Notes under the pieces: model-generated | The model's input: the letters and a program-made list of their open reading frames with translations, nothing else | The model's database searches: none | Told to the model about the DNA's origin: nothing | NCBI GenBank assembly: GCA_944321295.1 | Contig: CALUKU010000021.1 | Location: 1 to 54,833, forward strand | Length of the DNA stretch: 54,833 nt | Direction of reading: 5' to 3' | From: an uncultured Prevotella sp. | GTDB taxonomy: Bacteria > Bacteroidota > Bacteroidia > Bacteroidales > Bacteroidaceae | Shown: one piece after another, positions 1 through 54,833 of the stretch | Layout of the letters: the number at the start of each line of letters is the position of its first letter | How positions within the stretch are numbered: position 1 is the first letter of the stretch | Made by a program: the position numbers and the translations under genes

Positions 1-23
1 CGGGAGAGTAGGAGGCCGCCTTC
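1..23 (+). rRNA. rrf: 5S rRNA, 3' end (partial)
   Basis: The first 20 or so bases (GGGAGAGTAGGAGGCCGCC) match the conserved 3' end of bacterial 5S rRNA, and a strong intrinsic terminator follows directly. The window therefore begins at the very end of an rRNA operon read left to right. Only this tail is present, and its exact 3' end is approximate. Confidence 0.8.
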
Positions 24-32
24 TTTATGGGT

Positions 33-75
33 AGCGTTCCTTGGAGCGATAAAGCTCCGGGGAACGCTTTTTTAT
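33..75 (+). terminator. rRNA operon terminator
   Basis: Stem AGCGTTCC (33-40) pairs with GGAACGCT (61-68). An inner GGAGC/GCTCC stem (43-47, 54-58) extends it, and a T-run follows. It lies just after the 5S 3' end. Confidence 0.9.
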
Positions 76-205
76 TATTCTTAGGGCTAATGGGGCTGAT
101 GGGCTAAATAATCCCAATAGGCCAGATGGGCCAATAAGCAGAATGAGGTGGATAAGCCTATTATGTTAGCTAATTTGTTGATGAGCGATGTTTATATAAT
201 TATAT

Positions 206-241
206 AAAAGCCGCTATGATTGGTAAATCATAGCGGCTTTT
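206..241. terminator. Bidirectional terminator after sdaA
   Basis: A perfect 15-bp stem (206-220 with 227-241) is flanked by A-run and T-run, so it can work on both strands. On the minus strand it lies 83 bases past the stop codon of the serine ammonia-lyase gene. The stretch 76-205 between the two terminators holds only a G/T-rich low-complexity run and no gene. Confidence 0.8.
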
Positions 242-323
242 ATGTTTATTTGTGATTTAATGCTGTAAAAACTATTGTTGAGCAGCTGTGTAGAAATCAC
301 ATTTTTGTGAATAGTAGAGGCTG

Positions 324-1550
324 TTATATCTCCCTTGCGCTGTTAGGGTCGAGTATTTTGGCGAGGCCGCCAGAACCTGTTTCTTTGTACAGGGACGGAA
401 TATCGTGACCAGTCTGTTTCATGACGGTTGCGACCCTGTCGAATGATACGCGGTGGCTGCCGTCAGAGAAGGCGGCATAAAGGTTTGCGTCAAGGGCGCG
501 TGTGGCTGCAAATGCGTTGCGCTCGATGCAAGGTATCTGTACAAGGCCGCAAATGGGGTCGCATGTCATGCCAAGATGGTGCTCGAGTCCCATTTCTGCG
601 GCATATTCAATCTGTGACGGGCTGCCGCCGAACAATTGGCAGGCCGCACCGGAAGCCATTGCGCATGCTACGCCTACTTCACCCTGACAGCCTACGTCTG
701 CGCCAGAGATTGAGGCGTTTTGCTTGACGATATTACCTATCAGTCCTGCCGTCGCCATGGCGTGCAGTATGCGTGTGTCGTTGAAATTATGTCCCCTTGA
801 CAGGTGGTAGAGTACTGCCGGCAAGACGCCTGAGGCTCCGCATGTAGGCGCTGTCACAATTGTGCCGCCCGAGGCGTTCTCTTCGCTTACCGCCAAGGCA
901 TAGGCGTAAACGAGGCCTCGCGTTTGGAGTGATTGCTTGTAACCTGACGCTTTAACGTAATAATAAGGTGCCTTTCGGGCGATGTTGAGCGGGCCGGGCA
1001 AGCGTCCCTCATGGTTCAGGCCCCGCTCGACGGCTGCCTGCATGGCCTTCCATGCTTCCATCAGGTAGTCCCAAATGTCGCTGTCTTCGCATATGTCGAC
1101 GTATTCCCAATAGCTATGCCCGGTGTCCTCACACCATTTCATTATTTCGGTCAGCGTGTTCATCTCGTACACTTCGGGCGAGTTGAACGCGTCATCTTCG
1201 CCTTTTCCTTCAGAGAGGGCGCCTCCGCCAATGCTGTAGACGACCCATTCGTCCGTAGGCTTGTTGGCGGCGTTGAGCGAAACGAATTTCATTCCGTTGG
1301 GATGGAACGGCAGGAACACCTCCGGTTTCCAATTGATTTTTACTGGCGCAGTGGCCTGCAGCACCTCTATTATGGCTGTGTCGGTCATATGGCCTTTGCC
1401 CGTGGCGGCCAAACTGCCGTATAGCGTGACTTCGAACGCCGCCGCGTCGCGGTGTTTACCTAAAAACAACTTGGCCGCCTTGTTAGGCCCCATCGTGTGG
1501 CTGCTTGACGGCCCTTTACCTATTCTGTACAATTCCCTCAAAGATTTCAT
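324..1550 (-). CDS. sdaA: L-serine ammonia-lyase, iron-sulfur dependent
   Basis: Converts L-serine to pyruvate and ammonia in the cytoplasm using an oxygen-sensitive 4Fe-4S cluster. The 408-aa protein is the single-chain form with the beta-type N-terminal domain fused to the alpha-type catalytic domain. The family signature GPSSSHTMGP is at residues 13-22. The C-terminal half carries the cysteines expected as cluster ligands in APTCGASG and in CDPICGLVQIPC. Length is normal for the single-chain family. The ATG at 1550 fits a good upstream promoter (1581-1612). It is transcribed alone on the minus strand with a hairpin terminator 83 bases downstream. Identification is firm; substrate specificity for serine over threonine rests on family membership. 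Confidence 0.95.
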   Translation of the reverse strand: MKSLRELYRIGKGPSSSHTMGPNKAAKLFLGKHRDAAAFEVTLYGSLAATGKGHMTDTAIIEVLQATAPVKINWKPEVFLPFHPNGMKFVSLNAANKPTDEWVVYSIGGGALSEGKGEDDAFNSPEVYEMNTLTEIMKWCEDTGHSYWEYVDICEDSDIWDYLMEAWKAMQAAVERGLNHEGRLPGPLNIARKAPYYYVKASGYKQSLQTRGLVYAYALAVSEENASGGTIVTAPTCGASGVLPAVLYHLSRGHNFNDTRILHAMATAGLIGNIVKQNASISGADVGCQGEVGVACAMASGAACQLFGGSPSQIEYAAEMGLEHHLGMTCDPICGLVQIPCIERNAFAATRALDANLYAAFSDGSHRVSFDRVATVMKQTGHDIPSLYKETGSGGLAKILDPNSAREI

Positions 1551-1580
1551 AATAGAAATTCCGCTAAATTAATTTACGTG

Positions 1581-1612
1581 CAAAGTTAGCTTAAAAAGAG
1601 AACATTAGCAAA
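1581..1612 (-). promoter_or_regulatory. sdaA promoter
   Basis: Read on the minus strand: TTTG (1609-1612), 20-base spacer, TAACTTTG (1581-1588). This is the Bacteroidetes -33/-7 arrangement, 30 bases before the sdaA ATG. Confidence 0.75.
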
Positions 1613-1716
1613 TGGGCACGCTTATTTTATCAGCCTTGTAACATAAGATAACGTTGCGCGGCGTTGATGTTTACGCATGAAATGCACAGACGTTACGCCT
1701 TGTTTGGCATTGTCGT

Positions 1717-1802
1717 GCAAAAGGCGGTCTTTTGGCTTGCCGAAGCTTACCTTTTACCTCGTAAAAGCTTATCTTTTGCAAGGCGAAAGGTAACCTTTTG
1801 CA
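1717..1802. repeat. Dispersed palindrome module, copy 1
   Basis: Four short palindrome-like units of the form AAAAGgynrcCTTTT, spaced about 22 bases apart, e.g. GCAAAAGGCGGTCTTTTG and GAAAGGTAACCTTTTGC. It lies in the 460-base gap between the divergent sdaA and the gene at 2011. Apart from this module and the two promoters I see nothing in that gap. Confidence 0.75.
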
Positions 1803-1922
1803 ATGGTAGGCTGCGGCGGTCTGGCAGATATGCCTTATCATGCGTTCGGCTGCCGTTCGGGGCATGGGTGGCCGCGAGCTTACATTTTCAGGTGAAGGCA
1901 TGGCTTTTCAGATAAAAAACAC

Positions 1923-1930
1923 TATCTTTG
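1923..1930 (+). promoter_or_regulatory. -7 element, TATCTTTG
   Basis: Perfect Bacteroidetes -7 element 80 bases before the ATG at 2011. No clear -33 element is seen. It lies so close to the alternative TTG at 1948 that the start at 2011 is preferred. Confidence 0.6.
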
Positions 1931-2010
1931 TAGACGGCTAATGCGCCTTGCGGCTGAAGCCTGCGGCATGGCACAGGTGTGCCGCCGATGAAAATAAGGA
2001 GCGAAAAAGG

Positions 2011-2595
2011 ATGTGGAAAATAAAACGTATGATGGTGTGGCTCGGCCGGATACACCGCTGCCGAGGGTTCGGGGTGCAGTCGCCTTGGGCTTACCGCCTC
2101 GTGCGCAATGTCATCAACGAGCGCTATCCTTATTACGCTTACGCCCCGCTGGCCGTGGCGCATCCTCATGCCGACGCCGTTACCCGTAAGCTGTGCGAGC
2201 TGTGCCTGCGTCTGGCCAACTATGTGCAGCCGCGGCGCACGGTCTGCGTCGGCGCCCGTGACGCTGCTTTCGAGGCATACGTCAAGGCCGGGTGCAAACG
2301 TACCGATTGGCAAGACATGACGTGCGAACAGGATATGGGTATGGCGGCAGGAGTAGACTTCGCACTGCTCTTTCCGTCGCCTCTGGCTTCTGCCGGGCTT
2401 AAGGCTATGGCCGACGGCGCTGAAGACGGCTCAATGGCAGTGTTAATCGGTATTCACGAGAATAATGATATGAAGTTCCTGTGGCGCGAATGTAGGCGGA
2501 GCGTGAAGGACGTGGTGCTATTCGACTTGTATTATTGCGGTCTTGTATGCTTTGACCGCAAACGTTATAAACAAGAGTATGTAATTAACTTTTAA
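2011..2595 (+). CDS. Methyltransferase-like conserved protein
   Basis: A 194-aa cytoplasmic protein. The N-terminal signature HRCRGFGVQSPWAYRLVRNV and the C-terminal YYCGLVCFDRKRYKQEYVINF-like end resemble a Bacteroidales family usually labelled class I SAM-dependent methyltransferase. The expected glycine-rich SAM loop is weak here (TVCVGARDAA), so catalytic activity is uncertain and I give no gene symbol. I chose ATG 2011 because AAGGAG lies 9 bases before it. The longer frame from a TTG at 1948 has no such site and starts nearly at the promoter. It lies 12 bases before the cobalamin adenosyltransferase gene, so the two are probably co-transcribed. Confidence 0.7.
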   Translation: MWKIKRMMVWLGRIHRCRGFGVQSPWAYRLVRNVINERYPYYAYAPLAVAHPHADAVTRKLCELCLRLANYVQPRRTVCVGARDAAFEAYVKAGCKRTDWQDMTCEQDMGMAAGVDFALLFPSPLASAGLKAMADGAEDGSMAVLIGIHENNDMKFLWRECRRSVKDVVLFDLYYCGLVCFDRKRYKQEYVINF

Positions 2596-2607
2596 CCATA
2601 AACGGCT

Positions 2608-3171
2608 ATGAAAATAACAAAGGTATATACTAAGACCGGCGACGAGGGTACGACCAGTCTTATCGGAGGAGTGAAGGTAAGGAAGACCAACTCGCGTATC
2701 GAGGCTTACGGAACCGTCGACGAGCTGAGCGCCGACCTCGGCCTGCTGGCCTCGTTCATGAAGGACGGTCCAGACAAGAACCTGATTTACCGCATACAGC
2801 GCAACCTGTTCACCGTGTGCTCGTATCTCGCTACGGACAAGGCAAAGACCCCCTTGGCGCCGTCATACACGCTCGACCCCGCCGAAGTGGCCGTGCTCGA
2901 GAAGGAGATTGACACCATAGTGGCCGGTATTCCGCAGCAGACGGCCTTCATCCTGCCGGGAGGCTCGCACGAGGCGGCCATCGCCCACGTCTGCCGCACG
3001 GTGTGCCGCCGCGCCGAGCGCAGGATATTCTTCCTCGGCGAAAGCACCGAGCTTGACCCCGAAGTGCTGCAATACATGAACCGCCTGAGTGACTATTTGT
3101 TTGTCCTGGCGAGGAAATTAAACTTTGTTGACGGTGTTAGAGAAAAAACATGGCAGAAATCTTGCGAATAA
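2608..3171 (+). CDS. Cob(I)alamin adenosyltransferase, PduO type
   Basis: Transfers the adenosyl group of ATP to cob(I)alamin to make adenosylcobalamin, the cofactor of enzymes such as methylmalonyl-CoA mutase. The 187-aa length is typical of the PduO/MMAB family. The ATP-binding N-terminus YTKTGDEGTTSLIGG is at residues 7-21 and the helix RIEAYGTVDELSADLG follows. The second conserved segment HVCRTVCRRAERRIF near residue 132 has the conserved arginines of the active site. The protein is cytoplasmic with no signal peptide. It follows the methyltransferase-like gene by 12 bases. The family is clear; which dependent enzyme it serves cannot be read from this window. Confidence 0.93.
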   Translation: MKITKVYTKTGDEGTTSLIGGVKVRKTNSRIEAYGTVDELSADLGLLASFMKDGPDKNLIYRIQRNLFTVCSYLATDKAKTPLAPSYTLDPAEVAVLEKEIDTIVAGIPQQTAFILPGGSHEAAIAHVCRTVCRRAERRIFFLGESTELDPEVLQYMNRLSDYLFVLARKLNFVDGVREKTWQKSCE

Positions 3172-3191
3172 GAAAAAATATATTACTTTTG
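3162..3191 (+). promoter_or_regulatory. Promoter of the DUF2795 gene
   Basis: TTG (3162-3164), 19-base spacer, TACTTTTG (3184-3191). It overlaps the end of the preceding gene and lies 33 bases before the next ATG, so the small gene can be transcribed on its own. Confidence 0.65.
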
Positions 3192-3224
3192 CGCTCAATT
3201 AAAAACACTTAAAAATTAAAGGTT

Positions 3225-3446
3225 ATGTATTGGACACTTGAATTAGCTTCAAAGCTTGAGGATGCGCCGTGGCCCGCAACGAAAGACGAGCTTATCGACT
3301 ATGCCATCCGCTCGGGCGCGCCCTTGGAAGTGCTTGAGAACCTGCAAGAGATAGAAGACGAAGGCGATGTCTACGAAAGCATCGAGGATATATGGCCTGA
3401 CTATCCCACGAAGGAAGACTTCCTTTTCAACGAGGACGAATATTAA
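3225..3446 (+). CDS. DUF2795 small protein
   Basis: A 73-aa very acidic protein (MYWTLELASKLEDAPWPATK...). The pattern PWPATKDELIDYAIRSGAPLEVLENL matches the DUF2795 family, whose members are small and of unknown function. The acidic C-terminus ends EDFLFNEDEY. It has its own promoter and is followed by an AT-rich inverted repeat. No catalytic motif, signal or membrane segment is seen. Confidence 0.85.
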   Translation: MYWTLELASKLEDAPWPATKDELIDYAIRSGAPLEVLENLQEIEDEGDVYESIEDIWPDYPTKEDFLFNEDEY

Positions 3447-3460
3447 GTTTTGATTAAGAG

Positions 3461-3534
3461 TTAAGGGTTAAGAATTAAGAAAATATGCCCGGCATGTAAG
3501 GCGCACGGCTTATTTTCTTAATTCTTAGCCCTTA
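3461..3534. terminator. AT-rich inverted repeat, probable terminator
   Basis: Arms 3461-3485 and 3511-3534 are inverted copies of a TTAAGGGTTAAGAATTAAG-like sequence, with CTTAATTTTTAATT downstream. It lies between the DUF2795 gene and porP. A shorter hairpin of the same AATTAAGAATTAA type lies at 32993-33019. Confidence 0.55.
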
Positions 3535-3559
3535 ATTTTTAATTCCTTACTCCTATTTA

Positions 3560-3567
3560 TAATTTTG
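3560..3567 (+). promoter_or_regulatory. T9SS operon promoter, -7 element TAATTTTG
   Basis: Consensus Bacteroidetes -7 element 40 bases before the likely porP start. It overlaps a possible TTG start at 3565, so that codon cannot be in the mRNA made from this promoter. Confidence 0.6.
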
Positions 3568-3606
3568 TTTTGTGCAATAAAATCGCACGTCTTGCGTTAT
3601 AATGTC

Positions 3607-4545
3607 GTGCGAAAACGTCTATTCATCATATTAGCAGTGCTGTCGCTCGCCGTCACTAAGGCCGGCGCCCAGTATGACGTGTCGTTCAGCCACTATTGGG
3701 ACCTTGAGCCTTATTACAACCCGGGAGCCGTAGGCAAGCAGCAGAAGCTTAACGTGGCCGCCGTGTATGCGCTGAGCTTCGCCGGCTTCGAGAACAACCC
3801 CAGGTCGATGTACGTGGGCGCCGACATGCCGCTTTACCTGCTGAAGAACTATCACGGCGTGGGCGTGTCGCTGCTAAACGACCAGATAGGCCTGTTCACC
3901 CACCAGCGCATAGCCCTGCAGTACGCCTTCAAGCACCGCCTGTTCGGCGGAATGATAAGCGCCGGCGTGCAGGTGGGGCTGCTCAGCGAGAGCTTCGACG
4001 GCTCCGAGCTTGACATCGAAGACACGAGTGACCCGGCGTTTACCACGTCTGAAGTCAACGGAAGCGCCTTCGACGTGGGCTTCGGCCTGTATTACACCCG
4101 CGGTCCGTGGTACGTCGGAGTGTCGGCCCAACACCTTACGTCGCCCCTCGTCGAACTGGGCGAAACCAACGAGTTGCAGATAGATCCGACGTTTTATTTG
4201 ACCGGCGGATACAATATTAAACTAAGAAATCCGTTTCTTACTATACATCCGTCAGTGCTCGTCAGGACGGACGGACTGGCCTGGCGGGCCGACGTTTCGG
4301 GCCGGCTCGTATATACGAACGACAAGAAAATGCTCTACGGCGGCGTGTCATACAGCCCTACCAATTCGGTTACGGTGCTCGTGGGCGGCAATTTCCACGG
4401 CATACACATCGGCTACAGCTACGAGGTGTACACGTCGGCCATCAGCATAGGCAACGGCAGCCACGAACTGATAATAGGCTACCAGACGGACATCAACCTG
4501 TTCAAGAAAGGACGTAACAAGCATAAAAGCGTTAGAATACTATAA
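3607..4545 (+). CDS. porP: PorP/SprF family T9SS outer-membrane protein
   Basis: Predicted outer-membrane beta-barrel of the type IX secretion system, partner of the GldK/PorK-GldN/PorN ring. The mature part begins QYDVSFSHYWDLEPYYNPGA, the usual PorP/SprF opening after the signal peptide, and continues as alternating amphipathic strands. The signal peptide is RKRLFIILAVLSLAVTKAGA. No ATG lies in frame. TTG 3565 overlaps the promoter, so I chose GTG 3607, which places the signal peptide at the N-terminus (TTG 3592 is possible). The protein is about 312 aa, normal for the family. gldK follows after 8 bases, giving the standard porP-gldKLMN order. Confidence 0.9.
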   Translation: MRKRLFIILAVLSLAVTKAGAQYDVSFSHYWDLEPYYNPGAVGKQQKLNVAAVYALSFAGFENNPRSMYVGADMPLYLLKNYHGVGVSLLNDQIGLFTHQRIALQYAFKHRLFGGMISAGVQVGLLSESFDGSELDIEDTSDPAFTTSEVNGSAFDVGFGLYYTRGPWYVGVSAQHLTSPLVELGETNELQIDPTFYLTGGYNIKLRNPFLTIHPSVLVRTDGLAWRADVSGRLVYTNDKKMLYGGVSYSPTNSVTVLVGGNFHGIHIGYSYEVYTSAISIGNGSHELIIGYQTDINLFKKGRNKHKSVRIL

Positions 4546-4553
4546 GGTAAGAT

Positions 4554-6002
4554 ATGAAGAGAATAAGTAAAATAGTGGTGCTCGGCCTCCTGGCCGCAAT
4601 CACGCTGACGGGCTGCTTCGGCGGACGCATGTCTTCGTCGGGCCGCGGCGGCGAGGTGGTCGGCGTGAGCGGCAAGCGCTTTACCGAGCCGACGCCTTAC
4701 GGAATGACCCTCATCAAGCGCGGCTACCTTAAGATGGGACTTGAGAAGGACGACAGCCTTTGGGGCAGGCAGACGCCTACGAAGGAAATCTCGGTTGACG
4801 GCTTCTGGATGGACGAAACCGAGGTCACCAACTCAGAGTACAAGCAGTTCGTCTATTGGGTGCGCGACTCAATCCTGCGCACGCGCCTGGCCGACCCCGC
4901 TTACGGCGGCGACGAAACCTACATGATAACCGAAGACAAGAACGGCGACCCCGTGACGCCGCATCTCAACTGGAAAAAAGCGCTGCCCCGCAAGCCCAAC
5001 GAGGATGAGCAGCGCGCCATCGAGAGCCTCTACGTCACCAATCCCGTAACGGGTGAGAAAATGCTCGACGCCAGCCAGATGAACTATCGTTACGAGGTTT
5101 ACGACTATACGGCTGCCGCGTTGCGCCGCAACCGCCTCGACCCGTCGCAGCGCAACCTCAACACCGACGTCCCGGTTGACCCCGACGCCGTGGTGATGAT
5201 ATCCAAGGACACGGCTTACATCGACGACGAGGGCCGCATCGTGAGGCAGACCATCGACCGCCCGCTCAGCGGCCCGTGGGACTTCCTCAACACTTACATC
5301 GTCAACATCTATCCCGACACTACTTGTTGGGTTAACGACTTCGTAAATTCCGACAACGAAACATACATGCGCCTTTACTTCAGCAGTCCTACGTACAACG
5401 ACTATCCCGTAGTGGGCGTCACCTGGGAACAGGCCAATGCCTTCTGCGCCTGGCGCACGGACTACCTTCTGAAGGGCCTCGGCGGCGAGGCGCGTTACAT
5501 CCAGCGCTACCGTCTGCCCACCGAGGCTGAATGGGAATACGCCGCCCGCGGCAAGGAGGGCACGGAGTTCCCGTGGGAAGAGGTGGACGTGAAGACCGAG
5601 GACGGCTGCTTCTACGCCAACTTCAAGCCTGACCGCGGCAACTACACCGAGGACGGCAACCTTATAACGAGCCGCGTGGGCCTGTTCTCGTCAAACTCCA
5701 ACGGACTTTACGACATGGCCGGCAACGTGGCCGAATGGACAAGCACGACCTACACCGAAGGCGGTATCGACGCCATGAACGACCTCAACCCCGAGTTGAA
5801 GTATAATGCCGCCAAGGAAGACCCGTACAGCCTGAAGAAGAAGAGCGTGCGCGGCGGATCATGGAAAGACCCCGAGTCTTACATCCGTTCGGCATGGCGC
5901 ACATGGGAGTATCAGAACCAGCCGCGCTGCTACATTGGTTTCCGTTGCGTGAGAAGCCTTGCATCTACTACAAGCACAAAACAAAAAGGGAGGAAGAAAT
6001 AA
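4554..6002 (+). CDS. gldK: T9SS ring lipoprotein GldK/PorK
   Basis: Periplasmic outer-membrane lipoprotein which, with GldN, forms the large ring of the type IX secretion system. The 482-aa protein starts with a lipoprotein signal ending LTGC (lipid-modified Cys21). The rest is a formylglycine-generating-enzyme/sulfatase-modifying fold, seen in GYLKMGLE, the segment WMDETEVTNSEYKQFVYW, RLPTEAEWEYAARG, GLYDMAGNVAEW and the final VRGGSWKD...RCYIGFRCVR. In GldK this fold is structural. It is 8 bases after porP and 2 bases before gldL, clearly one operon. Confidence 0.95.
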   Translation: MKRISKIVVLGLLAAITLTGCFGGRMSSSGRGGEVVGVSGKRFTEPTPYGMTLIKRGYLKMGLEKDDSLWGRQTPTKEISVDGFWMDETEVTNSEYKQFVYWVRDSILRTRLADPAYGGDETYMITEDKNGDPVTPHLNWKKALPRKPNEDEQRAIESLYVTNPVTGEKMLDASQMNYRYEVYDYTAAALRRNRLDPSQRNLNTDVPVDPDAVVMISKDTAYIDDEGRIVRQTIDRPLSGPWDFLNTYIVNIYPDTTCWVNDFVNSDNETYMRLYFSSPTYNDYPVVGVTWEQANAFCAWRTDYLLKGLGGEARYIQRYRLPTEAEWEYAARGKEGTEFPWEEVDVKTEDGCFYANFKPDRGNYTEDGNLITSRVGLFSSNSNGLYDMAGNVAEWTSTTYTEGGIDAMNDLNPELKYNAAKEDPYSLKKKSVRGGSWKDPESYIRSAWRTWEYQNQPRCYIGFRCVRSLASTTSTKQKGRKK

Positions 6003-6004
6003 TA

Positions 6005-6889
6005 ATGACCGAGTACAGCAAATATAACATCATCTACCGCCTCCAGAAATGGCTGGACAGCGTTCCCGGACAGACGTTCATGAACTACGCTTACAGCTGG
6101 GGTGCGTCAATCGTGATTTTGGGTACGCTTTTCAAGCTGACCCACCTGCCCGGAGCCAACTTCATGCTTTACCTCGGCATGGGCACCGAGGTCGTGATAT
6201 TCTTCATTTCTGCGTTCGACCGTCCGTTCGACAAGACAGCCATCGGCAAGGATCTGCCGACGCACGTTTATAATGAAGAGCTTGAGCAGCAGGCCGACGG
6301 CGAGGCTTATGACGGTGAAGGCGCGCCTGTGGCGTCGCAACCCGTATCAGGCGGCGTTGCGGTACAGCCCGGCATGGTGGCTTATGTCGGCCCCGTAGGC
6401 GCTCAGCCCGTGGCCGGACAGTCGGTGGAAGGCGGTGCCGAGGCAGCCACGGTAAGTCCTGACGCTCCGCAGGGCGTGGCCTTAGGACAGGGCGCACAGC
6501 CGGTTGTCGCCGGTCAGCCCGTGCCAGGATGGGTGTCGGCACAGCAGCAGGTGTCGCCTGAAATGGAAGAAGCCACCAGCAATTACGTTGACGAGTTGAA
6601 GAAGCTTACCGAAACACTGGCTAAGGTTTCCGAGCAGAGCGCACGTCTTACGCGTGACTCCGAGGAGATGGAAAACCTCAACCGCACGCTCACTGGTATA
6701 TGCAAGGTGTACGAGATGCAGCTTAAGGGCGCCAGTTCGCAAATCGGAACTATTGACGAAATCAACGAGCAGTCGCGTAAGATGGCGTCGCAGATTGAGC
6801 AGCTTAACAAGATTTACGCACGCATGATTGAGGCCATGACCGTAAATATGCGTGCCGCCGCGCCCAACGGCAACAACGCAGAAGTGTAA
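6005..6889 (+). CDS. gldL: T9SS motor protein GldL/PorL
   Basis: Inner-membrane part of the proton-driven GldLM motor that powers T9SS. The 294-aa protein has two N-terminal transmembrane helices (about residues 27-42 and 48-70) in the segment YSWGASIVILGTLFKL...MLYLGMGTEVVIFFISAF. The C-terminal half is a coiled-coil-like cytoplasmic region (VDELKKLTETLAKVSEQSARL...). Between them, about residues 95-180, lies a low-complexity stretch rich in Ala, Gly, Val, Gln and Pro. The frame is open upstream into gldK, but ATG 6005, two bases after the gldK stop, gives the family N-terminus. gldM follows after 6 bases. Confidence 0.93.
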   Translation: MTEYSKYNIIYRLQKWLDSVPGQTFMNYAYSWGASIVILGTLFKLTHLPGANFMLYLGMGTEVVIFFISAFDRPFDKTAIGKDLPTHVYNEELEQQADGEAYDGEGAPVASQPVSGGVAVQPGMVAYVGPVGAQPVAGQSVEGGAEAATVSPDAPQGVALGQGAQPVVAGQPVPGWVSAQQQVSPEMEEATSNYVDELKKLTETLAKVSEQSARLTRDSEEMENLNRTLTGICKVYEMQLKGASSQIGTIDEINEQSRKMASQIEQLNKIYARMIEAMTVNMRAAAPNGNNAEV

Positions 6890-6895
6890 ATTATA

Positions 6896-8446
6896 ATGGC
6901 AATAAAGAAAAGACCGGTATCTCCCCGCCAGAAGATGATAAACTTGATGTATGTCGTCTTGATGGCAATGCTCGCGCTCAACGTTTCTACGGAAGTGCTC
7001 GAGGGCTTCACCCTCGTGGAGGAGAGCCTGCAGCGCACCACTAAGAACTCGTCGTCAGAGAACGACGTGCTCTACGGTGACTTCGAGGCGCAGATGAAGG
7101 CGAACCCTCAGAAGGTTAAGGCGTGGTTTGACAAGGCCACCGCCGTGAAGCGCATGAGCGACTCGCTATTCAACTTTGCGCAGGAGCTTAAGGTGGCTAT
7201 CGTGAAAGAGGCCGACGGGGATGACGGTGACGTGAACAACATAGAGCGCAAGGACGACCTTGAGGCGGCCAACCAGGTAATGCTCGCTCCCGGCTCGGGA
7301 CAGGGCAAGAAGCTGTTCGACGCCATCAACTCGTTCCGTGAGCGCATACTGACGATGGTCACCGACGAGCACCAGAAGGCCATAATAGCCAGCAACCTCA
7401 CCACGGAGTTGCCCAAGAACGCAAGGACTATGGGTAAGAACTGGCAGGAATACATGTTTGAGGACATGCCCGTGGCTGCCGCCGTGACGCTGCTTTCAAA
7501 GCTGCAGAGCGACGTTCGCTATGCAGAGGGCGAGGTGTTGCACACCCTTGTGGCCAATATCGACATGAAGGACATACGCGTCAACAAGCTCAGCGCTTTC
7601 GTCATACCCAACGCGCAGACAATTGTGCGCGGCGATAAGTTCTCCGCCCAGATAGTGATGGCGGCCGTCGACACTACGCAGACGCCGCAGATTTACATCG
7701 GCGGACGGCAGATGAACTTGCGCAACAATACATACGAGATAGTGACGAGCCGCACGGGCGACTTCAGCCTGACTGGTTATATAACGATGAGAAACGGCAG
7801 CGGCGACGTCATCCGTCGTGATTTCACCCAAAAATACACCGTGGTAGACCCGAGCGCGACGGTTTCGGCCGACCTGATGAACGTGCTTTACGCCGGTTAC
7901 AACAACCCGATAAGTATCAGTATTCCGGGCGTTCCGCTCACCAAGGTGTCGGCAACGATGAGCGGCGGAACGCTGCAGCCCGTTGCTCCGGGCCGCTACA
8001 TAGCCCGTCCGTCGGCAGTAGGCAAGGACGTAACCATCAGCGTTTTGTCAACACAGACAGGCTCGGCGCGCCAGGTGGGGCAGTTCACGTTCAAGGTGCG
8101 CAAGCTGCCTGACCCGACGCCTTACATCCAGATAGGCGACAACCGCTTCCGTTCGGGCGGCCTTGCAAAGGCTTCGCTGATGTCTGCTCCCGGCATAAAG
8201 GCCGCCATTGACGACGGTCTGCTTGACATACCGTTCAACGTGCTCAGCTTCGAGGCCGTGTTCTACGACAACATGGGCAATGCCGTGCCGATGGTGTCTG
8301 ACGGCGCTTCGTTCACGCAGCGCCAGCGCGAAACGTTCCGCAGGCTGTCGCGCAACAAGCGTTTCTACATCACCCGTATCACGGCCGTTGGTCCTGACGG
8401 CATAAAGAGGACGCTGCCTGCGTCGATGGAGGTTATCGTCAAGTAG
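6896..8446 (+). CDS. gldM: T9SS motor protein GldM/PorM
   Basis: Inner-membrane anchored periplasmic shaft of the GldLM motor. The 516-aa protein begins with a short cytoplasmic tail, then one transmembrane helix, MINLMYVVLMAMLALNVSTE, which carries the family hallmark NLMYVVLMAMLALN. A helical segment and beta-sandwich domains follow (e.g. FVIPNAQTIVRGDKFSAQIV and ISIPGVPLTKVSATMSGG). The length matches GldM/PorM. It is transcribed with gldL (6-base gap). gldN follows after 112 bases with no terminator between. Confidence 0.95.
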   Translation: MAIKKRPVSPRQKMINLMYVVLMAMLALNVSTEVLEGFTLVEESLQRTTKNSSSENDVLYGDFEAQMKANPQKVKAWFDKATAVKRMSDSLFNFAQELKVAIVKEADGDDGDVNNIERKDDLEAANQVMLAPGSGQGKKLFDAINSFRERILTMVTDEHQKAIIASNLTTELPKNARTMGKNWQEYMFEDMPVAAAVTLLSKLQSDVRYAEGEVLHTLVANIDMKDIRVNKLSAFVIPNAQTIVRGDKFSAQIVMAAVDTTQTPQIYIGGRQMNLRNNTYEIVTSRTGDFSLTGYITMRNGSGDVIRRDFTQKYTVVDPSATVSADLMNVLYAGYNNPISISIPGVPLTKVSATMSGGTLQPVAPGRYIARPSAVGKDVTISVLSTQTGSARQVGQFTFKVRKLPDPTPYIQIGDNRFRSGGLAKASLMSAPGIKAAIDDGLLDIPFNVLSFEAVFYDNMGNAVPMVSDGASFTQRQRETFRRLSRNKRFYITRITAVGPDGIKRTLPASMEVIVK

Positions 8447-8558
8447 TCGCAGGGCAGGGTGTGGGCCGGTAAGAGGCTGTGTCGAGGCGATTATGCGGCA
8501 TGCTTCCGTCTGCGCCCCGGCACTTTGAAATAAAAGTAAAAAACGAATATATAAGGAT

Positions 8559-9653
8559 ATGAGTAAATTCATGTTATCGCATAACACGTCATGCCGCCGT
8601 AACGCGGGCGCCTCTACGATGGTGCGCTCGGTTGTGATGGCGTTGCTATTGCTCGCGTTTGCCGTCGAGGCGGCCGACGCCCAGCCGGCGGCCCGTCGCC
8701 GCCAGCAGCAGGCCCGCCGCCAACAGGCGGGGCAAAACCTGACGACGCGCGCGCAGATATCGTTCCCCGTGACGGCCAAGATGTCTGAGGACGTGGTGTG
8801 GCGCAGGGACATTTACCGTGAAATCATTCTTGAGGAAGACGCCAACGCGCCGTTGTATTACCCTGTAGAGCCGGTAGGTTCGCAGATGAACTTGTTCACT
8901 TACCTGTTCAAGCTCATGATGCGCGGTGCCATCAAGGCCTATGAATACCGACTTGACGGCAACGAGGTGTTCACCGACTCGGCCGAAATAAAGCGCATGG
9001 CCTTCCTCGACAACTATCACATCTATTACGAGCGCAACAACCGCGGCGTGCGTATCGACGACAGCGACATACCATCTTCGGAGGTGAAGTCGTATTACGT
9101 GAAGGAGAGCGCCTATTATGACCAGGCTTCGGCCACGTTCCACGTAAAGCCGATAGCCCTCTGCCCGATATTATGGCGCACTGATGACTTCGGCGACGGA
9201 GAGCAGAAGTATCCGCTGTTTTGGGTGAAGTATGACGACGTGGCTCCGTATCTGACTAAGCAGGTCGTGATGACGAGCAACCTCAACAACGCCGCCACGA
9301 TGAGCATGGACGACTATTTTACGCGCAACCTGTATAAGGGCAAGATATACAAGACGGCAAACATGCTGGGACGCACCCTGGCGCAGTATTGCCCTACCGA
9401 CTCCGCCTTGGTTAAGGAGCAGAAGCGCATTGAGGACGAGCTGGCCGCCTTCGAGAAGAACATCTGGGGCGACCAGGTCCGCAAGGACTCGCTCGACAGC
9501 ATAGCCAAGGCCGACGTCAAGGACAAGAAGGGCAAGAAGGCGAAACGCAACCGCCGTGCCTCTACGTCGGTTAAGAAGCGCCGTTCGTCGAGCAAGTCGT
9601 CATCGTCAGGCTCGTCGGCCGCAAGGGTGACGGTGCGCAGGCAAAGGCATTAA
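8559..9653 (+). CDS. gldN: T9SS ring protein GldN/PorN
   Basis: Periplasmic partner of GldK in the T9SS ring. The 364-aa protein has a slightly long N-terminus with the signal MVRSVVMALLLLAFAVEAADAQ. The conserved body is VVWRRDIYREIILEEDANAPLYYPVEP, then NLFTYLFKLMMRGAIKAYEY and ALCPILWRTDDFGDG, typical of GldN. The last 45 residues are a Lys/Arg/Ser-rich tail (KKAKRNRRAST..., then an SSSKSSSSGSS run) that is not part of the conserved fold and looks disordered. ATG 8559 has AAGGA upstream. The operon ends here: a hairpin follows at 9657-9726. Confidence 0.93.
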   Translation: MSKFMLSHNTSCRRNAGASTMVRSVVMALLLLAFAVEAADAQPAARRRQQQARRQQAGQNLTTRAQISFPVTAKMSEDVVWRRDIYREIILEEDANAPLYYPVEPVGSQMNLFTYLFKLMMRGAIKAYEYRLDGNEVFTDSAEIKRMAFLDNYHIYYERNNRGVRIDDSDIPSSEVKSYYVKESAYYDQASATFHVKPIALCPILWRTDDFGDGEQKYPLFWVKYDDVAPYLTKQVVMTSNLNNAATMSMDDYFTRNLYKGKIYKTANMLGRTLAQYCPTDSALVKEQKRIEDELAAFEKNIWGDQVRKDSLDSIAKADVKDKKGKKAKRNRRASTSVKKRRSSSKSSSSGSSAARVTVRRQRH

Positions 9654-9656
9654 AAG

Positions 9657-9726
9657 CGGAAAGGTGAAAGGATGAAAAACGCGGCAGCGTTTCCCGTCCT
9701 TTTGCCTTTCCGTTCTTTCTTTTTTA
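9657..9726 (+). terminator. T9SS operon terminator
   Basis: CGGAAAGG (9657-9664) pairs with CCTTTCCG (9705-9712), with further pairing inside (AAAGGA/TCCTTT, AAACGC/GCGTTT). A T-rich run follows to 9726, directly after the gldN stop. Confidence 0.65.
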
Positions 9727-9763
9727 AATAATCAATTATCCACTTTTTTAAAATCACATCATT

Positions 9764-10378
9764 ATGAGAAAATTGTTTACTCTCGCCGTTGTCATTGCGG
9801 CAACCCTCGTAGCCATTCCTGCCCAGGCGCAGTTTAAGTTCGGTTTGAAGGGCGGTCTGAACATCACCGACATGTCGTTCAGCAGCGACGTGTTCGAGTC
9901 GTCAAACCGTGCGGGATTCTTCATCGGTCCTACAGTTAAGTTCACGCTCCCCATCGTAGGCCTCGGCATTGACGCTTCGGCCCTTTACGACCAGCGTGAG
10001 GCTAAGCTCAAAGGCTCAGACAAGAAGTTGAAGCAGCAGGCCATCAACATCCCCATCAACCTGCGCTATGACATCGGCCTTGGCAGTCTTGCGGCCGTTT
10101 ACCTTGCAGCCGGTCCGCAGTTCGGCTTCAACGTGGGCGACAAGCATCAAAATCTTGTTAAGGACGCTCTTGACTGGCGTCTTAACACTTCTAACTTCAG
10201 CGTTAACGTAGGCGCTGGTGTTATGCTGCTCAGCCACCTCCAGGTGGGTGCCAACTACAACATCGTGTGCGGCAAGACGGGTGAGGCTACAGTGCTCAAT
10301 ACGGTCGGCAACTTAGCCAAGGGCGTTGTGCGTGGACGCACGAACTCATGGCAGGTTTCGCTGGCGTATTATTTCTAA
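9764..10378 (+). CDS. Outer-membrane beta-barrel protein (PorT-like family)
   Basis: A 204-aa exported protein with signal MRKLFTLAVVIAATLVAIPAQAQ. The mature part begins FKFGLKGGLNITDM and continues as alternating beta strands (AGFFIGPTVKFTLP, VGLGIDASALYDQ, AVYLAAGPQFGFN), ending in an aromatic residue (SWQVSLAYYF), as expected for an outer-membrane barrel. This is the broad Bacteroidetes porin/PorT-like family. It may not be the true T9SS PorT, despite its position after gldN. It is separated from gldN by a terminator and ends with its own strong terminator. Confidence 0.85.
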   Translation: MRKLFTLAVVIAATLVAIPAQAQFKFGLKGGLNITDMSFSSDVFESSNRAGFFIGPTVKFTLPIVGLGIDASALYDQREAKLKGSDKKLKQQAINIPINLRYDIGLGSLAAVYLAAGPQFGFNVGDKHQNLVKDALDWRLNTSNFSVNVGAGVMLLSHLQVGANYNIVCGKTGEATVLNTVGNLAKGVVRGRTNSWQVSLAYYF

Positions 10379-10412
10379 TTACGCGCGGCGGACAAGTTTT
10401 GTTTCATTCTAC

Positions 10413-10460
10413 AAGCGGAGGCCCTTATGCCGTTTAAAGGCGGGCCTCCGCTTTTTTATT
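10413..10460 (+). terminator. Terminator of the beta-barrel gene
   Basis: Perfect 12-bp stem AAGCGGAGGCCC (10413-10424) with GGGCCTCCGCTT (10442-10453), followed by a T-run. Confidence 0.9.
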
Positions 10461-10469
10461 TAATGTGAC

Positions 10470-10711
10470 GTGAGTTCTGTATAACTGCTATGGTTTTACT
10501 AACAACGAAAACACCCTCGTTCAAGTGAAGCTCTTACAAATCAGTCATCCCGGACTTGATCCGTCGTCATCCTGAACTTGATTTAGGACCAGAATGTAAA
10601 CACCATCTTGTGGCAACGTTGCGGCATACGACTGGTTCCCGGATCAAGTCCGGGATGACTGATTTGCAACACCCTCGTTTGAACGAGGGTGTTTTCTTAT
10701 ATCGAATTCAC
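10470..10711. repeat. MITE-like element A
   Basis: Terminal inverted repeats GTGAGTTCTGTATAA (10470-10484) and TTATATCGAATTCAC (10697-10711) enclose two further nested inverted repeats: an 18-bp pair (10507-10524 with 10679-10696) and a perfect 27-bp pair (10537-10563 with 10640-10666) containing TCCCGGACTTGATCCG. No coding capacity. It fills the first half of the 463-base gap between two convergent genes. The ends match element B at 20257-20444. Confidence 0.7.
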
Positions 10712-10796
10712 CTTGGAGCTTACCTTTTAGGCTGCAAAAGGTAACCTATTGCACGCTAAAAGGCCGCCTTTCACCATGCGAAAGGCGGCCTTTTGT
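10711..10796. repeat. Dispersed palindrome module, copy 2
   Basis: Four palindromic units forming two hairpins. The second is perfect: AAAAGGCCGCCTTTC (10758-10772), 7-base loop, GAAAGGCGGCCTTTT (10780-10794). It abuts MITE-like element A and lies just beyond the end of the tolC-like gene, so it could also terminate that gene. Confidence 0.8.
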
Positions 10797-10841
10797 AAAT
10801 ATGTTGATTATCAATAGGTTACGAATCCGTGTGAGAATGTG

Positions 10842-12113
10842 CTATTGCCCGGTGGCTTGCAGGTATTCACGCTTCTTTATCTGGTAGTCGGCATACGCCT
10901 CAACGTAGACCGAGCGGCTGTTCTGGTAGAGCGTCTGGGCCTCGAGCAGGTCGCTCATCGTGGCCGTTCCGGCACGGTAGTAATCGTTGTGCAGGCGCAG
11001 GTTCTCCTCCGCCTGGGCTATTGACTCCATGGCAATGCTTATTTTGCGGTAGGCGTCGTTCATGTCGTTCCACTTGTTTTCCATGTCGATTACCAGCAGC
11101 TGGCCGTTGTCCTTGAGCGTGTTCTCGGCGTTCCTGACGGCCAGGCGCTGCTTCTTCATCTCGTGCGAGCCGCCCCACCAGCCGCTGAGCGGTATGCTCA
11201 CCGTGGCGAAGCCCACCCAGAACTGGTGGCTCTTGTCCATCAGGTCGTCATACATGTATCCGCCGCCTACGGCCACCGTGGGCAGGTTTTGCCCTACGGT
11301 CATCTTGTATTTCAGTCTGTTGGCCTTCACGTTCTGCTCCATCATGGCGTATTCCGTGGTGTGCGGCAGCGCGGCCGACGGGTCGGCGTATAGCTGCAGG
11401 GGCGATGGCGGCAGCCCGCCGCTCATGTCCGCGCTCACGTCTATGCTGTCGCCGGCGTGCCCTGTGTATTGTGCCAGCAGTCGTTTGGCCGTCGTCAGCG
11501 CGTTCTCCAGCGTTATGCGGTTGCTGCGTGTCTCGTTTTTCTTCAGGTTGACTTGCAGCAGGTCGTTCCTGTCAGACACACCGGCTGTTACCGCCGCCTC
11601 GGCGTCGTTGGCGAACTTTGCCAGCTGCCGCTCTACGGCTTCAACCGTTTTCAGTTTCTCTTTCAGCATTACGGCCTGCCAGAAGTAAGTTTCGGCCGTC
11701 AGCACCACCTCCTTTTCCGACATCCGCCGTTGCAGGCGGCTCGTCTCAACGCCCACGTCGGCCAGTCGGTTGGCGTTCAGTATGCGTCCGCCCGTGAACA
11801 CGGGCAGTTGCGCCGACACGCCTCCCATCAGGCCGTTCTTCAGCATTGACATCTCCATGCCCGGCCCGAGGCTCATCTCCAGCAGCCCCTTGTCGGCCAT
11901 ATATCCTATTCCCGTTGCGCTGACGGTGGGGAAGTATTTCGTAAAGGCCTGCTTCTTGGCCTGCCGTGCGGCCTCAAGGTCGTTGTCGGCGTTCTTCATG
12001 CGCACGTTATTCTGCAGCGCGTCGCTCACCGCCTGCTCTGCGGTCATCAGGCGTTGCGCCTGCGCCGATGCGGCCGCCAGCAGCAGCGCGGCCGATAATA
12101 TGATAGTTCTCAT
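10842..12113 (-). CDS. TolC-family outer-membrane efflux protein
   Basis: Outer-membrane channel of a tripartite RND efflux system. The 423-aa protein has the signal MRTIILSAALLLAAASAQAQ. The long helical domains of the OEP fold are recognisable (TAEQAVSDALQNNVRMKNADNDLEAARQAKKQAFTKYFPT), as is the second repeat, which ends TMSDLLEAQTLYQNSRSVYVEAYADYQIKKREYLQATG. I chose ATG 12113; the frame extends two codons further to a TTG. It is the last gene of the operon, 9 bases after the pump gene. Confidence 0.92.
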   Translation of the reverse strand: MRTIILSAALLLAAASAQAQRLMTAEQAVSDALQNNVRMKNADNDLEAARQAKKQAFTKYFPTVSATGIGYMADKGLLEMSLGPGMEMSMLKNGLMGGVSAQLPVFTGGRILNANRLADVGVETSRLQRRMSEKEVVLTAETYFWQAVMLKEKLKTVEAVERQLAKFANDAEAAVTAGVSDRNDLLQVNLKKNETRSNRITLENALTTAKRLLAQYTGHAGDSIDVSADMSGGLPPSPLQLYADPSAALPHTTEYAMMEQNVKANRLKYKMTVGQNLPTVAVGGGYMYDDLMDKSHQFWVGFATVSIPLSGWWGGSHEMKKQRLAVRNAENTLKDNGQLLVIDMENKWNDMNDAYRKISIAMESIAQAEENLRLHNDYYRAGTATMSDLLEAQTLYQNSRSVYVEAYADYQIKKREYLQATGQ

Positions 12114-12122
12114 AAGCAAAAG

Positions 12123-15100
12123 TTATTCGTTTTCAATGGCTTTAGTTCTTTCCCTCTTGTCCGTAGTGCCGCGGAACATCAGCAGGTAGGCCGCCGGCAG
12201 CACGGTCAGAATGAACACCATGGTAATCAGCGTGCCGTAGCACACCACCGTGCCCATGGGCATCCACAATCCGCTTCCGCCCAGTATCATCGGTATCACG
12301 CCCATCGACGCTGCGGCGGAGGTGAGGAATATCGGCCTCATTCGCCTCTTGGCCGAGTGGTATATGGCCTCTTCGGTATGCATGCCGTCCGTCAGGCGCA
12401 GCTCTTCGGCGTAGTCAATCATTATTATTCCGTTGCGCACGATGATGCCCATCAGGCTGATTACGCCGAGATAACACGTCACGCTGAAGTCTATTCCCTG
12501 TATGAGCACGCTGGCGGCCGTGCCGAACGTGCACAGCGCAATGCTCGAAAATACGAGCAGGGCGAGGCTTACTTTCTTGAGGTGGAACAGCAGGATGAAG
12601 AATATTATGAACGTAGCCACGGCCAGTCCGGCTGTGATTTGCGGTATGTAGTTGTCGTTGTTCTCTATCTCTCCGCCGTAGCTTACGCTTGTTCCGGGCG
12701 ACAGCGCAATGCCGCTCACCGCCTTTACCACCTTGTTGTTGGCCTCCGTGCCGTTCACTCCGCGCTTTACGTCGGCCTGTACGGTCACGGTGTACACCCC
12801 GTTACGCCGCACTATGCAGCCGTCCTTCCAGCTCGGCGTGATGTCGGCCACCTGCCTTAGCGGCACTTGCGCCAGTCCTCCGGCCGCCGGGATCTTCTCG
12901 TCGGCAACGTCAGCGTTGGTGGCCCGTTCGGCCGTCGTGCTTTTCAAGGTTACGGGTATGGCGTCGCCATCCTCCCATACGGTGGCTACCTGCATGCCCG
13001 TTCCGTATCTCATGGCCAGTGTCGACTCAACCGTCAGGTTGCTGACGCCCAGCCGTGCGGCCTCGTCGGCCTTCAGTCTTACCACAGCCGACGGCAGAGG
13101 CTCGTTCATGTCGGTACGTGTGAGCGTAAGGTCGGGCATCTTCCGCAGCATGGCGAGCACCTTGCCGGCGTCACGCTTCAGCGTATCTATGTCGTCGCCG
13201 CTCAGCCTTACCTCCACGGGATTTACCGCCTCGCTGTAACTCAGCTGCTTGAAGCGCACGTAAGCGCCGGGAAAGTGGTTGGTGTACCGCGGTGAATAAT
13301 AGTCAAGCAGCTCTACGGTCTGCTTCACGCCGGTGGTGTTCACTATGAACTGCGCAAAGTTTTCTCCGCCTGTCTGGGGTGCATACGAAGCGTGGAAGCG
13401 CGGCGACGAGCACCCCTTGAACTCTGTAACTGACACCACCCGCTTGTCTTTCCTCAACACGTCGGCCATGCTGTCGGCCACTGCGGACGTGCGCTGGAGC
13501 GACGTTCCCGTAGGCATGTATATCTCAACGGCGAACTGGTTGCGGTCGGCCGTAGGCATCATTTCCTGCGGAAGGTTGCCTATCAGCACCGCGCCGATGG
13601 CTACGAAGGCCAAGCCGGTGCCCACCGTGATCTTCGGATGGGCGAAGCAGGCGTCCAGCAGCTTGTCGTAGGCGCCTTGCAGGGTGTCGAGCAGCGAGAA
13701 CCTGCGCCGCCCGTCGTCCTTCGGTTTGCGGTCCATCGGCTTGCGTATGAACCAGAACTGTATGAACGGGACAAACAAGGTTGCCACCAGGAGCGACACT
13801 CCGAGGATGATGGTTATGGCCCACGGGAAGTTGACAAGGAAGTCGCGCAACATTCCGTGGGTGGTAAACAGGAACGGAAAGAACGTTATGCTTATTGCCA
13901 GCGTTGCCGAGAAGATGGAGCGCAGGAAGTGGGTCGTGCTGTCGATTGACGCCTTCCAGCGCGCCACTCCTTCCCCGAGCTTCTCCATGTAGTTGTCGAT
14001 GATGATTATCGAGTCGTCGACTATTATTCCGAGCGACGCTATCAGGGCGGCCAGCGTTACCGTGTTAAGCTCTATTCCGAAAGCATAGAACAGGCCGAGC
14101 GACGTGAATATTGTTATGGGAATGGTGAAGGCGGCCACCAAGGCCACCTTCATGGGCAGCAGTAGCATAACCACAATGATGACGGCGCACACGGCGATGA
14201 GCAACTCTTTAAGGAAGTTGTAGACGCTGTCGCCCACCACCTTGCTTTGGTCGGTTATGCGGAAGATGTCCACGTCGGCCGGCAATGTCTTCTGGAAGCC
14301 GGCCATCGTCTTGTCTATTTCGCGTCCCATGTCAACTATGTTGCGGCCTTTCTTCATCTCGACGCTCAACAGCAGGCATTTCTTGCCGTTGTTTTCGATG
14401 TAGCTTTCGGGAGCGGGATATTCGCGGCGCACGTCCGCAATGTCCTTCAGACGTATGTTCCGCCCGTCAGGGTCGGTGTAGACTATTGTCTCGCGGATGT
14501 CGAACACCGAGTTGAGCGACTTCTCCACGTATATTGGTTCCACCGCATCGGCGGTCTTCACGCGGCCTCCGCTCGTAGTGAAGCCCTTTTGCGCCAGCGT
14601 CGCGGCCAGCGTCCGGTCGCTCAGTCCGTAGTGGGCGAGGCGCTCGTTGTCGACGTATATGGCGATTTGCTCCTGCCGCATGCCGCTCACCGTCATTCGT
14701 CCTACGCTCTCTATGCGGCGCAGGCTGTCCTTCAGCGCGTCCATATAGTCGGCCAGCTCGCGGTAAGTCTTGTCGTTGCTCTCCATCGTTATGAGCAGGG
14801 CCGACGTGTCGCCGAAGTCGTCAACCACCTGTATGGCGAGCACGTTGCTTGGCAGCTGCGCCTTGAAGTCGGCCACGCCGTGCTTGAACTTGTTCCAGAA
14901 GGCGTCCTTGTCGTCGATGTCGTCGTTAAGCTCCACCTGTATGTAAGCCATGCCGTCGGTGCTTTTTGAGAAAGTCTTGGCCTTCTTAACCTCCTTGTAA
15001 GAGAAGATGTAGTCCTCCAGCGGCTTCGTAACCTGTTCGGCCATCTCGTCCGACGGAACGCCCGGGGCTGCCGCAACGACTACTCCCTGACGTATGGTGT

Positions 15101-15233
15101 ATTCGGGAAACTCGTTCTTGCGCATTTGGGGCAGGCTGTATATGCCGAACGCTACGAGGCTGCAGACGACGAGGATGACTATCTTATGGTAGTGCATCGC
15201 CCGTTCTACGAAGTTGCGTTTCTGATGTTCCAT
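12123..15233 (-). CDS. RND efflux transporter, AcrB/HAE1-like
   Basis: Inner-membrane proton-driven pump, 1036 aa, full length for the RND superfamily. The N-terminal helix is followed by the porter domain (MRKNEFPEYTIRQGVVVAAAPGVPSDEMAEQVTKPLE), a block of helices with the intramembrane acidic pair ASLGIIVDDSIIIIDNY near residue 400, the second porter domain, and the C-terminal helices (YLGVISLMGIIVRNGIIMIDYAEEL). These are the expected proton-relay positions. It lies between the adaptor gene (9-base gap) and the tolC-like gene. Organic substrates seem more likely than metals, but specificity cannot be read from the sequence. Confidence 0.95.
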   Translation of the reverse strand: MEHQKRNFVERAMHYHKIVILVVCSLVAFGIYSLPQMRKNEFPEYTIRQGVVVAAAPGVPSDEMAEQVTKPLEDYIFSYKEVKKAKTFSKSTDGMAYIQVELNDDIDDKDAFWNKFKHGVADFKAQLPSNVLAIQVVDDFGDTSALLITMESNDKTYRELADYMDALKDSLRRIESVGRMTVSGMRQEQIAIYVDNERLAHYGLSDRTLAATLAQKGFTTSGGRVKTADAVEPIYVEKSLNSVFDIRETIVYTDPDGRNIRLKDIADVRREYPAPESYIENNGKKCLLLSVEMKKGRNIVDMGREIDKTMAGFQKTLPADVDIFRITDQSKVVGDSVYNFLKELLIAVCAVIIVVMLLLPMKVALVAAFTIPITIFTSLGLFYAFGIELNTVTLAALIASLGIIVDDSIIIIDNYMEKLGEGVARWKASIDSTTHFLRSIFSATLAISITFFPFLFTTHGMLRDFLVNFPWAITIILGVSLLVATLFVPFIQFWFIRKPMDRKPKDDGRRRFSLLDTLQGAYDKLLDACFAHPKITVGTGLAFVAIGAVLIGNLPQEMMPTADRNQFAVEIYMPTGTSLQRTSAVADSMADVLRKDKRVVSVTEFKGCSSPRFHASYAPQTGGENFAQFIVNTTGVKQTVELLDYYSPRYTNHFPGAYVRFKQLSYSEAVNPVEVRLSGDDIDTLKRDAGKVLAMLRKMPDLTLTRTDMNEPLPSAVVRLKADEAARLGVSNLTVESTLAMRYGTGMQVATVWEDGDAIPVTLKSTTAERATNADVADEKIPAAGGLAQVPLRQVADITPSWKDGCIVRRNGVYTVTVQADVKRGVNGTEANNKVVKAVSGIALSPGTSVSYGGEIENNDNYIPQITAGLAVATFIIFFILLFHLKKVSLALLVFSSIALCTFGTAASVLIQGIDFSVTCYLGVISLMGIIVRNGIIMIDYAEELRLTDGMHTEEAIYHSAKRRMRPIFLTSAAASMGVIPMILGGSGLWMPMGTVVCYGTLITMVFILTVLPAAYLLMFRGTTDKRERTKAIENE

Positions 15234-15242
15234 TGTTCCGTC

Positions 15243-16271
15243 TTATTTTGTTTCCACCCTCATTCCTTCACTGACTTTCTGCGCTCCTGCGGTTATCACT
15301 ATGTCGCCGTCGGCCAGTCCGCTTGTGATTATCACTCCGTCGGCGGTGAAGTCGCCTACGCTGACTATGCGTTTAGCGGCCTTTCCGCCTGCGGCTACCC
15401 ACACAAACCGGTTGTTGCGCTCGTCAATCTGCACGACGTGCGCCGGCAGCACGCAGGCCTGCGTCTGTCTTGCGCCGTCAAGCCTTACGTCGGCCACCAT
15501 GCCGGGCAGTAGCTTCCCGCCGGCTTTAGGCAGGCTAAGCTTAACGTCATAAGAGCGCGACAGCGGGTCGGCCGTGACGCCTTTCTCAGCCACCGTGCCC
15601 CGCATGGCCGCTCCGCCGAGGGCTTCGACGGTTATGTCGGCCTTCTGTCCGACCGTGATTTGCGCCATCTCGCTTTCGGGCACGGCTATTTTCACCTTCA
15701 TGCGGCCTACGGCCACGAGCTTAACCACCTGCGTTCCTGCGCCAACGTTCTGTCCCCTCTCGGCGAACTTCTTTGATATTACGCCGCTGAAGGGGGCGTA
15801 CAGGCGGCAGTCGGCGAGCTGCTTGCGCGCCATCTGCTCCGAGGCGCGGGCGCGTTCGAGGGCGGTCTGCGCCTCCACCCACTTTATTTCGGACAGGCTG
15901 CCCTTGCCGTGCAGCTCCTCCATGCGCTTGTATGCGTCCTCGGCCTGCTTCAGGGCGGCGCGTGCCGAGGCGTGGTTGTGGGTCAGCTGCTCGGCGTCGA
16001 GCGTGGCTATAAGTTGTCCTTTGCCCACGCGGTCGCCCTCGTTTACGAGCACGCGACTCACCGTGCCGCCCACGGCGAAGCTCAACAACGTGCCGCTCTC
16101 TTCCTCAACGGTGCCCGAGTAGCTGCCGGCCTGTCCCGCGGGCGCGGCCTTCACCCGTGTCACTTCCACTTTCACGGCTTCTCGTTGCCTGCTGCCGTTG
16201 TCGCTTGAGCCTCCGCAGGCTGCCAGCGTCAAGGCTGCCACGGCCAGCGCCAATTGCTTGATGTTATTCAT
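15243..16271 (-). CDS. RND efflux periplasmic adaptor (MFP) lipoprotein
   Basis: Membrane-fusion protein linking the RND pump to the TolC channel. The 342-aa protein begins with a lipoprotein signal (LALAVAALTLAAC, Cys19). A lipoyl-like domain follows (AVGGTVSRVLVNEGDRVGKGQLIATLD), then a helical hairpin (HNHASARAALKQAEDAYKRMEEL), the second lipoyl half (LYAPFSGVISKKFAERGQNVGAGT) and the beta-barrel. It is the first gene of the three-gene minus-strand operon and has a -7 element at 16301-16308. Confidence 0.93.
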   Translation of the reverse strand: MNNIKQLALAVAALTLAACGGSSDNGSRQREAVKVEVTRVKAAPAGQAGSYSGTVEEESGTLLSFAVGGTVSRVLVNEGDRVGKGQLIATLDAEQLTHNHASARAALKQAEDAYKRMEELHGKGSLSEIKWVEAQTALERARASEQMARKQLADCRLYAPFSGVISKKFAERGQNVGAGTQVVKLVAVGRMKVKIAVPESEMAQITVGQKADITVEALGGAAMRGTVAEKGVTADPLSRSYDVKLSLPKAGGKLLPGMVADVRLDGARQTQACVLPAHVVQIDERNNRFVWVAAGGKAAKRIVSVGDFTADGVIITSGLADGDIVITAGAQKVSEGMRVETK

Positions 16272-16300
16272 GTCGTTATGGTTTTAATGTTTCTATGCTG

Positions 16301-16308
16301 CAAATTTA
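16301..16308 (-). promoter_or_regulatory. Efflux operon -7 element
   Basis: On the minus strand TAAATTTG, 29 bases before the adaptor ATG. No clear -33 element. Confidence 0.5.
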
Positions 16309-16462
16309 GTGTCATATTATTGCCGTTTTCTCCTTTTTTATTCCTTAAAAATGTCCTAAAAGGGAACAATAAGAGTTTTAGAACATAAGATATTGACGAT
16401 AGGATATACCGTGTTCGTTGTGCTGCTGACGGCCGTCGGCGTGCGGCGTGGTGGCCGGTCGG

Positions 16463-16555
16463 CTTGCCGAAGGCCGCCTTTCGGCTTCTGAAAGGCCACC
16501 TTTTACGGCGTAAAAGGCCGTCTTTTATAACGTGAAAGACGGCCTTTTGTAACAT
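16463..16555. repeat. Dispersed palindrome module, copy 3
   Basis: Four units. The last two form a 14-bp hairpin AAAAGGCCGTCTTT (16512-16525) with AAAGACGGCCTTTT (16535-16548), which differs from copies 2 and 6 by a compensated base pair. It lies in the 474-base gap between the efflux operon and the divergent AraC-family gene. The rest of that gap holds only the two promoters. Confidence 0.8.
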
Positions 16556-16718
16556 GTTGAAATACAGGCTGTTGCGACGCGTCTTGTCGGACGTGCCGTC
16601 GCCGGCCGTCGCGAAAGGGCTTGCTGGCGGGTGGACGTGTAAGTTTCTTTAACTTTAGCGAGGAAAAAACGACTACTTATGATGATTTTCCGACAACGTC
16701 CGTTTCACGGAAAATGTG

Positions 16719-16726
16719 TTACTTTG
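16719..16726 (+). promoter_or_regulatory. Possible -7 element of the AraC-family gene
   Basis: TTACTTTG followed by CACGCAAAA, one mismatch to TAnnTTTG, 19 bases before the ATG at 16746. Confidence 0.4.
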
Positions 16727-16745
16727 CACGCAAAAATATCTGGCT

Positions 16746-17636
16746 ATGAGTAATGACATTAGGCTTAAAGACATAAATGCCACTGACGTGCTGGGCAATA
16801 TAGACTATGGCGACGGCCGCATTTACCTTTTCGACGAGTTATATTCGGTGGAAAGACCCGAGTACGTACGGCTTGACGGCATAGTCGTAATACTCTGCGT
16901 TGAGGGCGAACTTACGCTCAGCATTGACCATAAGGTGTTCGCCGCCCATAGGAACGACATCATAATAGGCGTGCCCGAGGCGGTAGTTGGCAAGGCCGAG
17001 GCCAGCCCCGACTTCAAGTTCCGTGGCATATTCATGTCGCTTGAGTACGCCTTTAGGATGTTGCCCGTGTCGGTTAGGAGCTGGAACTTTAAGATATTTT
17101 TCGATAAGAACCCGAAAATTTCGCTCAGCGAGGGTGCCGTTGCCACGTTCAACCTGTACTATTGGCTGCTGAAGACTAAGCTGGCCGACAAGCAGAACCC
17201 TTACCGCGCTAACATCGTAGACGCGCTGATGCAGGCCTTCGTGTTCGAGTTCCGCAGCATGTTCGAACGTTTCGCACGGCTTAATCCCCGTCAGTTGTCG
17301 TCGGCTGAGAACATCTTCGGCGACTTTCTCGACATACTTTCGTCGGCCCATCCCAAGCCGCGCAACGTGGCCTATTATGCCGACAGGCTCTGCATAACGC
17401 CCAAATACCTCTCCGTGGTGTGCAAGAAGGTTGGCGGCAAGAACGCCTCGAAGATTATCGACGCCTACGTGGTGAAGGATATCGAAACGCTGCTCAAAAG
17501 CTCGCGCAGGTCGGTAAAGGAAATATCCAACGAGCTGGCCTTTCCCAACACCTCGTTCTTCGGCCGCTACGTCAAGAAGAACACCGGCTGCACACCTAAC
17601 GAACTGCGCCGCAAGCTTAACGGAATGGAGCAATAA
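16746..17636 (+). CDS. AraC-family transcriptional regulator
   Basis: A 296-aa DNA-binding regulator. The N-terminal half resembles a cupin-type sensing domain (GIVVILCVEGELTLSIDHKVFAAHRNDIIIGVPEAV). The C-terminal part, about residues 195-295, carries the two helix-turn-helix motifs of the AraC family (VAYYADRLCITPKYLSVVCKK, then SVKEISNELAFPNTSFFGRYVKKNTGCTPNELRR). ATG 16746 was chosen over GTG 16716, which overlaps the -7 element. It is divergent from the efflux operon, so it may regulate it, but that is inferred from position only. Confidence 0.9.
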   Translation: MSNDIRLKDINATDVLGNIDYGDGRIYLFDELYSVERPEYVRLDGIVVILCVEGELTLSIDHKVFAAHRNDIIIGVPEAVVGKAEASPDFKFRGIFMSLEYAFRMLPVSVRSWNFKIFFDKNPKISLSEGAVATFNLYYWLLKTKLADKQNPYRANIVDALMQAFVFEFRSMFERFARLNPRQLSSAENIFGDFLDILSSAHPKPRNVAYYADRLCITPKYLSVVCKKVGGKNASKIIDAYVVKDIETLLKSSRRSVKEISNELAFPNTSFFGRYVKKNTGCTPNELRRKLNGMEQ

Positions 17637-17637
17637 T

Positions 17638-17888
17638 CCATAATGCGCCCATGCATAATTCATAATAGGGCTGTGCGGTGCCAATGTGTAATTGGCTTGC
17701 GCCGACTTTCGGTTCACAATGCGTGAAGCATGATATGGCTGCGCCGTGAAAGTCGTTTTTTTGTAGGTTTTTTATCTTTTTCATCGCTTAAGGGCGATTA
17801 TTAGCAGCCCCGGTTTGTTGTAAACAGCAGGCTTTTTATTAATTTTGCACGGCGTAGCCCTATTATGCATTATGCATTGCGCATTATG
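17638..17888. repeat. Inverted-repeat element upstream of priA
   Basis: Arms 17638-17676 and 17847-17888 are imperfect inverted copies built from CATAATGCGC, CATAAT and AATAGGGCT. They enclose about 170 bases with no gene. The right arm contains the priA start codon and follows the priA -7 element, so the element supplies the priA 5' leader. Confidence 0.65.
17840..17847 (+). promoter_or_regulatory. priA -7 element, TAATTTTG
   Basis: Consensus -7 element 38 bases before ATG 17886 and only 17 before ATG 17865, which favours the downstream start. Confidence 0.6.
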
Positions 17889-20156
17889 AATTACGTTGAT
17901 GTTCTCCTTCCCGTGCCGCTCGACGGCCTCTTCACTTACTCCGTTCCGCCCGAGATGGAAGCGTCGGCGGAGCGGGGCAGGCGTGTGCTCGTGCCCTTCG
18001 GGCGCAACAAGACATACGTGGGACTTGTCATAAGGGCGCACGCCGACAAGCCCGGGTTTGCCGTAAAGCCGGTCAAGATGGTTATGGACGACGCGCCGAT
18101 CGTTACCGACCAGCAGCTGGAGTTGTGGCGCTGGCTGTCGTCTTACTACATGTGCGCCCCCGGCGACGTGCTCACCGCCGCCCTGCCGGGCGGGCTCAAG
18201 TCGGCCGACAGCTACCGCCCTAAGACCGAAACGTGCCTCGCCCTCGCCCCCGAGTACGCCTCTGAGCGTGCCATGCACGTGGCCCTCGACATGCTCGGGC
18301 GGGCCGTTAAGCAGCGCGAGGCGTTCGCCTGCTTCCTTGCCATGAGCCGTTGGGACACCGTCGAGGACGCGGCTGCGCCCCAGGGCGTCGTCGAAGTGAC
18401 GCGCGACGAACTGATGAACACCGCCCACTGCACGGCTGCCACGATTAAGAGCCTTGTAGACCGCCGCCTGCTCGTGCCTTACGAGCGCGAGGTGGGCCGC
18501 CTTAACCACGGCGGCGAGCCGCACTTCGACAATATTAAGCCGCTCAACCCCGCGCAGCAGGAAGCCTACAACCAGATAGTATTCTCGTTCCTTAAGAAGA
18601 ACGTAGTGCTGCTCCACGGCGTCACGTCGAGCGGAAAGACCGAAATATACATCCATCTCATACGCCAGGCGCTTGAGCGCAGGCAGCAGGTTCTTTATCT
18701 CCTGCCCGAGATTGCGCTGACCGTGCAGATGCGCCAACGCCTGCAGCGCGTGTTCGGCGGGCGGCTCGGCATATACCATTCAAAGTACTCCGACGCCGAG
18801 CGCGTGGAGATATGGAAGAAGCAGATGTCGCAAAACCCTTACGACGTAATCCTCGGAGCGCGCTCCGCCGTGCTCCTGCCGTTCGCCCGTTTGGGGCTTG
18901 TCATCGTCGACGAGGAGCACGAAACGTCGTTCAAACAGCAGGACCCCGCACCCCGTTACCACGCCCGCTCGGCGGCGATAATGCTTGCCGCCAAGGCCGG
19001 AGCCAAGGTGTTGCTCGGCTCTGCCACGCCCTGCGCCGAGACATGGCACAACGCCCGTACTGGCAAGTACGGCTACGTGCGCCTTGACCGGCGCTTCGGC
19101 GACATGCAGATGCCCGAAATCACCGTCGTCGACACTAAGGACCTGCAGCGCCGCAAGATGATGAATGGCCCCTTCTCGCCGCTCTTGCTCTCGTCGATGC
19201 GCCGCGCCCTTGACAATAAGGAGCAGGTAATCCTCTTCCAGAACCGCCGCGGCTTCGCCCCGATGATAGAGTGCCGCGAGTGCGGATGGACGCCGAGATG
19301 CGAGGCGTGCGACGTTTCACTGACTTACCATAAGAACCTCGGACAGCTCACCTGCCACTATTGCGGACGCACGTATGCCGTGCCCGACGTGTGCCCTTGC
19401 TGCGGAAGCCGCGACCTGCGCGGACGGGGCTACGGCACGGAGAAGGTTGAGGACAAGGTGATGGAGCTGTTCCCCGACGCCCGCGTGGCGCGAATGGACC
19501 TCGACACGACGCGCACCCGCAACGCCTACGAGCGCCTGATAAGCGACTTCTCGGCGCATCGCACCGACATACTGATAGGCACGCAGATGGTGAGCAAGGG
19601 CCTCGACTTCGATCATGTGTCAGTCGTCGGCATACTTAACGCCGACTCCATGCTCAACTATCCCGACTTCCGAGCCTACGAGCATGCCTTTACCATGATG
19701 GCGCAGGTGGCCGGACGCGCCGGCCGCAAGGGCAAGCGGGGCGTTGTGTTGCTGCAGACCAAGAGTCCCGAGCTGCCCGTCATAGGCCAGGTGGTGCGCA
19801 ACGACGTCGACGGTTTTTACTCCGACCTGATGGAGGAGCGGCAGTTGTTCCGCTATCCGCCCTTCTTCCACATCATAAACGTTTACCTGAAGCATAAGGA
19901 CGAGCCTACGGTCACGGCGGCGGCCGAGGCCCTCGGCGCCCTGCTGCGCCAGTGGTTCGGCGACCGTGTGCTGGGACCTGACAAGCCGGCGGTGGCCCGC
20001 GTCAAGGCTATGTGCATACGCAAGATGGTTGTGAAGCTTGAGAACGGGCTCGACCGGGCCAAGGTCCGTCTTTACCTCGGCAAGGGTAAAGACATCGTTT
20101 TGCAAGATAATAGGTATAAGTCGGTAGGCGTTTACTTTGACGTAGACCCGCTTTGA
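17886..20156 (+). CDS. priA: Primosomal protein N' (replication restart helicase)
   Basis: DEAH-type 3'-5' helicase that reloads the replisome at stalled forks. About 756 aa. The N-terminal DNA-binding domain opens MNYVDVLLPVPLDGLFTYSVP, as in PriA. Walker A is HGVTSSGKTEIYIHL and the DEAH-like motif is VIVDEEHETSF. A cysteine-rich double zinc site follows (CRECGWTPRCEACDVSL..., CHYCGRTY...CPCCGS). The helicase C motifs include GTQMVSKGLDFDHV and QVAGRAGRKGKRG. ATG 17886 is preferred to 17865 from the promoter position and the family N-terminus. It is a single gene ending in a strong hairpin. Confidence 0.96.
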   Translation: MNYVDVLLPVPLDGLFTYSVPPEMEASAERGRRVLVPFGRNKTYVGLVIRAHADKPGFAVKPVKMVMDDAPIVTDQQLELWRWLSSYYMCAPGDVLTAALPGGLKSADSYRPKTETCLALAPEYASERAMHVALDMLGRAVKQREAFACFLAMSRWDTVEDAAAPQGVVEVTRDELMNTAHCTAATIKSLVDRRLLVPYEREVGRLNHGGEPHFDNIKPLNPAQQEAYNQIVFSFLKKNVVLLHGVTSSGKTEIYIHLIRQALERRQQVLYLLPEIALTVQMRQRLQRVFGGRLGIYHSKYSDAERVEIWKKQMSQNPYDVILGARSAVLLPFARLGLVIVDEEHETSFKQQDPAPRYHARSAAIMLAAKAGAKVLLGSATPCAETWHNARTGKYGYVRLDRRFGDMQMPEITVVDTKDLQRRKMMNGPFSPLLLSSMRRALDNKEQVILFQNRRGFAPMIECRECGWTPRCEACDVSLTYHKNLGQLTCHYCGRTYAVPDVCPCCGSRDLRGRGYGTEKVEDKVMELFPDARVARMDLDTTRTRNAYERLISDFSAHRTDILIGTQMVSKGLDFDHVSVVGILNADSMLNYPDFRAYEHAFTMMAQVAGRAGRKGKRGVVLLQTKSPELPVIGQVVRNDVDGFYSDLMEERQLFRYPPFFHIINVYLKHKDEPTVTAAAEALGALLRQWFGDRVLGPDKPAVARVKAMCIRKMVVKLENGLDRAKVRLYLGKGKDIVLQDNRYKSVGVYFDVDPL

Positions 20157-20180
20157 TGAAATGAAAAGTTAAAAATTAAA

Positions 20181-20235
20181 AGTGAAAAATCCATCTGCCA
20201 CGTAGTAAGGGGCAAATGGATTTTTCACTTTCAGC
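20181..20235. terminator. Terminator after priA
   Basis: Stem AGTGAAAAATCCATCTGCC (20181-20199) with GGCAAATGGATTTTTCACT (20211-20229). It can form on both strands and lies 24 bases after the priA stop. Confidence 0.7.
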
Positions 20236-20256
20236 AGTCGTTTTCCCGTTTTTAAC

Positions 20257-20444
20257 GTGAATTCGGTATAAACTTTTATGCCTTAAATTCAAGCGGGCAC
20301 CCTCGCATAGGGACATAATTTATTATGTCCGCACGCCGCGAAGAGGCGTATTATGCAGTAATATTGCCAATAACGTTTTTTCAGAACGTGCGGACATAAT
20401 AAATTATGTCTCTACGAAGGGTGTTCTTCTGATATTGAACTCAC
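20257..20444. repeat. MITE-like element B
   Basis: Terminal inverted repeats GTGAATTCGGTATAA (20257-20271) and TGATATTGAACTCAC (20430-20444) match those of element A. The core differs: a 28-base arm (20308-20335) and its inverted partner (20387-20415), each itself palindromic (GGACATAATTTATTATGTCC). It ends 5 bases before the stop codon of the convergent PgpH-like gene. No coding capacity. Confidence 0.7.
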
Positions 20445-20449
20445 TTGTT

Positions 20450-22516
20450 TTAGTTTGCCTTGTCCTTTTTAAGCTCGGGGTAACTGGTGCGCGTGTGGTA
20501 GATAGACTTAAGTCGTTCGGTAAGCACCTGCTTGGCTACGGCTATGTCGTGGAAGGTGATGGGGCAGTTCTTGAAGTACCCTTCCTCCATTTGTCCGTCT
20601 ATGAGCTTGTTCACCAGGCCCGAAATGCTTTCCTCCGTGTATTCCTTGAGCGAGCGCGCGGCAGCCTCCACGGTGTCGGCCATCATCAGGATGGCCTGCT
20701 CGCGGGTGAACGGGTCGGGCCCGGGGTAGGTGAAGAGGGTGTCGTCCACCGGCTCGTCGGGGTGCTCGTTCTTGTAAGAGATGTAGAAGTACTTGGTCTT
20801 TCCGGAGCCGTGGTGGGTCTTGATGAAGTCCTTTATCACGCCGGGCAGGCCGTATTTCTCGGCCATTTTCAGTCCGTCGGTGACGTGGCCGATTACCACC
20901 TGCGCGGCATCGATGCGCGACATTGTGTCAAGGGGGTTGGCTCCGCCCATCTGGTTCTCGGTGAAATAGGCCGGGTTTTTCATCTTTCCGATGTCGTGAT
21001 ACATGGCTCCCGTGCGCACGAGCTGCGCCTTGGCGCCGATCTTGTTAGCTATCTCGGCGCCGAGGTTGCCCACCATCACCGAGTGCTGGAACGTGCCGGG
21101 GGCCACCTCGCTGAGGTTGCGCAGCAGTTTCTTGTTGGTGTTTGACAGCTCGATGAGCGTCACGTTGGATATGAAGCCGAACGTCTTCTCTATGACGAGC
21201 ATGAGCGGATAGGCAAAGAGCAGCAGCACGCCGTTGGCCACGAAGTACTTGTACATGCTGTGGTCCATGGTGGTTATGCTGTTGTCCTGCATCAGCTGCA
21301 GGGCGAAGTAGATGGCGCTGCAGCCCATGGTGACAAGCAGGGCGGTCTTGAAGATTTCCGCGCGTTGCGACAGCTCACGCAGGGAGTAGATGGCGATGAG
21401 GCCCGCCACGAGCTGCACGATGATGAATTCGTACTGGTATTTTACCGCGGCGGCGCATATGAGCACCATCGTGGCGTGGGCGATGAAGGCCGTGCGCGAG
21501 TCGAGGAATACCCGGATGAATATCGGGGCGATGGCGAACGGCAGGATGTAGACGCTCAGCACGTTGTGTGTCATCATCAGCGACACGAGCACGGGGAAGA
21601 GCGTCATCATCGTGTAGAGCATGGCTATGCTGCGGGGCTTGTCGAAATAGTCCCTGCGGAACAAGCGCAGGTAGGTGGTGAAGAGAAGTATCAGCGTGGC
21701 GACGAATAGCACCTGGCCGGCGATGGTCGACGGCACGGCGCTCACGCTGGCGCTGCGCCGCTGCGTCTCCTTCTCGAACGAGTTGAGCACGCGGTACGTA
21801 TAGTCGTCGACGATTTCTCCGCGGTCAATTATCTTCTGGCCGCTCAGCACCATTCCGCTTGCCAGCGGTATGCCGCTGAGTATGTCGTCCATCTCGGTTT
21901 CGCTGCGTTCCTCGTCGTAGATGAGGTTCGGCTGTATGTATTCGTTAAGGTTGCAGCGCTGCAGGGCTTGCCTCACGGCGGCCAGCTTGGGGTCGGTGAA
22001 GAGGCGCTCGTAGGCCGTCATGGTTGAGTAGACGCACGTTATCTCGGTGCTGAAGGCCTTCTTGCCGTTCACTATGCGTATCATGCTCGTCGTGTCGCGC
22101 ATTATCTTCGAGTATTCGGGCGCGTTCATAATGCCCGCCTGGTAAAGGCGGTGCAGGCGGTCGGTAATCGTTGCCGTGAAGCCCTGCGGCAGGCCGGGTA
22201 TGCCGCCCTTGTATTTCTCGGCGAAGCGCCTTATCTGCTGCTGCTCCACCTTCGTGTCGTAGTTGTAGTAAGGCTCGAAGGCTTCGGCTATGCTGTCCTG
22301 CTCTTCCTTTATGGTGGCCTCGGTCTTGTAGATGGGGAAGTCGAACTTTGCTATCAGCGAGCTGTACATCCACGGCTTGCCGATGTCGTAGCGGAACTGC
22401 GGGCCGCTGTTGCGCGGCAGGAAGAACACGATGACCGAGACGGTTACCACCATCAGGACGAGATACATGAGCAGGCGGCTCCAGTTGACGGAGCTTGTAT
22501 TGGCGATTTTCATCAT
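20450..22516 (-). CDS. PgpH-like 7TM HD-domain phosphodiesterase
   Basis: Membrane protein of 688 aa in the 7TM-HD (PgpH) family; characterised members hydrolyse cyclic di-AMP. An N-terminal helix is followed by a large extracytoplasmic domain (about residues 40-260), then a block of transmembrane helices (about 270-450) and a cytoplasmic HD domain. The HD residues are visible: QHSVMVGNL, GAMYHDIGK, IGHVTDGLKMAEKYGLP, IKTHHGSG and MMADTVEAAARSL. Transcribed alone on the minus strand with MITE-like element B directly after its stop. Substrate is inferred from the family. Confidence 0.9.
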   Translation of the reverse strand: MMKIANTSSVNWSRLLMYLVLMVVTVSVIVFFLPRNSGPQFRYDIGKPWMYSSLIAKFDFPIYKTEATIKEEQDSIAEAFEPYYNYDTKVEQQQIRRFAEKYKGGIPGLPQGFTATITDRLHRLYQAGIMNAPEYSKIMRDTTSMIRIVNGKKAFSTEITCVYSTMTAYERLFTDPKLAAVRQALQRCNLNEYIQPNLIYDEERSETEMDDILSGIPLASGMVLSGQKIIDRGEIVDDYTYRVLNSFEKETQRRSASVSAVPSTIAGQVLFVATLILLFTTYLRLFRRDYFDKPRSIAMLYTMMTLFPVLVSLMMTHNVLSVYILPFAIAPIFIRVFLDSRTAFIAHATMVLICAAAVKYQYEFIIVQLVAGLIAIYSLRELSQRAEIFKTALLVTMGCSAIYFALQLMQDNSITTMDHSMYKYFVANGVLLLFAYPLMLVIEKTFGFISNVTLIELSNTNKKLLRNLSEVAPGTFQHSVMVGNLGAEIANKIGAKAQLVRTGAMYHDIGKMKNPAYFTENQMGGANPLDTMSRIDAAQVVIGHVTDGLKMAEKYGLPGVIKDFIKTHHGSGKTKYFYISYKNEHPDEPVDDTLFTYPGPDPFTREQAILMMADTVEAAARSLKEYTEESISGLVNKLIDGQMEEGYFKNCPITFHDIAVAKQVLTERLKSIYHTRTSYPELKKDKAN

Positions 22517-22586
22517 TTTGCTTTAGCGTTGAGTACTTTACTCTGCGAAAATACTAAAAAAATACGCCAATATTGCGAAAATATTG

Positions 22587-22594
22587 TATTTTTG
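22587..22594 (+). promoter_or_regulatory. Possible gltX -7 element, TATTTTTG
   Basis: A good -7 match with no obvious -33, 230 bases before the gltX ATG. If used, the leader would contain palindrome module copy 4. Confidence 0.4.
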
Positions 22595-22638
22595 CACAAA
22601 ATTTTAAGTCCGCGCCCGTCGACGGGCGGCCGGGCGCC

Positions 22639-22726
22639 GTGCGAAAGCTTGCCTTTTAGCGTGTGAAAGCTTACCTTTCGCGGCGTAAAAGCTTACCTTT
22701 CGCAGGCCGAAAGGCGGCCTTTTGCA
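22639..22726. repeat. Dispersed palindrome module, copy 4
   Basis: Four units (GCGAAAGCTTGCCTTTTAGC, GAAAGCTTACCTTTCGC, AAAAGCTTACCTTTCGC, GAAAGGCGGCCTTTTGC). It lies in the 309-base gap between the divergent PgpH-like gene and gltX. Besides it and the -7 element, the gap holds only GC-rich sequence. Confidence 0.8.
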
Positions 22727-22825
22727 AGGCCGCGGGCAACGTGCTGGCAGCCAGCGTGTTGCGGCGCGCGGCCAGGGCGGCCGGAGGCCGCGGGGCGGCA
22801 GCGGACCGATATCGAATATAACGAA

Positions 22826-24343
22826 ATGTCAGAAGGAAAAGTAAGAGTGCGTTTCGCGCCCAGTCCTACCGGGGCGCTGCACATAGGCGGTGTGCGCACC
22901 GCGTTGTACAACTATCTCTTCGCCCGCCAGAGGGGCGGCGAGATGATCTTCAGGATTGAGGACACCGACTCGAGCCGCTTCGTGCCCGGGGCAGAAGAGT
23001 ATATCATAGAGTCGTTCCGCTGGCTCGGCATAAAGTTCGACGAGGGCGTCAGCTTCGGCGGAAAGCACGGCCCTTACCGCCAGAGCGAGCGCCGCGGCAT
23101 ATATAAGAAATATGTGGAGCAGCTGCTCGAGGCGGGCCGCGCCTACGTGGCCTTTGACACTCCCGAGGAGCTGGAGGCAAAGCGCCAGGAGATAAAGAAC
23201 TTCCAATACGACGCGCAGACGCGCCACATGATGCGCAACTCGCTAACCATGCCTAAGGAAGAGGTCGACCGCCTGATTGCCGACGGCGTGCAGTATGTCG
23301 TCAGGTTCAAGGTGGAGCCGGGCGAGGAGGTGCACGTCAACGACATGATACGCGGCGACGTGGTCATCAAGAGCGACATCCTTGACGACAAGGTGCTCTT
23401 CAAGAGCGCCGACGAACTGCCCACTTACCATCTGGCAAACATAGTTGACGACCACCTGATGGAGGTCACACACGTCATACGAGGCGAGGAGTGGCTGCCC
23501 AGCGCGCCGCTGCACGTGCTGCTCTACCGCGCCCTGGGCTGGGGGGACTCTATGCCCCGCTTCGCCCATCTGCCGCTGCTGCTCAAGCCCGACGGCAAGG
23601 GAAAGCTCAGCAAACGCGACGGCGACCGCCTCGGCTTCCCTGTCTTCCCGCTCGAATGGCACGACCCCAAGACGGGCGAGGTCAGCTCGGGCTTCCGCGA
23701 GCAGGGATATTTCCCCGAGGCCGTTGTCAACTTCCTCGCCCTGCTGGGCTGGAACCCCGGCACCGAGCAGGAGCTTTTCACGATGGACGAGCTTATTGAG
23801 CAGTTCGACATCGCCAAGTGCAGCAAGGCCGGCGCGCGCTTCGACTATAAGAAGGCGATATGGTTCAACCATGAGTACATACTGCGCAAGAGCGACGACG
23901 AGATAGCGCGCCTGTTCGCCCCGATAGTGGCCGGCAACGGCGTAGACGAGCCTATGGAGCGCGTGAAGCAAGTGGTCGGCATGATGAAAGACCGCGTCGA
24001 CTTCGTGCGCGAGCTGTGGCCGCTGTGCTCGTTCTTCTTCATTCCGCCTACGGAATACGACGAGAAGACCGTGCGCAAGCGCTGGAAGGAGGACTCGGCG
24101 CAGGTCATGACCGAACTGGCCGACCTGCTGGAGGGCCTCGACGACTTCTCGCTCGAACATCAGGAGAGCGTCGTGATGGCCTGGGTGGAGGAGCGCGGCT
24201 ATAAGCTGGGCGACGTGATGAACGCCTTCCGCCTCGCCCTTGTGGGTATAGGCAAGGGCCCGGGCATGTTCGACATCTCGGCCTTCCTCGGCAAGGAGGA
24301 AACCCTGCGGCGCCTGCGCAAGGCCGTCGCCACGTTAAAGTGA
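22826..24343 (+). CDS. gltX: Glutamyl-tRNA synthetase
   Basis: Class I aminoacyl-tRNA synthetase charging tRNA-Glu with glutamate. 505 aa, normal length. The HIGH motif appears as HIGG (residues 19-22) in [21 protein letters not shown], and the KMSKS motif as KLSKR (260-264). FRIEDTD is at 42-48. The C-terminal anticodon-binding region ends normally. It is monocistronic, between GC-rich intergenic regions carrying repeat modules. Whether it also charges tRNA-Gln cannot be decided here. Confidence 0.97.
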
Positions 24344-24640
24344 CAACTCAATTTCATGATGCTAATATCTCCGCGCGCCTTTGCCGTTGGTCGGTAGGGG
24401 CGTGCTTTTTTATGCCTTGCCGCGAGGTGGCATAGTGTAAGCCTAAAGGTTGTTTTGCTTGCACATTGATTTCGCTTGGCGCTTGTGGAGGGCCTCGCCG
24501 CGCGGCGGAAGGCCCTCGGCCGCAAATAAGCCGCTCTCGGGTGTGCAGTCGTAAGCGGCTTGCTTACAGGCGGTTGCGCCGTCGGCGGCCGATGTGTGCA
24601 GCGCCGGCGGCTGTCTTAATCGTGAAAAAGTGCTTTAATC

Positions 24641-24754
24641 ATACCGAAAGGTAAGCTCCCGATGACAGGGAGCTTACCTTTCTGCGTTCGGGGGCTATGC
24701 TCCCGGCGGTCGGGAGGTAAGCTTTCGCCCGTCGGGAGCATAGCTTTCGGCGGC
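24641..24754. repeat. Dispersed palindrome module, degenerate copy 5
   Basis: Related units with CCCGA/TCGGGAG additions: GAAAGGTAAGCTCCCGA pairs with the inverted GGGAGCTTACCTTTC, and GCTATGCTCCCG pairs with CGGGAGCATAGC. It keeps the two-hairpin plan but differs in sequence from the other copies. Confidence 0.5.
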
Positions 24755-24952
24755 TCGCGGATGGTCTTTTGCCCGCCGGCGGGCGGCGGGGCAGGGCGGC
24801 GGCGGCCGTTAGGCGGCCGCCAACGACTTAGTTTGCTGATTTTCACGGAACTTTCCGTTTTGACGTTTTGGCATGCCACGGCCTCGAAACGCTTTCTTTC
24901 CGTCAGCCGTAGCGGCGGCCTCGTGCGGCGGCGGCCGCCAGCTTACCTACAC

Positions 24953-24983
24953 GAAAAAGCCCGCGGCGACATCGTCGCCACGG
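24953..24983 (-). terminator. Terminator of the C10 peptidase gene
   Basis: On the minus strand CCCGTGGCGACGATGTCGCC pairs within itself into a GC-rich stem, closed by GCGGG and followed by CTTTTTC. It lies 45 bases beyond the stop codon. Confidence 0.75.
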
Positions 24984-25028
24984 GTCCCAGCGTAATCGTG
25001 ACGCGCGCCCCGGGGGCGCGCCTGACTG

Positions 25029-28000
25029 TCACTTCACAATGAATTTCTTGCCTCGGCTGATGTAAATGCCGGCCGGCAGGCGGTCGATGTCGGCCGTCGT
25101 GCCGACGCGCAGGCCGCTTATGCTGTAGACGGGGGCCGCCTCACGTTCGGCCTCCACTTGGCTTACGCCCGTCGTCAGGTTGACGGTGAACGCGCCCGTG
25201 GCGTCAAGCGTGACGTAAGAGTCGGTCGCTGCGTCGTAGTACATGACGCTTATCGTGCCCTCGGCGGCGTTGACGCCGAGGTTGGCCAGCGTCGGCCGCA
25301 GGTCTAATACGACGTTGAGCGTCTTCGTTTCGCCGCCGTTTATCTCAACGGCCTGTCGGAGCATGTTGCCGCCCGTGGGGCCTCCTCCTGCTCCGGTGAG
25401 CAGCAGGTTGAATACGATTTCACCCTCGTAGAAGCCGCCGAGGTTGCTTATCGCCGCCGTGAACCTAAGCTCGCCGTCGGCACCTACCGTGGGCGTGGCC
25501 ACGCTTAAGCCCTCGGCCGTCAGCGCAGGGGCGCCAGCCGTCGGCTGCAGAACGTTGAGGCTGAACGAGCCTATATACTCGTTTACGTTTACCGGAGTGG
25601 TGCGGTAAACGTTGAACGTGCGCTCGCCCGCAGCGGCAGGTAACTGGATGGTTGTCTTGAACGTGCCTTCCGAGTTAGCGGCGATTTCAAGCGTGCCCGA
25701 GCTGAGGTGCTCGCCGCTGGCGTTGTCGAATATCATCAGCGTGCCGAGGTAGTCGGCGCCGTCGTTGCGCACGTTCAGTATTATCGTTGCCGGGCGGCCT
25801 GCGTAGGCCGAACCGCCCATCACTTGCGGATCGCCTACTATCGAAATGGCCGGCGCAGGCGCGCTGCCGTCGTCGGTGACGGTGAACGTCGCCTTGGCCT
25901 CCGATAGTATGTACATCATCTCTTCCATGTCGACATGGCCCGGCGTGGCCGTGCCCGTGCCTTCGCGCGGGCCGAGAATGTCGAGCACCTCCTTAAAGTC
26001 GATGTCGAAGACGACGTCCTTACGCTCTCCCTTGTTTATCATCATGTCCTCCACGGGGCAGTAGTAATACCTGCCGCCGATGTCGATCCTCACGAAGGCG
26101 TAACCGTTGTAGAAGCCGCCTTGGTTGGTGTACGTTGCCGTAAGGCTCATCCGCTCGCCGTAGGTAAGGCTGTTGTCGGCTATCGTTACGCTCTCTACGC
26201 TCACGGCTGGGGCGCCTTCGGCCCTCTGCTGGGCCTGCAGGGTGAAGCGTCCGGCCTCGGCCGCAGGATTGTCGGGAGTTTCGTAGCTTACGATGAATTC
26301 AGCCTCCGTGTCGCCCTCGTCTACGGTCAGCGCGGTGAGCAGCGGGCGCGTTTCGCCCTCGTCTATTATGAAGTTGTCGGCGAACACCTGGCGGCCGTCG
26401 TCGGCGCGGGTCACCGTCACCATGCCGTTATAGTAGGCCCCGGTGTTTGTTATGGGTATGTTCACGTTGGCCGTGACGCCCGCGTAGACCGAGCCTCCTT
26501 CGGCCTCTGGCTTACCGCCGACGCTGAGGCTGAGCGGTAAGCCTGTCGGCAGTTCAAGCGTTATTGTGCCTCTGACGGCCGTAAGCTTGACTGTCGTGGG
26601 CAGCCCGTTGCCCTCTGCGCCTTTCAGAGGCTGTATGTTGTCGGGCGAGGGGCCGCAGACGGGGCGCAGTGTGTACGTTCCGTCGGGCAGCGAGGCCGGC
26701 GTCGTGTATATCATGTCGTAGCTGCCGTAATAGTAGTTGTTCTGCAGCGAGAAACGGCTTGAGCAGTCGGCGTCGACGAGGTTGCCGCCTGTGTCGTAGA
26801 TGGCGGTGCCTATGTAGCCGTCATAGTCCAGTCCTTGGCACTCAAGGTGGGTGATGTTGTATCTTATGATGTCGCCCGCGTTGCACGTGGTAGTTGTGCC
26901 CAGGCTCAGCGACTCGTAATATAGGCTGCAGTCGTAGGCCGTTCCGCCCTGTGCGCCGGCAGGCTTCAGGCCGTAGTAAACCTGTTGGTTTATGGTGTAG
27001 CCGTCGGCCGGAATGTTGTCAGAATTGAGCGACGCGAGGTCAAAGTAGCCGTCGTAGCTGCCGTACCAGCCCCAGTTTATGTGGAAGAGTCCTGCCTCGT
27101 CGTAGCCGTCGCAGATAAAGATATGGCCGCCCGAGGCGTTCTCGCCGCGGTAGAGCACGGGCCGCTGTTGGTCTATCTCGTGCCTTATCAGGCTTTCCCA
27201 CTCGGCCGGCGTGAAGTGTTCGCGTTGTCCTGAGGCGCATGACGGGTCGAAGCCGAACATGTTGACGAGCTTCTCCAGCGATATCGAGGCTGACGATTCG
27301 TAGGCGCAGAAGTCCATCTCGTGGCTCACGGCGCAGGCGTACATGAGCTGCGCAACGGCTTGGTTGGCCTCGTCGGAGTCGTAGTCTGTGTAGTAAGTCA
27401 GCATCTTGTCATAGTCGAAGGGATGGTCGGCAAGGTTGGCGCTGACTGTTATACCATGCTTACCGGTGCGGTATGCAGCCGTGCCGGTACCCTTTTCGGG
27501 GTAACGCCAGTAGTAGAACAGTTGTGCCATCGCCGTAGCCACGCAGCCTGTGACGCTCTGCCCGTCGTGCTCGTAGTCGTAGGGGCACAGCAGGTTGAAC
27601 GGCTCGTTCTGCCCCCACTGCGTCTTAACCAGGGGCTCCACGCCGCCCATCGACGACGCGGCGGCCGCCTCCTGCGCCGCCTTCAGCCCGCTTACGGCCT
27701 CTGCCGGAGCCTCGCCCGAGGCTATGGCCTCTGCCGCGCGGCCTACGGCCTCAAGCCACCAGCGCATGCCGGGGTTGTCGTCGGCGCCGGCAAAGCTGCC
27801 CCGGTCGGTGTAGCCCAGCACGGGGCGCATGCGGTCGTCGCCCGCAACGATGATTATTCCGCCGTCCTCGCCCTTGTCGAAGACGTAGTAAAGGGCGCCT
27901 TGGGCCTTGCCGCCCGACTTTGCGCGGGGCGTGGCCGTCTTGACGAGTGTCAGTTCTGTTTGTTGCGCCGCCGTGCCCGACGCTGACCGTGCGGCCGCCG

Positions 28001-28112
28001 AGCGCATGCTGGCGAGCGCTATTGCCCGCGCCCTGTCAGGGCTTACGGGTGCCGCCGAGGCCGTCAGCAGGAGTGCCAGCGGCAGCACTAAGAGTGCTAA
28101 TAACTTTTTCAT
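25029..28112 (-). CDS. C10-family cysteine peptidase with T9SS-type C-terminus
   Basis: Predicted secreted streptopain/interpain-like protease, 1027 aa. It has the signal MKKLLALLVLPLALLLTASA, an inhibitory propeptide (to about 155) and the catalytic domain (about 160-365). The nucleophile is Cys190 in QSVTGCVATAMAQ, the catalytic His is His330 in GGHIFICDGY, and HINWGWYG follows at 344-351. Four repeated beta-sandwich domains come next, each with a NxGxYYNG/GGFYxG-like motif. The final 35 residues (VYSISGLRVGTT...LPAGIYISRGKKFIVK) resemble a T9SS sorting domain, fitting the T9SS operon upstream. It has a TATCTTTG promoter at 28177-28184. Its natural substrate is unknown. Confidence 0.92.
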   Translation of the reverse strand: MKKLLALLVLPLALLLTASAAPVSPDRARAIALASMRSAAARSASGTAAQQTELTLVKTATPRAKSGGKAQGALYYVFDKGEDGGIIIVAGDDRMRPVLGYTDRGSFAGADDNPGMRWWLEAVGRAAEAIASGEAPAEAVSGLKAAQEAAAASSMGGVEPLVKTQWGQNEPFNLLCPYDYEHDGQSVTGCVATAMAQLFYYWRYPEKGTGTAAYRTGKHGITVSANLADHPFDYDKMLTYYTDYDSDEANQAVAQLMYACAVSHEMDFCAYESSASISLEKLVNMFGFDPSCASGQREHFTPAEWESLIRHEIDQQRPVLYRGENASGGHIFICDGYDEAGLFHINWGWYGSYDGYFDLASLNSDNIPADGYTINQQVYYGLKPAGAQGGTAYDCSLYYESLSLGTTTTCNAGDIIRYNITHLECQGLDYDGYIGTAIYDTGGNLVDADCSSRFSLQNNYYYGSYDMIYTTPASLPDGTYTLRPVCGPSPDNIQPLKGAEGNGLPTTVKLTAVRGTITLELPTGLPLSLSVGGKPEAEGGSVYAGVTANVNIPITNTGAYYNGMVTVTRADDGRQVFADNFIIDEGETRPLLTALTVDEGDTEAEFIVSYETPDNPAAEAGRFTLQAQQRAEGAPAVSVESVTIADNSLTYGERMSLTATYTNQGGFYNGYAFVRIDIGGRYYYCPVEDMMINKGERKDVVFDIDFKEVLDILGPREGTGTATPGHVDMEEMMYILSEAKATFTVTDDGSAPAPAISIVGDPQVMGGSAYAGRPATIILNVRNDGADYLGTLMIFDNASGEHLSSGTLEIAANSEGTFKTTIQLPAAAGERTFNVYRTTPVNVNEYIGSFSLNVLQPTAGAPALTAEGLSVATPTVGADGELRFTAAISNLGGFYEGEIVFNLLLTGAGGGPTGGNMLRQAVEINGGETKTLNVVLDLRPTLANLGVNAAEGTISVMYYDAATDSYVTLDATGAFTVNLTTGVSQVEAEREAAPVYSISGLRVGTTADIDRLPAGIYISRGKKFIVK

Positions 28113-28176
28113 CTGTTTGTGTTTATATGGTGATAGGTTGGTTTGCGGTTAGTAGGTTAAAGCCAAAAGGTTGCCT

Positions 28177-28184
28177 CAAAGATA
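28177..28184 (-). promoter_or_regulatory. C10 peptidase -7 element
   Basis: TATCTTTG on the minus strand, 65 bases before the ATG. Confidence 0.6.
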
Positions 28185-28368
28185 AGTGTTTTTATCCGTA
28201 ATGACGAATAAAAACCGTTTTTTCTGCGTTTCCGGGCCGTTATTTCACGTTTTACGGCCGTGCGGCGGCCGCTCGGCGGGCCGCTCACGGATGTATGCGC
28301 ATTACTGAAATGACAGCCGCTATTACTGATTTTGCCGTCCGCCGCGCCGCTGTTACGGCCGAAAGCGT

Positions 28369-28376
28369 TATCTTTG
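28369..28376 (+). promoter_or_regulatory. Metallophosphoesterase -7 element
   Basis: TATCTTTG followed by CACC, 67 bases before ATG 28444. No clear -33 element. Confidence 0.55.
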
Positions 28377-28443
28377 CACCGTCCGCAGGGCTGCCGCCTT
28401 GCGTTGGCGCGGCCGCCGGGCGCTAATATAAATATGTGTAGAT

Positions 28444-29583
28444 ATGTGGATGGTATTGTTCTTAGTGCTGCCTTTGGGCGGCTTCGCTTATGTGCTGTGG
28501 CATGTGTGGTGCCTGCTGTCGGGCGTCCCCGCGGCGCGGTGGGCCGTGGTGTCGGTGCTGCTGTTGCCGCTGCTGGCGCTGGTGCTCAACTTCTCCGGCG
28601 CCACGGACCGCATGCCCATGTGGCTCGCGCGGACGTGTTACCAGGTGGGCACGTCGTCGCTTTTCGTGCTGATGTACGCCGTCTTCCTTTTCCTGCTGCT
28701 CGACATCGGGCGGCTGGCGCACGTCTTGCCCAGGTCGGCCCTGCACGGCAGCTGGTCCCTCCTGCTGCTTTACGCATTGGTGCTGGTGGTCGTGTTCGTC
28801 CTCGGCAACGTGTGGTATAACCTGTTAGTGCCGCGTTTCTACCATGAAACGACCTACAAGCAGGTGCCCGTATCTACCGACATAGTGATGATGAGCGACC
28901 TGCACCTGGGCTACGCCAACGGCTCCGGGCAGCTGCGCAAGTGGGTCGACGAGATCAACCACAGCCGTCCTGACCTCGTGCTGATAGCCGGCGACGTAAT
29001 AGACGGCAGCATGCGCCCCTTTGAGGACGGCCGCATGGCGGCCGAGCTGAGGCGAATCAATGCCCCGAAGTACGGCTGCTTCGGCAACCACGAGCACTAC
29101 GCCGGCACGGAGGCCGCGGCCCGCTTCTACCGCGAGGCCGGCATAACGCTGCTGCGCGACTCGGTGGCTTACTTCAACGGCATGGCCATCGTGGGGCGCG
29201 AGGACCGCAGCGCGGGCCGCCGCAAGCCGCTGGCCGAGCTGATGAAGGGCGTGGACAACGATAAGTATGTCATCCTGCTCGACCACCAGCCCTACCATCT
29301 CGAGCAGGCCGAGCGCGCCGGCGTAGACCTGCAGTTCAGCGGCCACACGCATTACGGCCAGGTGTGGCCGATAAGCTGGATAACCGATGCCGTGTACGAG
29401 TGTGCCTGGGGCACGACGAAGCGCGGCAACACCCGCTATTATGTCAGTTCGGGCATAGGCCTGTGGGGCGGCAAGTTCCGCATCGGCACTTACTCCGAGT
29501 ACGTCGACGTCTTGCTTCAGCGCCTCGACACGGTGCATTACAGGAACAAGTTTAACATGTGGAGCACCCCTCCGCCGCGGTAG
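28444..29583 (+). CDS. Membrane-anchored metallophosphoesterase
   Basis: A 379-aa protein with three or four N-terminal transmembrane helices (about residues 1-135, e.g. MVLFLVLPLGGFAYVLWHVW and LLLLYALVLVVVFVLGNVWY) and a calcineurin-like phosphoesterase domain (about 145-370). The metal-binding motifs are all present: IVMMSDLHLG, LIAGDVIDG, GNHEHY and SGHTHYGQVWP. The family includes YkuE-like enzymes; the substrate is unknown (phospholipid or nucleotide sugar are options). Single gene, convergent with the gamma-carbonic anhydrase gene and followed by repeats. Confidence 0.92.
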   Translation: MWMVLFLVLPLGGFAYVLWHVWCLLSGVPAARWAVVSVLLLPLLALVLNFSGATDRMPMWLARTCYQVGTSSLFVLMYAVFLFLLLDIGRLAHVLPRSALHGSWSLLLLYALVLVVVFVLGNVWYNLLVPRFYHETTYKQVPVSTDIVMMSDLHLGYANGSGQLRKWVDEINHSRPDLVLIAGDVIDGSMRPFEDGRMAAELRRINAPKYGCFGNHEHYAGTEAAARFYREAGITLLRDSVAYFNGMAIVGREDRSAGRRKPLAELMKGVDNDKYVILLDHQPYHLEQAERAGVDLQFSGHTHYGQVWPISWITDAVYECAWGTTKRGNTRYYVSSGIGLWGGKFRIGTYSEYVDVLLQRLDTVHYRNKFNMWSTPPPR

Positions 29584-29690
29584 GCCGGCGCTTGCGGGGT
29601 GAGGCCACGGATTGCAATAGGCCGTCTTCCGCAAATCTGTTGTATGGCTTTAATAAGCAGATGATTAAAGTATTGAAAAGAACGCCGCCC

Positions 29691-29806
29691 TTGTAGGAAC
29701 ATAATTTATTATGTCCGCACGTTTCGTGAGAAACGTATTTTATCGATGTTCAGATATTTATACGCCCCTCCGTGGCGTGCGGGCATAATAAATTATGCCC
29801 CTACAA
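29691..29806. repeat. Palindromic element C (relative of B)
   Basis: Arm 29691-29721 and inverted arm 29776-29806 carry the same self-palindromic AACATAATTTATTATGTCC core as element B. The right flank (GGGTGTCTTC...ACTTGT) also resembles B, but the B-type terminal repeat is not recognisable on the left. It occupies the 432-base gap 29584-30015 together with module copy 6. Confidence 0.6.
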
Positions 29807-29879
29807 TGGGTGTCTTCAGTTTGCTCTTACTTGTCAAAAACAAAGTCATACTATCCAAAAGGTTTGCGGATGAACCCCA

Positions 29880-29970
29880 ATAGGTAGCCTTCCGCAACGC
29901 AAAAGGTTACCTATTACACGCTAAAAGGCCGCCTTTCACACGCTGAAAGGCGGCCTTTTGTAATGCGTTG
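29880..29970. repeat. Dispersed palindrome module, copy 6
   Basis: Two hairpins. The first is ATAGGTAGCCTT (29880 on) with AAGGTTACCTAT (to 29913), with a G-U pair. The second is perfect: AAAAGGCCGCCTTTC (29923-29937) with GAAAGGCGGCCTTTT (29945-29959). It lies 46 bases beyond the end of the gamma-carbonic anhydrase gene. Confidence 0.8.
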
Positions 29971-30015
29971 GTTGTCAGAGCGTTACGTCGACGGTAAAGA
30001 GCCGCCGCCCGAGGG

Positions 30016-30540
30016 CTATTCGCCCTGGCGCGCGTCCTCGGCCAAATACCACTTGGAATACTCCACGTAGTGCTTGGCGAAGCTCTCCGCCTGCCCCGGA
30101 CGGGTGGTCTTTATAAACTTGGCGGGCACTCCGCCCCATATCTCGTGGGCGCCGATCTTAGTGCCCTGCAGCACCAGCGCGCCGGCGGCCACTATCGCCC
30201 CTTCGCCTATGTCGGCGTTGTCAAGCACGGTGGCGCCCATGCCTATGAGCGCGCCGCGGCGTATCGTGCAGGCGTGCACCGTAGCGTTGTGGCCCACGGT
30301 GACGTCGTCTTCCATCACAACGGGCCCCGTAGTGTTAGTCACGTGCACGCACGCCCCGTCCTGAATGTTAACCCTGTTGCCCAAGGTCACCGGCGCCACG
30401 TCGCCACGGACGACGGCGTTGAACCATACGGAGCACTCGTCGCCCATAGTGACCTCTCCCACTACGGCCGCCGTTTCGCTAAAGTAGCAGTCTTTGCCCC
30501 ACTTCGGCGCAAGACCCTTAACTGCTTTTATCAATGCCAT
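30016..30540 (-). CDS. Gamma-carbonic anhydrase family protein
   Basis: A 174-aa left-handed beta-helix protein of the YrdA/PaaY-like gamma-carbonic anhydrase family. Hexapeptide-type repeats are visible throughout. The three metal-ligand histidines of the family are at residues 66 (ACVHVTN), 84 (VTVGHN) and 89 (ATVHAC). The RGDVAPVTLGNRVNIQDG stretch is also conserved. It probably binds a divalent metal in the cytoplasm; true carbonic anhydrase activity is often low or absent in this family. Single gene with its own promoter. Confidence 0.93.
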   Translation of the reverse strand: MALIKAVKGLAPKWGKDCYFSETAAVVGEVTMGDECSVWFNAVVRGDVAPVTLGNRVNIQDGACVHVTNTTGPVVMEDDVTVGHNATVHACTIRRGALIGMGATVLDNADIGEGAIVAAGALVLQGTKIGAHEIWGGVPAKFIKTTRPGQAESFAKHYVEYSKWYLAEDARQGE

Positions 30541-30567
30541 AATCTGTCTTTTTTATTATTGTCGGTG

Positions 30568-30575
30568 CAAAGATA
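30568..30575 (-). promoter_or_regulatory. Gamma-carbonic anhydrase -7 element
   Basis: TATCTTTG on the minus strand, 27 bases before the ATG. Confidence 0.6.
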
Positions 30576-30631
30576 GTGAAAGGCGAGAGCAATGCGGAAA
30601 GAAAAACGGTTTTTTCTTTCCATATTGCCGA

Positions 30632-30699
30632 GCCGCCTCCTGTCTTGGCCGCAGGTAAAGATGAAGAATGGATAGGCCGCCTCCTGTCTTGGCCGCAGG
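30632..30699. repeat. 24-base direct repeat
   Basis: Two identical 24-base copies (30632-30655, 30676-30699), period 44, beginning GCCGCCTCCTGTCTTGGCCG. The spacer is 20 bases. Function unknown. Confidence 0.8.
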
Positions 30700-30781
30700 C
30701 GGGGATGAGGCGGAAACGGGCTTGTTGCCGTTATTTAAGAAACATTAAGCCCGATGGTGCGGCGTAAGCTTTCAGGTGGAT

Positions 30782-30789
30782 TAACTTTG
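30782..30789 (+). promoter_or_regulatory. -7 element, TAACTTTG
   Basis: Consensus -7 element 62 bases before ATG 30852. Confidence 0.55.
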
Positions 30790-30851
30790 CAGACGGCATG
30801 CCGTAAAGCGTCCTTCCGATGGACTGGCTCACGGCTTTTATGTGAATAATT

Positions 30852-31796
30852 ATGGTTATAAGGAATATCAACCGCAGGCTTGCGGCCGCCGTGTTGTGCT
30901 TTGCGGCGGCATGTGTTGAGGCCACGGCCCAAGACGACGGCGGGCGGGGGCGCTTCGCCCTGCCCGGGTTCGTTGTGCAGCATGACATCGGCGGCGCTCC
31001 CGCGCCTGCTTACCTGCGCGACTCGCTGGCGTTCGCCCTGCACGTTAAGGACATCGTGCCGGCGCGCAGGGAACTGCCCGTGTGGACGCCGGCGGACAGC
31101 ATTGCCCTGCCGCCGAGGCTCTTCACCGGGCTTGGCGGCGTGGCGCCGGCCGCCGCCGGCACGCCTTTCGGCCGCAACCCGTTCGCCTTCGACTTCGGGC
31201 GGAGCGGACGGCTGGCCTCGTGGGGCACGGGTGCCGTCACCGGCTCGTCGTCACGCACTACGCTGCCAGGCCTGCTCTCGCGCCGCGACGCCTCGCTCGG
31301 CGTCGTGCAGAGCTTCGGCGCTCTAACCGTGTCGGCCGGCCTCTCGGCCGACCGCTACATGCTCTGGCGAGGCACGCGCACGACCTTCGGCCTCGGCGGC
31401 TCGCTGAGCTACCGCTTCACCGACAACCTTTCGGCCACGCTGTTCGGCCGCTACGTCGGCGGCGGCTCTTTCGTTTCGCCGGCCTCGCTGCCGTATGTCG
31501 GAGCGTCGGGCTACGGCGGCTACGTCACGCTGACGGGCGGCGCGCTGGGCGTAGACCTCGGCGTTGAGAGCTATTACGACGCTTTCGCACGCCGATGGGT
31601 CACCTCGCCGATTGTGACGCCTAAGGTCAAGGTGAGCGAGAAGTTCACTATCGAACTGCCAGTGGGATGGATGGTGAAGGAGATGATTGACAACGCCGTC
31701 AACAACAACAGGCGGCGCGGCGGGCCGATGATAATGCCCGACAATGTGCCGGCACCCGGGCGCATACCCTTCGGGGCGCCCGAAATGCCGCGGTAA
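30852..31796 (+). CDS. Exported protein of unknown function, outer-membrane-like
   Basis: A 314-aa protein I do not recognise. It has a signal sequence (RLAAAVLCFAAACVEATAQ). From about residue 95 it is Gly/Ser/Ala-rich with alternating amphipathic segments (GVVQSFGALTVSAGLSADRYMLW, FGLGGSLSYRFTDNLSATLFGRYV, GYVTLTGGALGVDLGVESYYD), which suggests an outer-membrane barrel or adhesin-like surface protein. The C-terminus is Pro/Arg-rich and does not end in a barrel-like aromatic, nor in a T9SS domain. It stands alone with its own promoter and a bidirectional terminator. Confidence 0.75.
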   Translation: MVIRNINRRLAAAVLCFAAACVEATAQDDGGRGRFALPGFVVQHDIGGAPAPAYLRDSLAFALHVKDIVPARRELPVWTPADSIALPPRLFTGLGGVAPAAAGTPFGRNPFAFDFGRSGRLASWGTGAVTGSSSRTTLPGLLSRRDASLGVVQSFGALTVSAGLSADRYMLWRGTRTTFGLGGSLSYRFTDNLSATLFGRYVGGGSFVSPASLPYVGASGYGGYVTLTGGALGVDLGVESYYDAFARRWVTSPIVTPKVKVSEKFTIELPVGWMVKEMIDNAVNNNRRRGGPMIMPDNVPAPGRIPFGAPEMPR

Positions 31797-31821
31797 GTAA
31801 GAAAACGAACGGTGAAAAACT

Positions 31822-31867
31822 AAGAGCGGAGAATTCATATGCTGTCATTTGAATTCTCCGCTCTTGG
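31822..31867. terminator. Bidirectional terminator
   Basis: Perfect 16-bp stem AAGAGCGGAGAATTCA (31822-31837) with TGAATTCTCCGCTCTT (31850-31865). An A-run on one side and GGTTTTT on the other let it end both convergent genes. Confidence 0.85.
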
Positions 31868-31878
31868 TTTTTCGCCTT

Positions 31879-32955
31879 TTATTTTACGCCGACGGCGTGG
31901 AAAGGCTGCTCCTTTACGTCGTCAAGGGGCGTGGCCTTATACTTCGTCTTGCCGAAGTTTATCTTAGTGAGGTCTATCTGCCGGATGGCGCTGTCGTACA
32001 TCGTGCGGTAGTAAATCTTGCGCCCCGTCATGTCGGTGGCCGACGTCCACTGCGTGGCGCTCGGTATGTCGACCGCCGTTTCGCCCTCGGCCGTTTCGAT
32101 GCCGATGGGTATGTCGAAGTTGTTGAGTATCTGGAAGCACTGCCTTACGGTCTTGTCGGCCGTGGCGAGGACGGGCGCCGTGGCCTGGAACCATGCCGCG
32201 CGGACGAAGCGCGAGGGAGGCGTCACGTCGCCGGGGATGCCCAGGAAGCCGCTGCCCGCTCCGAACGAGGCCACCTGCACGCCGCCGAGCTTCTTCGGCT
32301 TGGCCGTTCCGGGAAAGAGGTTCACGTAGTTGTTGAGATTGGTCAGCTGCCATTCAAAGCCCGGCGAGTTGGTCAGCACGCCCAAGGCATTGTCGTAGAC
32401 GTTCACGCGGCGGTCGGTTATCTCTATCACGATCTGCTTGCCCGACGGGTCGGCCACACGCCAGTGGGCCGTCGAGGCGCGTGGGTCTATGGCCACTACG
32501 CGCACCTCGCTGAGTCCCGCCTTCACCTCGTCTACGGTCTTGAAGTTGCCCAACAGCCACGAAACGAGCTGCAGGTCGGCTATGCTTCGCGCCTTGTCGG
32601 CCTCGGCGTAGTCTTCATAACGGCCGTAACCGGGGAAGTAGAACAGGCCGGCCGACAGCCCCTCTTCGTTCAGGCCCTCGGCAACGAACTCCTCTTGCTC
32701 CACCGCCAGGCCTACGTAACCATACTTGGCGGTGAACGTGAGACCGCCCTTCGTGCCTCCTGGGACGTAAGACTGCTGGGTGTAACCTCTCGGCACTATG
32801 ACGTAACGGCTGTTCAAGTCGCTGCCGCCCCATTCTATCGTGCGGGCGAGCACGGTGCTGCCGTCCTGGCTCTTGAGCGTTATGCCGGTGCAGGCTATGC
32901 CCGGCAGGGCCGTAAAAGCTAACGCTATTACGGTCAAAAGCTTTAATCTGAACAT
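31879..32955 (-). CDS. Choloylglycine hydrolase family (Ntn) protein
   Basis: Predicted exported linear-amide C-N hydrolase (peptidase family C59: bile salt hydrolases and penicillin V acylases). About 358 aa. The signal peptide MFRLKLLTVIALAFTALPGIA is followed by the would-be N-terminal nucleophile Cys in CTGITLKSQDG. Counting from the processed protein as in bile salt hydrolases, Arg18 is kept (LAR), while the usual Asp21 is Glu (TIEW). VLTNSPGFEWQL and PPSRFVRAAWF match the later conserved Asn and Arg regions. ATG 32955 was chosen over TTG 32961. Whether the substrate is a bile acid conjugate, a penicillin or an acyl-homoserine lactone is undecided. Confidence 0.9.
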   Translation of the reverse strand: MFRLKLLTVIALAFTALPGIACTGITLKSQDGSTVLARTIEWGGSDLNSRYVIVPRGYTQQSYVPGGTKGGLTFTAKYGYVGLAVEQEEFVAEGLNEEGLSAGLFYFPGYGRYEDYAEADKARSIADLQLVSWLLGNFKTVDEVKAGLSEVRVVAIDPRASTAHWRVADPSGKQIVIEITDRRVNVYDNALGVLTNSPGFEWQLTNLNNYVNLFPGTAKPKKLGGVQVASFGAGSGFLGIPGDVTPPSRFVRAAWFQATAPVLATADKTVRQCFQILNNFDIPIGIETAEGETAVDIPSATQWTSATDMTGRKIYYRTMYDSAIRQIDLTKINFGKTKYKATPLDDVKEQPFHAVGVK

Positions 32956-32992
32956 AGGCAAAATGGTTTAATTGGTTATAGAATGTATTCTA

Positions 32993-33019
32993 ATTAAGAA
33001 TTAAGGCTTAATTCTTAAT
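32993..33019. terminator. AT-rich hairpin after mlaF-like gene
   Basis: Perfect 12-bp stem ATTAAGAATTAA (32993-33004) with TTAATTCTTAAT (33008-33019) and a 3-base loop, 11 bases beyond the stop of the ABC ATPase gene. Related in sequence to the inverted repeat at 3461-3534. Confidence 0.5.
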
Positions 33020-33029
33020 TTTCCGGCTC

Positions 33030-33800
33030 TTAGCCCTTGATTTTCTCGAGAGAGGCTTTGCGCATCTTCTTGAGCAGGTCTGAGGCGAAGATGAAGTCGG
33101 TAAGGTTCTTGTTGTCGCTGCCCATCACCTGCGAGCTGACGCCTTCCCACTCCTTGCGTCCTTCGTGGATGAAGATTATGCTCTCGCCGATGCCCATCAC
33201 GGAGTTCATGTCGTGGGTGTTGATGATAGTGGTTATGCCGAACTCGTGGGTAATGCTGTGAAGCAGCTGGTCAATCACGAGCGACGTCTTGGGGTCGAGT
33301 CCTGAGTTCGGCTCGTCGCAGAACAGGTATTTGGGGTTGAGCGATATGGCCCTGGCGATGGCCACGCGCTTCTGCATGCCGCCTGAAAGCTCGCCCGGAT
33401 ACTTATGGTCCGTGCCGGTGAGGTTTACGCGGTCGAGGCATGTGCGGGCGCGGTGTATGCGCTCGCGGAGCGTCATCGACGAGAACATGTCTAAGGGGAA
33501 CATGACGTTCTCGAGCACCGTCAGCGAGTCGAAGAGCGCCGCGCTCTGGAATATCATTCCCATCTCGCGGCGGAGCGAGGCTTTCTCGTGCTTGTCCATG
33601 GCTACGAAGTTGCGCCCGTCATACAGCACTTCGCCCGTCGTAGGCTCAAGCAGTCCGACGAGGTTCTTTATCAGCACGGTCTTGCCCGAGCCGCTCTGGC
33701 CGATGATGAGGTTGGTCTTTCCGCTCTCGAAGACGGCGCTGATGTCCTTAAGCACTTCCTTGTCGCCGAACGACTTGCAAAGGTTCTTTATTTCAATCAT
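33030..33800 (-). CDS. ABC transporter ATPase, MlaF-like
   Basis: Cytoplasmic ATPase of a phospholipid/organic-solvent-resistance ABC transporter (MlaF/Ttg2A family). 256 aa. Walker A GQSGSGKT is near residue 34, the Q-loop MIFQSAALFDSLTVLENV follows, and the signature is LSGGMQKRVAIARA. Walker B is FCDEPNSGLDP and the H-loop is IINTHDMNSV. The PNSGLDP wording is typical of the Mla family. It is downstream of the MlaE-like permease (133-base gap containing a 14-bp inverted repeat). No MlaD-type MCE gene is adjacent. Confidence 0.9.
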   Translation of the reverse strand: MIEIKNLCKSFGDKEVLKDISAVFESGKTNLIIGQSGSGKTVLIKNLVGLLEPTTGEVLYDGRNFVAMDKHEKASLRREMGMIFQSAALFDSLTVLENVMFPLDMFSSMTLRERIHRARTCLDRVNLTGTDHKYPGELSGGMQKRVAIARAISLNPKYLFCDEPNSGLDPKTSLVIDQLLHSITHEFGITTIINTHDMNSVMGIGESIIFIHEGRKEWEGVSSQVMGSDNKNLTDFIFASDLLKKMRKASLEKIKG

Positions 33801-33836
33801 GGTTTGTCAGTTGACAAGTTACAAGCAGACGAGTCG

Positions 33837-33905
33837 ACAAGGAGATTTGCCTGTCTGCCTGGTAATTGTAGTTATTGTTCTCAAAGGTTAAGCAAATCTC
33901 CTTGT
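33837..33905. repeat. 14-bp inverted repeat between permease and ATPase genes
   Basis: ACAAGGAGATTTGC (33837-33850) with GCAAATCTCCTTGT (33892-33905) and a 41-base loop. It lies in a stretch rich in CTTGTCTGC-like words that also occur upstream of the permease gene (34776-34830). Confidence 0.65.
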
Positions 33906-33933
33906 TTGCTTGTCCCTTGTGCCTTGTCTGCCG

Positions 33934-34680
33934 TCAAGACAATATCTGTGTGAGGAACAGGTCGGAGAAGAGAATCATCACGCTGCTCGTCACCACGGCG
34001 TCGGTGCTGGCCTTGCCGACGTTGACCGAGCCGCCCTCGACGGTGTAGCCGTAGTATGAGGGCACGCTGGTTATGATGAAGGCGAAGAACAGGCTCTTTA
34101 TGACACTCATGTGCATGAACCACGGGTTGAAGTCGTACTGCAGGCCGAGGGTTAGGTCTTCGGGGCTGATTACGTGGCCGATGTAGGCCGTGGCGTAAGC
34201 TCCCACTATGCCGGAGGCCGTGCTGAAGATTACGAGGAACGGCATGAGGGTCATCATGCCGAGTATTTTCGGCAGTATGAGGAAGTTGGCCGAGTTGACG
34301 CCCATGATGTCGAGCGCGTCAATCTGCTGCGTGACGCGCATCGTGCCTATTTCGGAGGCGATGTTAGAGCCTACCTTTCCGGCGAGGATGAGGCACATTA
34401 TCGACGACGAGAACTCGAGCAGCATTATCTCGCGGGTGACGTAGCCCGTGACAAAGCGCGGCATCCACGCGCTCTGCACGTTGAGCTTTATCTGGATGCA
34501 GATTACCGCTCCGATGAAGAAAGATATCAGCAGGACGATGCCTATGGAGTTGACGCCGAGCGCGGACATCTCCTTTACGTATTGCTTCAGGAACATCCTC
34601 ATGCGCTCGGGGCGGGCTATGGCGCGCCCCATGAGCATGAGGTAGCGGCCGAAGCTGGTGAGATATTTTTGCAAAAGCAT
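33934..34680 (-). CDS. ABC transporter permease, MlaE-like
   Basis: Inner-membrane permease of the Mla-type lipid transporter, 248 aa. The family features are FFIGAVICIQIKLNVQSAWMP near residues 55-75 and EFSSSIMCLILAGKVGSNIASEIGTMRVTQQIDALDIMGVNSANFLILPKI, the strongly conserved MlaE central segment. Several transmembrane helices follow, ending with YGYTVEGGSVNVGKASTDAVVTSSVMIL. It is the first gene of a two-gene minus-strand unit with a good promoter (34839-34871), divergent from lptB. Confidence 0.92.
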   Translation of the reverse strand: MLLQKYLTSFGRYLMLMGRAIARPERMRMFLKQYVKEMSALGVNSIGIVLLISFFIGAVICIQIKLNVQSAWMPRFVTGYVTREIMLLEFSSSIMCLILAGKVGSNIASEIGTMRVTQQIDALDIMGVNSANFLILPKILGMMTLMPFLVIFSTASGIVGAYATAYIGHVISPEDLTLGLQYDFNPWFMHMSVIKSLFFAFIITSVPSYYGYTVEGGSVNVGKASTDAVVTSSVMILFSDLFLTQILS

Positions 34681-34775
34681 ATTTTCTTGTTTTTATGGGC
34701 AAGCCCGTAAGCGGGCGGCAGGGCGGATAAGGCTCCTCTTCAGGGCGTCTGCGGCTGCCTGCCTGTCTGCTTATC

Positions 34776-34830
34776 GCTTGTCAACTTGTCTGCTTGTTAC
34801 TGTTTGCTTGTCTGCCTGGAAACTTGTTTC
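34776..34830. repeat. CTTGTCTGC-rich repeat tract
   Basis: Iterated CTTGTC, TCTGCTTGT and TGCCTGG words. TGTTTGCTTGTC at 34801-34812 recurs at 33903-33914, and GTTGACAAG/ACAAGCAGAC occur inverted at 33810-33830. Similar tracts thus flank the MlaE-like gene. Confidence 0.55.
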
Positions 34831-34838
34831 CATTGTTG

Positions 34839-34871
34839 CAAAAGTAACCAAAATTACTAAAAAACCGCAAA
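34839..34871 (-). promoter_or_regulatory. mlaE-like promoter
   Basis: On the minus strand TTTG (34868-34871), 21-base spacer, TACTTTTG (34839-34846). Confidence 0.7.
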
Positions 34872-34920
34872 GCCGATAAGAGTTTTTACATTTATAAGGT
34901 ATTATTAGACACAAATTTAC

Positions 34921-34928
34921 TACTTTTG
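34921..34928 (+). promoter_or_regulatory. lptB -7 element, TACTTTTG
   Basis: Consensus -7 element 19 bases before the lptB ATG, divergent from the mlaE-like promoter. Confidence 0.6.
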
Positions 34929-34947
34929 TCGCAAAAATACAGCTATT

Positions 34948-35772
34948 ATGAACGAAACAGCCAACAACGCAGCGGAGCCCCGCGAGGGCGGGATGGTGCT
35001 GCGCACCGAGGGCCTTGTGAAGCGCTACGGCAAGCGCACGGTGGTCAACGACGTGTCGATTAACGTCAAGCAGGGCGAAATCGTGGGCCTGCTCGGCCCC
35101 AACGGAGCCGGTAAGACGACTTCTTTCTACATGACGACGGGCCTTATCGTGCCTAACGCCGGCCACATATATCTTGACGATAAGGACATCACCGACTATC
35201 CGGTGTACAAGCGCGCGCGGGCCGGAATAGGATACCTGCCGCAGGAGGCGAGCGTCTTCCGCAAGCTGAGCGTCGAGGACAACATACTCGCCGTGCTCGA
35301 GATGACGAGCCTTACGCGCAAGCAACAGATGGAGAAACTGGAGAGCCTGATACGCGAGTTCCGCCTCGAGAAGGTGCGCAAGAACATCGGCGACCGCCTC
35401 TCGGGCGGCGAACGCAGGCGCACGGAGATAGCCCGCTGCCTCGCCATCGACCCGAAGTTCATCATGCTCGACGAGCCTTTCGCCGGCGTCGACCCCATCG
35501 CCGTGGAGGACATACAGCACATAGTGTGGCGCCTGAAGTACCGTAACATCGGCATACTCATCACCGACCACAACGTGGAGGACACCCTCTGCATCACCGA
35601 CCGTGCGTATCTGCTCTTCGAGGGGCGCATCCTCTTCCAAGGCTCGCCCGAGGAACTGGCCGAGAACAAGGTGGTGCGCGAGAAGTATCTTACCAACAGC
35701 TTCGTGCTGCGCCAGAAGGACTTCCAGCGCATCGACGAAGAAAGGCGCGCCCGCGAGGCCGCCGAAGACTGA
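34948..35772 (+). CDS. lptB: LPS export ABC transporter ATPase
   Basis: Cytoplasmic ATPase that drives lipopolysaccharide extraction from the inner membrane with LptF and LptG. 274 aa, with about 14 residues ahead of the usual LptB start and a charged tail. Walker A is GPNGAGKTT, the Q-loop is [19 protein letters not shown], the signature is [16 protein letters not shown] and Walker B is [19 protein letters not shown], all in the LptB style. Monocistronic, ended by a clear terminator. The partner OstA/LptA-like gene is at 49172 in this window. Confidence 0.95.
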
Positions 35773-35791
35773 CCGCCGCGTCGTGTCATAT

Positions 35792-35823
35792 CAAGCCGGG
35801 GCTTACGCCTCGGCTTGTTTTTT
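35792..35823 (+). terminator. lptB terminator
   Basis: CAAGCCG (35792-35798) pairs with CGGCTTG (35811-35817), extended by GGGC/GCCT, followed by TTTTTT. Confidence 0.85.
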
Positions 35824-35898
35824 ATGCGCCCGTGGCGCCGGTCATGCCGCCGCATTAACCGTTATAAGAAACTACTCTCGTAACGCATTGATACCCAA

Positions 35899-35970
35899 TG
35901 CGTTGCAAAAGGTCGCCTTTTACGTTGCAAAAGCTTACCTCTTGCGACATAAAAGGCGGCCTTTTGCATT
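35899..35970. repeat. Dispersed palindrome module, copy 7
   Basis: Three clear units: GCAAAAGGTCGCCTTTTAC, GCAAAAGCTTACCTCTTGC and AAAAGGCGGCCTTTTGC. It lies in the 376-base gap between lptB and trigger factor. The gap otherwise holds the lptB terminator and the tig promoter. Confidence 0.75.
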
Positions 35971-36095
35971 GCCGTTTGCCGCCTGCCGCATTTAGGGCGG
36001 TGCGTAAGCGGCGGGCGAAAGGTGGGGCGATGTTTAAAAAAACAAATTTTTCAGCTTTTTTCCTTATTATATTAGGTAATTACGTTGATATTCAG

Positions 36096-36103
36096 TAATT
36101 TTG
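36096..36103 (+). promoter_or_regulatory. tig -7 element, TAATTTTG
   Basis: Consensus -7 element 45 bases before the trigger factor ATG. Confidence 0.6.
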
Positions 36104-36148
36104 CAGCTCGCAATTCGATAATCATTAAAATAAAATAAATTATCAGAG

Positions 36149-37507
36149 ATGAAAATTTCATTTGAAAATCCAGACAAGGTCAACGGACTGATGACCTTGA
36201 CCGTAGAAGAGGCTGATTATAAGGAAAATGTCGAGAAGACACTGAAAAACTACCGCAAGCGTGCCAACGTGCCCGGCTTCCGTCCGGGAATGGTGCCCAT
36301 GGGCATGATTAAGAAGCAGTTCGGCACGACAGCCAAGGTTGACGAAATCAACAAGCTGCTCGGCGAGGAAATATACAAGTATGTGAAAGACAACAACATC
36401 CAGATGTTGGGCGAGCCGCTGCCTTCAGACAAGCAGGTGCCCGTAGACATGGAGAAGGATGCACCTTATACGTTCATGTTCGACATTGCCGTGGCTCCCG
36501 AGTTCAAGGCAGAGCTGACCGGCGACGACGCCATCGACCACTACACCATCACCGTTGACGACGACATCATCAACCGCCAGGTAGAGATGTTCGCGTCACG
36601 TGCCGGACATTATGACAAGGTTGAGGAGTATCAGGAGCACGACATGCTGAAGGGCGACCTGCGCGAGCTCGACGAGAACGGCAACACCAAGGAGGGCGGC
36701 ATTACCGTTGAGGGAGCAGTGCTCATGCCCGAATATATTAAGGTGGACGACCAGAAGAAGCTCTTCGACGGCTGCAAGCTGGGCGACATCATCACCTTCA
36801 ACCCGAAGAAGGCTTACCCCGAAAGCGACATCGAAGTATCGTCGCTGCTCAAGATAAAGAAGGAAGAGGTTGCCGGAATGAACTCTGACTTCAGCTTCCA
36901 GATTACCGAAATATCACGCTACGTCAAGGCCGAGGTTAACCAGGCGCTCTTCGACCAGGTGTTCGGCGACGGCGCCGTTAAGGACGAGAAGGAGTTCCGC
37001 GACAAGATAGCCGAGGGCCTGAAGCAGCAGTTTGCCGTCGACGCCGACTTCAAGTTCATCCAGGACGTGCGCAAGTACATGGAGGACAAGGTGGGCGCCC
37101 TGACCTATCCCGATGCTCTCTTGAAGCGCGTAATGCTCAACAACAACAAGGACAAGGGCCAGGAGTATGTCGACAAGAACTACGACATGAGCATCAAGGA
37201 GCTGACATGGCACCTCATCAAGGAGCAGCTCGTGGCCGCCAACGGCATAAAGATTGAGGACGCCGACGTTAAGGAAACCGCCAAGGAGGCCGCCCGCGCC
37301 CAGTTCGCCCAGTACGGTATGAACAACATACCCGAAGAGTACATCGACAACTACGCTACGGACATGCTGAAGAAGAAGGAGTACATCGACTCGTTCGTTG
37401 ACCGCAGCATTGACCGCAAGCTCACCGAGGCTCTCAAGAAGGTCGTAAAACTCAACGAGAAAACGGCCACTCTCGACGAGTTCAACAAGCTGATGCAGGG
37501 CGAATAA
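36149..37507 (+). CDS. tig: Trigger factor chaperone
   Basis: Ribosome-associated chaperone that meets nascent chains. 452 aa, normal length. The N-terminal ribosome-binding domain carries the loop NVPGFRPGMVPMGMIKKQFG (about residues 40-59), the Bacteroidetes version of the GFRxGKxP signature. The middle FKBP-like PPIase domain is present but diverged (about 150-245). The helical C-terminal arm domain ends at KLMQGE. It is upstream of clpP-clpX as in many bacteria, but a hairpin (37540-37608) and a new promoter separate them. Confidence 0.95.
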   Translation: MKISFENPDKVNGLMTLTVEEADYKENVEKTLKNYRKRANVPGFRPGMVPMGMIKKQFGTTAKVDEINKLLGEEIYKYVKDNNIQMLGEPLPSDKQVPVDMEKDAPYTFMFDIAVAPEFKAELTGDDAIDHYTITVDDDIINRQVEMFASRAGHYDKVEEYQEHDMLKGDLRELDENGNTKEGGITVEGAVLMPEYIKVDDQKKLFDGCKLGDIITFNPKKAYPESDIEVSSLLKIKKEEVAGMNSDFSFQITEISRYVKAEVNQALFDQVFGDGAVKDEKEFRDKIAEGLKQQFAVDADFKFIQDVRKYMEDKVGALTYPDALLKRVMLNNNKDKGQEYVDKNYDMSIKELTWHLIKEQLVAANGIKIEDADVKETAKEAARAQFAQYGMNNIPEEYIDNYATDMLKKKEYIDSFVDRSIDRKLTEALKKVVKLNEKTATLDEFNKLMQGE

Positions 37508-37539
37508 ATATTTTTTAGCAAAAAAACTTCCGCAATATT

Positions 37540-37611
37540 AAGGAGGTTTCCGACTTTTTTATTAACTTTGTTCCGAATGAACAGGCGAAAAGAGTCGGAA
37601 ACCTCCTTTTC
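37540..37611. terminator. Terminator/inverted repeat between tig and clpP
   Basis: Perfect 16-bp arms AAGGAGGTTTCCGACT (37540-37555) and AGTCGGAAACCTCCTT (37593-37608), the first followed by TTTTT and the second by TT. The 37-base loop contains a -7 promoter element (37563-37570). Confidence 0.7.
37563..37570 (+). promoter_or_regulatory. clpP -7 element, TAACTTTG
   Basis: Consensus -7 element inside the loop of the tig terminator, 175 bases before the clpP ATG. Confidence 0.5.
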
Positions 37612-37745
37612 GCATGTAATATAAATAGGTGGAAAATGCAAGGCGCAAGGCTGCTGCCGTAACGGCGGAGCGGCGGCGCCGGTGTGACGAAAGCCCTATG
37701 GGCGATTATTCATTTTTCATTTTTAATGGTTAATTTAATATATAA

Positions 37746-38450
37746 ATGAACGATTTTAGAAAATACGCTACCGGTCATCTGGGAATGAGCGGTATGATGG
37801 TTGACGACGTGATGAAGGCGCAGATGCAATACCTCAACCCTTACATCCTTGAGGAACGTCAGCTCAACGTGACGCAGATGGACGTATTCTCACGCCTCAT
37901 GATGGACCGCATCATATTCCTCGGCACGCAGATTGACGACTATACGGCCAACACGTTGCAGGCCCAGCTGCTCTATCTCGACTCGGTAGACTCCGGCAAG
38001 GACATCTCGATATACATCAACAGCCCCGGAGGCAGCGTGACGGCGGGCCTCGGCATTTATGACACCATGCAGTTCATATCGAGCGACGTGGCTACGATAT
38101 GCACCGGCATGGCCGCCTCGATGGCCGCGGTGCTGCTCGTTGCCGGCACCGAAGGCAAGCGCTCGGCCCTCACCCACAGCCGCGTGATGATTCACCAGCC
38201 GCTGGGCGGCGTGCAGGGACAGGCCTCCGACATCGAGATTGAAGCCAAGGAGATATTGAAATTCAAGAAAGAACTCTATACGATTATATCCGACCACTCG
38301 CACACGCCTTACGACAAGGTGTATAAGGACTCTGACCGCAACTACTGGATGACGGCCGAGGAGGCTAAGGAGTACGGCATGATTGACAACGTGCTGTCAA
38401 GGAAGAAAGAACGCGTGACACCAAACCAGCCCAATGACAAGCAAGAATAA
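37746..38450 (+). CDS. clpP: ATP-dependent Clp protease proteolytic subunit
   Basis: Serine protease that forms the tetradecameric ClpP chamber. 234 aa, with the usual Bacteroidetes N-terminal extension of about 35 residues. The catalytic triad is visible: Ser125 in [10 protein letters not shown], His150 in SRVMIHQP and Asp197 in KDSDRNYWM. The oxyanion segment INSPGGSV is at 91-98. It overlaps clpX by 17 bases, so the two are translated from one mRNA. The leader is about 170 bases if the promoter at 37563 is used. Confidence 0.97.
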
Positions 38451-39687
38451 CCGTACGGAAAAAGTCTGCAGCTTCTGCGGACGCAGCGAGAGGGACGTGA
38501 AGCTGCTCATCACTGGGCTTACAGGATATATCTGCGAAGACTGCGCCGCGCAGGCTTACGAGATAGTGAAGTCTACCGGCGTGCTCGACGACGCACGCAA
38601 GAAGCAAGGCTCTAAGTTCAAGCCTACCAAGGTGCCGAAGCCCCGCGAGATAAAGGAATACCTCGACCAGTACGTCATCGGGCAGGACGACGCCAAGCGT
38701 TGCCTGGCCGTTTCGGTGTACAACCATTACAAGAGGCTCCAGCAACCGGCTGACGACAACGGCGTGGAGATAGAGAAGAGCAATATAATAATGGTGGGCA
38801 GCACCGGCACCGGCAAGACCTTGATGGCCCGCACCATAGCGAAGCTGCTTGATGTGCCCTTCACCATCGTCGACGCGACGGTCTTCACCGAGGCCGGTTA
38901 CGTGGGCGAGGACGTTGAGAGCATACTCAGCCGCCTGCTGCAGGTGGCCGACTACGACGTTGAGGCCGCCCAGCGCGGTATCGTCTTCATCGACGAGATA
39001 GACAAGATAGCGCGCAAGAGCGATAATCCGTCAATCACACGCGACGTCAGCGGCGAGGGTGTGCAGCAAGGTCTGCTCAAGCTCCTTGAGGGAACGATGG
39101 TTAACGTGCCCCCGCAGGGCGGCCGCAAACATCCCGACCAGGAGTATATCCACGTCGACACGAAAAACATTCTCTTCATCTGCGGCGGCGCCTTTGACGG
39201 CATTGAGCGCAAGATAGCCCAGAGGATGAACACCCACACCGTGGGATACAACTCTGTTCAGAACGTGCGCAGCATTGACAAGAACGACCTGATGAAGTAC
39301 ATCCTTCCGCAGGACTTGAAGTCGTTCGGCCTGATACCTGAAATCATCGGCCGCCTGCCCGTGCTGACATATCTCAATCCTTTGGACCGTAACGCGCTGC
39401 GCTCGATACTCGTAGAGCCGAAGAACTCTATCGTAAAACAGTATAAGAAGCTGTTCGAGATGGACGGGATAAAGCTTACGTTCACCGACGAGGCGCTCGA
39501 CTTCATCGTCGACAAGGCAATGGAATACAAGCTGGGGGCCCGCGGCCTGCGCTCGATAGTAGAGAGCGTGATAACCGACGCGATGTTCGAGATGCCCTCA
39601 AAGAAGGTCGACACCTTCGACGTTACTCTCGATTATGCCCGCCGGCAGCTTGAAAAGGCGCATTTCAGCAGGCTCGAGAGCGCTTAA
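38434..39687 (+). CDS. clpX: Clp protease ATP-binding subunit ClpX
   Basis: AAA+ unfoldase that feeds substrates to ClpP. 417 aa. An N-terminal zinc-binding domain (CSFCG...CEDC, residues 12-37) is followed by the AAA+ domain: Walker [13 protein letters not shown], the pore-loop region [11 protein letters not shown], Walker [12 protein letters not shown], and the sensor region [17 protein letters not shown]. The C-terminal [10 protein letters not shown] segment (sensor 2) is intact. It overlaps the 3' end of clpP in another frame. recQ follows after about 50 bases without a terminator. Confidence 0.97.
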
Positions 39688-39737
39688 GAATGTCGCCCGT
39701 GATAATATGACGTTTAAAAAGTTACTCTGTGTGTAGT

Positions 39738-41915
39738 ATGAACAATGACGTTAATCTTAATGAAAAGCTGAAGAAATATTTCGGCTTCGACAAGTTCAAA
39801 GGTAATCAGGAAGCGATAATACGTAATCTGCTTGACGGCAAAAACACGTTCGTGCTAATGCCCACGGGCGGCGGAAAGTCGTTGTGCTATCAGCTACCGT
39901 CGCTCATAATGGACGGCACGGCGATAGTTATTTCGCCGTTGATTGCACTGATGAAGAACCAGGTTGACGTCATCAACGGCATGACTGAAACGGACGGAGT
40001 GGCGCATTACTTGAACTCGTCGCTCAACAAGTCGGCCATCGACCGTGTCAAGAGCGACATCCTCGAGGGAAAGACGAAGCTGCTTTACGTGGCTCCCGAG
40101 TCGCTCACCAAGGACGATAACGTAGAGTTTCTTAAAGGAGTTAAGATTTCGTTCTACGCCGTAGACGAGGCGCATTGCATCTCGGAGTGGGGCCATGACT
40201 TCCGTCCGGAGTACCGCCGGATACGTCCTATCATCAACGAAATAGGCGACGCGCCGGTCATCGCGCTGACGGCTACGGCTACGGACAAGGTGCGCACCGA
40301 CATAAAGAAGAGCCTCGGCATACTCGACGCGACAGAATATAAAAGCTCGTTCAACCGTCCTAACCTTTATTATGAGGTGCGTCATAAGACCAAGGACATT
40401 GACAAGCAGATAGTAAAGTTCATAAAGCAGAACGAGGGAAAGAGCGGAATCATATATTGTTTGTCGCGTAAGAAGGTTGAGGAGCTGGCCGCCGTGCTGC
40501 AAGCCAACGACATAAAGGCTGCCGCTTACCATGCCGGCTTGGACTCGGGCACGCGCTCAGCCACTCAGGACGACTTCCTAATGGAGCGCATCGACGTGAT
40601 TGTTGCGACGATAGCGTTCGGCATGGGCATTGACAAACCTGACGTGCGCTTCGTCATCCATTATGATATTCCGAAGAGTCTTGAAGGCTATTACCAGGAA
40701 ACGGGACGCGCCGGACGCGACGGCGGAGAAGGAAAGTGCATAGCTTTCTATTCGTATAAGGACTTGAAGAAGCTCGAGAAGTTCATGGAGGGCAAGCCCG
40801 TGGCCGAGCAGGATATAGGCCGCCAGCTGCTGCAGGAAACGGCCGCGTATGCCGAGTCGTCGGTATGTCGCAGGAAGTTGCTGCTGCATTATTTCGGCGA
40901 AGAGTATGACAAGGACAACTGCGGCAACTGCGACAACTGTCTGCATCCTAAGACTAAGATTGAAGGAAAGGACGCCTTGCTGGTAGTTCTGCAGGCTGTC
41001 GCCGCGCTAAAGGAAGACTTCCGCACGGATTATGTGATTGATTTCGTAGAAGGCAAGGACACCAATGACATCGTAGCCCACAAGCACGACCAGCTTGAAG
41101 AGTTCGGTTCGGGCGAGGATATGGACTCGAAGTTGTGGAACCCCGTCATCCGTCAGGCCCTTATCGCAGGATATCTGAAGAAGGACGTAGAGAACTACGG
41201 CATACTGAAACTTACCCCGGCGGGCAAGAAGTTCATGAAAAATCCCAAGTCGTTCATGATTGTACTTGACAACGAGTTCAACGAAGACGAGGAGGAAGAC
41301 AGCCACGAAGGCGTGAGCGCGGCTCTCGACCCGACGCTCCACGCCATGCTGAAAGACCTGCGCAAGAAGGTCAGCAAGCGTGCCGGACTGCCGCCCTATG
41401 TCATCTTCCAGGACATATCGTTGGAGCAGATGGCTACGGTTTACCCCATAACGCTCGACGACTTGCAGAACGTCCAGGGCGTAGGCGCCGGTAAGGCGCG
41501 CCGCTACGGCAAGGAATTCGTGGCCCTGATAAAGAAGTATTGCGAGGAAAACGAGATTGAACGCCCCGAGGAACTGCGCGTAAGGACGGTGGCCAAGAAG
41601 TCCGTCTTGAAGGTGAAGATAATCCAGAGCATTGACCGCCAGGTGGCTCTTGACGACATCGCCGACGCCCAGGGCATTGAATTTGACGAGCTGCTCGACG
41701 AGGTTGAGGCCATAGTCTACAGCGGAACGAAGATTAACATCGACTATTTCCTTGAGGAGGTTATGGACGACGACCACGTGGACGACATTTACGAATACTT
41801 TAAGGAGAGCGAAACCGACGACCTTGAGACGGCACTCGAAGAGCTGGGTGACGACTATAGCGAGGAGGAGGTGAGGCTCGTGCGCATCAAGTTCATGTCA
41901 GACATGGGCAACTGA
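39738..41915 (+). CDS. recQ: ATP-dependent DNA helicase RecQ
   Basis: 3'-5' DNA helicase for recombination and repair, about 725 aa. Walker A MPTGGGKSLCYQ is at residues 41-52 and the DEAH box at 143-146. The helicase C motif (ETGRAGRDGGEGKC) and the zinc-binding RQC cysteines (CRRKLLLHYFGEEY...NCGNCDNC) follow, then an HRDC domain (about 520-610). A further C-terminal helical domain rich in Asp and Glu is typical of Bacteroidetes RecQ. ATG 39738 was preferred to GTG 39729. The gene probably belongs to the clpP-clpX transcript and ends in a strong terminator. Confidence 0.95.
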   Translation: MNNDVNLNEKLKKYFGFDKFKGNQEAIIRNLLDGKNTFVLMPTGGGKSLCYQLPSLIMDGTAIVISPLIALMKNQVDVINGMTETDGVAHYLNSSLNKSAIDRVKSDILEGKTKLLYVAPESLTKDDNVEFLKGVKISFYAVDEAHCISEWGHDFRPEYRRIRPIINEIGDAPVIALTATATDKVRTDIKKSLGILDATEYKSSFNRPNLYYEVRHKTKDIDKQIVKFIKQNEGKSGIIYCLSRKKVEELAAVLQANDIKAAAYHAGLDSGTRSATQDDFLMERIDVIVATIAFGMGIDKPDVRFVIHYDIPKSLEGYYQETGRAGRDGGEGKCIAFYSYKDLKKLEKFMEGKPVAEQDIGRQLLQETAAYAESSVCRRKLLLHYFGEEYDKDNCGNCDNCLHPKTKIEGKDALLVVLQAVAALKEDFRTDYVIDFVEGKDTNDIVAHKHDQLEEFGSGEDMDSKLWNPVIRQALIAGYLKKDVENYGILKLTPAGKKFMKNPKSFMIVLDNEFNEDEEEDSHEGVSAALDPTLHAMLKDLRKKVSKRAGLPPYVIFQDISLEQMATVYPITLDDLQNVQGVGAGKARRYGKEFVALIKKYCEENEIERPEELRVRTVAKKSVLKVKIIQSIDRQVALDDIADAQGIEFDELLDEVEAIVYSGTKINIDYFLEEVMDDDHVDDIYEYFKESETDDLETALEELGDDYSEEEVRLVRIKFMSDMGN

Positions 41916-41940
41916 CGCCCTTACATATTTTCATATATTA

Positions 41941-41975
41941 CACCCCGCAGCGCCATGGCGTTGCGGGGTGTTTTG
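41941..41975 (+). terminator. recQ terminator
   Basis: CACCCCGCA (41941-41949) with TGCGGGGTG (41962-41970), extended inside by GCGCCATGGCG pairing, then TTTTG. Confidence 0.85.
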
Positions 41976-42006
41976 TTATAAAAGTTATGTTTTTATCGCT
42001 AAAAAA

Positions 42007-42037
42007 TTGTGAATAATGTAAAATTATTTTAATTTTG
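42007..42037 (+). promoter_or_regulatory. Promoter of the small lipoprotein gene
   Basis: TTG (42007-42009), 20-base spacer, TAATTTTG (42030-42037), 68 bases before the ATG. Confidence 0.65.
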
Positions 42038-42105
42038 CGTCCTGTAAGTCCTTCCGTCGCAATTTCGTCGACGTATCGGGGCGGTTATTTAAATAATGTT
42101 TTGAT

Positions 42106-42612
42106 ATGAAGAAATTCAGTTTCATGCCGTTGCTTCTTATGTTGACGGCTATGTTCGCCTTCTCGTCATGCAGCGACGACGATGGCGATCCGGGTTCGGA
42201 TTTGCCCAAAGACCTTGGCGCAACAGTGTATTACGAGATTGAACGGCTTGGCGACCAGCTGTTGGTTGCCGACGTAACGGTGACTTACGTCGACGGCAAC
42301 GGCAACGAGCAGACAGAGGCCGTTACGTCGGTGCCATGGAAAAAGGAAGTCGACGTAGAGGAGCTGCCGTTTGACGCGCAAATGGAGATAAGGTACGCCA
42401 AGAAAGAAGGCATTACGTTCGACAAGGAAGAGTACGTCTTGAACGGCGCTTGCCGGATAACCATCATTCCTAACGACCAGTCTGTCAGCAACGTTGCCAC
42501 CAAGCTGAATGAATTCAGCAATAAGTTCGCTGCAGAGAACATGGACGTGTATTTCAACCTTGTTGACCGCGCTCCCGACGTAGTGTCTGTTTCTGCAAAA
42601 CTCAATAAATAA
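42106..42612 (+). CDS. Small lipoprotein of unknown function
   Basis: A 168-aa protein with a lipoprotein signal; the lipid-modified Cys22 lies in FAFSSC. The following SDDD (23-26) is a Bacteroidetes lipoprotein surface-export type signal, so it is probably on the cell surface. The rest looks like a beta-sandwich (VTYVDGNGNEQTEAVTSVPWKKEVDVEELPF) with a helical C-terminus. I do not recognise the family. It has its own promoter and no gene partner; a 17-bp inverted repeat follows at 42726-42774. Confidence 0.85.
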   Translation: MKKFSFMPLLLMLTAMFAFSSCSDDDGDPGSDLPKDLGATVYYEIERLGDQLLVADVTVTYVDGNGNEQTEAVTSVPWKKEVDVEELPFDAQMEIRYAKKEGITFDKEEYVLNGACRITIIPNDQSVSNVATKLNEFSNKFAAENMDVYFNLVDRAPDVVSVSAKLNK

Positions 42613-42983
42613 GTGCCTCGCGCTTTCCTGTCGCAGCGCCGTAGGCCGCCTAAAGTCTTATGCCAAAGCATTTTATGCGTTTCGGCCTGCGTCTGGAACG
42701 TCAAGAACAGACACATTAAGTAGCATATACGCATAAGCCGCGTTGCCATCTTGGCGGCGCGGCTTATGCGTATAATATAATAAGGTATGCAAAAGGCCAC
42801 CTTTCGGTTTGCGAAAGGTGGCCTTTTGCCGTGTAATATGCCGCCTTTTGTAATGTGAAAGGTTACCTTTTGAAACGGGTAAGGATTGTCTTTGTGTGTA
42901 AGGCTGTTGCTTCATGTGGTTTTGTCGCCTGTTAGCCTTGCTGTAGGCAAATGCGAAAAAAAAGAATAAAAGCATTGTTGTAT
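42613..42983. other. Gene-free stretch after the lipoprotein gene
   Basis: Holds a perfect 17-bp inverted repeat, TATACGCATAAGCCGCG (42726-42742) with CGCGGCTTATGCGTATA (42758-42774), without a T-run, and palindrome module copy 8. No convincing gene. Confidence 0.6.
42787..42873. repeat. Dispersed palindrome module, copy 8
   Basis: The first two units form an 18-bp hairpin, GCAAAAGGCCACCTTTCG (42789-42806) with CGAAAGGTGGCCTTTTGC (42812-42829) and a 5-base loop. Its central pair differs from copies 2, 3 and 6 with compensation. Two more units follow (GCCGCCTTTTG and GAAAGGTTACCTTTTG). Confidence 0.8.
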
Positions 42984-43014
42984 TTTGAAGTATGCCTTAT
43001 TTTGTTTATCTTTG
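42984..43014 (+). promoter_or_regulatory. Strong promoter of the putative RNA
   Basis: TTTG (42984-42987), 19-base spacer, TATCTTTG (43007-43014). A full Bacteroidetes consensus with no clear gene directly downstream. Confidence 0.7.
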
Positions 43015-43019
43015 TGGTG

Positions 43020-43469
43020 GCTATTGTCGCTTTTACCGCATCATGCCTTTGCGGAAGTGCCGCCATGGCAGGGTGCGTCAAAGTGGAGGCGACGTTTCCA
43101 TGCCGGGCCGTGCTCGCGGCGTTACGCCGCCGGACAGGGTGACGGTGAGGCTAAAGATAGCTGCTATATATGGAAAAGCGTTTATCATACGCTTTGTTCT
43201 TGACCGCTTGAAACTTCGCAACTTTCAGATGATGTCACGAACATGGCAACGGTAGATGCTCATGGGATGTATTTATCCGCATCCTCGGTGCCGCTATGGG
43301 CGCACTTTCGGACGCACGGCGTCCTTGTAATGTGTCGCACCTGTGCGGGTAGGGGATATTGTATAAACACATCGGCGTGGGTTTCGCGTTGCTCGTTCGA
43401 CATCATCGGGCAATGCGAAGGCCTCAAGCGGTGGAGCGAGTAACGGGTACGGACTCCACGCTTTTTTTG
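43020..43469 (+). ncRNA. Putative structured RNA or leader upstream of the BspA-like gene
   Basis: A segment of about 450 bases runs from a consensus promoter (42984-43014) to an intrinsic terminator (43427-43469). Structure is visible: a 13-bp hairpin with two G-U pairs (43383-43395 with 43407-43419), a hairpin AAAGCG/CGCTTT (43175-43195), and GCGTGG (43375-43380) able to pair with CCACGC in the terminator. All frames are short. One 66-codon ORF with five cysteines (43243-43443) ends inside the terminator stem and could be a small protein or leader peptide. The terminator lies 63 bases before the next ATG, like an attenuator. I do not recognise a known RNA class (not tmRNA, RNase P RNA or SRP RNA by their core motifs). 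Confidence 0.4.
43427..43469 (+). terminator. Terminator before the BspA-like gene
   Basis: GTGGAG (43431-43436) with CTCCAC (43453-43458), flanked by AGCG/GCT, then seven T. Upstream of a gene rather than after one. Confidence 0.65.
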
Positions 43470-43532
43470 TATAGCGTTTCACCTTTATATTAACGCCGAA
43501 GCTGGGATGTCGATAGGCTAAACTTTTGTTGT

Positions 43533-44582
43533 ATGAAACGTTTTTCTACAAAGTGTGCAGTGTTTTTTATTGCATTGTTGGTGTCGGTTCAGGTGTCGGC
43601 ATACGATTTCCGGGTCGGCGGACTGTGTTATGACATCTTGTCGCAAGACGATTTGACTTGTGCAGTGGTTGCCGGTGACGAGCCTTATTCGGGCAATATT
43701 ATTATTCCGGAACGAGTGACGTATGGCGGCCAGACTATGACTGTTGTTGCAATCGGTGCAAGAGCGTTTTATGAAGACCCGGTGACGAGCGTGGTAATAG
43801 GCAACTCGGTGACCGACATAGGCTATTATGCCTTTCGTCTTTGCTCAAGCCTTGAGCATGTGACATTCGGCAATTCCGTTGCGAGCATAGGCTATAATGC
43901 TTTTGAGGATTGCCCTAACCTGACGGATTTTGTATTCCCCAGCACGCTGCGGTCGATAGGACGCCTGGCTTTTACGGGTTGCACTGGACTTACGAAAGTG
44001 ACCATCCCCGACTCGGTCACGGAGATGGGCTCCGCCGAATTTCATTTTTGTCTAAACCTCAAGGAGGCGGTTGTAGGCAACTCGGTCGAAACAATGGATG
44101 AGACTTTTGGCAGCTGCGACAATTTGGAGCGCGTGGTCATCGGGCGTTCGGTGAATAAAATCATGCCAGCGACGTTTAGATATTGCGAAAGCCTGAGAAC
44201 CATATACCTGCTGAACCCCGTGCCTCCGACTGTGCTTGAACCGAGCCAGTTCACCCAGCAGAATTATGCCAACGCAACGTTGTATGTGCCTGAAGGCTCG
44301 CTGTCAGCCTACCAGGCTGCCGACCCGTGGATGAACTTCTATAGCATAAAGGAGTTTGAGACGACAGACGTGTCGGATGTCGAGGCTGCCGGGTTAAGTG
44401 TTAGTGCTGACGGTGGTAACATCATTGTAGAGAACGCTCATGGCCGCGTATCTGTCTACACCGTATCGGGCGCATTGGTGGGCAGTGCCGATGCCGACGG
44501 CGGCCGCGTAACCATAGCCGTTCCGGGGCGTGGCGTATATGTCGTGAAGGCTGGCGGCAAGGCCGTTAAGGTAAGTTTGTGA
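43533..44582 (+). CDS. BspA-like leucine-rich repeat protein with T9SS sorting domain
   Basis: Predicted cell-surface protein of 349 aa. The signal FSTKCAVFFIALLVSVQVSA is followed by about seven LRR_5/BspA-type repeats (residues 65-235; e.g. AIGARAFYEDPVTSVVIGNS, SIGYNAFEDCPNLTDFVFPS). A BspA-like spacer follows (LYVPEGSLSAYQAADPWMNF). The last 65 residues (NIIVENAHGRVSVYTVSGALV...GRGVYVVKAGGKAVKVSL) match a type A T9SS C-terminal domain, so the operon at 3607-9653 probably exports it. The DNA is visibly more AT-rich than its neighbours, which may indicate transfer. It follows the putative RNA unit and ends in a bidirectional terminator. Confidence 0.9.
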   Translation: MKRFSTKCAVFFIALLVSVQVSAYDFRVGGLCYDILSQDDLTCAVVAGDEPYSGNIIIPERVTYGGQTMTVVAIGARAFYEDPVTSVVIGNSVTDIGYYAFRLCSSLEHVTFGNSVASIGYNAFEDCPNLTDFVFPSTLRSIGRLAFTGCTGLTKVTIPDSVTEMGSAEFHFCLNLKEAVVGNSVETMDETFGSCDNLERVVIGRSVNKIMPATFRYCESLRTIYLLNPVPPTVLEPSQFTQQNYANATLYVPEGSLSAYQAADPWMNFYSIKEFETTDVSDVEAAGLSVSADGGNIIVENAHGRVSVYTVSGALVGSADADGGRVTIAVPGRGVYVVKAGGKAVKVSL

Positions 44583-44615
44583 GGGGGAAGACCGCCAAAT
44601 CGCGTTGCGATGTAT

Positions 44616-44660
44616 ATATAAAAAGGTGGTTGCGTTCATGGCGCAACCACCTTTTTATAT
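44616..44660. terminator. Bidirectional terminator
   Basis: Perfect 15-bp stem AAAAAGGTGGTTGCG (44620-44634) with CGCAACCACCTTTTT (44642-44656). Confidence 0.9.
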
Positions 44661-44714
44661 TAATAAATATTGAGAAAAAACGTAAAATACGCTGTACATG
44701 TTGGATTTTTTTGC

Positions 44715-44722
44715 TAAATTTG
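44715..44722 (+). promoter_or_regulatory. guaB -7 element, TAAATTTG
   Basis: Matches TAnnTTTG, followed by CACGC, 25 bases before the guaB ATG. Confidence 0.55.
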
Positions 44723-44744
44723 CACGCAATAAATTCCAAAGTAA

Positions 44745-46226
<1,482 letters not shown>

Positions 46227-46291
46227 TCAGGCGCCGCCCGGCCGCGTCTTGGCCGGCGTGAAGCGACGATACAGAATATTTAGACATCAAA

Positions 46292-47719
46292 ATGAAGTTC
46301 CTGAATCTTTTAGCTGCCATGCTCCTTTGCGGGGGCATGGCTTATGCGCAACAGGATGACCCCGTGGTGATGAAAATCAACGGCATGCCGATATTGCGCT
46401 CCGAGTTCGAGTATTCTTACAATAAGAACAACTCAGACGACGTCATCGACAAGAAAACGGTTGACGAGTATGTCGACCTTTTCATAAATTATAAGTTGAA
46501 GGTGGCCGCCGCCTACGACGCCAAGCTCGATACGCTCGGCTCTTTCAAGAAAGAGTTTGCCACGTATCGCGACCAAGAGGTGCGTCCCGCATTTGTCGAC
46601 AGCACCGACATTATGGCCGAGGCACACGCCATCTACGACCGCACCAAGGAGCGCATTGGCGACCGCGGACTTATTAAGACCTCGCACATTCTGATGTATG
46701 TAACGCAGAAGGCCCCCGCCGAAAAGCGCGAGGAGGCACGCCACCGTGCCGACTCACTTTACTCGGTGCTCAAGGCCGGAGGCGACTTCGCCGAACTGGC
46801 GCGCAAGTATTCGCAAGACCCCGGCTCGGCAAGGAACGGCGGCGAACTGCCTTGGTTCCAGCCCGGACAGACCTTTAAGGAGTTCGAGGATGCGGCTTAC
46901 GCGTTGCAGCCCGGCGAGATGAGCGCCGTCGTAGAGTCGCCCGTGGGCTATCACATCATTCTGATGAAGGCCCGCAAGCAGATTGATCCGTTCGATTCGC
47001 TTAAGAGTAGCATATTGCGCTTCATCGACATGCGCGGCATACGCGAGCATATCATCGACAGGAAGATTGACAGCCTTGTGATGGCTTCATCCGGTAAGCT
47101 TACTAAGGAGGACGTCGTTGCTGAAAAGGCGGAGGAACTTTCCGAAAAAGACTTGAACTTGAAGTATCTCATCCGCGAATATCACGACGGCCTGCTGCTT
47201 TACGAAATCAGCAACCGCACGGTGTGGGAGAAGGCCGCCAACGACGAGAAGGGCCTTGAGGAATATTTCAACAAGAACAAGAAGAAGTATTATTGGTCAG
47301 AACCGAGATACAAGGGAATGGTCTACCACGTTAAGCAAAAAGCCGACGTGGCCGCCGTCCGTAAGAGTGTCGAGGGCGTGCCGTTCAGCAAGTGGGCCGA
47401 CGTGCTCCGCACGACGTTCAACAACGACTCTGTGTTGAGGATACGCGTGGAGAAAGGCATATTCAAGGAAGGCGACAACGCATTCATCGACAAGATGGTG
47501 TTCAAGAAGGACACCACGGTCACACAGCTTAAGGATTTCCCCATAGACGCCGTTTACGGCAAGCTGCTTAAGAAGAAGCCGGACAGCTATGAGGACGTGC
47601 GCGGCCTCGTTACGGCCGACTACCAGGAAATGCTCGAGAAGCAATGGGTGGCCGAACTGCGTAGGAAGTATCCCGTTGAGATTTACCGTGACGTGCTTGA
47701 AACCATAAATAAACATTAG
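46292..47719 (+). CDS. Periplasmic parvulin-type peptidyl-prolyl isomerase
   Basis: Exported PPIase/chaperone, 475 aa, with signal MKFLNLLAAMLLCGGMAYAQ. After a SurA-like N-terminal region (VVMKINGMPILRSEFEYSYNKNN), a rotamase domain lies at about 125-230: IKTSHILMYVTQ, DFAELARKYSQDPGSARNGGELPWFQPGQTFKEFEDAAYAL, SPVGYHIILMKARKQ. The C-terminal half has a second, weaker parvulin-like segment (YKGMVYHVKQKADVAAVRKSV). It probably assists outer-membrane protein folding. It is 10 bases before the SurA-like gene. Confidence 0.9.
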   Translation: MKFLNLLAAMLLCGGMAYAQQDDPVVMKINGMPILRSEFEYSYNKNNSDDVIDKKTVDEYVDLFINYKLKVAAAYDAKLDTLGSFKKEFATYRDQEVRPAFVDSTDIMAEAHAIYDRTKERIGDRGLIKTSHILMYVTQKAPAEKREEARHRADSLYSVLKAGGDFAELARKYSQDPGSARNGGELPWFQPGQTFKEFEDAAYALQPGEMSAVVESPVGYHIILMKARKQIDPFDSLKSSILRFIDMRGIREHIIDRKIDSLVMASSGKLTKEDVVAEKAEELSEKDLNLKYLIREYHDGLLLYEISNRTVWEKAANDEKGLEEYFNKNKKKYYWSEPRYKGMVYHVKQKADVAAVRKSVEGVPFSKWADVLRTTFNNDSVLRIRVEKGIFKEGDNAFIDKMVFKKDTTVTQLKDFPIDAVYGKLLKKKPDSYEDVRGLVTADYQEMLEKQWVAELRRKYPVEIYRDVLETINKH

Positions 47720-47729
47720 AAACATCGAG

Positions 47730-49175
47730 ATGAAGATAATAGGCAAGACGGCCTTGTGGCTTGCGGCGTCGGCTACTTTCTTGTGCGGCGTCAGCGCGGG
47801 CAATATCGGCGGCGGTGTGAACGACGGCGAGGTGGCTGCTAAGGCCGACTCCGTCGAGGCCGCGCCAGACCCTGCCAGCGTCATCGACGAAGTGATATGG
47901 GTGGTGGGCGACGAGCCCATTCTCCTGTCGGACGTTGAGAACGTCAGGCTGCAAGGTGAGATGGAAGGCGTCAAATGGGACGGAAATCCCGACTGCGTGA
48001 TACCCGAACAGATTGCCGTGCAGAAGCTTTTCCTGCATCAGGCGGCCATTGACAGTATCGAGGTGAGCGAGTCTGAGGTGGCGCAGAGCGTTGAACATCA
48101 GATTAACTACTGGATACAGATGGTAGGCGGAAGCAAGGAAAAGCTCGAGGAATACAAGAACATGAGCCTCACCGAGCTGCGACAGACGCTTCATGACGAC
48201 TTCCGCGACCGTCTGCTCATTGAGCGCGAGCGCGAGAAACTGGTTGAGAACATCACCGTTTCGCCGGCCGACGTGCGCCGTTATTTTGACGCCCTGCCGG
48301 CTGACAGCCTGCCGATAATACCCACGGAGGTCGAGGTTCAGATAATAACGCGCACCCCGCGGGTGGACCAGAAGGAGATTGACCGCATCAAGAACGAGCT
48401 GCGTGAGTACACGGACCGTGTGACCAAAGGCGAAACTTCGTTCGCGACGTTGGCTCGTCTTTATTCCGAAGACCCCGGAACGGCGCGCCAAGGCGGTGAG
48501 TTCCAAGACTATGTAGGCCGCGGCATGCTTGACCCTACGTTCGCGAGCGTGGCCTTCAACCTTACAGACCCTAAGAAGATATCCAAGATTGTGGAAACCG
48601 AGTTCGGTTATCACATAATCCAATTGATTGACAAGCGCGGCGACAAAATCAAGGTCCGCCATATATTAAAGAAGCCGAAGGTAACCCAGCAGGCCGTCGA
48701 CCTTGCCGCGTCGCAGCTTGACTCGATAGCTAACGACATCCGTGCGGGCAAGTTTACGTTTGACGAGGCCGCCTCGTTCATATCAGACGATAAGGACACG
48801 CGCAACAACAACGGCCTCATGGCTAACATGACTGACGACGGCCGCATGACGAGCCGTTTCCAAATGCGCAACCTTCCGTCAGAAGTTGCAAAGGTAGTGG
48901 ATACGCTCAAGGTGGGGCAGGTGTCCGCTCCGTTCCAGATGATCAGCGAGAAGAACGGCAAGACGATGTGCGCCATAGTGCTGTTGAAGAACCGCATCGA
49001 CACCCATCGCGCCACGATAACCGAAGACTTCCAGACGATGAAGAACATTGTGCTGGCAAAGCGCAAGGAAGAATTCGTCGACAATTGGGTAAGGAGCAAG
49101 ATTAAGAGCACTTACGTGCGCATTAACGACCGCTACAAAGGTTGTGATTTCAAGTACGAAGGTTGGATTAAATGA
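47730..49175 (+). CDS. surA: SurA-like periplasmic chaperone/PPIase
   Basis: Periplasmic chaperone for outer-membrane proteins, 481 aa, with signal KIIGKTALWLAASATFLCGVSAG. The SurA N-terminal domain starts VIDEVIWVVGDEPILLSDVENVRLQ. Two parvulin domains follow: about 190-300 (TSFATLARLYSEDPGTARQGGEFQDYVGRGMLDPTF..., EFGYHIIQLIDKRGDKIKVRHILKKP) and about 305-410 (KFTFDEAASFISDDKDTRNNNG). This two-PPIase plan is that of SurA. It overlaps the OstA-like gene by 4 bases. The symbol is assigned by architecture and context. Confidence 0.85.
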   Translation: MKIIGKTALWLAASATFLCGVSAGNIGGGVNDGEVAAKADSVEAAPDPASVIDEVIWVVGDEPILLSDVENVRLQGEMEGVKWDGNPDCVIPEQIAVQKLFLHQAAIDSIEVSESEVAQSVEHQINYWIQMVGGSKEKLEEYKNMSLTELRQTLHDDFRDRLLIEREREKLVENITVSPADVRRYFDALPADSLPIIPTEVEVQIITRTPRVDQKEIDRIKNELREYTDRVTKGETSFATLARLYSEDPGTARQGGEFQDYVGRGMLDPTFASVAFNLTDPKKISKIVETEFGYHIIQLIDKRGDKIKVRHILKKPKVTQQAVDLAASQLDSIANDIRAGKFTFDEAASFISDDKDTRNNNGLMANMTDDGRMTSRFQMRNLPSEVAKVVDTLKVGQVSAPFQMISEKNGKTMCAIVLLKNRIDTHRATITEDFQTMKNIVLAKRKEEFVDNWVRSKIKSTYVRINDRYKGCDFKYEGWIK

Positions 49176-50938
49176 CGATAAGCGACAACTTAAGAAACTT
49201 TTTCGGGGGGCATAGGATTCTGATAATTGCAGTCCTATGCCTTTTTGGACTTGGCATGGTGCAGTCGCGCCAGGCTCCGAAGAAGAAGCGCCGGGCCAAG
49301 ACCGACGAGCGCGTCTATCTGGTTCATGCCGACAGGCTGCGCTTCGACCAGTACAGCGCGAACCCTACTGCGCAGATACTTAACGGCAACGTGGCCTTCC
49401 GCCACAAGGGCGCCAAGCTGTATTGCGACAGCGCTTACTTCTACCAGGCTTCCAACTCGTTCCGTGCCTTCGGGCATGTTAGGATGTACCAAGGCGACAC
49501 TTTGTCGCTCTTCAGTGACTACGCCTATTACGACGGCAACGACCAGATGGCCGAGGCGAGGCGCAACGTGGTGCTGACGCACAGGAAGACCAAGCTATAC
49601 ACCGACAGCCTGAACTACGACCGCCTTTACGGCATAGGCTATTTCTTTGAAGGCGGAAAGATGGTTGACAAGCAGAACACGCTCGTTTCAGACTGGGGCG
49701 AGTATGACACGGAAACGAGGATGGCCGTGTTCAACTACAATGTGAACCTTAAGAATCCAAAGTTCGTGCTTACCACCGACACCCTGCATTATGACACGCG
49801 CACGTCGCTGGCGCACATCGTAGGCCCGTCGGAGATTACGTCGGGCGAGAGCGTGATACACACTTCGCAGGGATATTATGACACAAACAAGGACCTTGCC
49901 CGCCTTTACGGCCGCTCTACGCTGAGCAACAACGGCAAGGAGATGACCGGCGACAGCCTTTTCCACAACGAGAAGACGGGCGTGAGCGAGGGCTTCGGCA
50001 ACGTGGTTTACAACGACACGGTGAACAAGAACCAGATGACGAGCAACTACTTTTGGTACAACGACAGCACGGGCTACGCCTTCGCCACCGACAGCGCCGT
50101 GCTGAAGGAGTATTCGCAGGGCGACACGCTCTTCGTACATTCAGACACGATGAAGGTTTACACCTTTAATATAAACACCGACTCGGTTTACCGCAAGGCT
50201 CATTGTTACCCTAAGGTTAGGGCCTTCCGCACCGACGTGCAGGCCGTGTGCGACTCGCTCGTGTACAACACGAAGGACTCGTGCATGACGATGTATAAGG
50301 ACCCCATCGTGTGGAACGCCGACCGCCAGCTGTTAGGCGAGATGATAGAGGTGTTCATGAAGGACTCCACCGTCGACCGCGCGCACGTCGTCAACCAGGC
50401 CCTTTCAGTAGAGCGGCTGCCCGACAGCACGCACTACAACCAGATAGCCTCGCGCGAGATGTTCGGATTTTTCGACAAGGGAGAGCTTCGCAAGGCCGAG
50501 GCCGTAGGCAACGTGCAGTGCGTCTACTACTTCCAGGACGACAAGGACAGCTCGCTGATAAGCATGACTTACATGGAAACCGACACCATGCGCATGTTCA
50601 TGAAGGACCGCCAGCTGCAGTCTATCTGGACGTGCAAGCACAACAGCGTGATGTATCCCATAACGCAGATACCGCCGTCGAAGAAGGAGCTGCCGTCGTT
50701 CGCGTGGTTCGACTACATCCGTCCGTTGGATAAGTACGACATATTCAACTGGCGCGGCAAGGCCAAGGGCACCGAGCTGCGCAACATCCAGAGGCGTTCG
50801 GCCCCGTTGCAGTTTATCAATGCCGGCGGCGTAGTGTCGGCCGAGGGTGACAAGCTCGTTCCAGTCGCGGCACCCGCTCAGCTGGCCGAGGCGGTGAAAG
50901 CCGACGAGCCGTCGCCTGAAAGCCGTGCCGAGGAATAA
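49172..50938 (+). CDS. OstA/LptA-like LPS transport protein
   Basis: A 588-aa protein with an N-terminal membrane/signal segment (ILIIAVLCLFGLGMVQS) followed by OstA-type beta-jellyroll repeats: VYLVHADRLRFDQ...AQILNGNVAFRHKGAKLYCDSAYFYQ, then AEARRNVVLTHRKTKLYTDSLNYD, and similar units to about residue 400. In the family this fold makes the periplasmic LPS bridge (LptA) or the N-domain of LptD. No LptD barrel is present, so it is LptA-like. The start codon overlaps the surA-like stop (ATGA), so they are translationally coupled. The last 50 residues are Ala/Glu-rich. Confidence 0.88.
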   Translation: MTISDNLRNFFGGHRILIIAVLCLFGLGMVQSRQAPKKKRRAKTDERVYLVHADRLRFDQYSANPTAQILNGNVAFRHKGAKLYCDSAYFYQASNSFRAFGHVRMYQGDTLSLFSDYAYYDGNDQMAEARRNVVLTHRKTKLYTDSLNYDRLYGIGYFFEGGKMVDKQNTLVSDWGEYDTETRMAVFNYNVNLKNPKFVLTTDTLHYDTRTSLAHIVGPSEITSGESVIHTSQGYYDTNKDLARLYGRSTLSNNGKEMTGDSLFHNEKTGVSEGFGNVVYNDTVNKNQMTSNYFWYNDSTGYAFATDSAVLKEYSQGDTLFVHSDTMKVYTFNINTDSVYRKAHCYPKVRAFRTDVQAVCDSLVYNTKDSCMTMYKDPIVWNADRQLLGEMIEVFMKDSTVDRAHVVNQALSVERLPDSTHYNQIASREMFGFFDKGELRKAEAVGNVQCVYYFQDDKDSSLISMTYMETDTMRMFMKDRQLQSIWTCKHNSVMYPITQIPPSKKELPSFAWFDYIRPLDKYDIFNWRGKAKGTELRNIQRRSAPLQFINAGGVVSAEGDKLVPVAAPAQLAEAVKADEPSPESRAEE

Positions 50939-50952
50939 AAGCAGTCAAGCGT

Positions 50953-51246
50953 ATGGGACTTTTCAGCATAAGGAAGCCGCGCGGCTTCCGCCACGAATAC
51001 ATCTATGCCGACGACCGCAAGCAGCGGCTGAAGGCCGTTGAAGAGCGGGCCAAGGCCGAGCTTGGCATGCCCGCCGCCGAGCGGCCTGACGCCGAGCGCA
51101 TACGGGGCATGTTCATCGGCGCCACCAGGCATGCCCGCCGCCGCCGCGAGCGGCGGCTGTCAGGAGGCTTCGTGCTGAGTTACGGCATAATCGTCGTGCT
51201 GCTCGTAATCCTCGTTGCGGTGTGGAAGATGTTGCTCTCCATGTAG
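50953..51246 (+). CDS. Small membrane protein of unknown function
   Basis: A 97-aa protein (MGLFSIRKPRGFRHEYIYADDRKQRLKAVEERAKAELG...) with a highly basic N-terminal two-thirds and one C-terminal transmembrane helix (LSYGIIVVLLVILVAVWKMLL). It is 14 bases after the OstA-like gene, at the end of the envelope-assembly operon. This location next to LPS and outer-membrane protein genes is conserved in my impression of Bacteroidales, but I know no function for it. Confidence 0.85.
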   Translation: MGLFSIRKPRGFRHEYIYADDRKQRLKAVEERAKAELGMPAAERPDAERIRGMFIGATRHARRRRERRLSGGFVLSYGIIVVLLVILVAVWKMLLSM

Positions 51247-51352
51247 CCGCCGGCACCTTGCCTTAGGCTTTTTCCTGTGAAGTTTCAGCGAAGAACGCCT
51301 TTTGTTATTACTCAAATCGTAAATCATTGACAATCAGCAACTAGCCGTTTGC

Positions 51353-51441
51353 TTTGCAAAACGCCGCCTTTCGGCCTGCAATATGCCGCCTTTCATGCGC
51401 TGAAAGATGGCCTTTTGCGGCGTAAAAGGCCGCCTCTTGCC
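51353..51441. repeat. Dispersed palindrome module, copy 9
   Basis: Four units: GCAAAACGCCGCCTTTCGGC, CAATATGCCGCCTTTCATGC, GAAAGATGGCCTTTTGC and AAAAGGCCGCCTCTTGCC. It lies in the 259-base gap before mutL. The open frame that seems to extend mutL upstream starts inside this repeat. Confidence 0.75.
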
Positions 51442-51505
51442 AAGCCGTTGCCGGCCGACCCTGCGGCCGCCGGCGTTTCGGCACGGTGCTGTTAAGTATA
51501 ACACC

Positions 51506-53356
51506 ATGAGCGATATAATACAACTTTTGCCCGACTCGGTGGCCAACCAGATAGCCGCCGGCGAAGTGATACAGCGTCCTGCGTCGGTCATTAAGGAGCT
51601 TGTAGAGAACTCCGTCGACGCCGGGGCCAAGACCATAAACGTGCTCGTGATAGATGCGGGCCGCACGTCGATACAGGTTATCGACGACGGTTGCGGCATG
51701 TCTGAAACCGACGCGCGCATGTCGTTCGAGCGTCATGCCACGTCGAAGATACGCAAGGCCGACGACCTGTTCGCCCTGCGCACAATGGGCTTTCGCGGCG
51801 AGGCCCTCGCCTCGATAGCCGCCGTAGCCCAGGTTGAGCTTAAGACGCGCACGGCGGCCGACGACATAGGCACCCATCTGTCAATCTCAGGCTCGAAGGT
51901 GACGGGGCAGGAGCCCGTGTCGTGCCCCGTTGGCAGCAACTTCTCGGTGGAGAACATCTTCTATAACGTGCCCGCGCGCAGGAAGTTCCTCAAGTCCAAC
52001 GCCACCGAGCTTAACAACATCCTCGCCGCCTTCGAGCGCATAGCACTCGTGTATCCGCAGATAACGTTCACCTTCCACAGCAACGGCGCCGAGCTGTTCA
52101 ACCTGCGAGGGGGCGGCCTGCGCCAGCGCATTGTCGACATCTTCGGTAAGAAACTCAACCAAGACCTCCTGCCTCTGGGCGTCGACACAACGATATGCAA
52201 GGTCAGCGGCTTCATCGGCAAGCCCGAGTCTGCCCGCAAGAAAGGCGCCCACCAGTACTTCTTCGTCAACGGCCGCTACATGAAGCACCCCTATTTCCAC
52301 AAGGCGGTGATGACCGCCTACGAGCGCCTTGTGCCCGTAGGCGAGCAGGTTCCGTATTTCATTTACTTTGAAATCAACCCCGAAGACATCGACGTCAACA
52401 TCCATCCTACCAAGACCGAGATAAAGTTTGAGAACGAACAGACCGTCTGGCAGATCCTGACGGCCGCCGTCAAGGACGCCTTGGGACGCTTTAACGACGT
52501 GCCATCAATCGACTTCGACACCGAAGGCAAGCCCGACATACCCGTCTTCGACCCCTCGCGCGCCGGCTCTGCGGCGCCGAAGCTCGACTTCAATCCCGAG
52601 TACAACCCCTTCAAGCCGTCGCCGTCGCGTGTGCCGTCGGCCGTCGGCGGACAGGCGCCCGGCGGATGGGAGAAGCTTTATGACGGGCTCGACCTCGAAG
52701 CCTCGGACGCGTCCGGCGTCATGCCCGACGCCGAGGCGGACATCTTCGCCCCGCCCGCCGACGAGGAACAACCGGCGAGCGTAATCGACGAGAAGTCGCC
52801 CGCCCACTATCAGTATAAGGGCAAGTATATCATGACGGCCGTCAAGTCGGGCCTTATGATTATCGACCAGCACCGCGCGCACGTGCGCATACTATATGAA
52901 AAATACCTCGCCCGGATGGAAGGCAAGAGCGGAAAGCCGCAGCAGGTGCTTTTCCCCGAGATGGTGCAGTTTACGCCCTCTGAAGACGTAGTGCTGCAAA
53001 ACATCCTGCCCGACCTTGTGGGCCTCGGCTTCGAGCTTAGTCCGCTCGGCGGCGGCAGCTACTCGGTCAACGGCGTGCCGGCCGGGCTTGACGGTGTAGA
53101 CAACGTCAAGCTGCTTAAGGAGATGGTAGGCGAATCGGCCGAAACGGGCATGTCGGCTACCGGAGGCGTCAGCCGCAGGCTCGCCCTGCAGCTGGCCCGC
53201 AGCGCGGCGGTGCCTTACGGCCAGGTGCTCAACAATGCCGAGATGGAGGACATCGTCAACCGCCTGTTCACATGTTCTAACGTCAACTACACTCCTGACG
53301 GCAAACCGGTCATCAGCGTACTCAAGCAACAGGAGATAGAGAGGCTCTTCGGTTGA
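51506..53356 (+). CDS. mutL: DNA mismatch repair protein MutL
   Basis: Mismatch-repair ATPase that links MutS to downstream steps. 616 aa from ATG 51506. GHKL ATPase motifs: [22 protein letters not shown] (14-35, catalytic Glu31), DDGCGM (60-65), RHATSKI (76-82) and TMGFRGEAL (93-101). A linker (about 335-430) leads to the C-terminal dimerisation domain. There the nuclease motif DQHA(x)2E(x)4E reads [12 protein letters not shown], and no CPHGRP-like metal motif is seen near the end, so the endonuclease site looks incomplete. The upstream frame to 51407 runs through a repeat and is not coding. Confidence 0.95.
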
Positions 53357-53445
53357 AATGCCGATGAATTTATATGAATTTAATATTATTGACAGATAAA
53401 ATTAAAATAAATTGTAAAAAACATTTTTTAATTGGAAATTATTAC

Positions 53446-53453
53446 TATCTTTG
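53446..53453 (+). promoter_or_regulatory. OmpA-family gene -7 element, TATCTTTG
   Basis: Consensus -7 element in very AT-rich DNA, 67 bases before ATG 53521. The in-frame start at 53374 lies upstream of it and is therefore rejected. Confidence 0.65.
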
Positions 53454-53520
53454 CATTGTACACCCTCATAGAGTGAGAGGTGTGACAAAATGTTTTATTG
53501 ATTGTTTAATATTAAGAGTT

Positions 53521-54663
53521 ATGAAGAAATTATTTATCGCATTGCTTTTTGCGTGTGTTTCTGTGACCGGTATGGCACAGAACCAAGACATTACGGAGAA
53601 GTACAGCGTAGCTACCAACTCGTTCTGGAGCAATTGGTTCATCCAGGGCGGTGTTACTTGGGAAGCTTGGTACGGTAATTATGAGGACGGAAAGGGATTC
53701 TCAAAGAACCCGTTCAAGGCATTCCGTTCTAACCCGGGCGCTTCTATCGCCATCGGTAAGTGGTTCACTCCCGGCCTCGGACTTCGCACAAAAGTGCAGG
53801 GAATATGGGGTAAGTCGGTTTGGAACGACCGGAACATCGAAACCGAAAACGAGTATTGGATGGTGAACGAGCAGGTGCTCTTCAACTTGAGTAACCTCCT
53901 TTGCGGATACAACGAGAACCGCGTATGGAACTTCATTCCGTTCATCGGTGCCGGTTTGGCGCGTTCTTGCACATACGACCGCTATGCCATGGGCCTCAGC
54001 GTAGGTATTTTGAATGAGTTCTGGGTTAACAAGCGCCTCGCCATCAACTTCGAAATCGGATGGAACCGCTACGAGAGCGACATCTGCGGTATGCCCGCAG
54101 AAATGGGCTCTGGCATCATGAACCACCCCAACCACGTTTATGCTGAGGTAGGCGTAACGTTCAACCTCGGTAAGAGAACTTGGAACAAGGTGCCCGATGT
54201 TAACGCAATCAAGGCTCTTTCACAGTCGCAGATCGACGCACTCAACGCACAGCTGGCTGACGAAAAGGCTGAGAACGCACGTCTGAAGAACGAGCTTGCC
54301 AACAAGAAGGCTGAGCCTGCGGTTAAGGTTGAGAAGGAATATGTTACCAATCCGGTATCTGTATTCTTCAACATCGACAAGTCTAAGATTGCTTCGAAGA
54401 AGGATCTCGTAAACGTTAAGAACCTTGCCGACTACTCTAAGGACAACAACGCAACTCTCGTTGTGACAGGTTATGCCGACAGCGCAACAGGTCCCGCCGA
54501 CTACAACCGCGAGCTTTCACAGAAGCGTGCCGAAACAGTTGCTGACGAACTCGTTAAGATGGGCGTCAAGAGAGAGAACATAAAGATCGAGGCTAAGGGT
54601 GGTGTTGACACTCTCGTTCCTCCTTCTTACAACCGTCGCGCTACTGTTGAAATTGCTAAGTAA
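53521..54663 (+). CDS. OmpA-family outer-membrane protein
   Basis: Major-type outer-membrane protein of 380 aa. Signal MKKLFIALLFACVSVTGMAQ, then an eight-strand-like beta-barrel (about 30-225; GGVTWEAWYGNYEDG..., AINFEIGWNRY, HVYAEVGVTFNLGKRTW). A short coiled coil (ALSQSQIDALNAQLADEKAENARLKNELANKKAE) leads to a C-terminal OmpA-like peptidoglycan-binding domain (VSVFFNIDKSKIA..., VVTGYADSATGPADYNRELSQKRAETVADEL). The promoter and regular codon use suggest strong expression. It ends in a clear terminator. Confidence 0.95.
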   Translation: MKKLFIALLFACVSVTGMAQNQDITEKYSVATNSFWSNWFIQGGVTWEAWYGNYEDGKGFSKNPFKAFRSNPGASIAIGKWFTPGLGLRTKVQGIWGKSVWNDRNIETENEYWMVNEQVLFNLSNLLCGYNENRVWNFIPFIGAGLARSCTYDRYAMGLSVGILNEFWVNKRLAINFEIGWNRYESDICGMPAEMGSGIMNHPNHVYAEVGVTFNLGKRTWNKVPDVNAIKALSQSQIDALNAQLADEKAENARLKNELANKKAEPAVKVEKEYVTNPVSVFFNIDKSKIASKKDLVNVKNLADYSKDNNATLVVTGYADSATGPADYNRELSQKRAETVADELVKMGVKRENIKIEAKGGVDTLVPPSYNRRATVEIAK

Positions 54664-54688
54664 CAAGAGGTTTAGCTTAAGTTTAAGA

Positions 54689-54723
54689 AAGGTGCTCCGC
54701 CAATCGTGGAGCACCTTTTTTTG
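54689..54723 (+). terminator. OmpA-family gene terminator
   Basis: AAGGTGCTCC (54689-54698) with GGAGCACCTT (54708-54717), then a T-run. Confidence 0.9.
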
Positions 54724-54751
54724 ATTTTGCATCAAAAAAGTGGCGGAAAAT

Positions 54752-54782
54752 TTTGTAGTTTCAAAAAAATCGCATACCTTTG
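54752..54782 (+). promoter_or_regulatory. tRNA promoter
   Basis: TTTG (54752-54755), 19-base spacer, TACCTTTG (54775-54782), 20 bases before the tRNA 5' end. Confidence 0.75.
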
Positions 54783-54802
54783 CACTCGCTTACGACAAGT
54801 AA

Positions 54803-54833
54803 GGGCGCTTAGCTCAGCTGGTTTAGAGCATCT
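54803..54833 (+). tRNA. tRNA gene, 5' part (cut by window end)
   Basis: GGGCGCT acceptor strand, T8-A9, then a typical D-arm AGCTCAGCTGGTTTAGAGC and the start of the anticodon stem. The anticodon lies beyond the window. The first bases would fit a tRNA-Val, but the specificity cannot be stated. Confidence 0.85.

What the first reader, a model, noticed from the sequence alone, without database searches (positions are those of the whole stretch)
1717..51441. Nine dispersed copies of an 88-base, four-palindrome module in intergenic DNA
Modules at 1717, 10711, 16463, 22639, 24641 (degenerate), 29880, 35899, 42787 and 51353 are each built of up to four units of the form (G)AAAAGgynrcCTTTT(C), about 22 bases apart. 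All lie between genes: three between divergent, three between convergent and three between tandem genes. One copy per 6 kb is dense for a chromosome. The consistent total length (mostly 86-93 bases) and fixed plan suggest a unit that is copied or maintained, like REP/BIME elements, or a genome-wide terminator or processing signal.
Basis: seen in the sequence. Interest (0 to 1): 0.8.

Follow-up and report, generated by a model that had tools for sequence, protein, structure and literature searches.

The report
Repeated twin-hairpin modules between Prevotella genes
Some two hundred short DNA modules lie scattered, mostly between genes, in this Prevotella-like bacterium; they are built as hairpin pairs on a strict 22-base ruler, and in a sister species the places and the plan are kept while the letters have changed, which suggests a function that depends on shape.

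Summary
In detail: nine modules of about four 15-bp arms on an exact 22-bp period; such arms are absent from shuffles. A covariance model finds about 94 places in 852 kb of this genome (hand count).

Two corrections. (1) The arms are not four free palindromes: arms 1-2 and 3-4 covary as two tandem hairpins (15-bp stem, 7-nt loop) and arms 2-3 do not. A 28-bp dyad marks one end only in 51 of 85. (2) They are not REPs of a RAYT: the RAYT-like gene here has another repeat beside it, and 11 of 16 bearers have no Y1 transposase match. Terminators are unlikely, not excluded.

Positions are shared with a sister species (Fisher p=6e-5), yet nine orthologous pairs are no more alike than random ones. 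Of 22 genus genomes outside this group, 9 carry palindromic 22-bp arrays with unrelated arms. Best reading: a vertically inherited DNA element selected for shape. Its function is inferred, not shown.

The parts
1719..1799 (.). module 1, four arms; divergent genes; 16-of-28 (sub-threshold) end-motif match at 1691-1718
10714..10794 (+). module 2; arms 3-4 pair 15/15; convergent genes
10796..10823 (+). end motif of module 2 (GTAA..TTGATTATCAA..GTTACG type dyad, 22 of 28)
16468..16548 (+). module 3; arms 3-4 pair 14/15; divergent genes; 16-of-28 (sub-threshold) end-motif match at 16549-16576
22643..22723 (.). module 4, four arms, no strong hairpin (best adjacent pair 11/15); divergent genes
29879..29959 (+). 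module 6; arms 3-4 pair 15/15; convergent genes
29960..29987 (+). end motif of module 6 (24 of 28)
35907..35965 (-). module 7, three good arms; between ABC transporter and trigger factor genes; end motif at 35879-35906 on the - strand (23 of 28)
42791..42871 (.). module 8; arms 1-2 pair 15/15; no end motif above threshold
51358..51438 (.). module 9, four arms (best adjacent pair 11/15); between OstA-like gene and mutL

Best explanation
SHOWN: the module plan is two tandem inverted repeats (H1 = arms 1-2, H2 = arms 3-4), each a 15-bp stem with a 7-nt loop on a 22-bp ruler, often with a 28-bp dyad at one end next to H2; single copies vary and many are imperfect. Modules sit at the same places in a sister species while their letters have turned over. 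INFERRED: selection acts on shape and phasing at the DNA level (cruciforms, single-strand hairpins at replication, or a phased array bound by a protein), to organise or relieve the topology of the chromosome rather than to control one neighbouring gene. The set probably spread in an ancestor as a non-coding element and has been kept since; other Prevotella lineages carry sets with other arms.
For: On 34 of the 52 oriented own copies, 19 of 30 pairs have changes on both sides, covariation 0.256 against 0.160 shuffled (0/500); control pairing 2-3 shows no excess. H2 pairs at 13/15 or better in 28 of 52 and H1 in 10 of 52 (own); 8 and 6 of 21 in G206. Position: 7 gaps with a module in both, 1 own only, 2 G206 only, 23 neither; nine orthologous pairs 0.626 identical, random pairs 0.625. 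DNA level: G-T against A-C mismatches along transcription 36:29 own, 8:4 G206; end motif downstream or upstream 10:9 and 4:4; gene arrangement follows available intergenic DNA. Palindromic arrays with other arms at period 22: 21 in 9 of 22 genus genomes; 0 to 3 at each of ten other periods.
Against: No binding protein, phenotype or transcript evidence. 37 of 81 own and 16 of 43 G206 modules have no adjacent pair of 13/15. The spot of module 35907 is empty in 8 genus genomes that keep the gene pair, one of them (G259) a module bearer, so the element is dispensable at that place. Tandem modules sit nearer the upstream 3' end in 25 of 32 (own) but 11 of 19 (G206), a hint of an RNA role. Even spacing is clear in one species only: gaps under 2 kb 3 of 66 against 10.2 expected (1 of 1000 simulations as low); G206 6 of 51 against 10.0 (54 of 1000). 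Two of 15 orthologous comparisons are clear misses. In 42 short relative loci period 22 did not exceed 21 (5 each at S>=58), and in other genera of the family 21 and 22 tie (9 each). The filter was set after seeing arrays, though applied alike to all periods.
Confidence: 0.45

Rival explanations
1. A non-autonomous mobile element (MITE-like) whose hairpins and end motif are recognition sites of a transposase; hairpins are kept because copies need them to move. (Overlaps with the best reading as to origin.)
For: Ten or more pattern matches in 16 of 276 genus genomes, none in 252; a conserved motif at one end only, 51 of 85; one spot empty in 8 genomes.
Against: No near-identical modules in the sample: pairs average 0.656 identity, maximum 0.831; positions shared with the sister species although letters are saturated; no Y1_Tnp match in 11 of 16 bearers. 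Other transposase families were not searched, and target duplications or empty sites could not be defined at this divergence.
Confidence: 0.25
2. Bidirectional transcription terminators or 3'-end processing hairpins.
For: AAAAGG..CCTTTT arms resemble other intergenic hairpins of this genome (e.g. window 44620 and 54685), which I take for terminators; nearer the upstream 3' end in 25 of 32 tandem cases; module RNA folds at -38.5 against -18.7 kcal/mol for mononucleotide shuffles.
Against: 17 of 65 placed modules lie between divergent genes (12 of 61 with other ORF limits), in proportion to available DNA; 36 of 81 end arm 4 in TTTT but only 3 of 81 have a further T. The scan of 1600-21000, which covers three modules, called two short partial stems inside module 16468 but none of the 15-bp hairpins, and two hairpins with T tails beside module 10714 (10436, 10668); the scan as a whole is at chance (19 found, 21.0 in shuffles). 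Other species' arms (TGGAACNNNGTTCCA; AAATCAATTTGATTT) have no U tract.
Confidence: 0.17
3. REP/REPIN repeats moved by a RAYT.
For: Palindromic, mostly intergenic, high copy; a RAYT-like gene exists; atypical structures are reported near Bacteroidetes RAYTs of subclass 2.6 (PMC6006769, that section read).
Against: The RAYT-like gene has the GTAGGGACATAAT.. repeat behind it, not a module; no Y1_Tnp match in 11 of 16 bearers, including those with 273 and 319 pattern matches (drafts 91-99 percent complete); no GTAG tag.
Confidence: 0.05
4. Arrays of operator sites, one dimeric protein per palindromic arm, two helical turns apart.
For: Arms are partial palindromes themselves (10.13 of 14 own, 8.33 in G206); 22 bp is about two helical turns; arrays of other arms share the ruler.
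Against: Compensation is between arms 1-2 and 3-4, not 2-3, which independent sites would not give.
Confidence: 0.13
5. Passive palindrome correction (template switching) keeps neighbouring arms complementary without function.
For: Short-loop inverted repeats are known substrates (general knowledge, no call).
Against: Arms 2-3 have the same 7-nt spacing and show no covariation.
Confidence: 0.03

Closest known systems
REP / BIME / REPIN elements with RAYT (GTAG- and CGTC-tagged families, PMC3733652; RAYT subclasses, PMC6006769; passages of both read)
   Same: Dispersed palindromic repeats, high copy, patchy set of species; two hairpins side by side recall a REPIN
   Different: No tag tetranucleotide, no Y1 transposase match in most bearers tested, strict 22-bp ruler with about four arms, letters vary between copies, positions outlast letters
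BrickBuilt of Porphyromonas gingivalis (PMC4596501, abstract and passages read)
   Same: Bacteroidales, intergenic, short-period array (23 nt) with distinct ends
   Different: 19 copies in one strain, head-to-tail direct repeats in variable number, leader and tail with terminal inverted repeats shared with insertion sequences; here about four arms with covarying hairpins, about 94 places in 852 kb
Intrinsic terminators / palindromic structured-RNA candidates of Bacteroidetes (PMC8040213, passages read)
   Same: Hairpins readable on both strands with AAAA..TTTT edges
   Different: No preference for gene arrangement, twin hairpins on a ruler, one-sided end motif

Membership tests
REP/REPIN-RAYT | short palindromic repeats in high copy, outside genes | tested here: met
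   intergenic place verified for the window only
REP/REPIN-RAYT | cognate RAYT gene in the genome | tested here: not met
   Y1_Tnp matched in 5 of 16 bearers
REP/REPIN-RAYT | copies flank the RAYT gene | tested here: not met
   own genome only: gene at L003:6265-6792 is followed by another repeat; nearest detected module copies are a two-arm one 1.4 kb upstream and one 4 kb downstream
REP/REPIN-RAYT | tag tetranucleotide (GTAG or CGTC) beside the palindrome | tested here: not met
   27 aligned ends read G/T/A/A at 59/77/100/92 percent
MITE | terminal inverted repeats, target duplication, empty sites | tested here: inconclusive
   motif at one end only; intergenic DNA too diverged to align empty sites
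BrickBuilt | head-to-tail 23-nt direct repeats with leader and tail | tested here: not met
   period 22 and inverted pairing of arms
intrinsic terminator | GC stem followed by a U tract, placed at 3' ends | tested here: not met
   (U tract and placement); transcript ends not testable here
CRISPR | near-identical repeats with longer unique spacers | tested here: not met
   7-nt spacers and variable arms
Rfam families | match at gathering score | tested here: not met
   no match in the window

The most novel reading that the evidence does not exclude
A class of chromosome-wide DNA element defined by geometry rather than sequence: about four arms on a 22-bp ruler that pair with one another, renewed with different letters in each Prevotella lineage and held in place, perhaps read by a shape-reading or co-evolving chromosome protein.
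Probability: 0.35. Interest if true: 0.88.

Novelty: new variant of a known kind. Interest (0 to 1): 0.72.

Why it matters
If the reading holds, position and shape are kept in bacterial intergenic DNA while sequence is not.

Tried and rejected
RAYT link: rejected. Terminator: disfavoured. Passive palindrome correction: disfavoured. One-strand RNA: no clear G-T excess. Replication-strand bias of the end motif: 26 to 15 own with 11 weak-skew cases set aside, 13 to 7 in G206 with 1; suggestive only. Regular spacing: first impression softened by the null. A supposed orthologous module with another core (L045) was my error, noted and corrected: it lies on the other side of the gene. In one search the left neighbour of 35907 was an antisense ORF of the ABC gene, so its 'div' label is wrong; the region is the ABC-trigger factor gap. 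Hits in Oscillospiraceae and a proteobacterium are single hairpins.

Copy number: my first count read as copies.

Samples and dropped rows: 18 of the first 20 own stretches lie on contigs where one search listed sites, so their density runs high; three of the second 20 contain listed sites. One search kept 81 of 87 own and 43 of 53 G206 modules (core score 36 or more). One search was given 34 of the 52 oriented references, mostly those with the end motif directly after arm 4. One search used 9 of the 11 placed pairs; L008 and L018 were left out (several candidates or a wide gap). One search's 48 arrays are unfiltered and include two from species of this core (L143, L154); one of its 7 motif-positive arrays is L143. 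One search left out AT-rich arrays, N runs and edges; 21 of its 22 genus genomes had no pattern match, the 22nd (G271) was not in that call. Ten paper searches, judged by title and start of abstract, listed no paper that describes this module; the library is open-access only.
Full report
WHAT IS THERE. The nine modules are present where stated. Arms of 15 bp follow each other at exactly 22 bp in 124 of 128 adjacent cases. Twenty-one arms at score 13 or more occur in the window, none in ten shuffles. A score that ignores the letters and asks for four similar or complementary arms at period P peaks at 22: 87 places at S>=58 in 852,183 bases of the own genome, 0 to 5 at ten other periods; 53 against 0 to 4 in 396,735 bases of sister species G206. 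One Markov shuffle of each set gave 0. Four arms is the commonest size (48 of 75; 65 of 125; 28 of 68 in G206).

WHOSE GENOME. That it is a Prevotella in the broad sense is inferred: a same-genus genome, G259, has the contig length of Prevotella bivia DSM 20514, and the bearers listed are nearly all Prevotella or relatives.

HOW MANY. A one-hairpin pattern with up to 3 mismatches finds 212 sites in 2,578,459 bases, none with the reversed control. A covariance model from 34 oriented copies finds 176 matches at about 94 places (hand count) in 852 kb; most modules match on both strands. Over whole genomes the same model reached the limit of 150 scored candidates in the own genome, G206, G512, G513, G514 and G370, with 149, 143, 139 and 118 matches in G299, G302, G516 and G259; five genus genomes without this core gave 0, 0, 0, 3 and 1. 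Density is uneven: 0 to 2 per 10 kb by stretch, 52, 25 and 8 modules of three or more arms in 397, 400 and 55 kb. Some two hundred copies in the genome is my estimate from these.

ANATOMY. Permuting arms among modules shows that arms 1-2 and 3-4 fit each other better than arms of other modules, and arms 2-3 do not: z 8.2, 8.7 and 0.1 in the own genome (81 modules), 5.4, 6.3 and -1.0 in G206 (43), 11.4, 9.7 and 0.8 in 114 modules of the genome-contig scan. The third set was found by a two-arm pattern and overlaps G206 in at least one locus; in it arms 1-3, 2-4 and 1-4 also rise (z 3.3, 3.3, 5.5), as differing species consensus can produce. Pair counts on 34 copies give 19 of 30 pairs with changes on both sides, no excess for 2-3. 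So the plan is two tandem hairpins. Not every copy is well paired: 37 of 81 own modules have no adjacent pair of 13/15. A dyad of about 28 bp (GTAAyGCgTTGAttATCAAgggcGTTACG type) lies at one end in 51 of 85 modules and at both ends in 0 of 85; the hairpin next to it is the better one in the own genome (28 of 52 against 10 of 52) and slightly so in G206 (8 against 6 of 21).

RELATION TO GENES. The window has three modules each between divergent, convergent and tandem genes. In the sample the shares follow the available intergenic DNA. The end motif takes no side relative to transcription (10:9 and 4:4), G-T mismatches do not clearly exceed A-C (36:29 and 8:4), and 3 of 81 modules have a T after arm 4. 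Beside module 10714 stand two hairpins with T tails, but that scan as a whole is at chance (19 found, 21.0 in shuffles) and covers three modules only. Weak points: 22 of 87 modules fall in naive frames of 80 aa or more, and tandem modules lean to the upstream 3' end in 25 of 32 own cases, 11 of 19 in G206.

EVOLUTION. Of 33 orthologous gaps between own genome and G206, 7 have a module in both, 1 in the own genome only (S 53, cut 54), 2 in G206 only and 23 in neither (p=6.3e-5). A flank-based search placed 11 modules: 9 had a core-matched counterpart and variant-letter arrays lie in the other two gaps. Across five relatives 10 of 15 comparisons reach S>=56 and 13 of 15 S>=52, though one gap without an own module also scored 52; clear misses are 22643 in G512 and 24646 in G206. 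Yet nine orthologous pairs average 0.626 identity, random pairs 0.625. Place and plan have outlasted letters. The spot of 35907 is empty in eight genus genomes that keep the gene pair, among them G259, itself a bearer. At least one pattern match occurs in 24 of 276 genus genomes, ten or more in 16, a single one in 5; 0 of 234 genomes of other genera had any.

OTHER ARMS, SAME RULER. In 42 short relative loci period 22 did not stand out (5 at S>=58, as at 21). In 20-kb samples of 15 genus genomes it did (16 against 4 or fewer, an N run counted at every period); in 16 other genera 21 and 22 tie at 9. With a filter for inverted similarity, 22 genus genomes outside this group (629,068 bases) give 21 arrays in 9 genomes at period 22, 11 of them with exactly four arms, and 0 to 3 at each of ten other periods; other genera give 4 at 22 and 3 at 21. 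Examples: TGGAACNNNGTTCCA and TGTAGTGNCACTACA in G178, AAGAAACGCC/GGCGTTTCTT in G253 and G274, AATTTGGGCGAATTT in G303. A few listed rows look like plain or AT-rich repeats. In G178 the best-fitting arms are not always neighbours (1-4 in L273, 1-3 in L274, read), so the two-hairpin rule is shown only for the own-core group. The end-motif core lies within 110 bp of 7 of 48 unfiltered arrays and of 7 of 294 background gaps.

NOT A RAYT SYSTEM. One Y1_Tnp gene exists; NCBIfam's REP transposase model scores 68.3, cut-off 80. It is followed by an inverted pair of GTAGGGACATAATTCATTATGTCC, of the same kind as window 20306-20424 and 29692-29813 and a better candidate REP. Of 16 bearers 11 have no Y1_Tnp match.

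READING. Shown: twin-hairpin plan, shared places, letter turnover. Inferred: selection on DNA shape, for chromosome topology or structure. A mobile origin and a terminator role remain open at lower odds. The kind (dispersed palindromic repeat) is known; this variant was not seen in ten searches of an open-access library.

Noticed in passing
window 20306-20424, 29692-29813; L003:6827-6936: A second repeat, GTAGGGACATAATTTATTATGTCC in inverted pairs, sits directly behind the genome's only Y1_Tnp (RAYT-like) gene: probably the true REP/BIME of this genome.
   Followed up: partly
window 29624-29876; L014:12565-12819; L010:5585-5837; L011:450-702; L004:17884-18138: A MITE-like element of about 250 bp with ends like GGTTCATCCGCAAATCTGTTGGATGG carries that REP pair and lies at or beside the outer arm of modules in these five copies, 84-93 percent identical to the window copy: a possible repeat-targeting element.
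   Followed up: partly
L212, L222, L224, L229, L230, L235 (JAMPFD01): A MAG labelled Bacillota bacterium NALB_7861_17 carries four-arm modules at these six places, one near a Prevotella-type end motif: perhaps mislabelled or contaminated.
   Followed up: no
L002, L022, L023, L027, L028, L032, L033, L036, L037: Own-genome stretches with few or no modules, on contigs C1, C2, C4, C6 and C11; some have low G+C (0.38-0.49), others not. Islands and replication-related patterns were not separated.
   Followed up: no
window 33901-33932, 34785-34816, 20444-20475: Another short repeat of CTTGTCTGCTTGT type recurs in gaps here; parts of window 33795-33862 and 34746-34838 match elsewhere in this genome and in G206.
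   Followed up: no
window 25032-28112 (-): A 1027-aa protein with Peptidase C10 and Spi inhibitor domains; a BspA-type LRR protein lies at 43533-44579.
   Followed up: no
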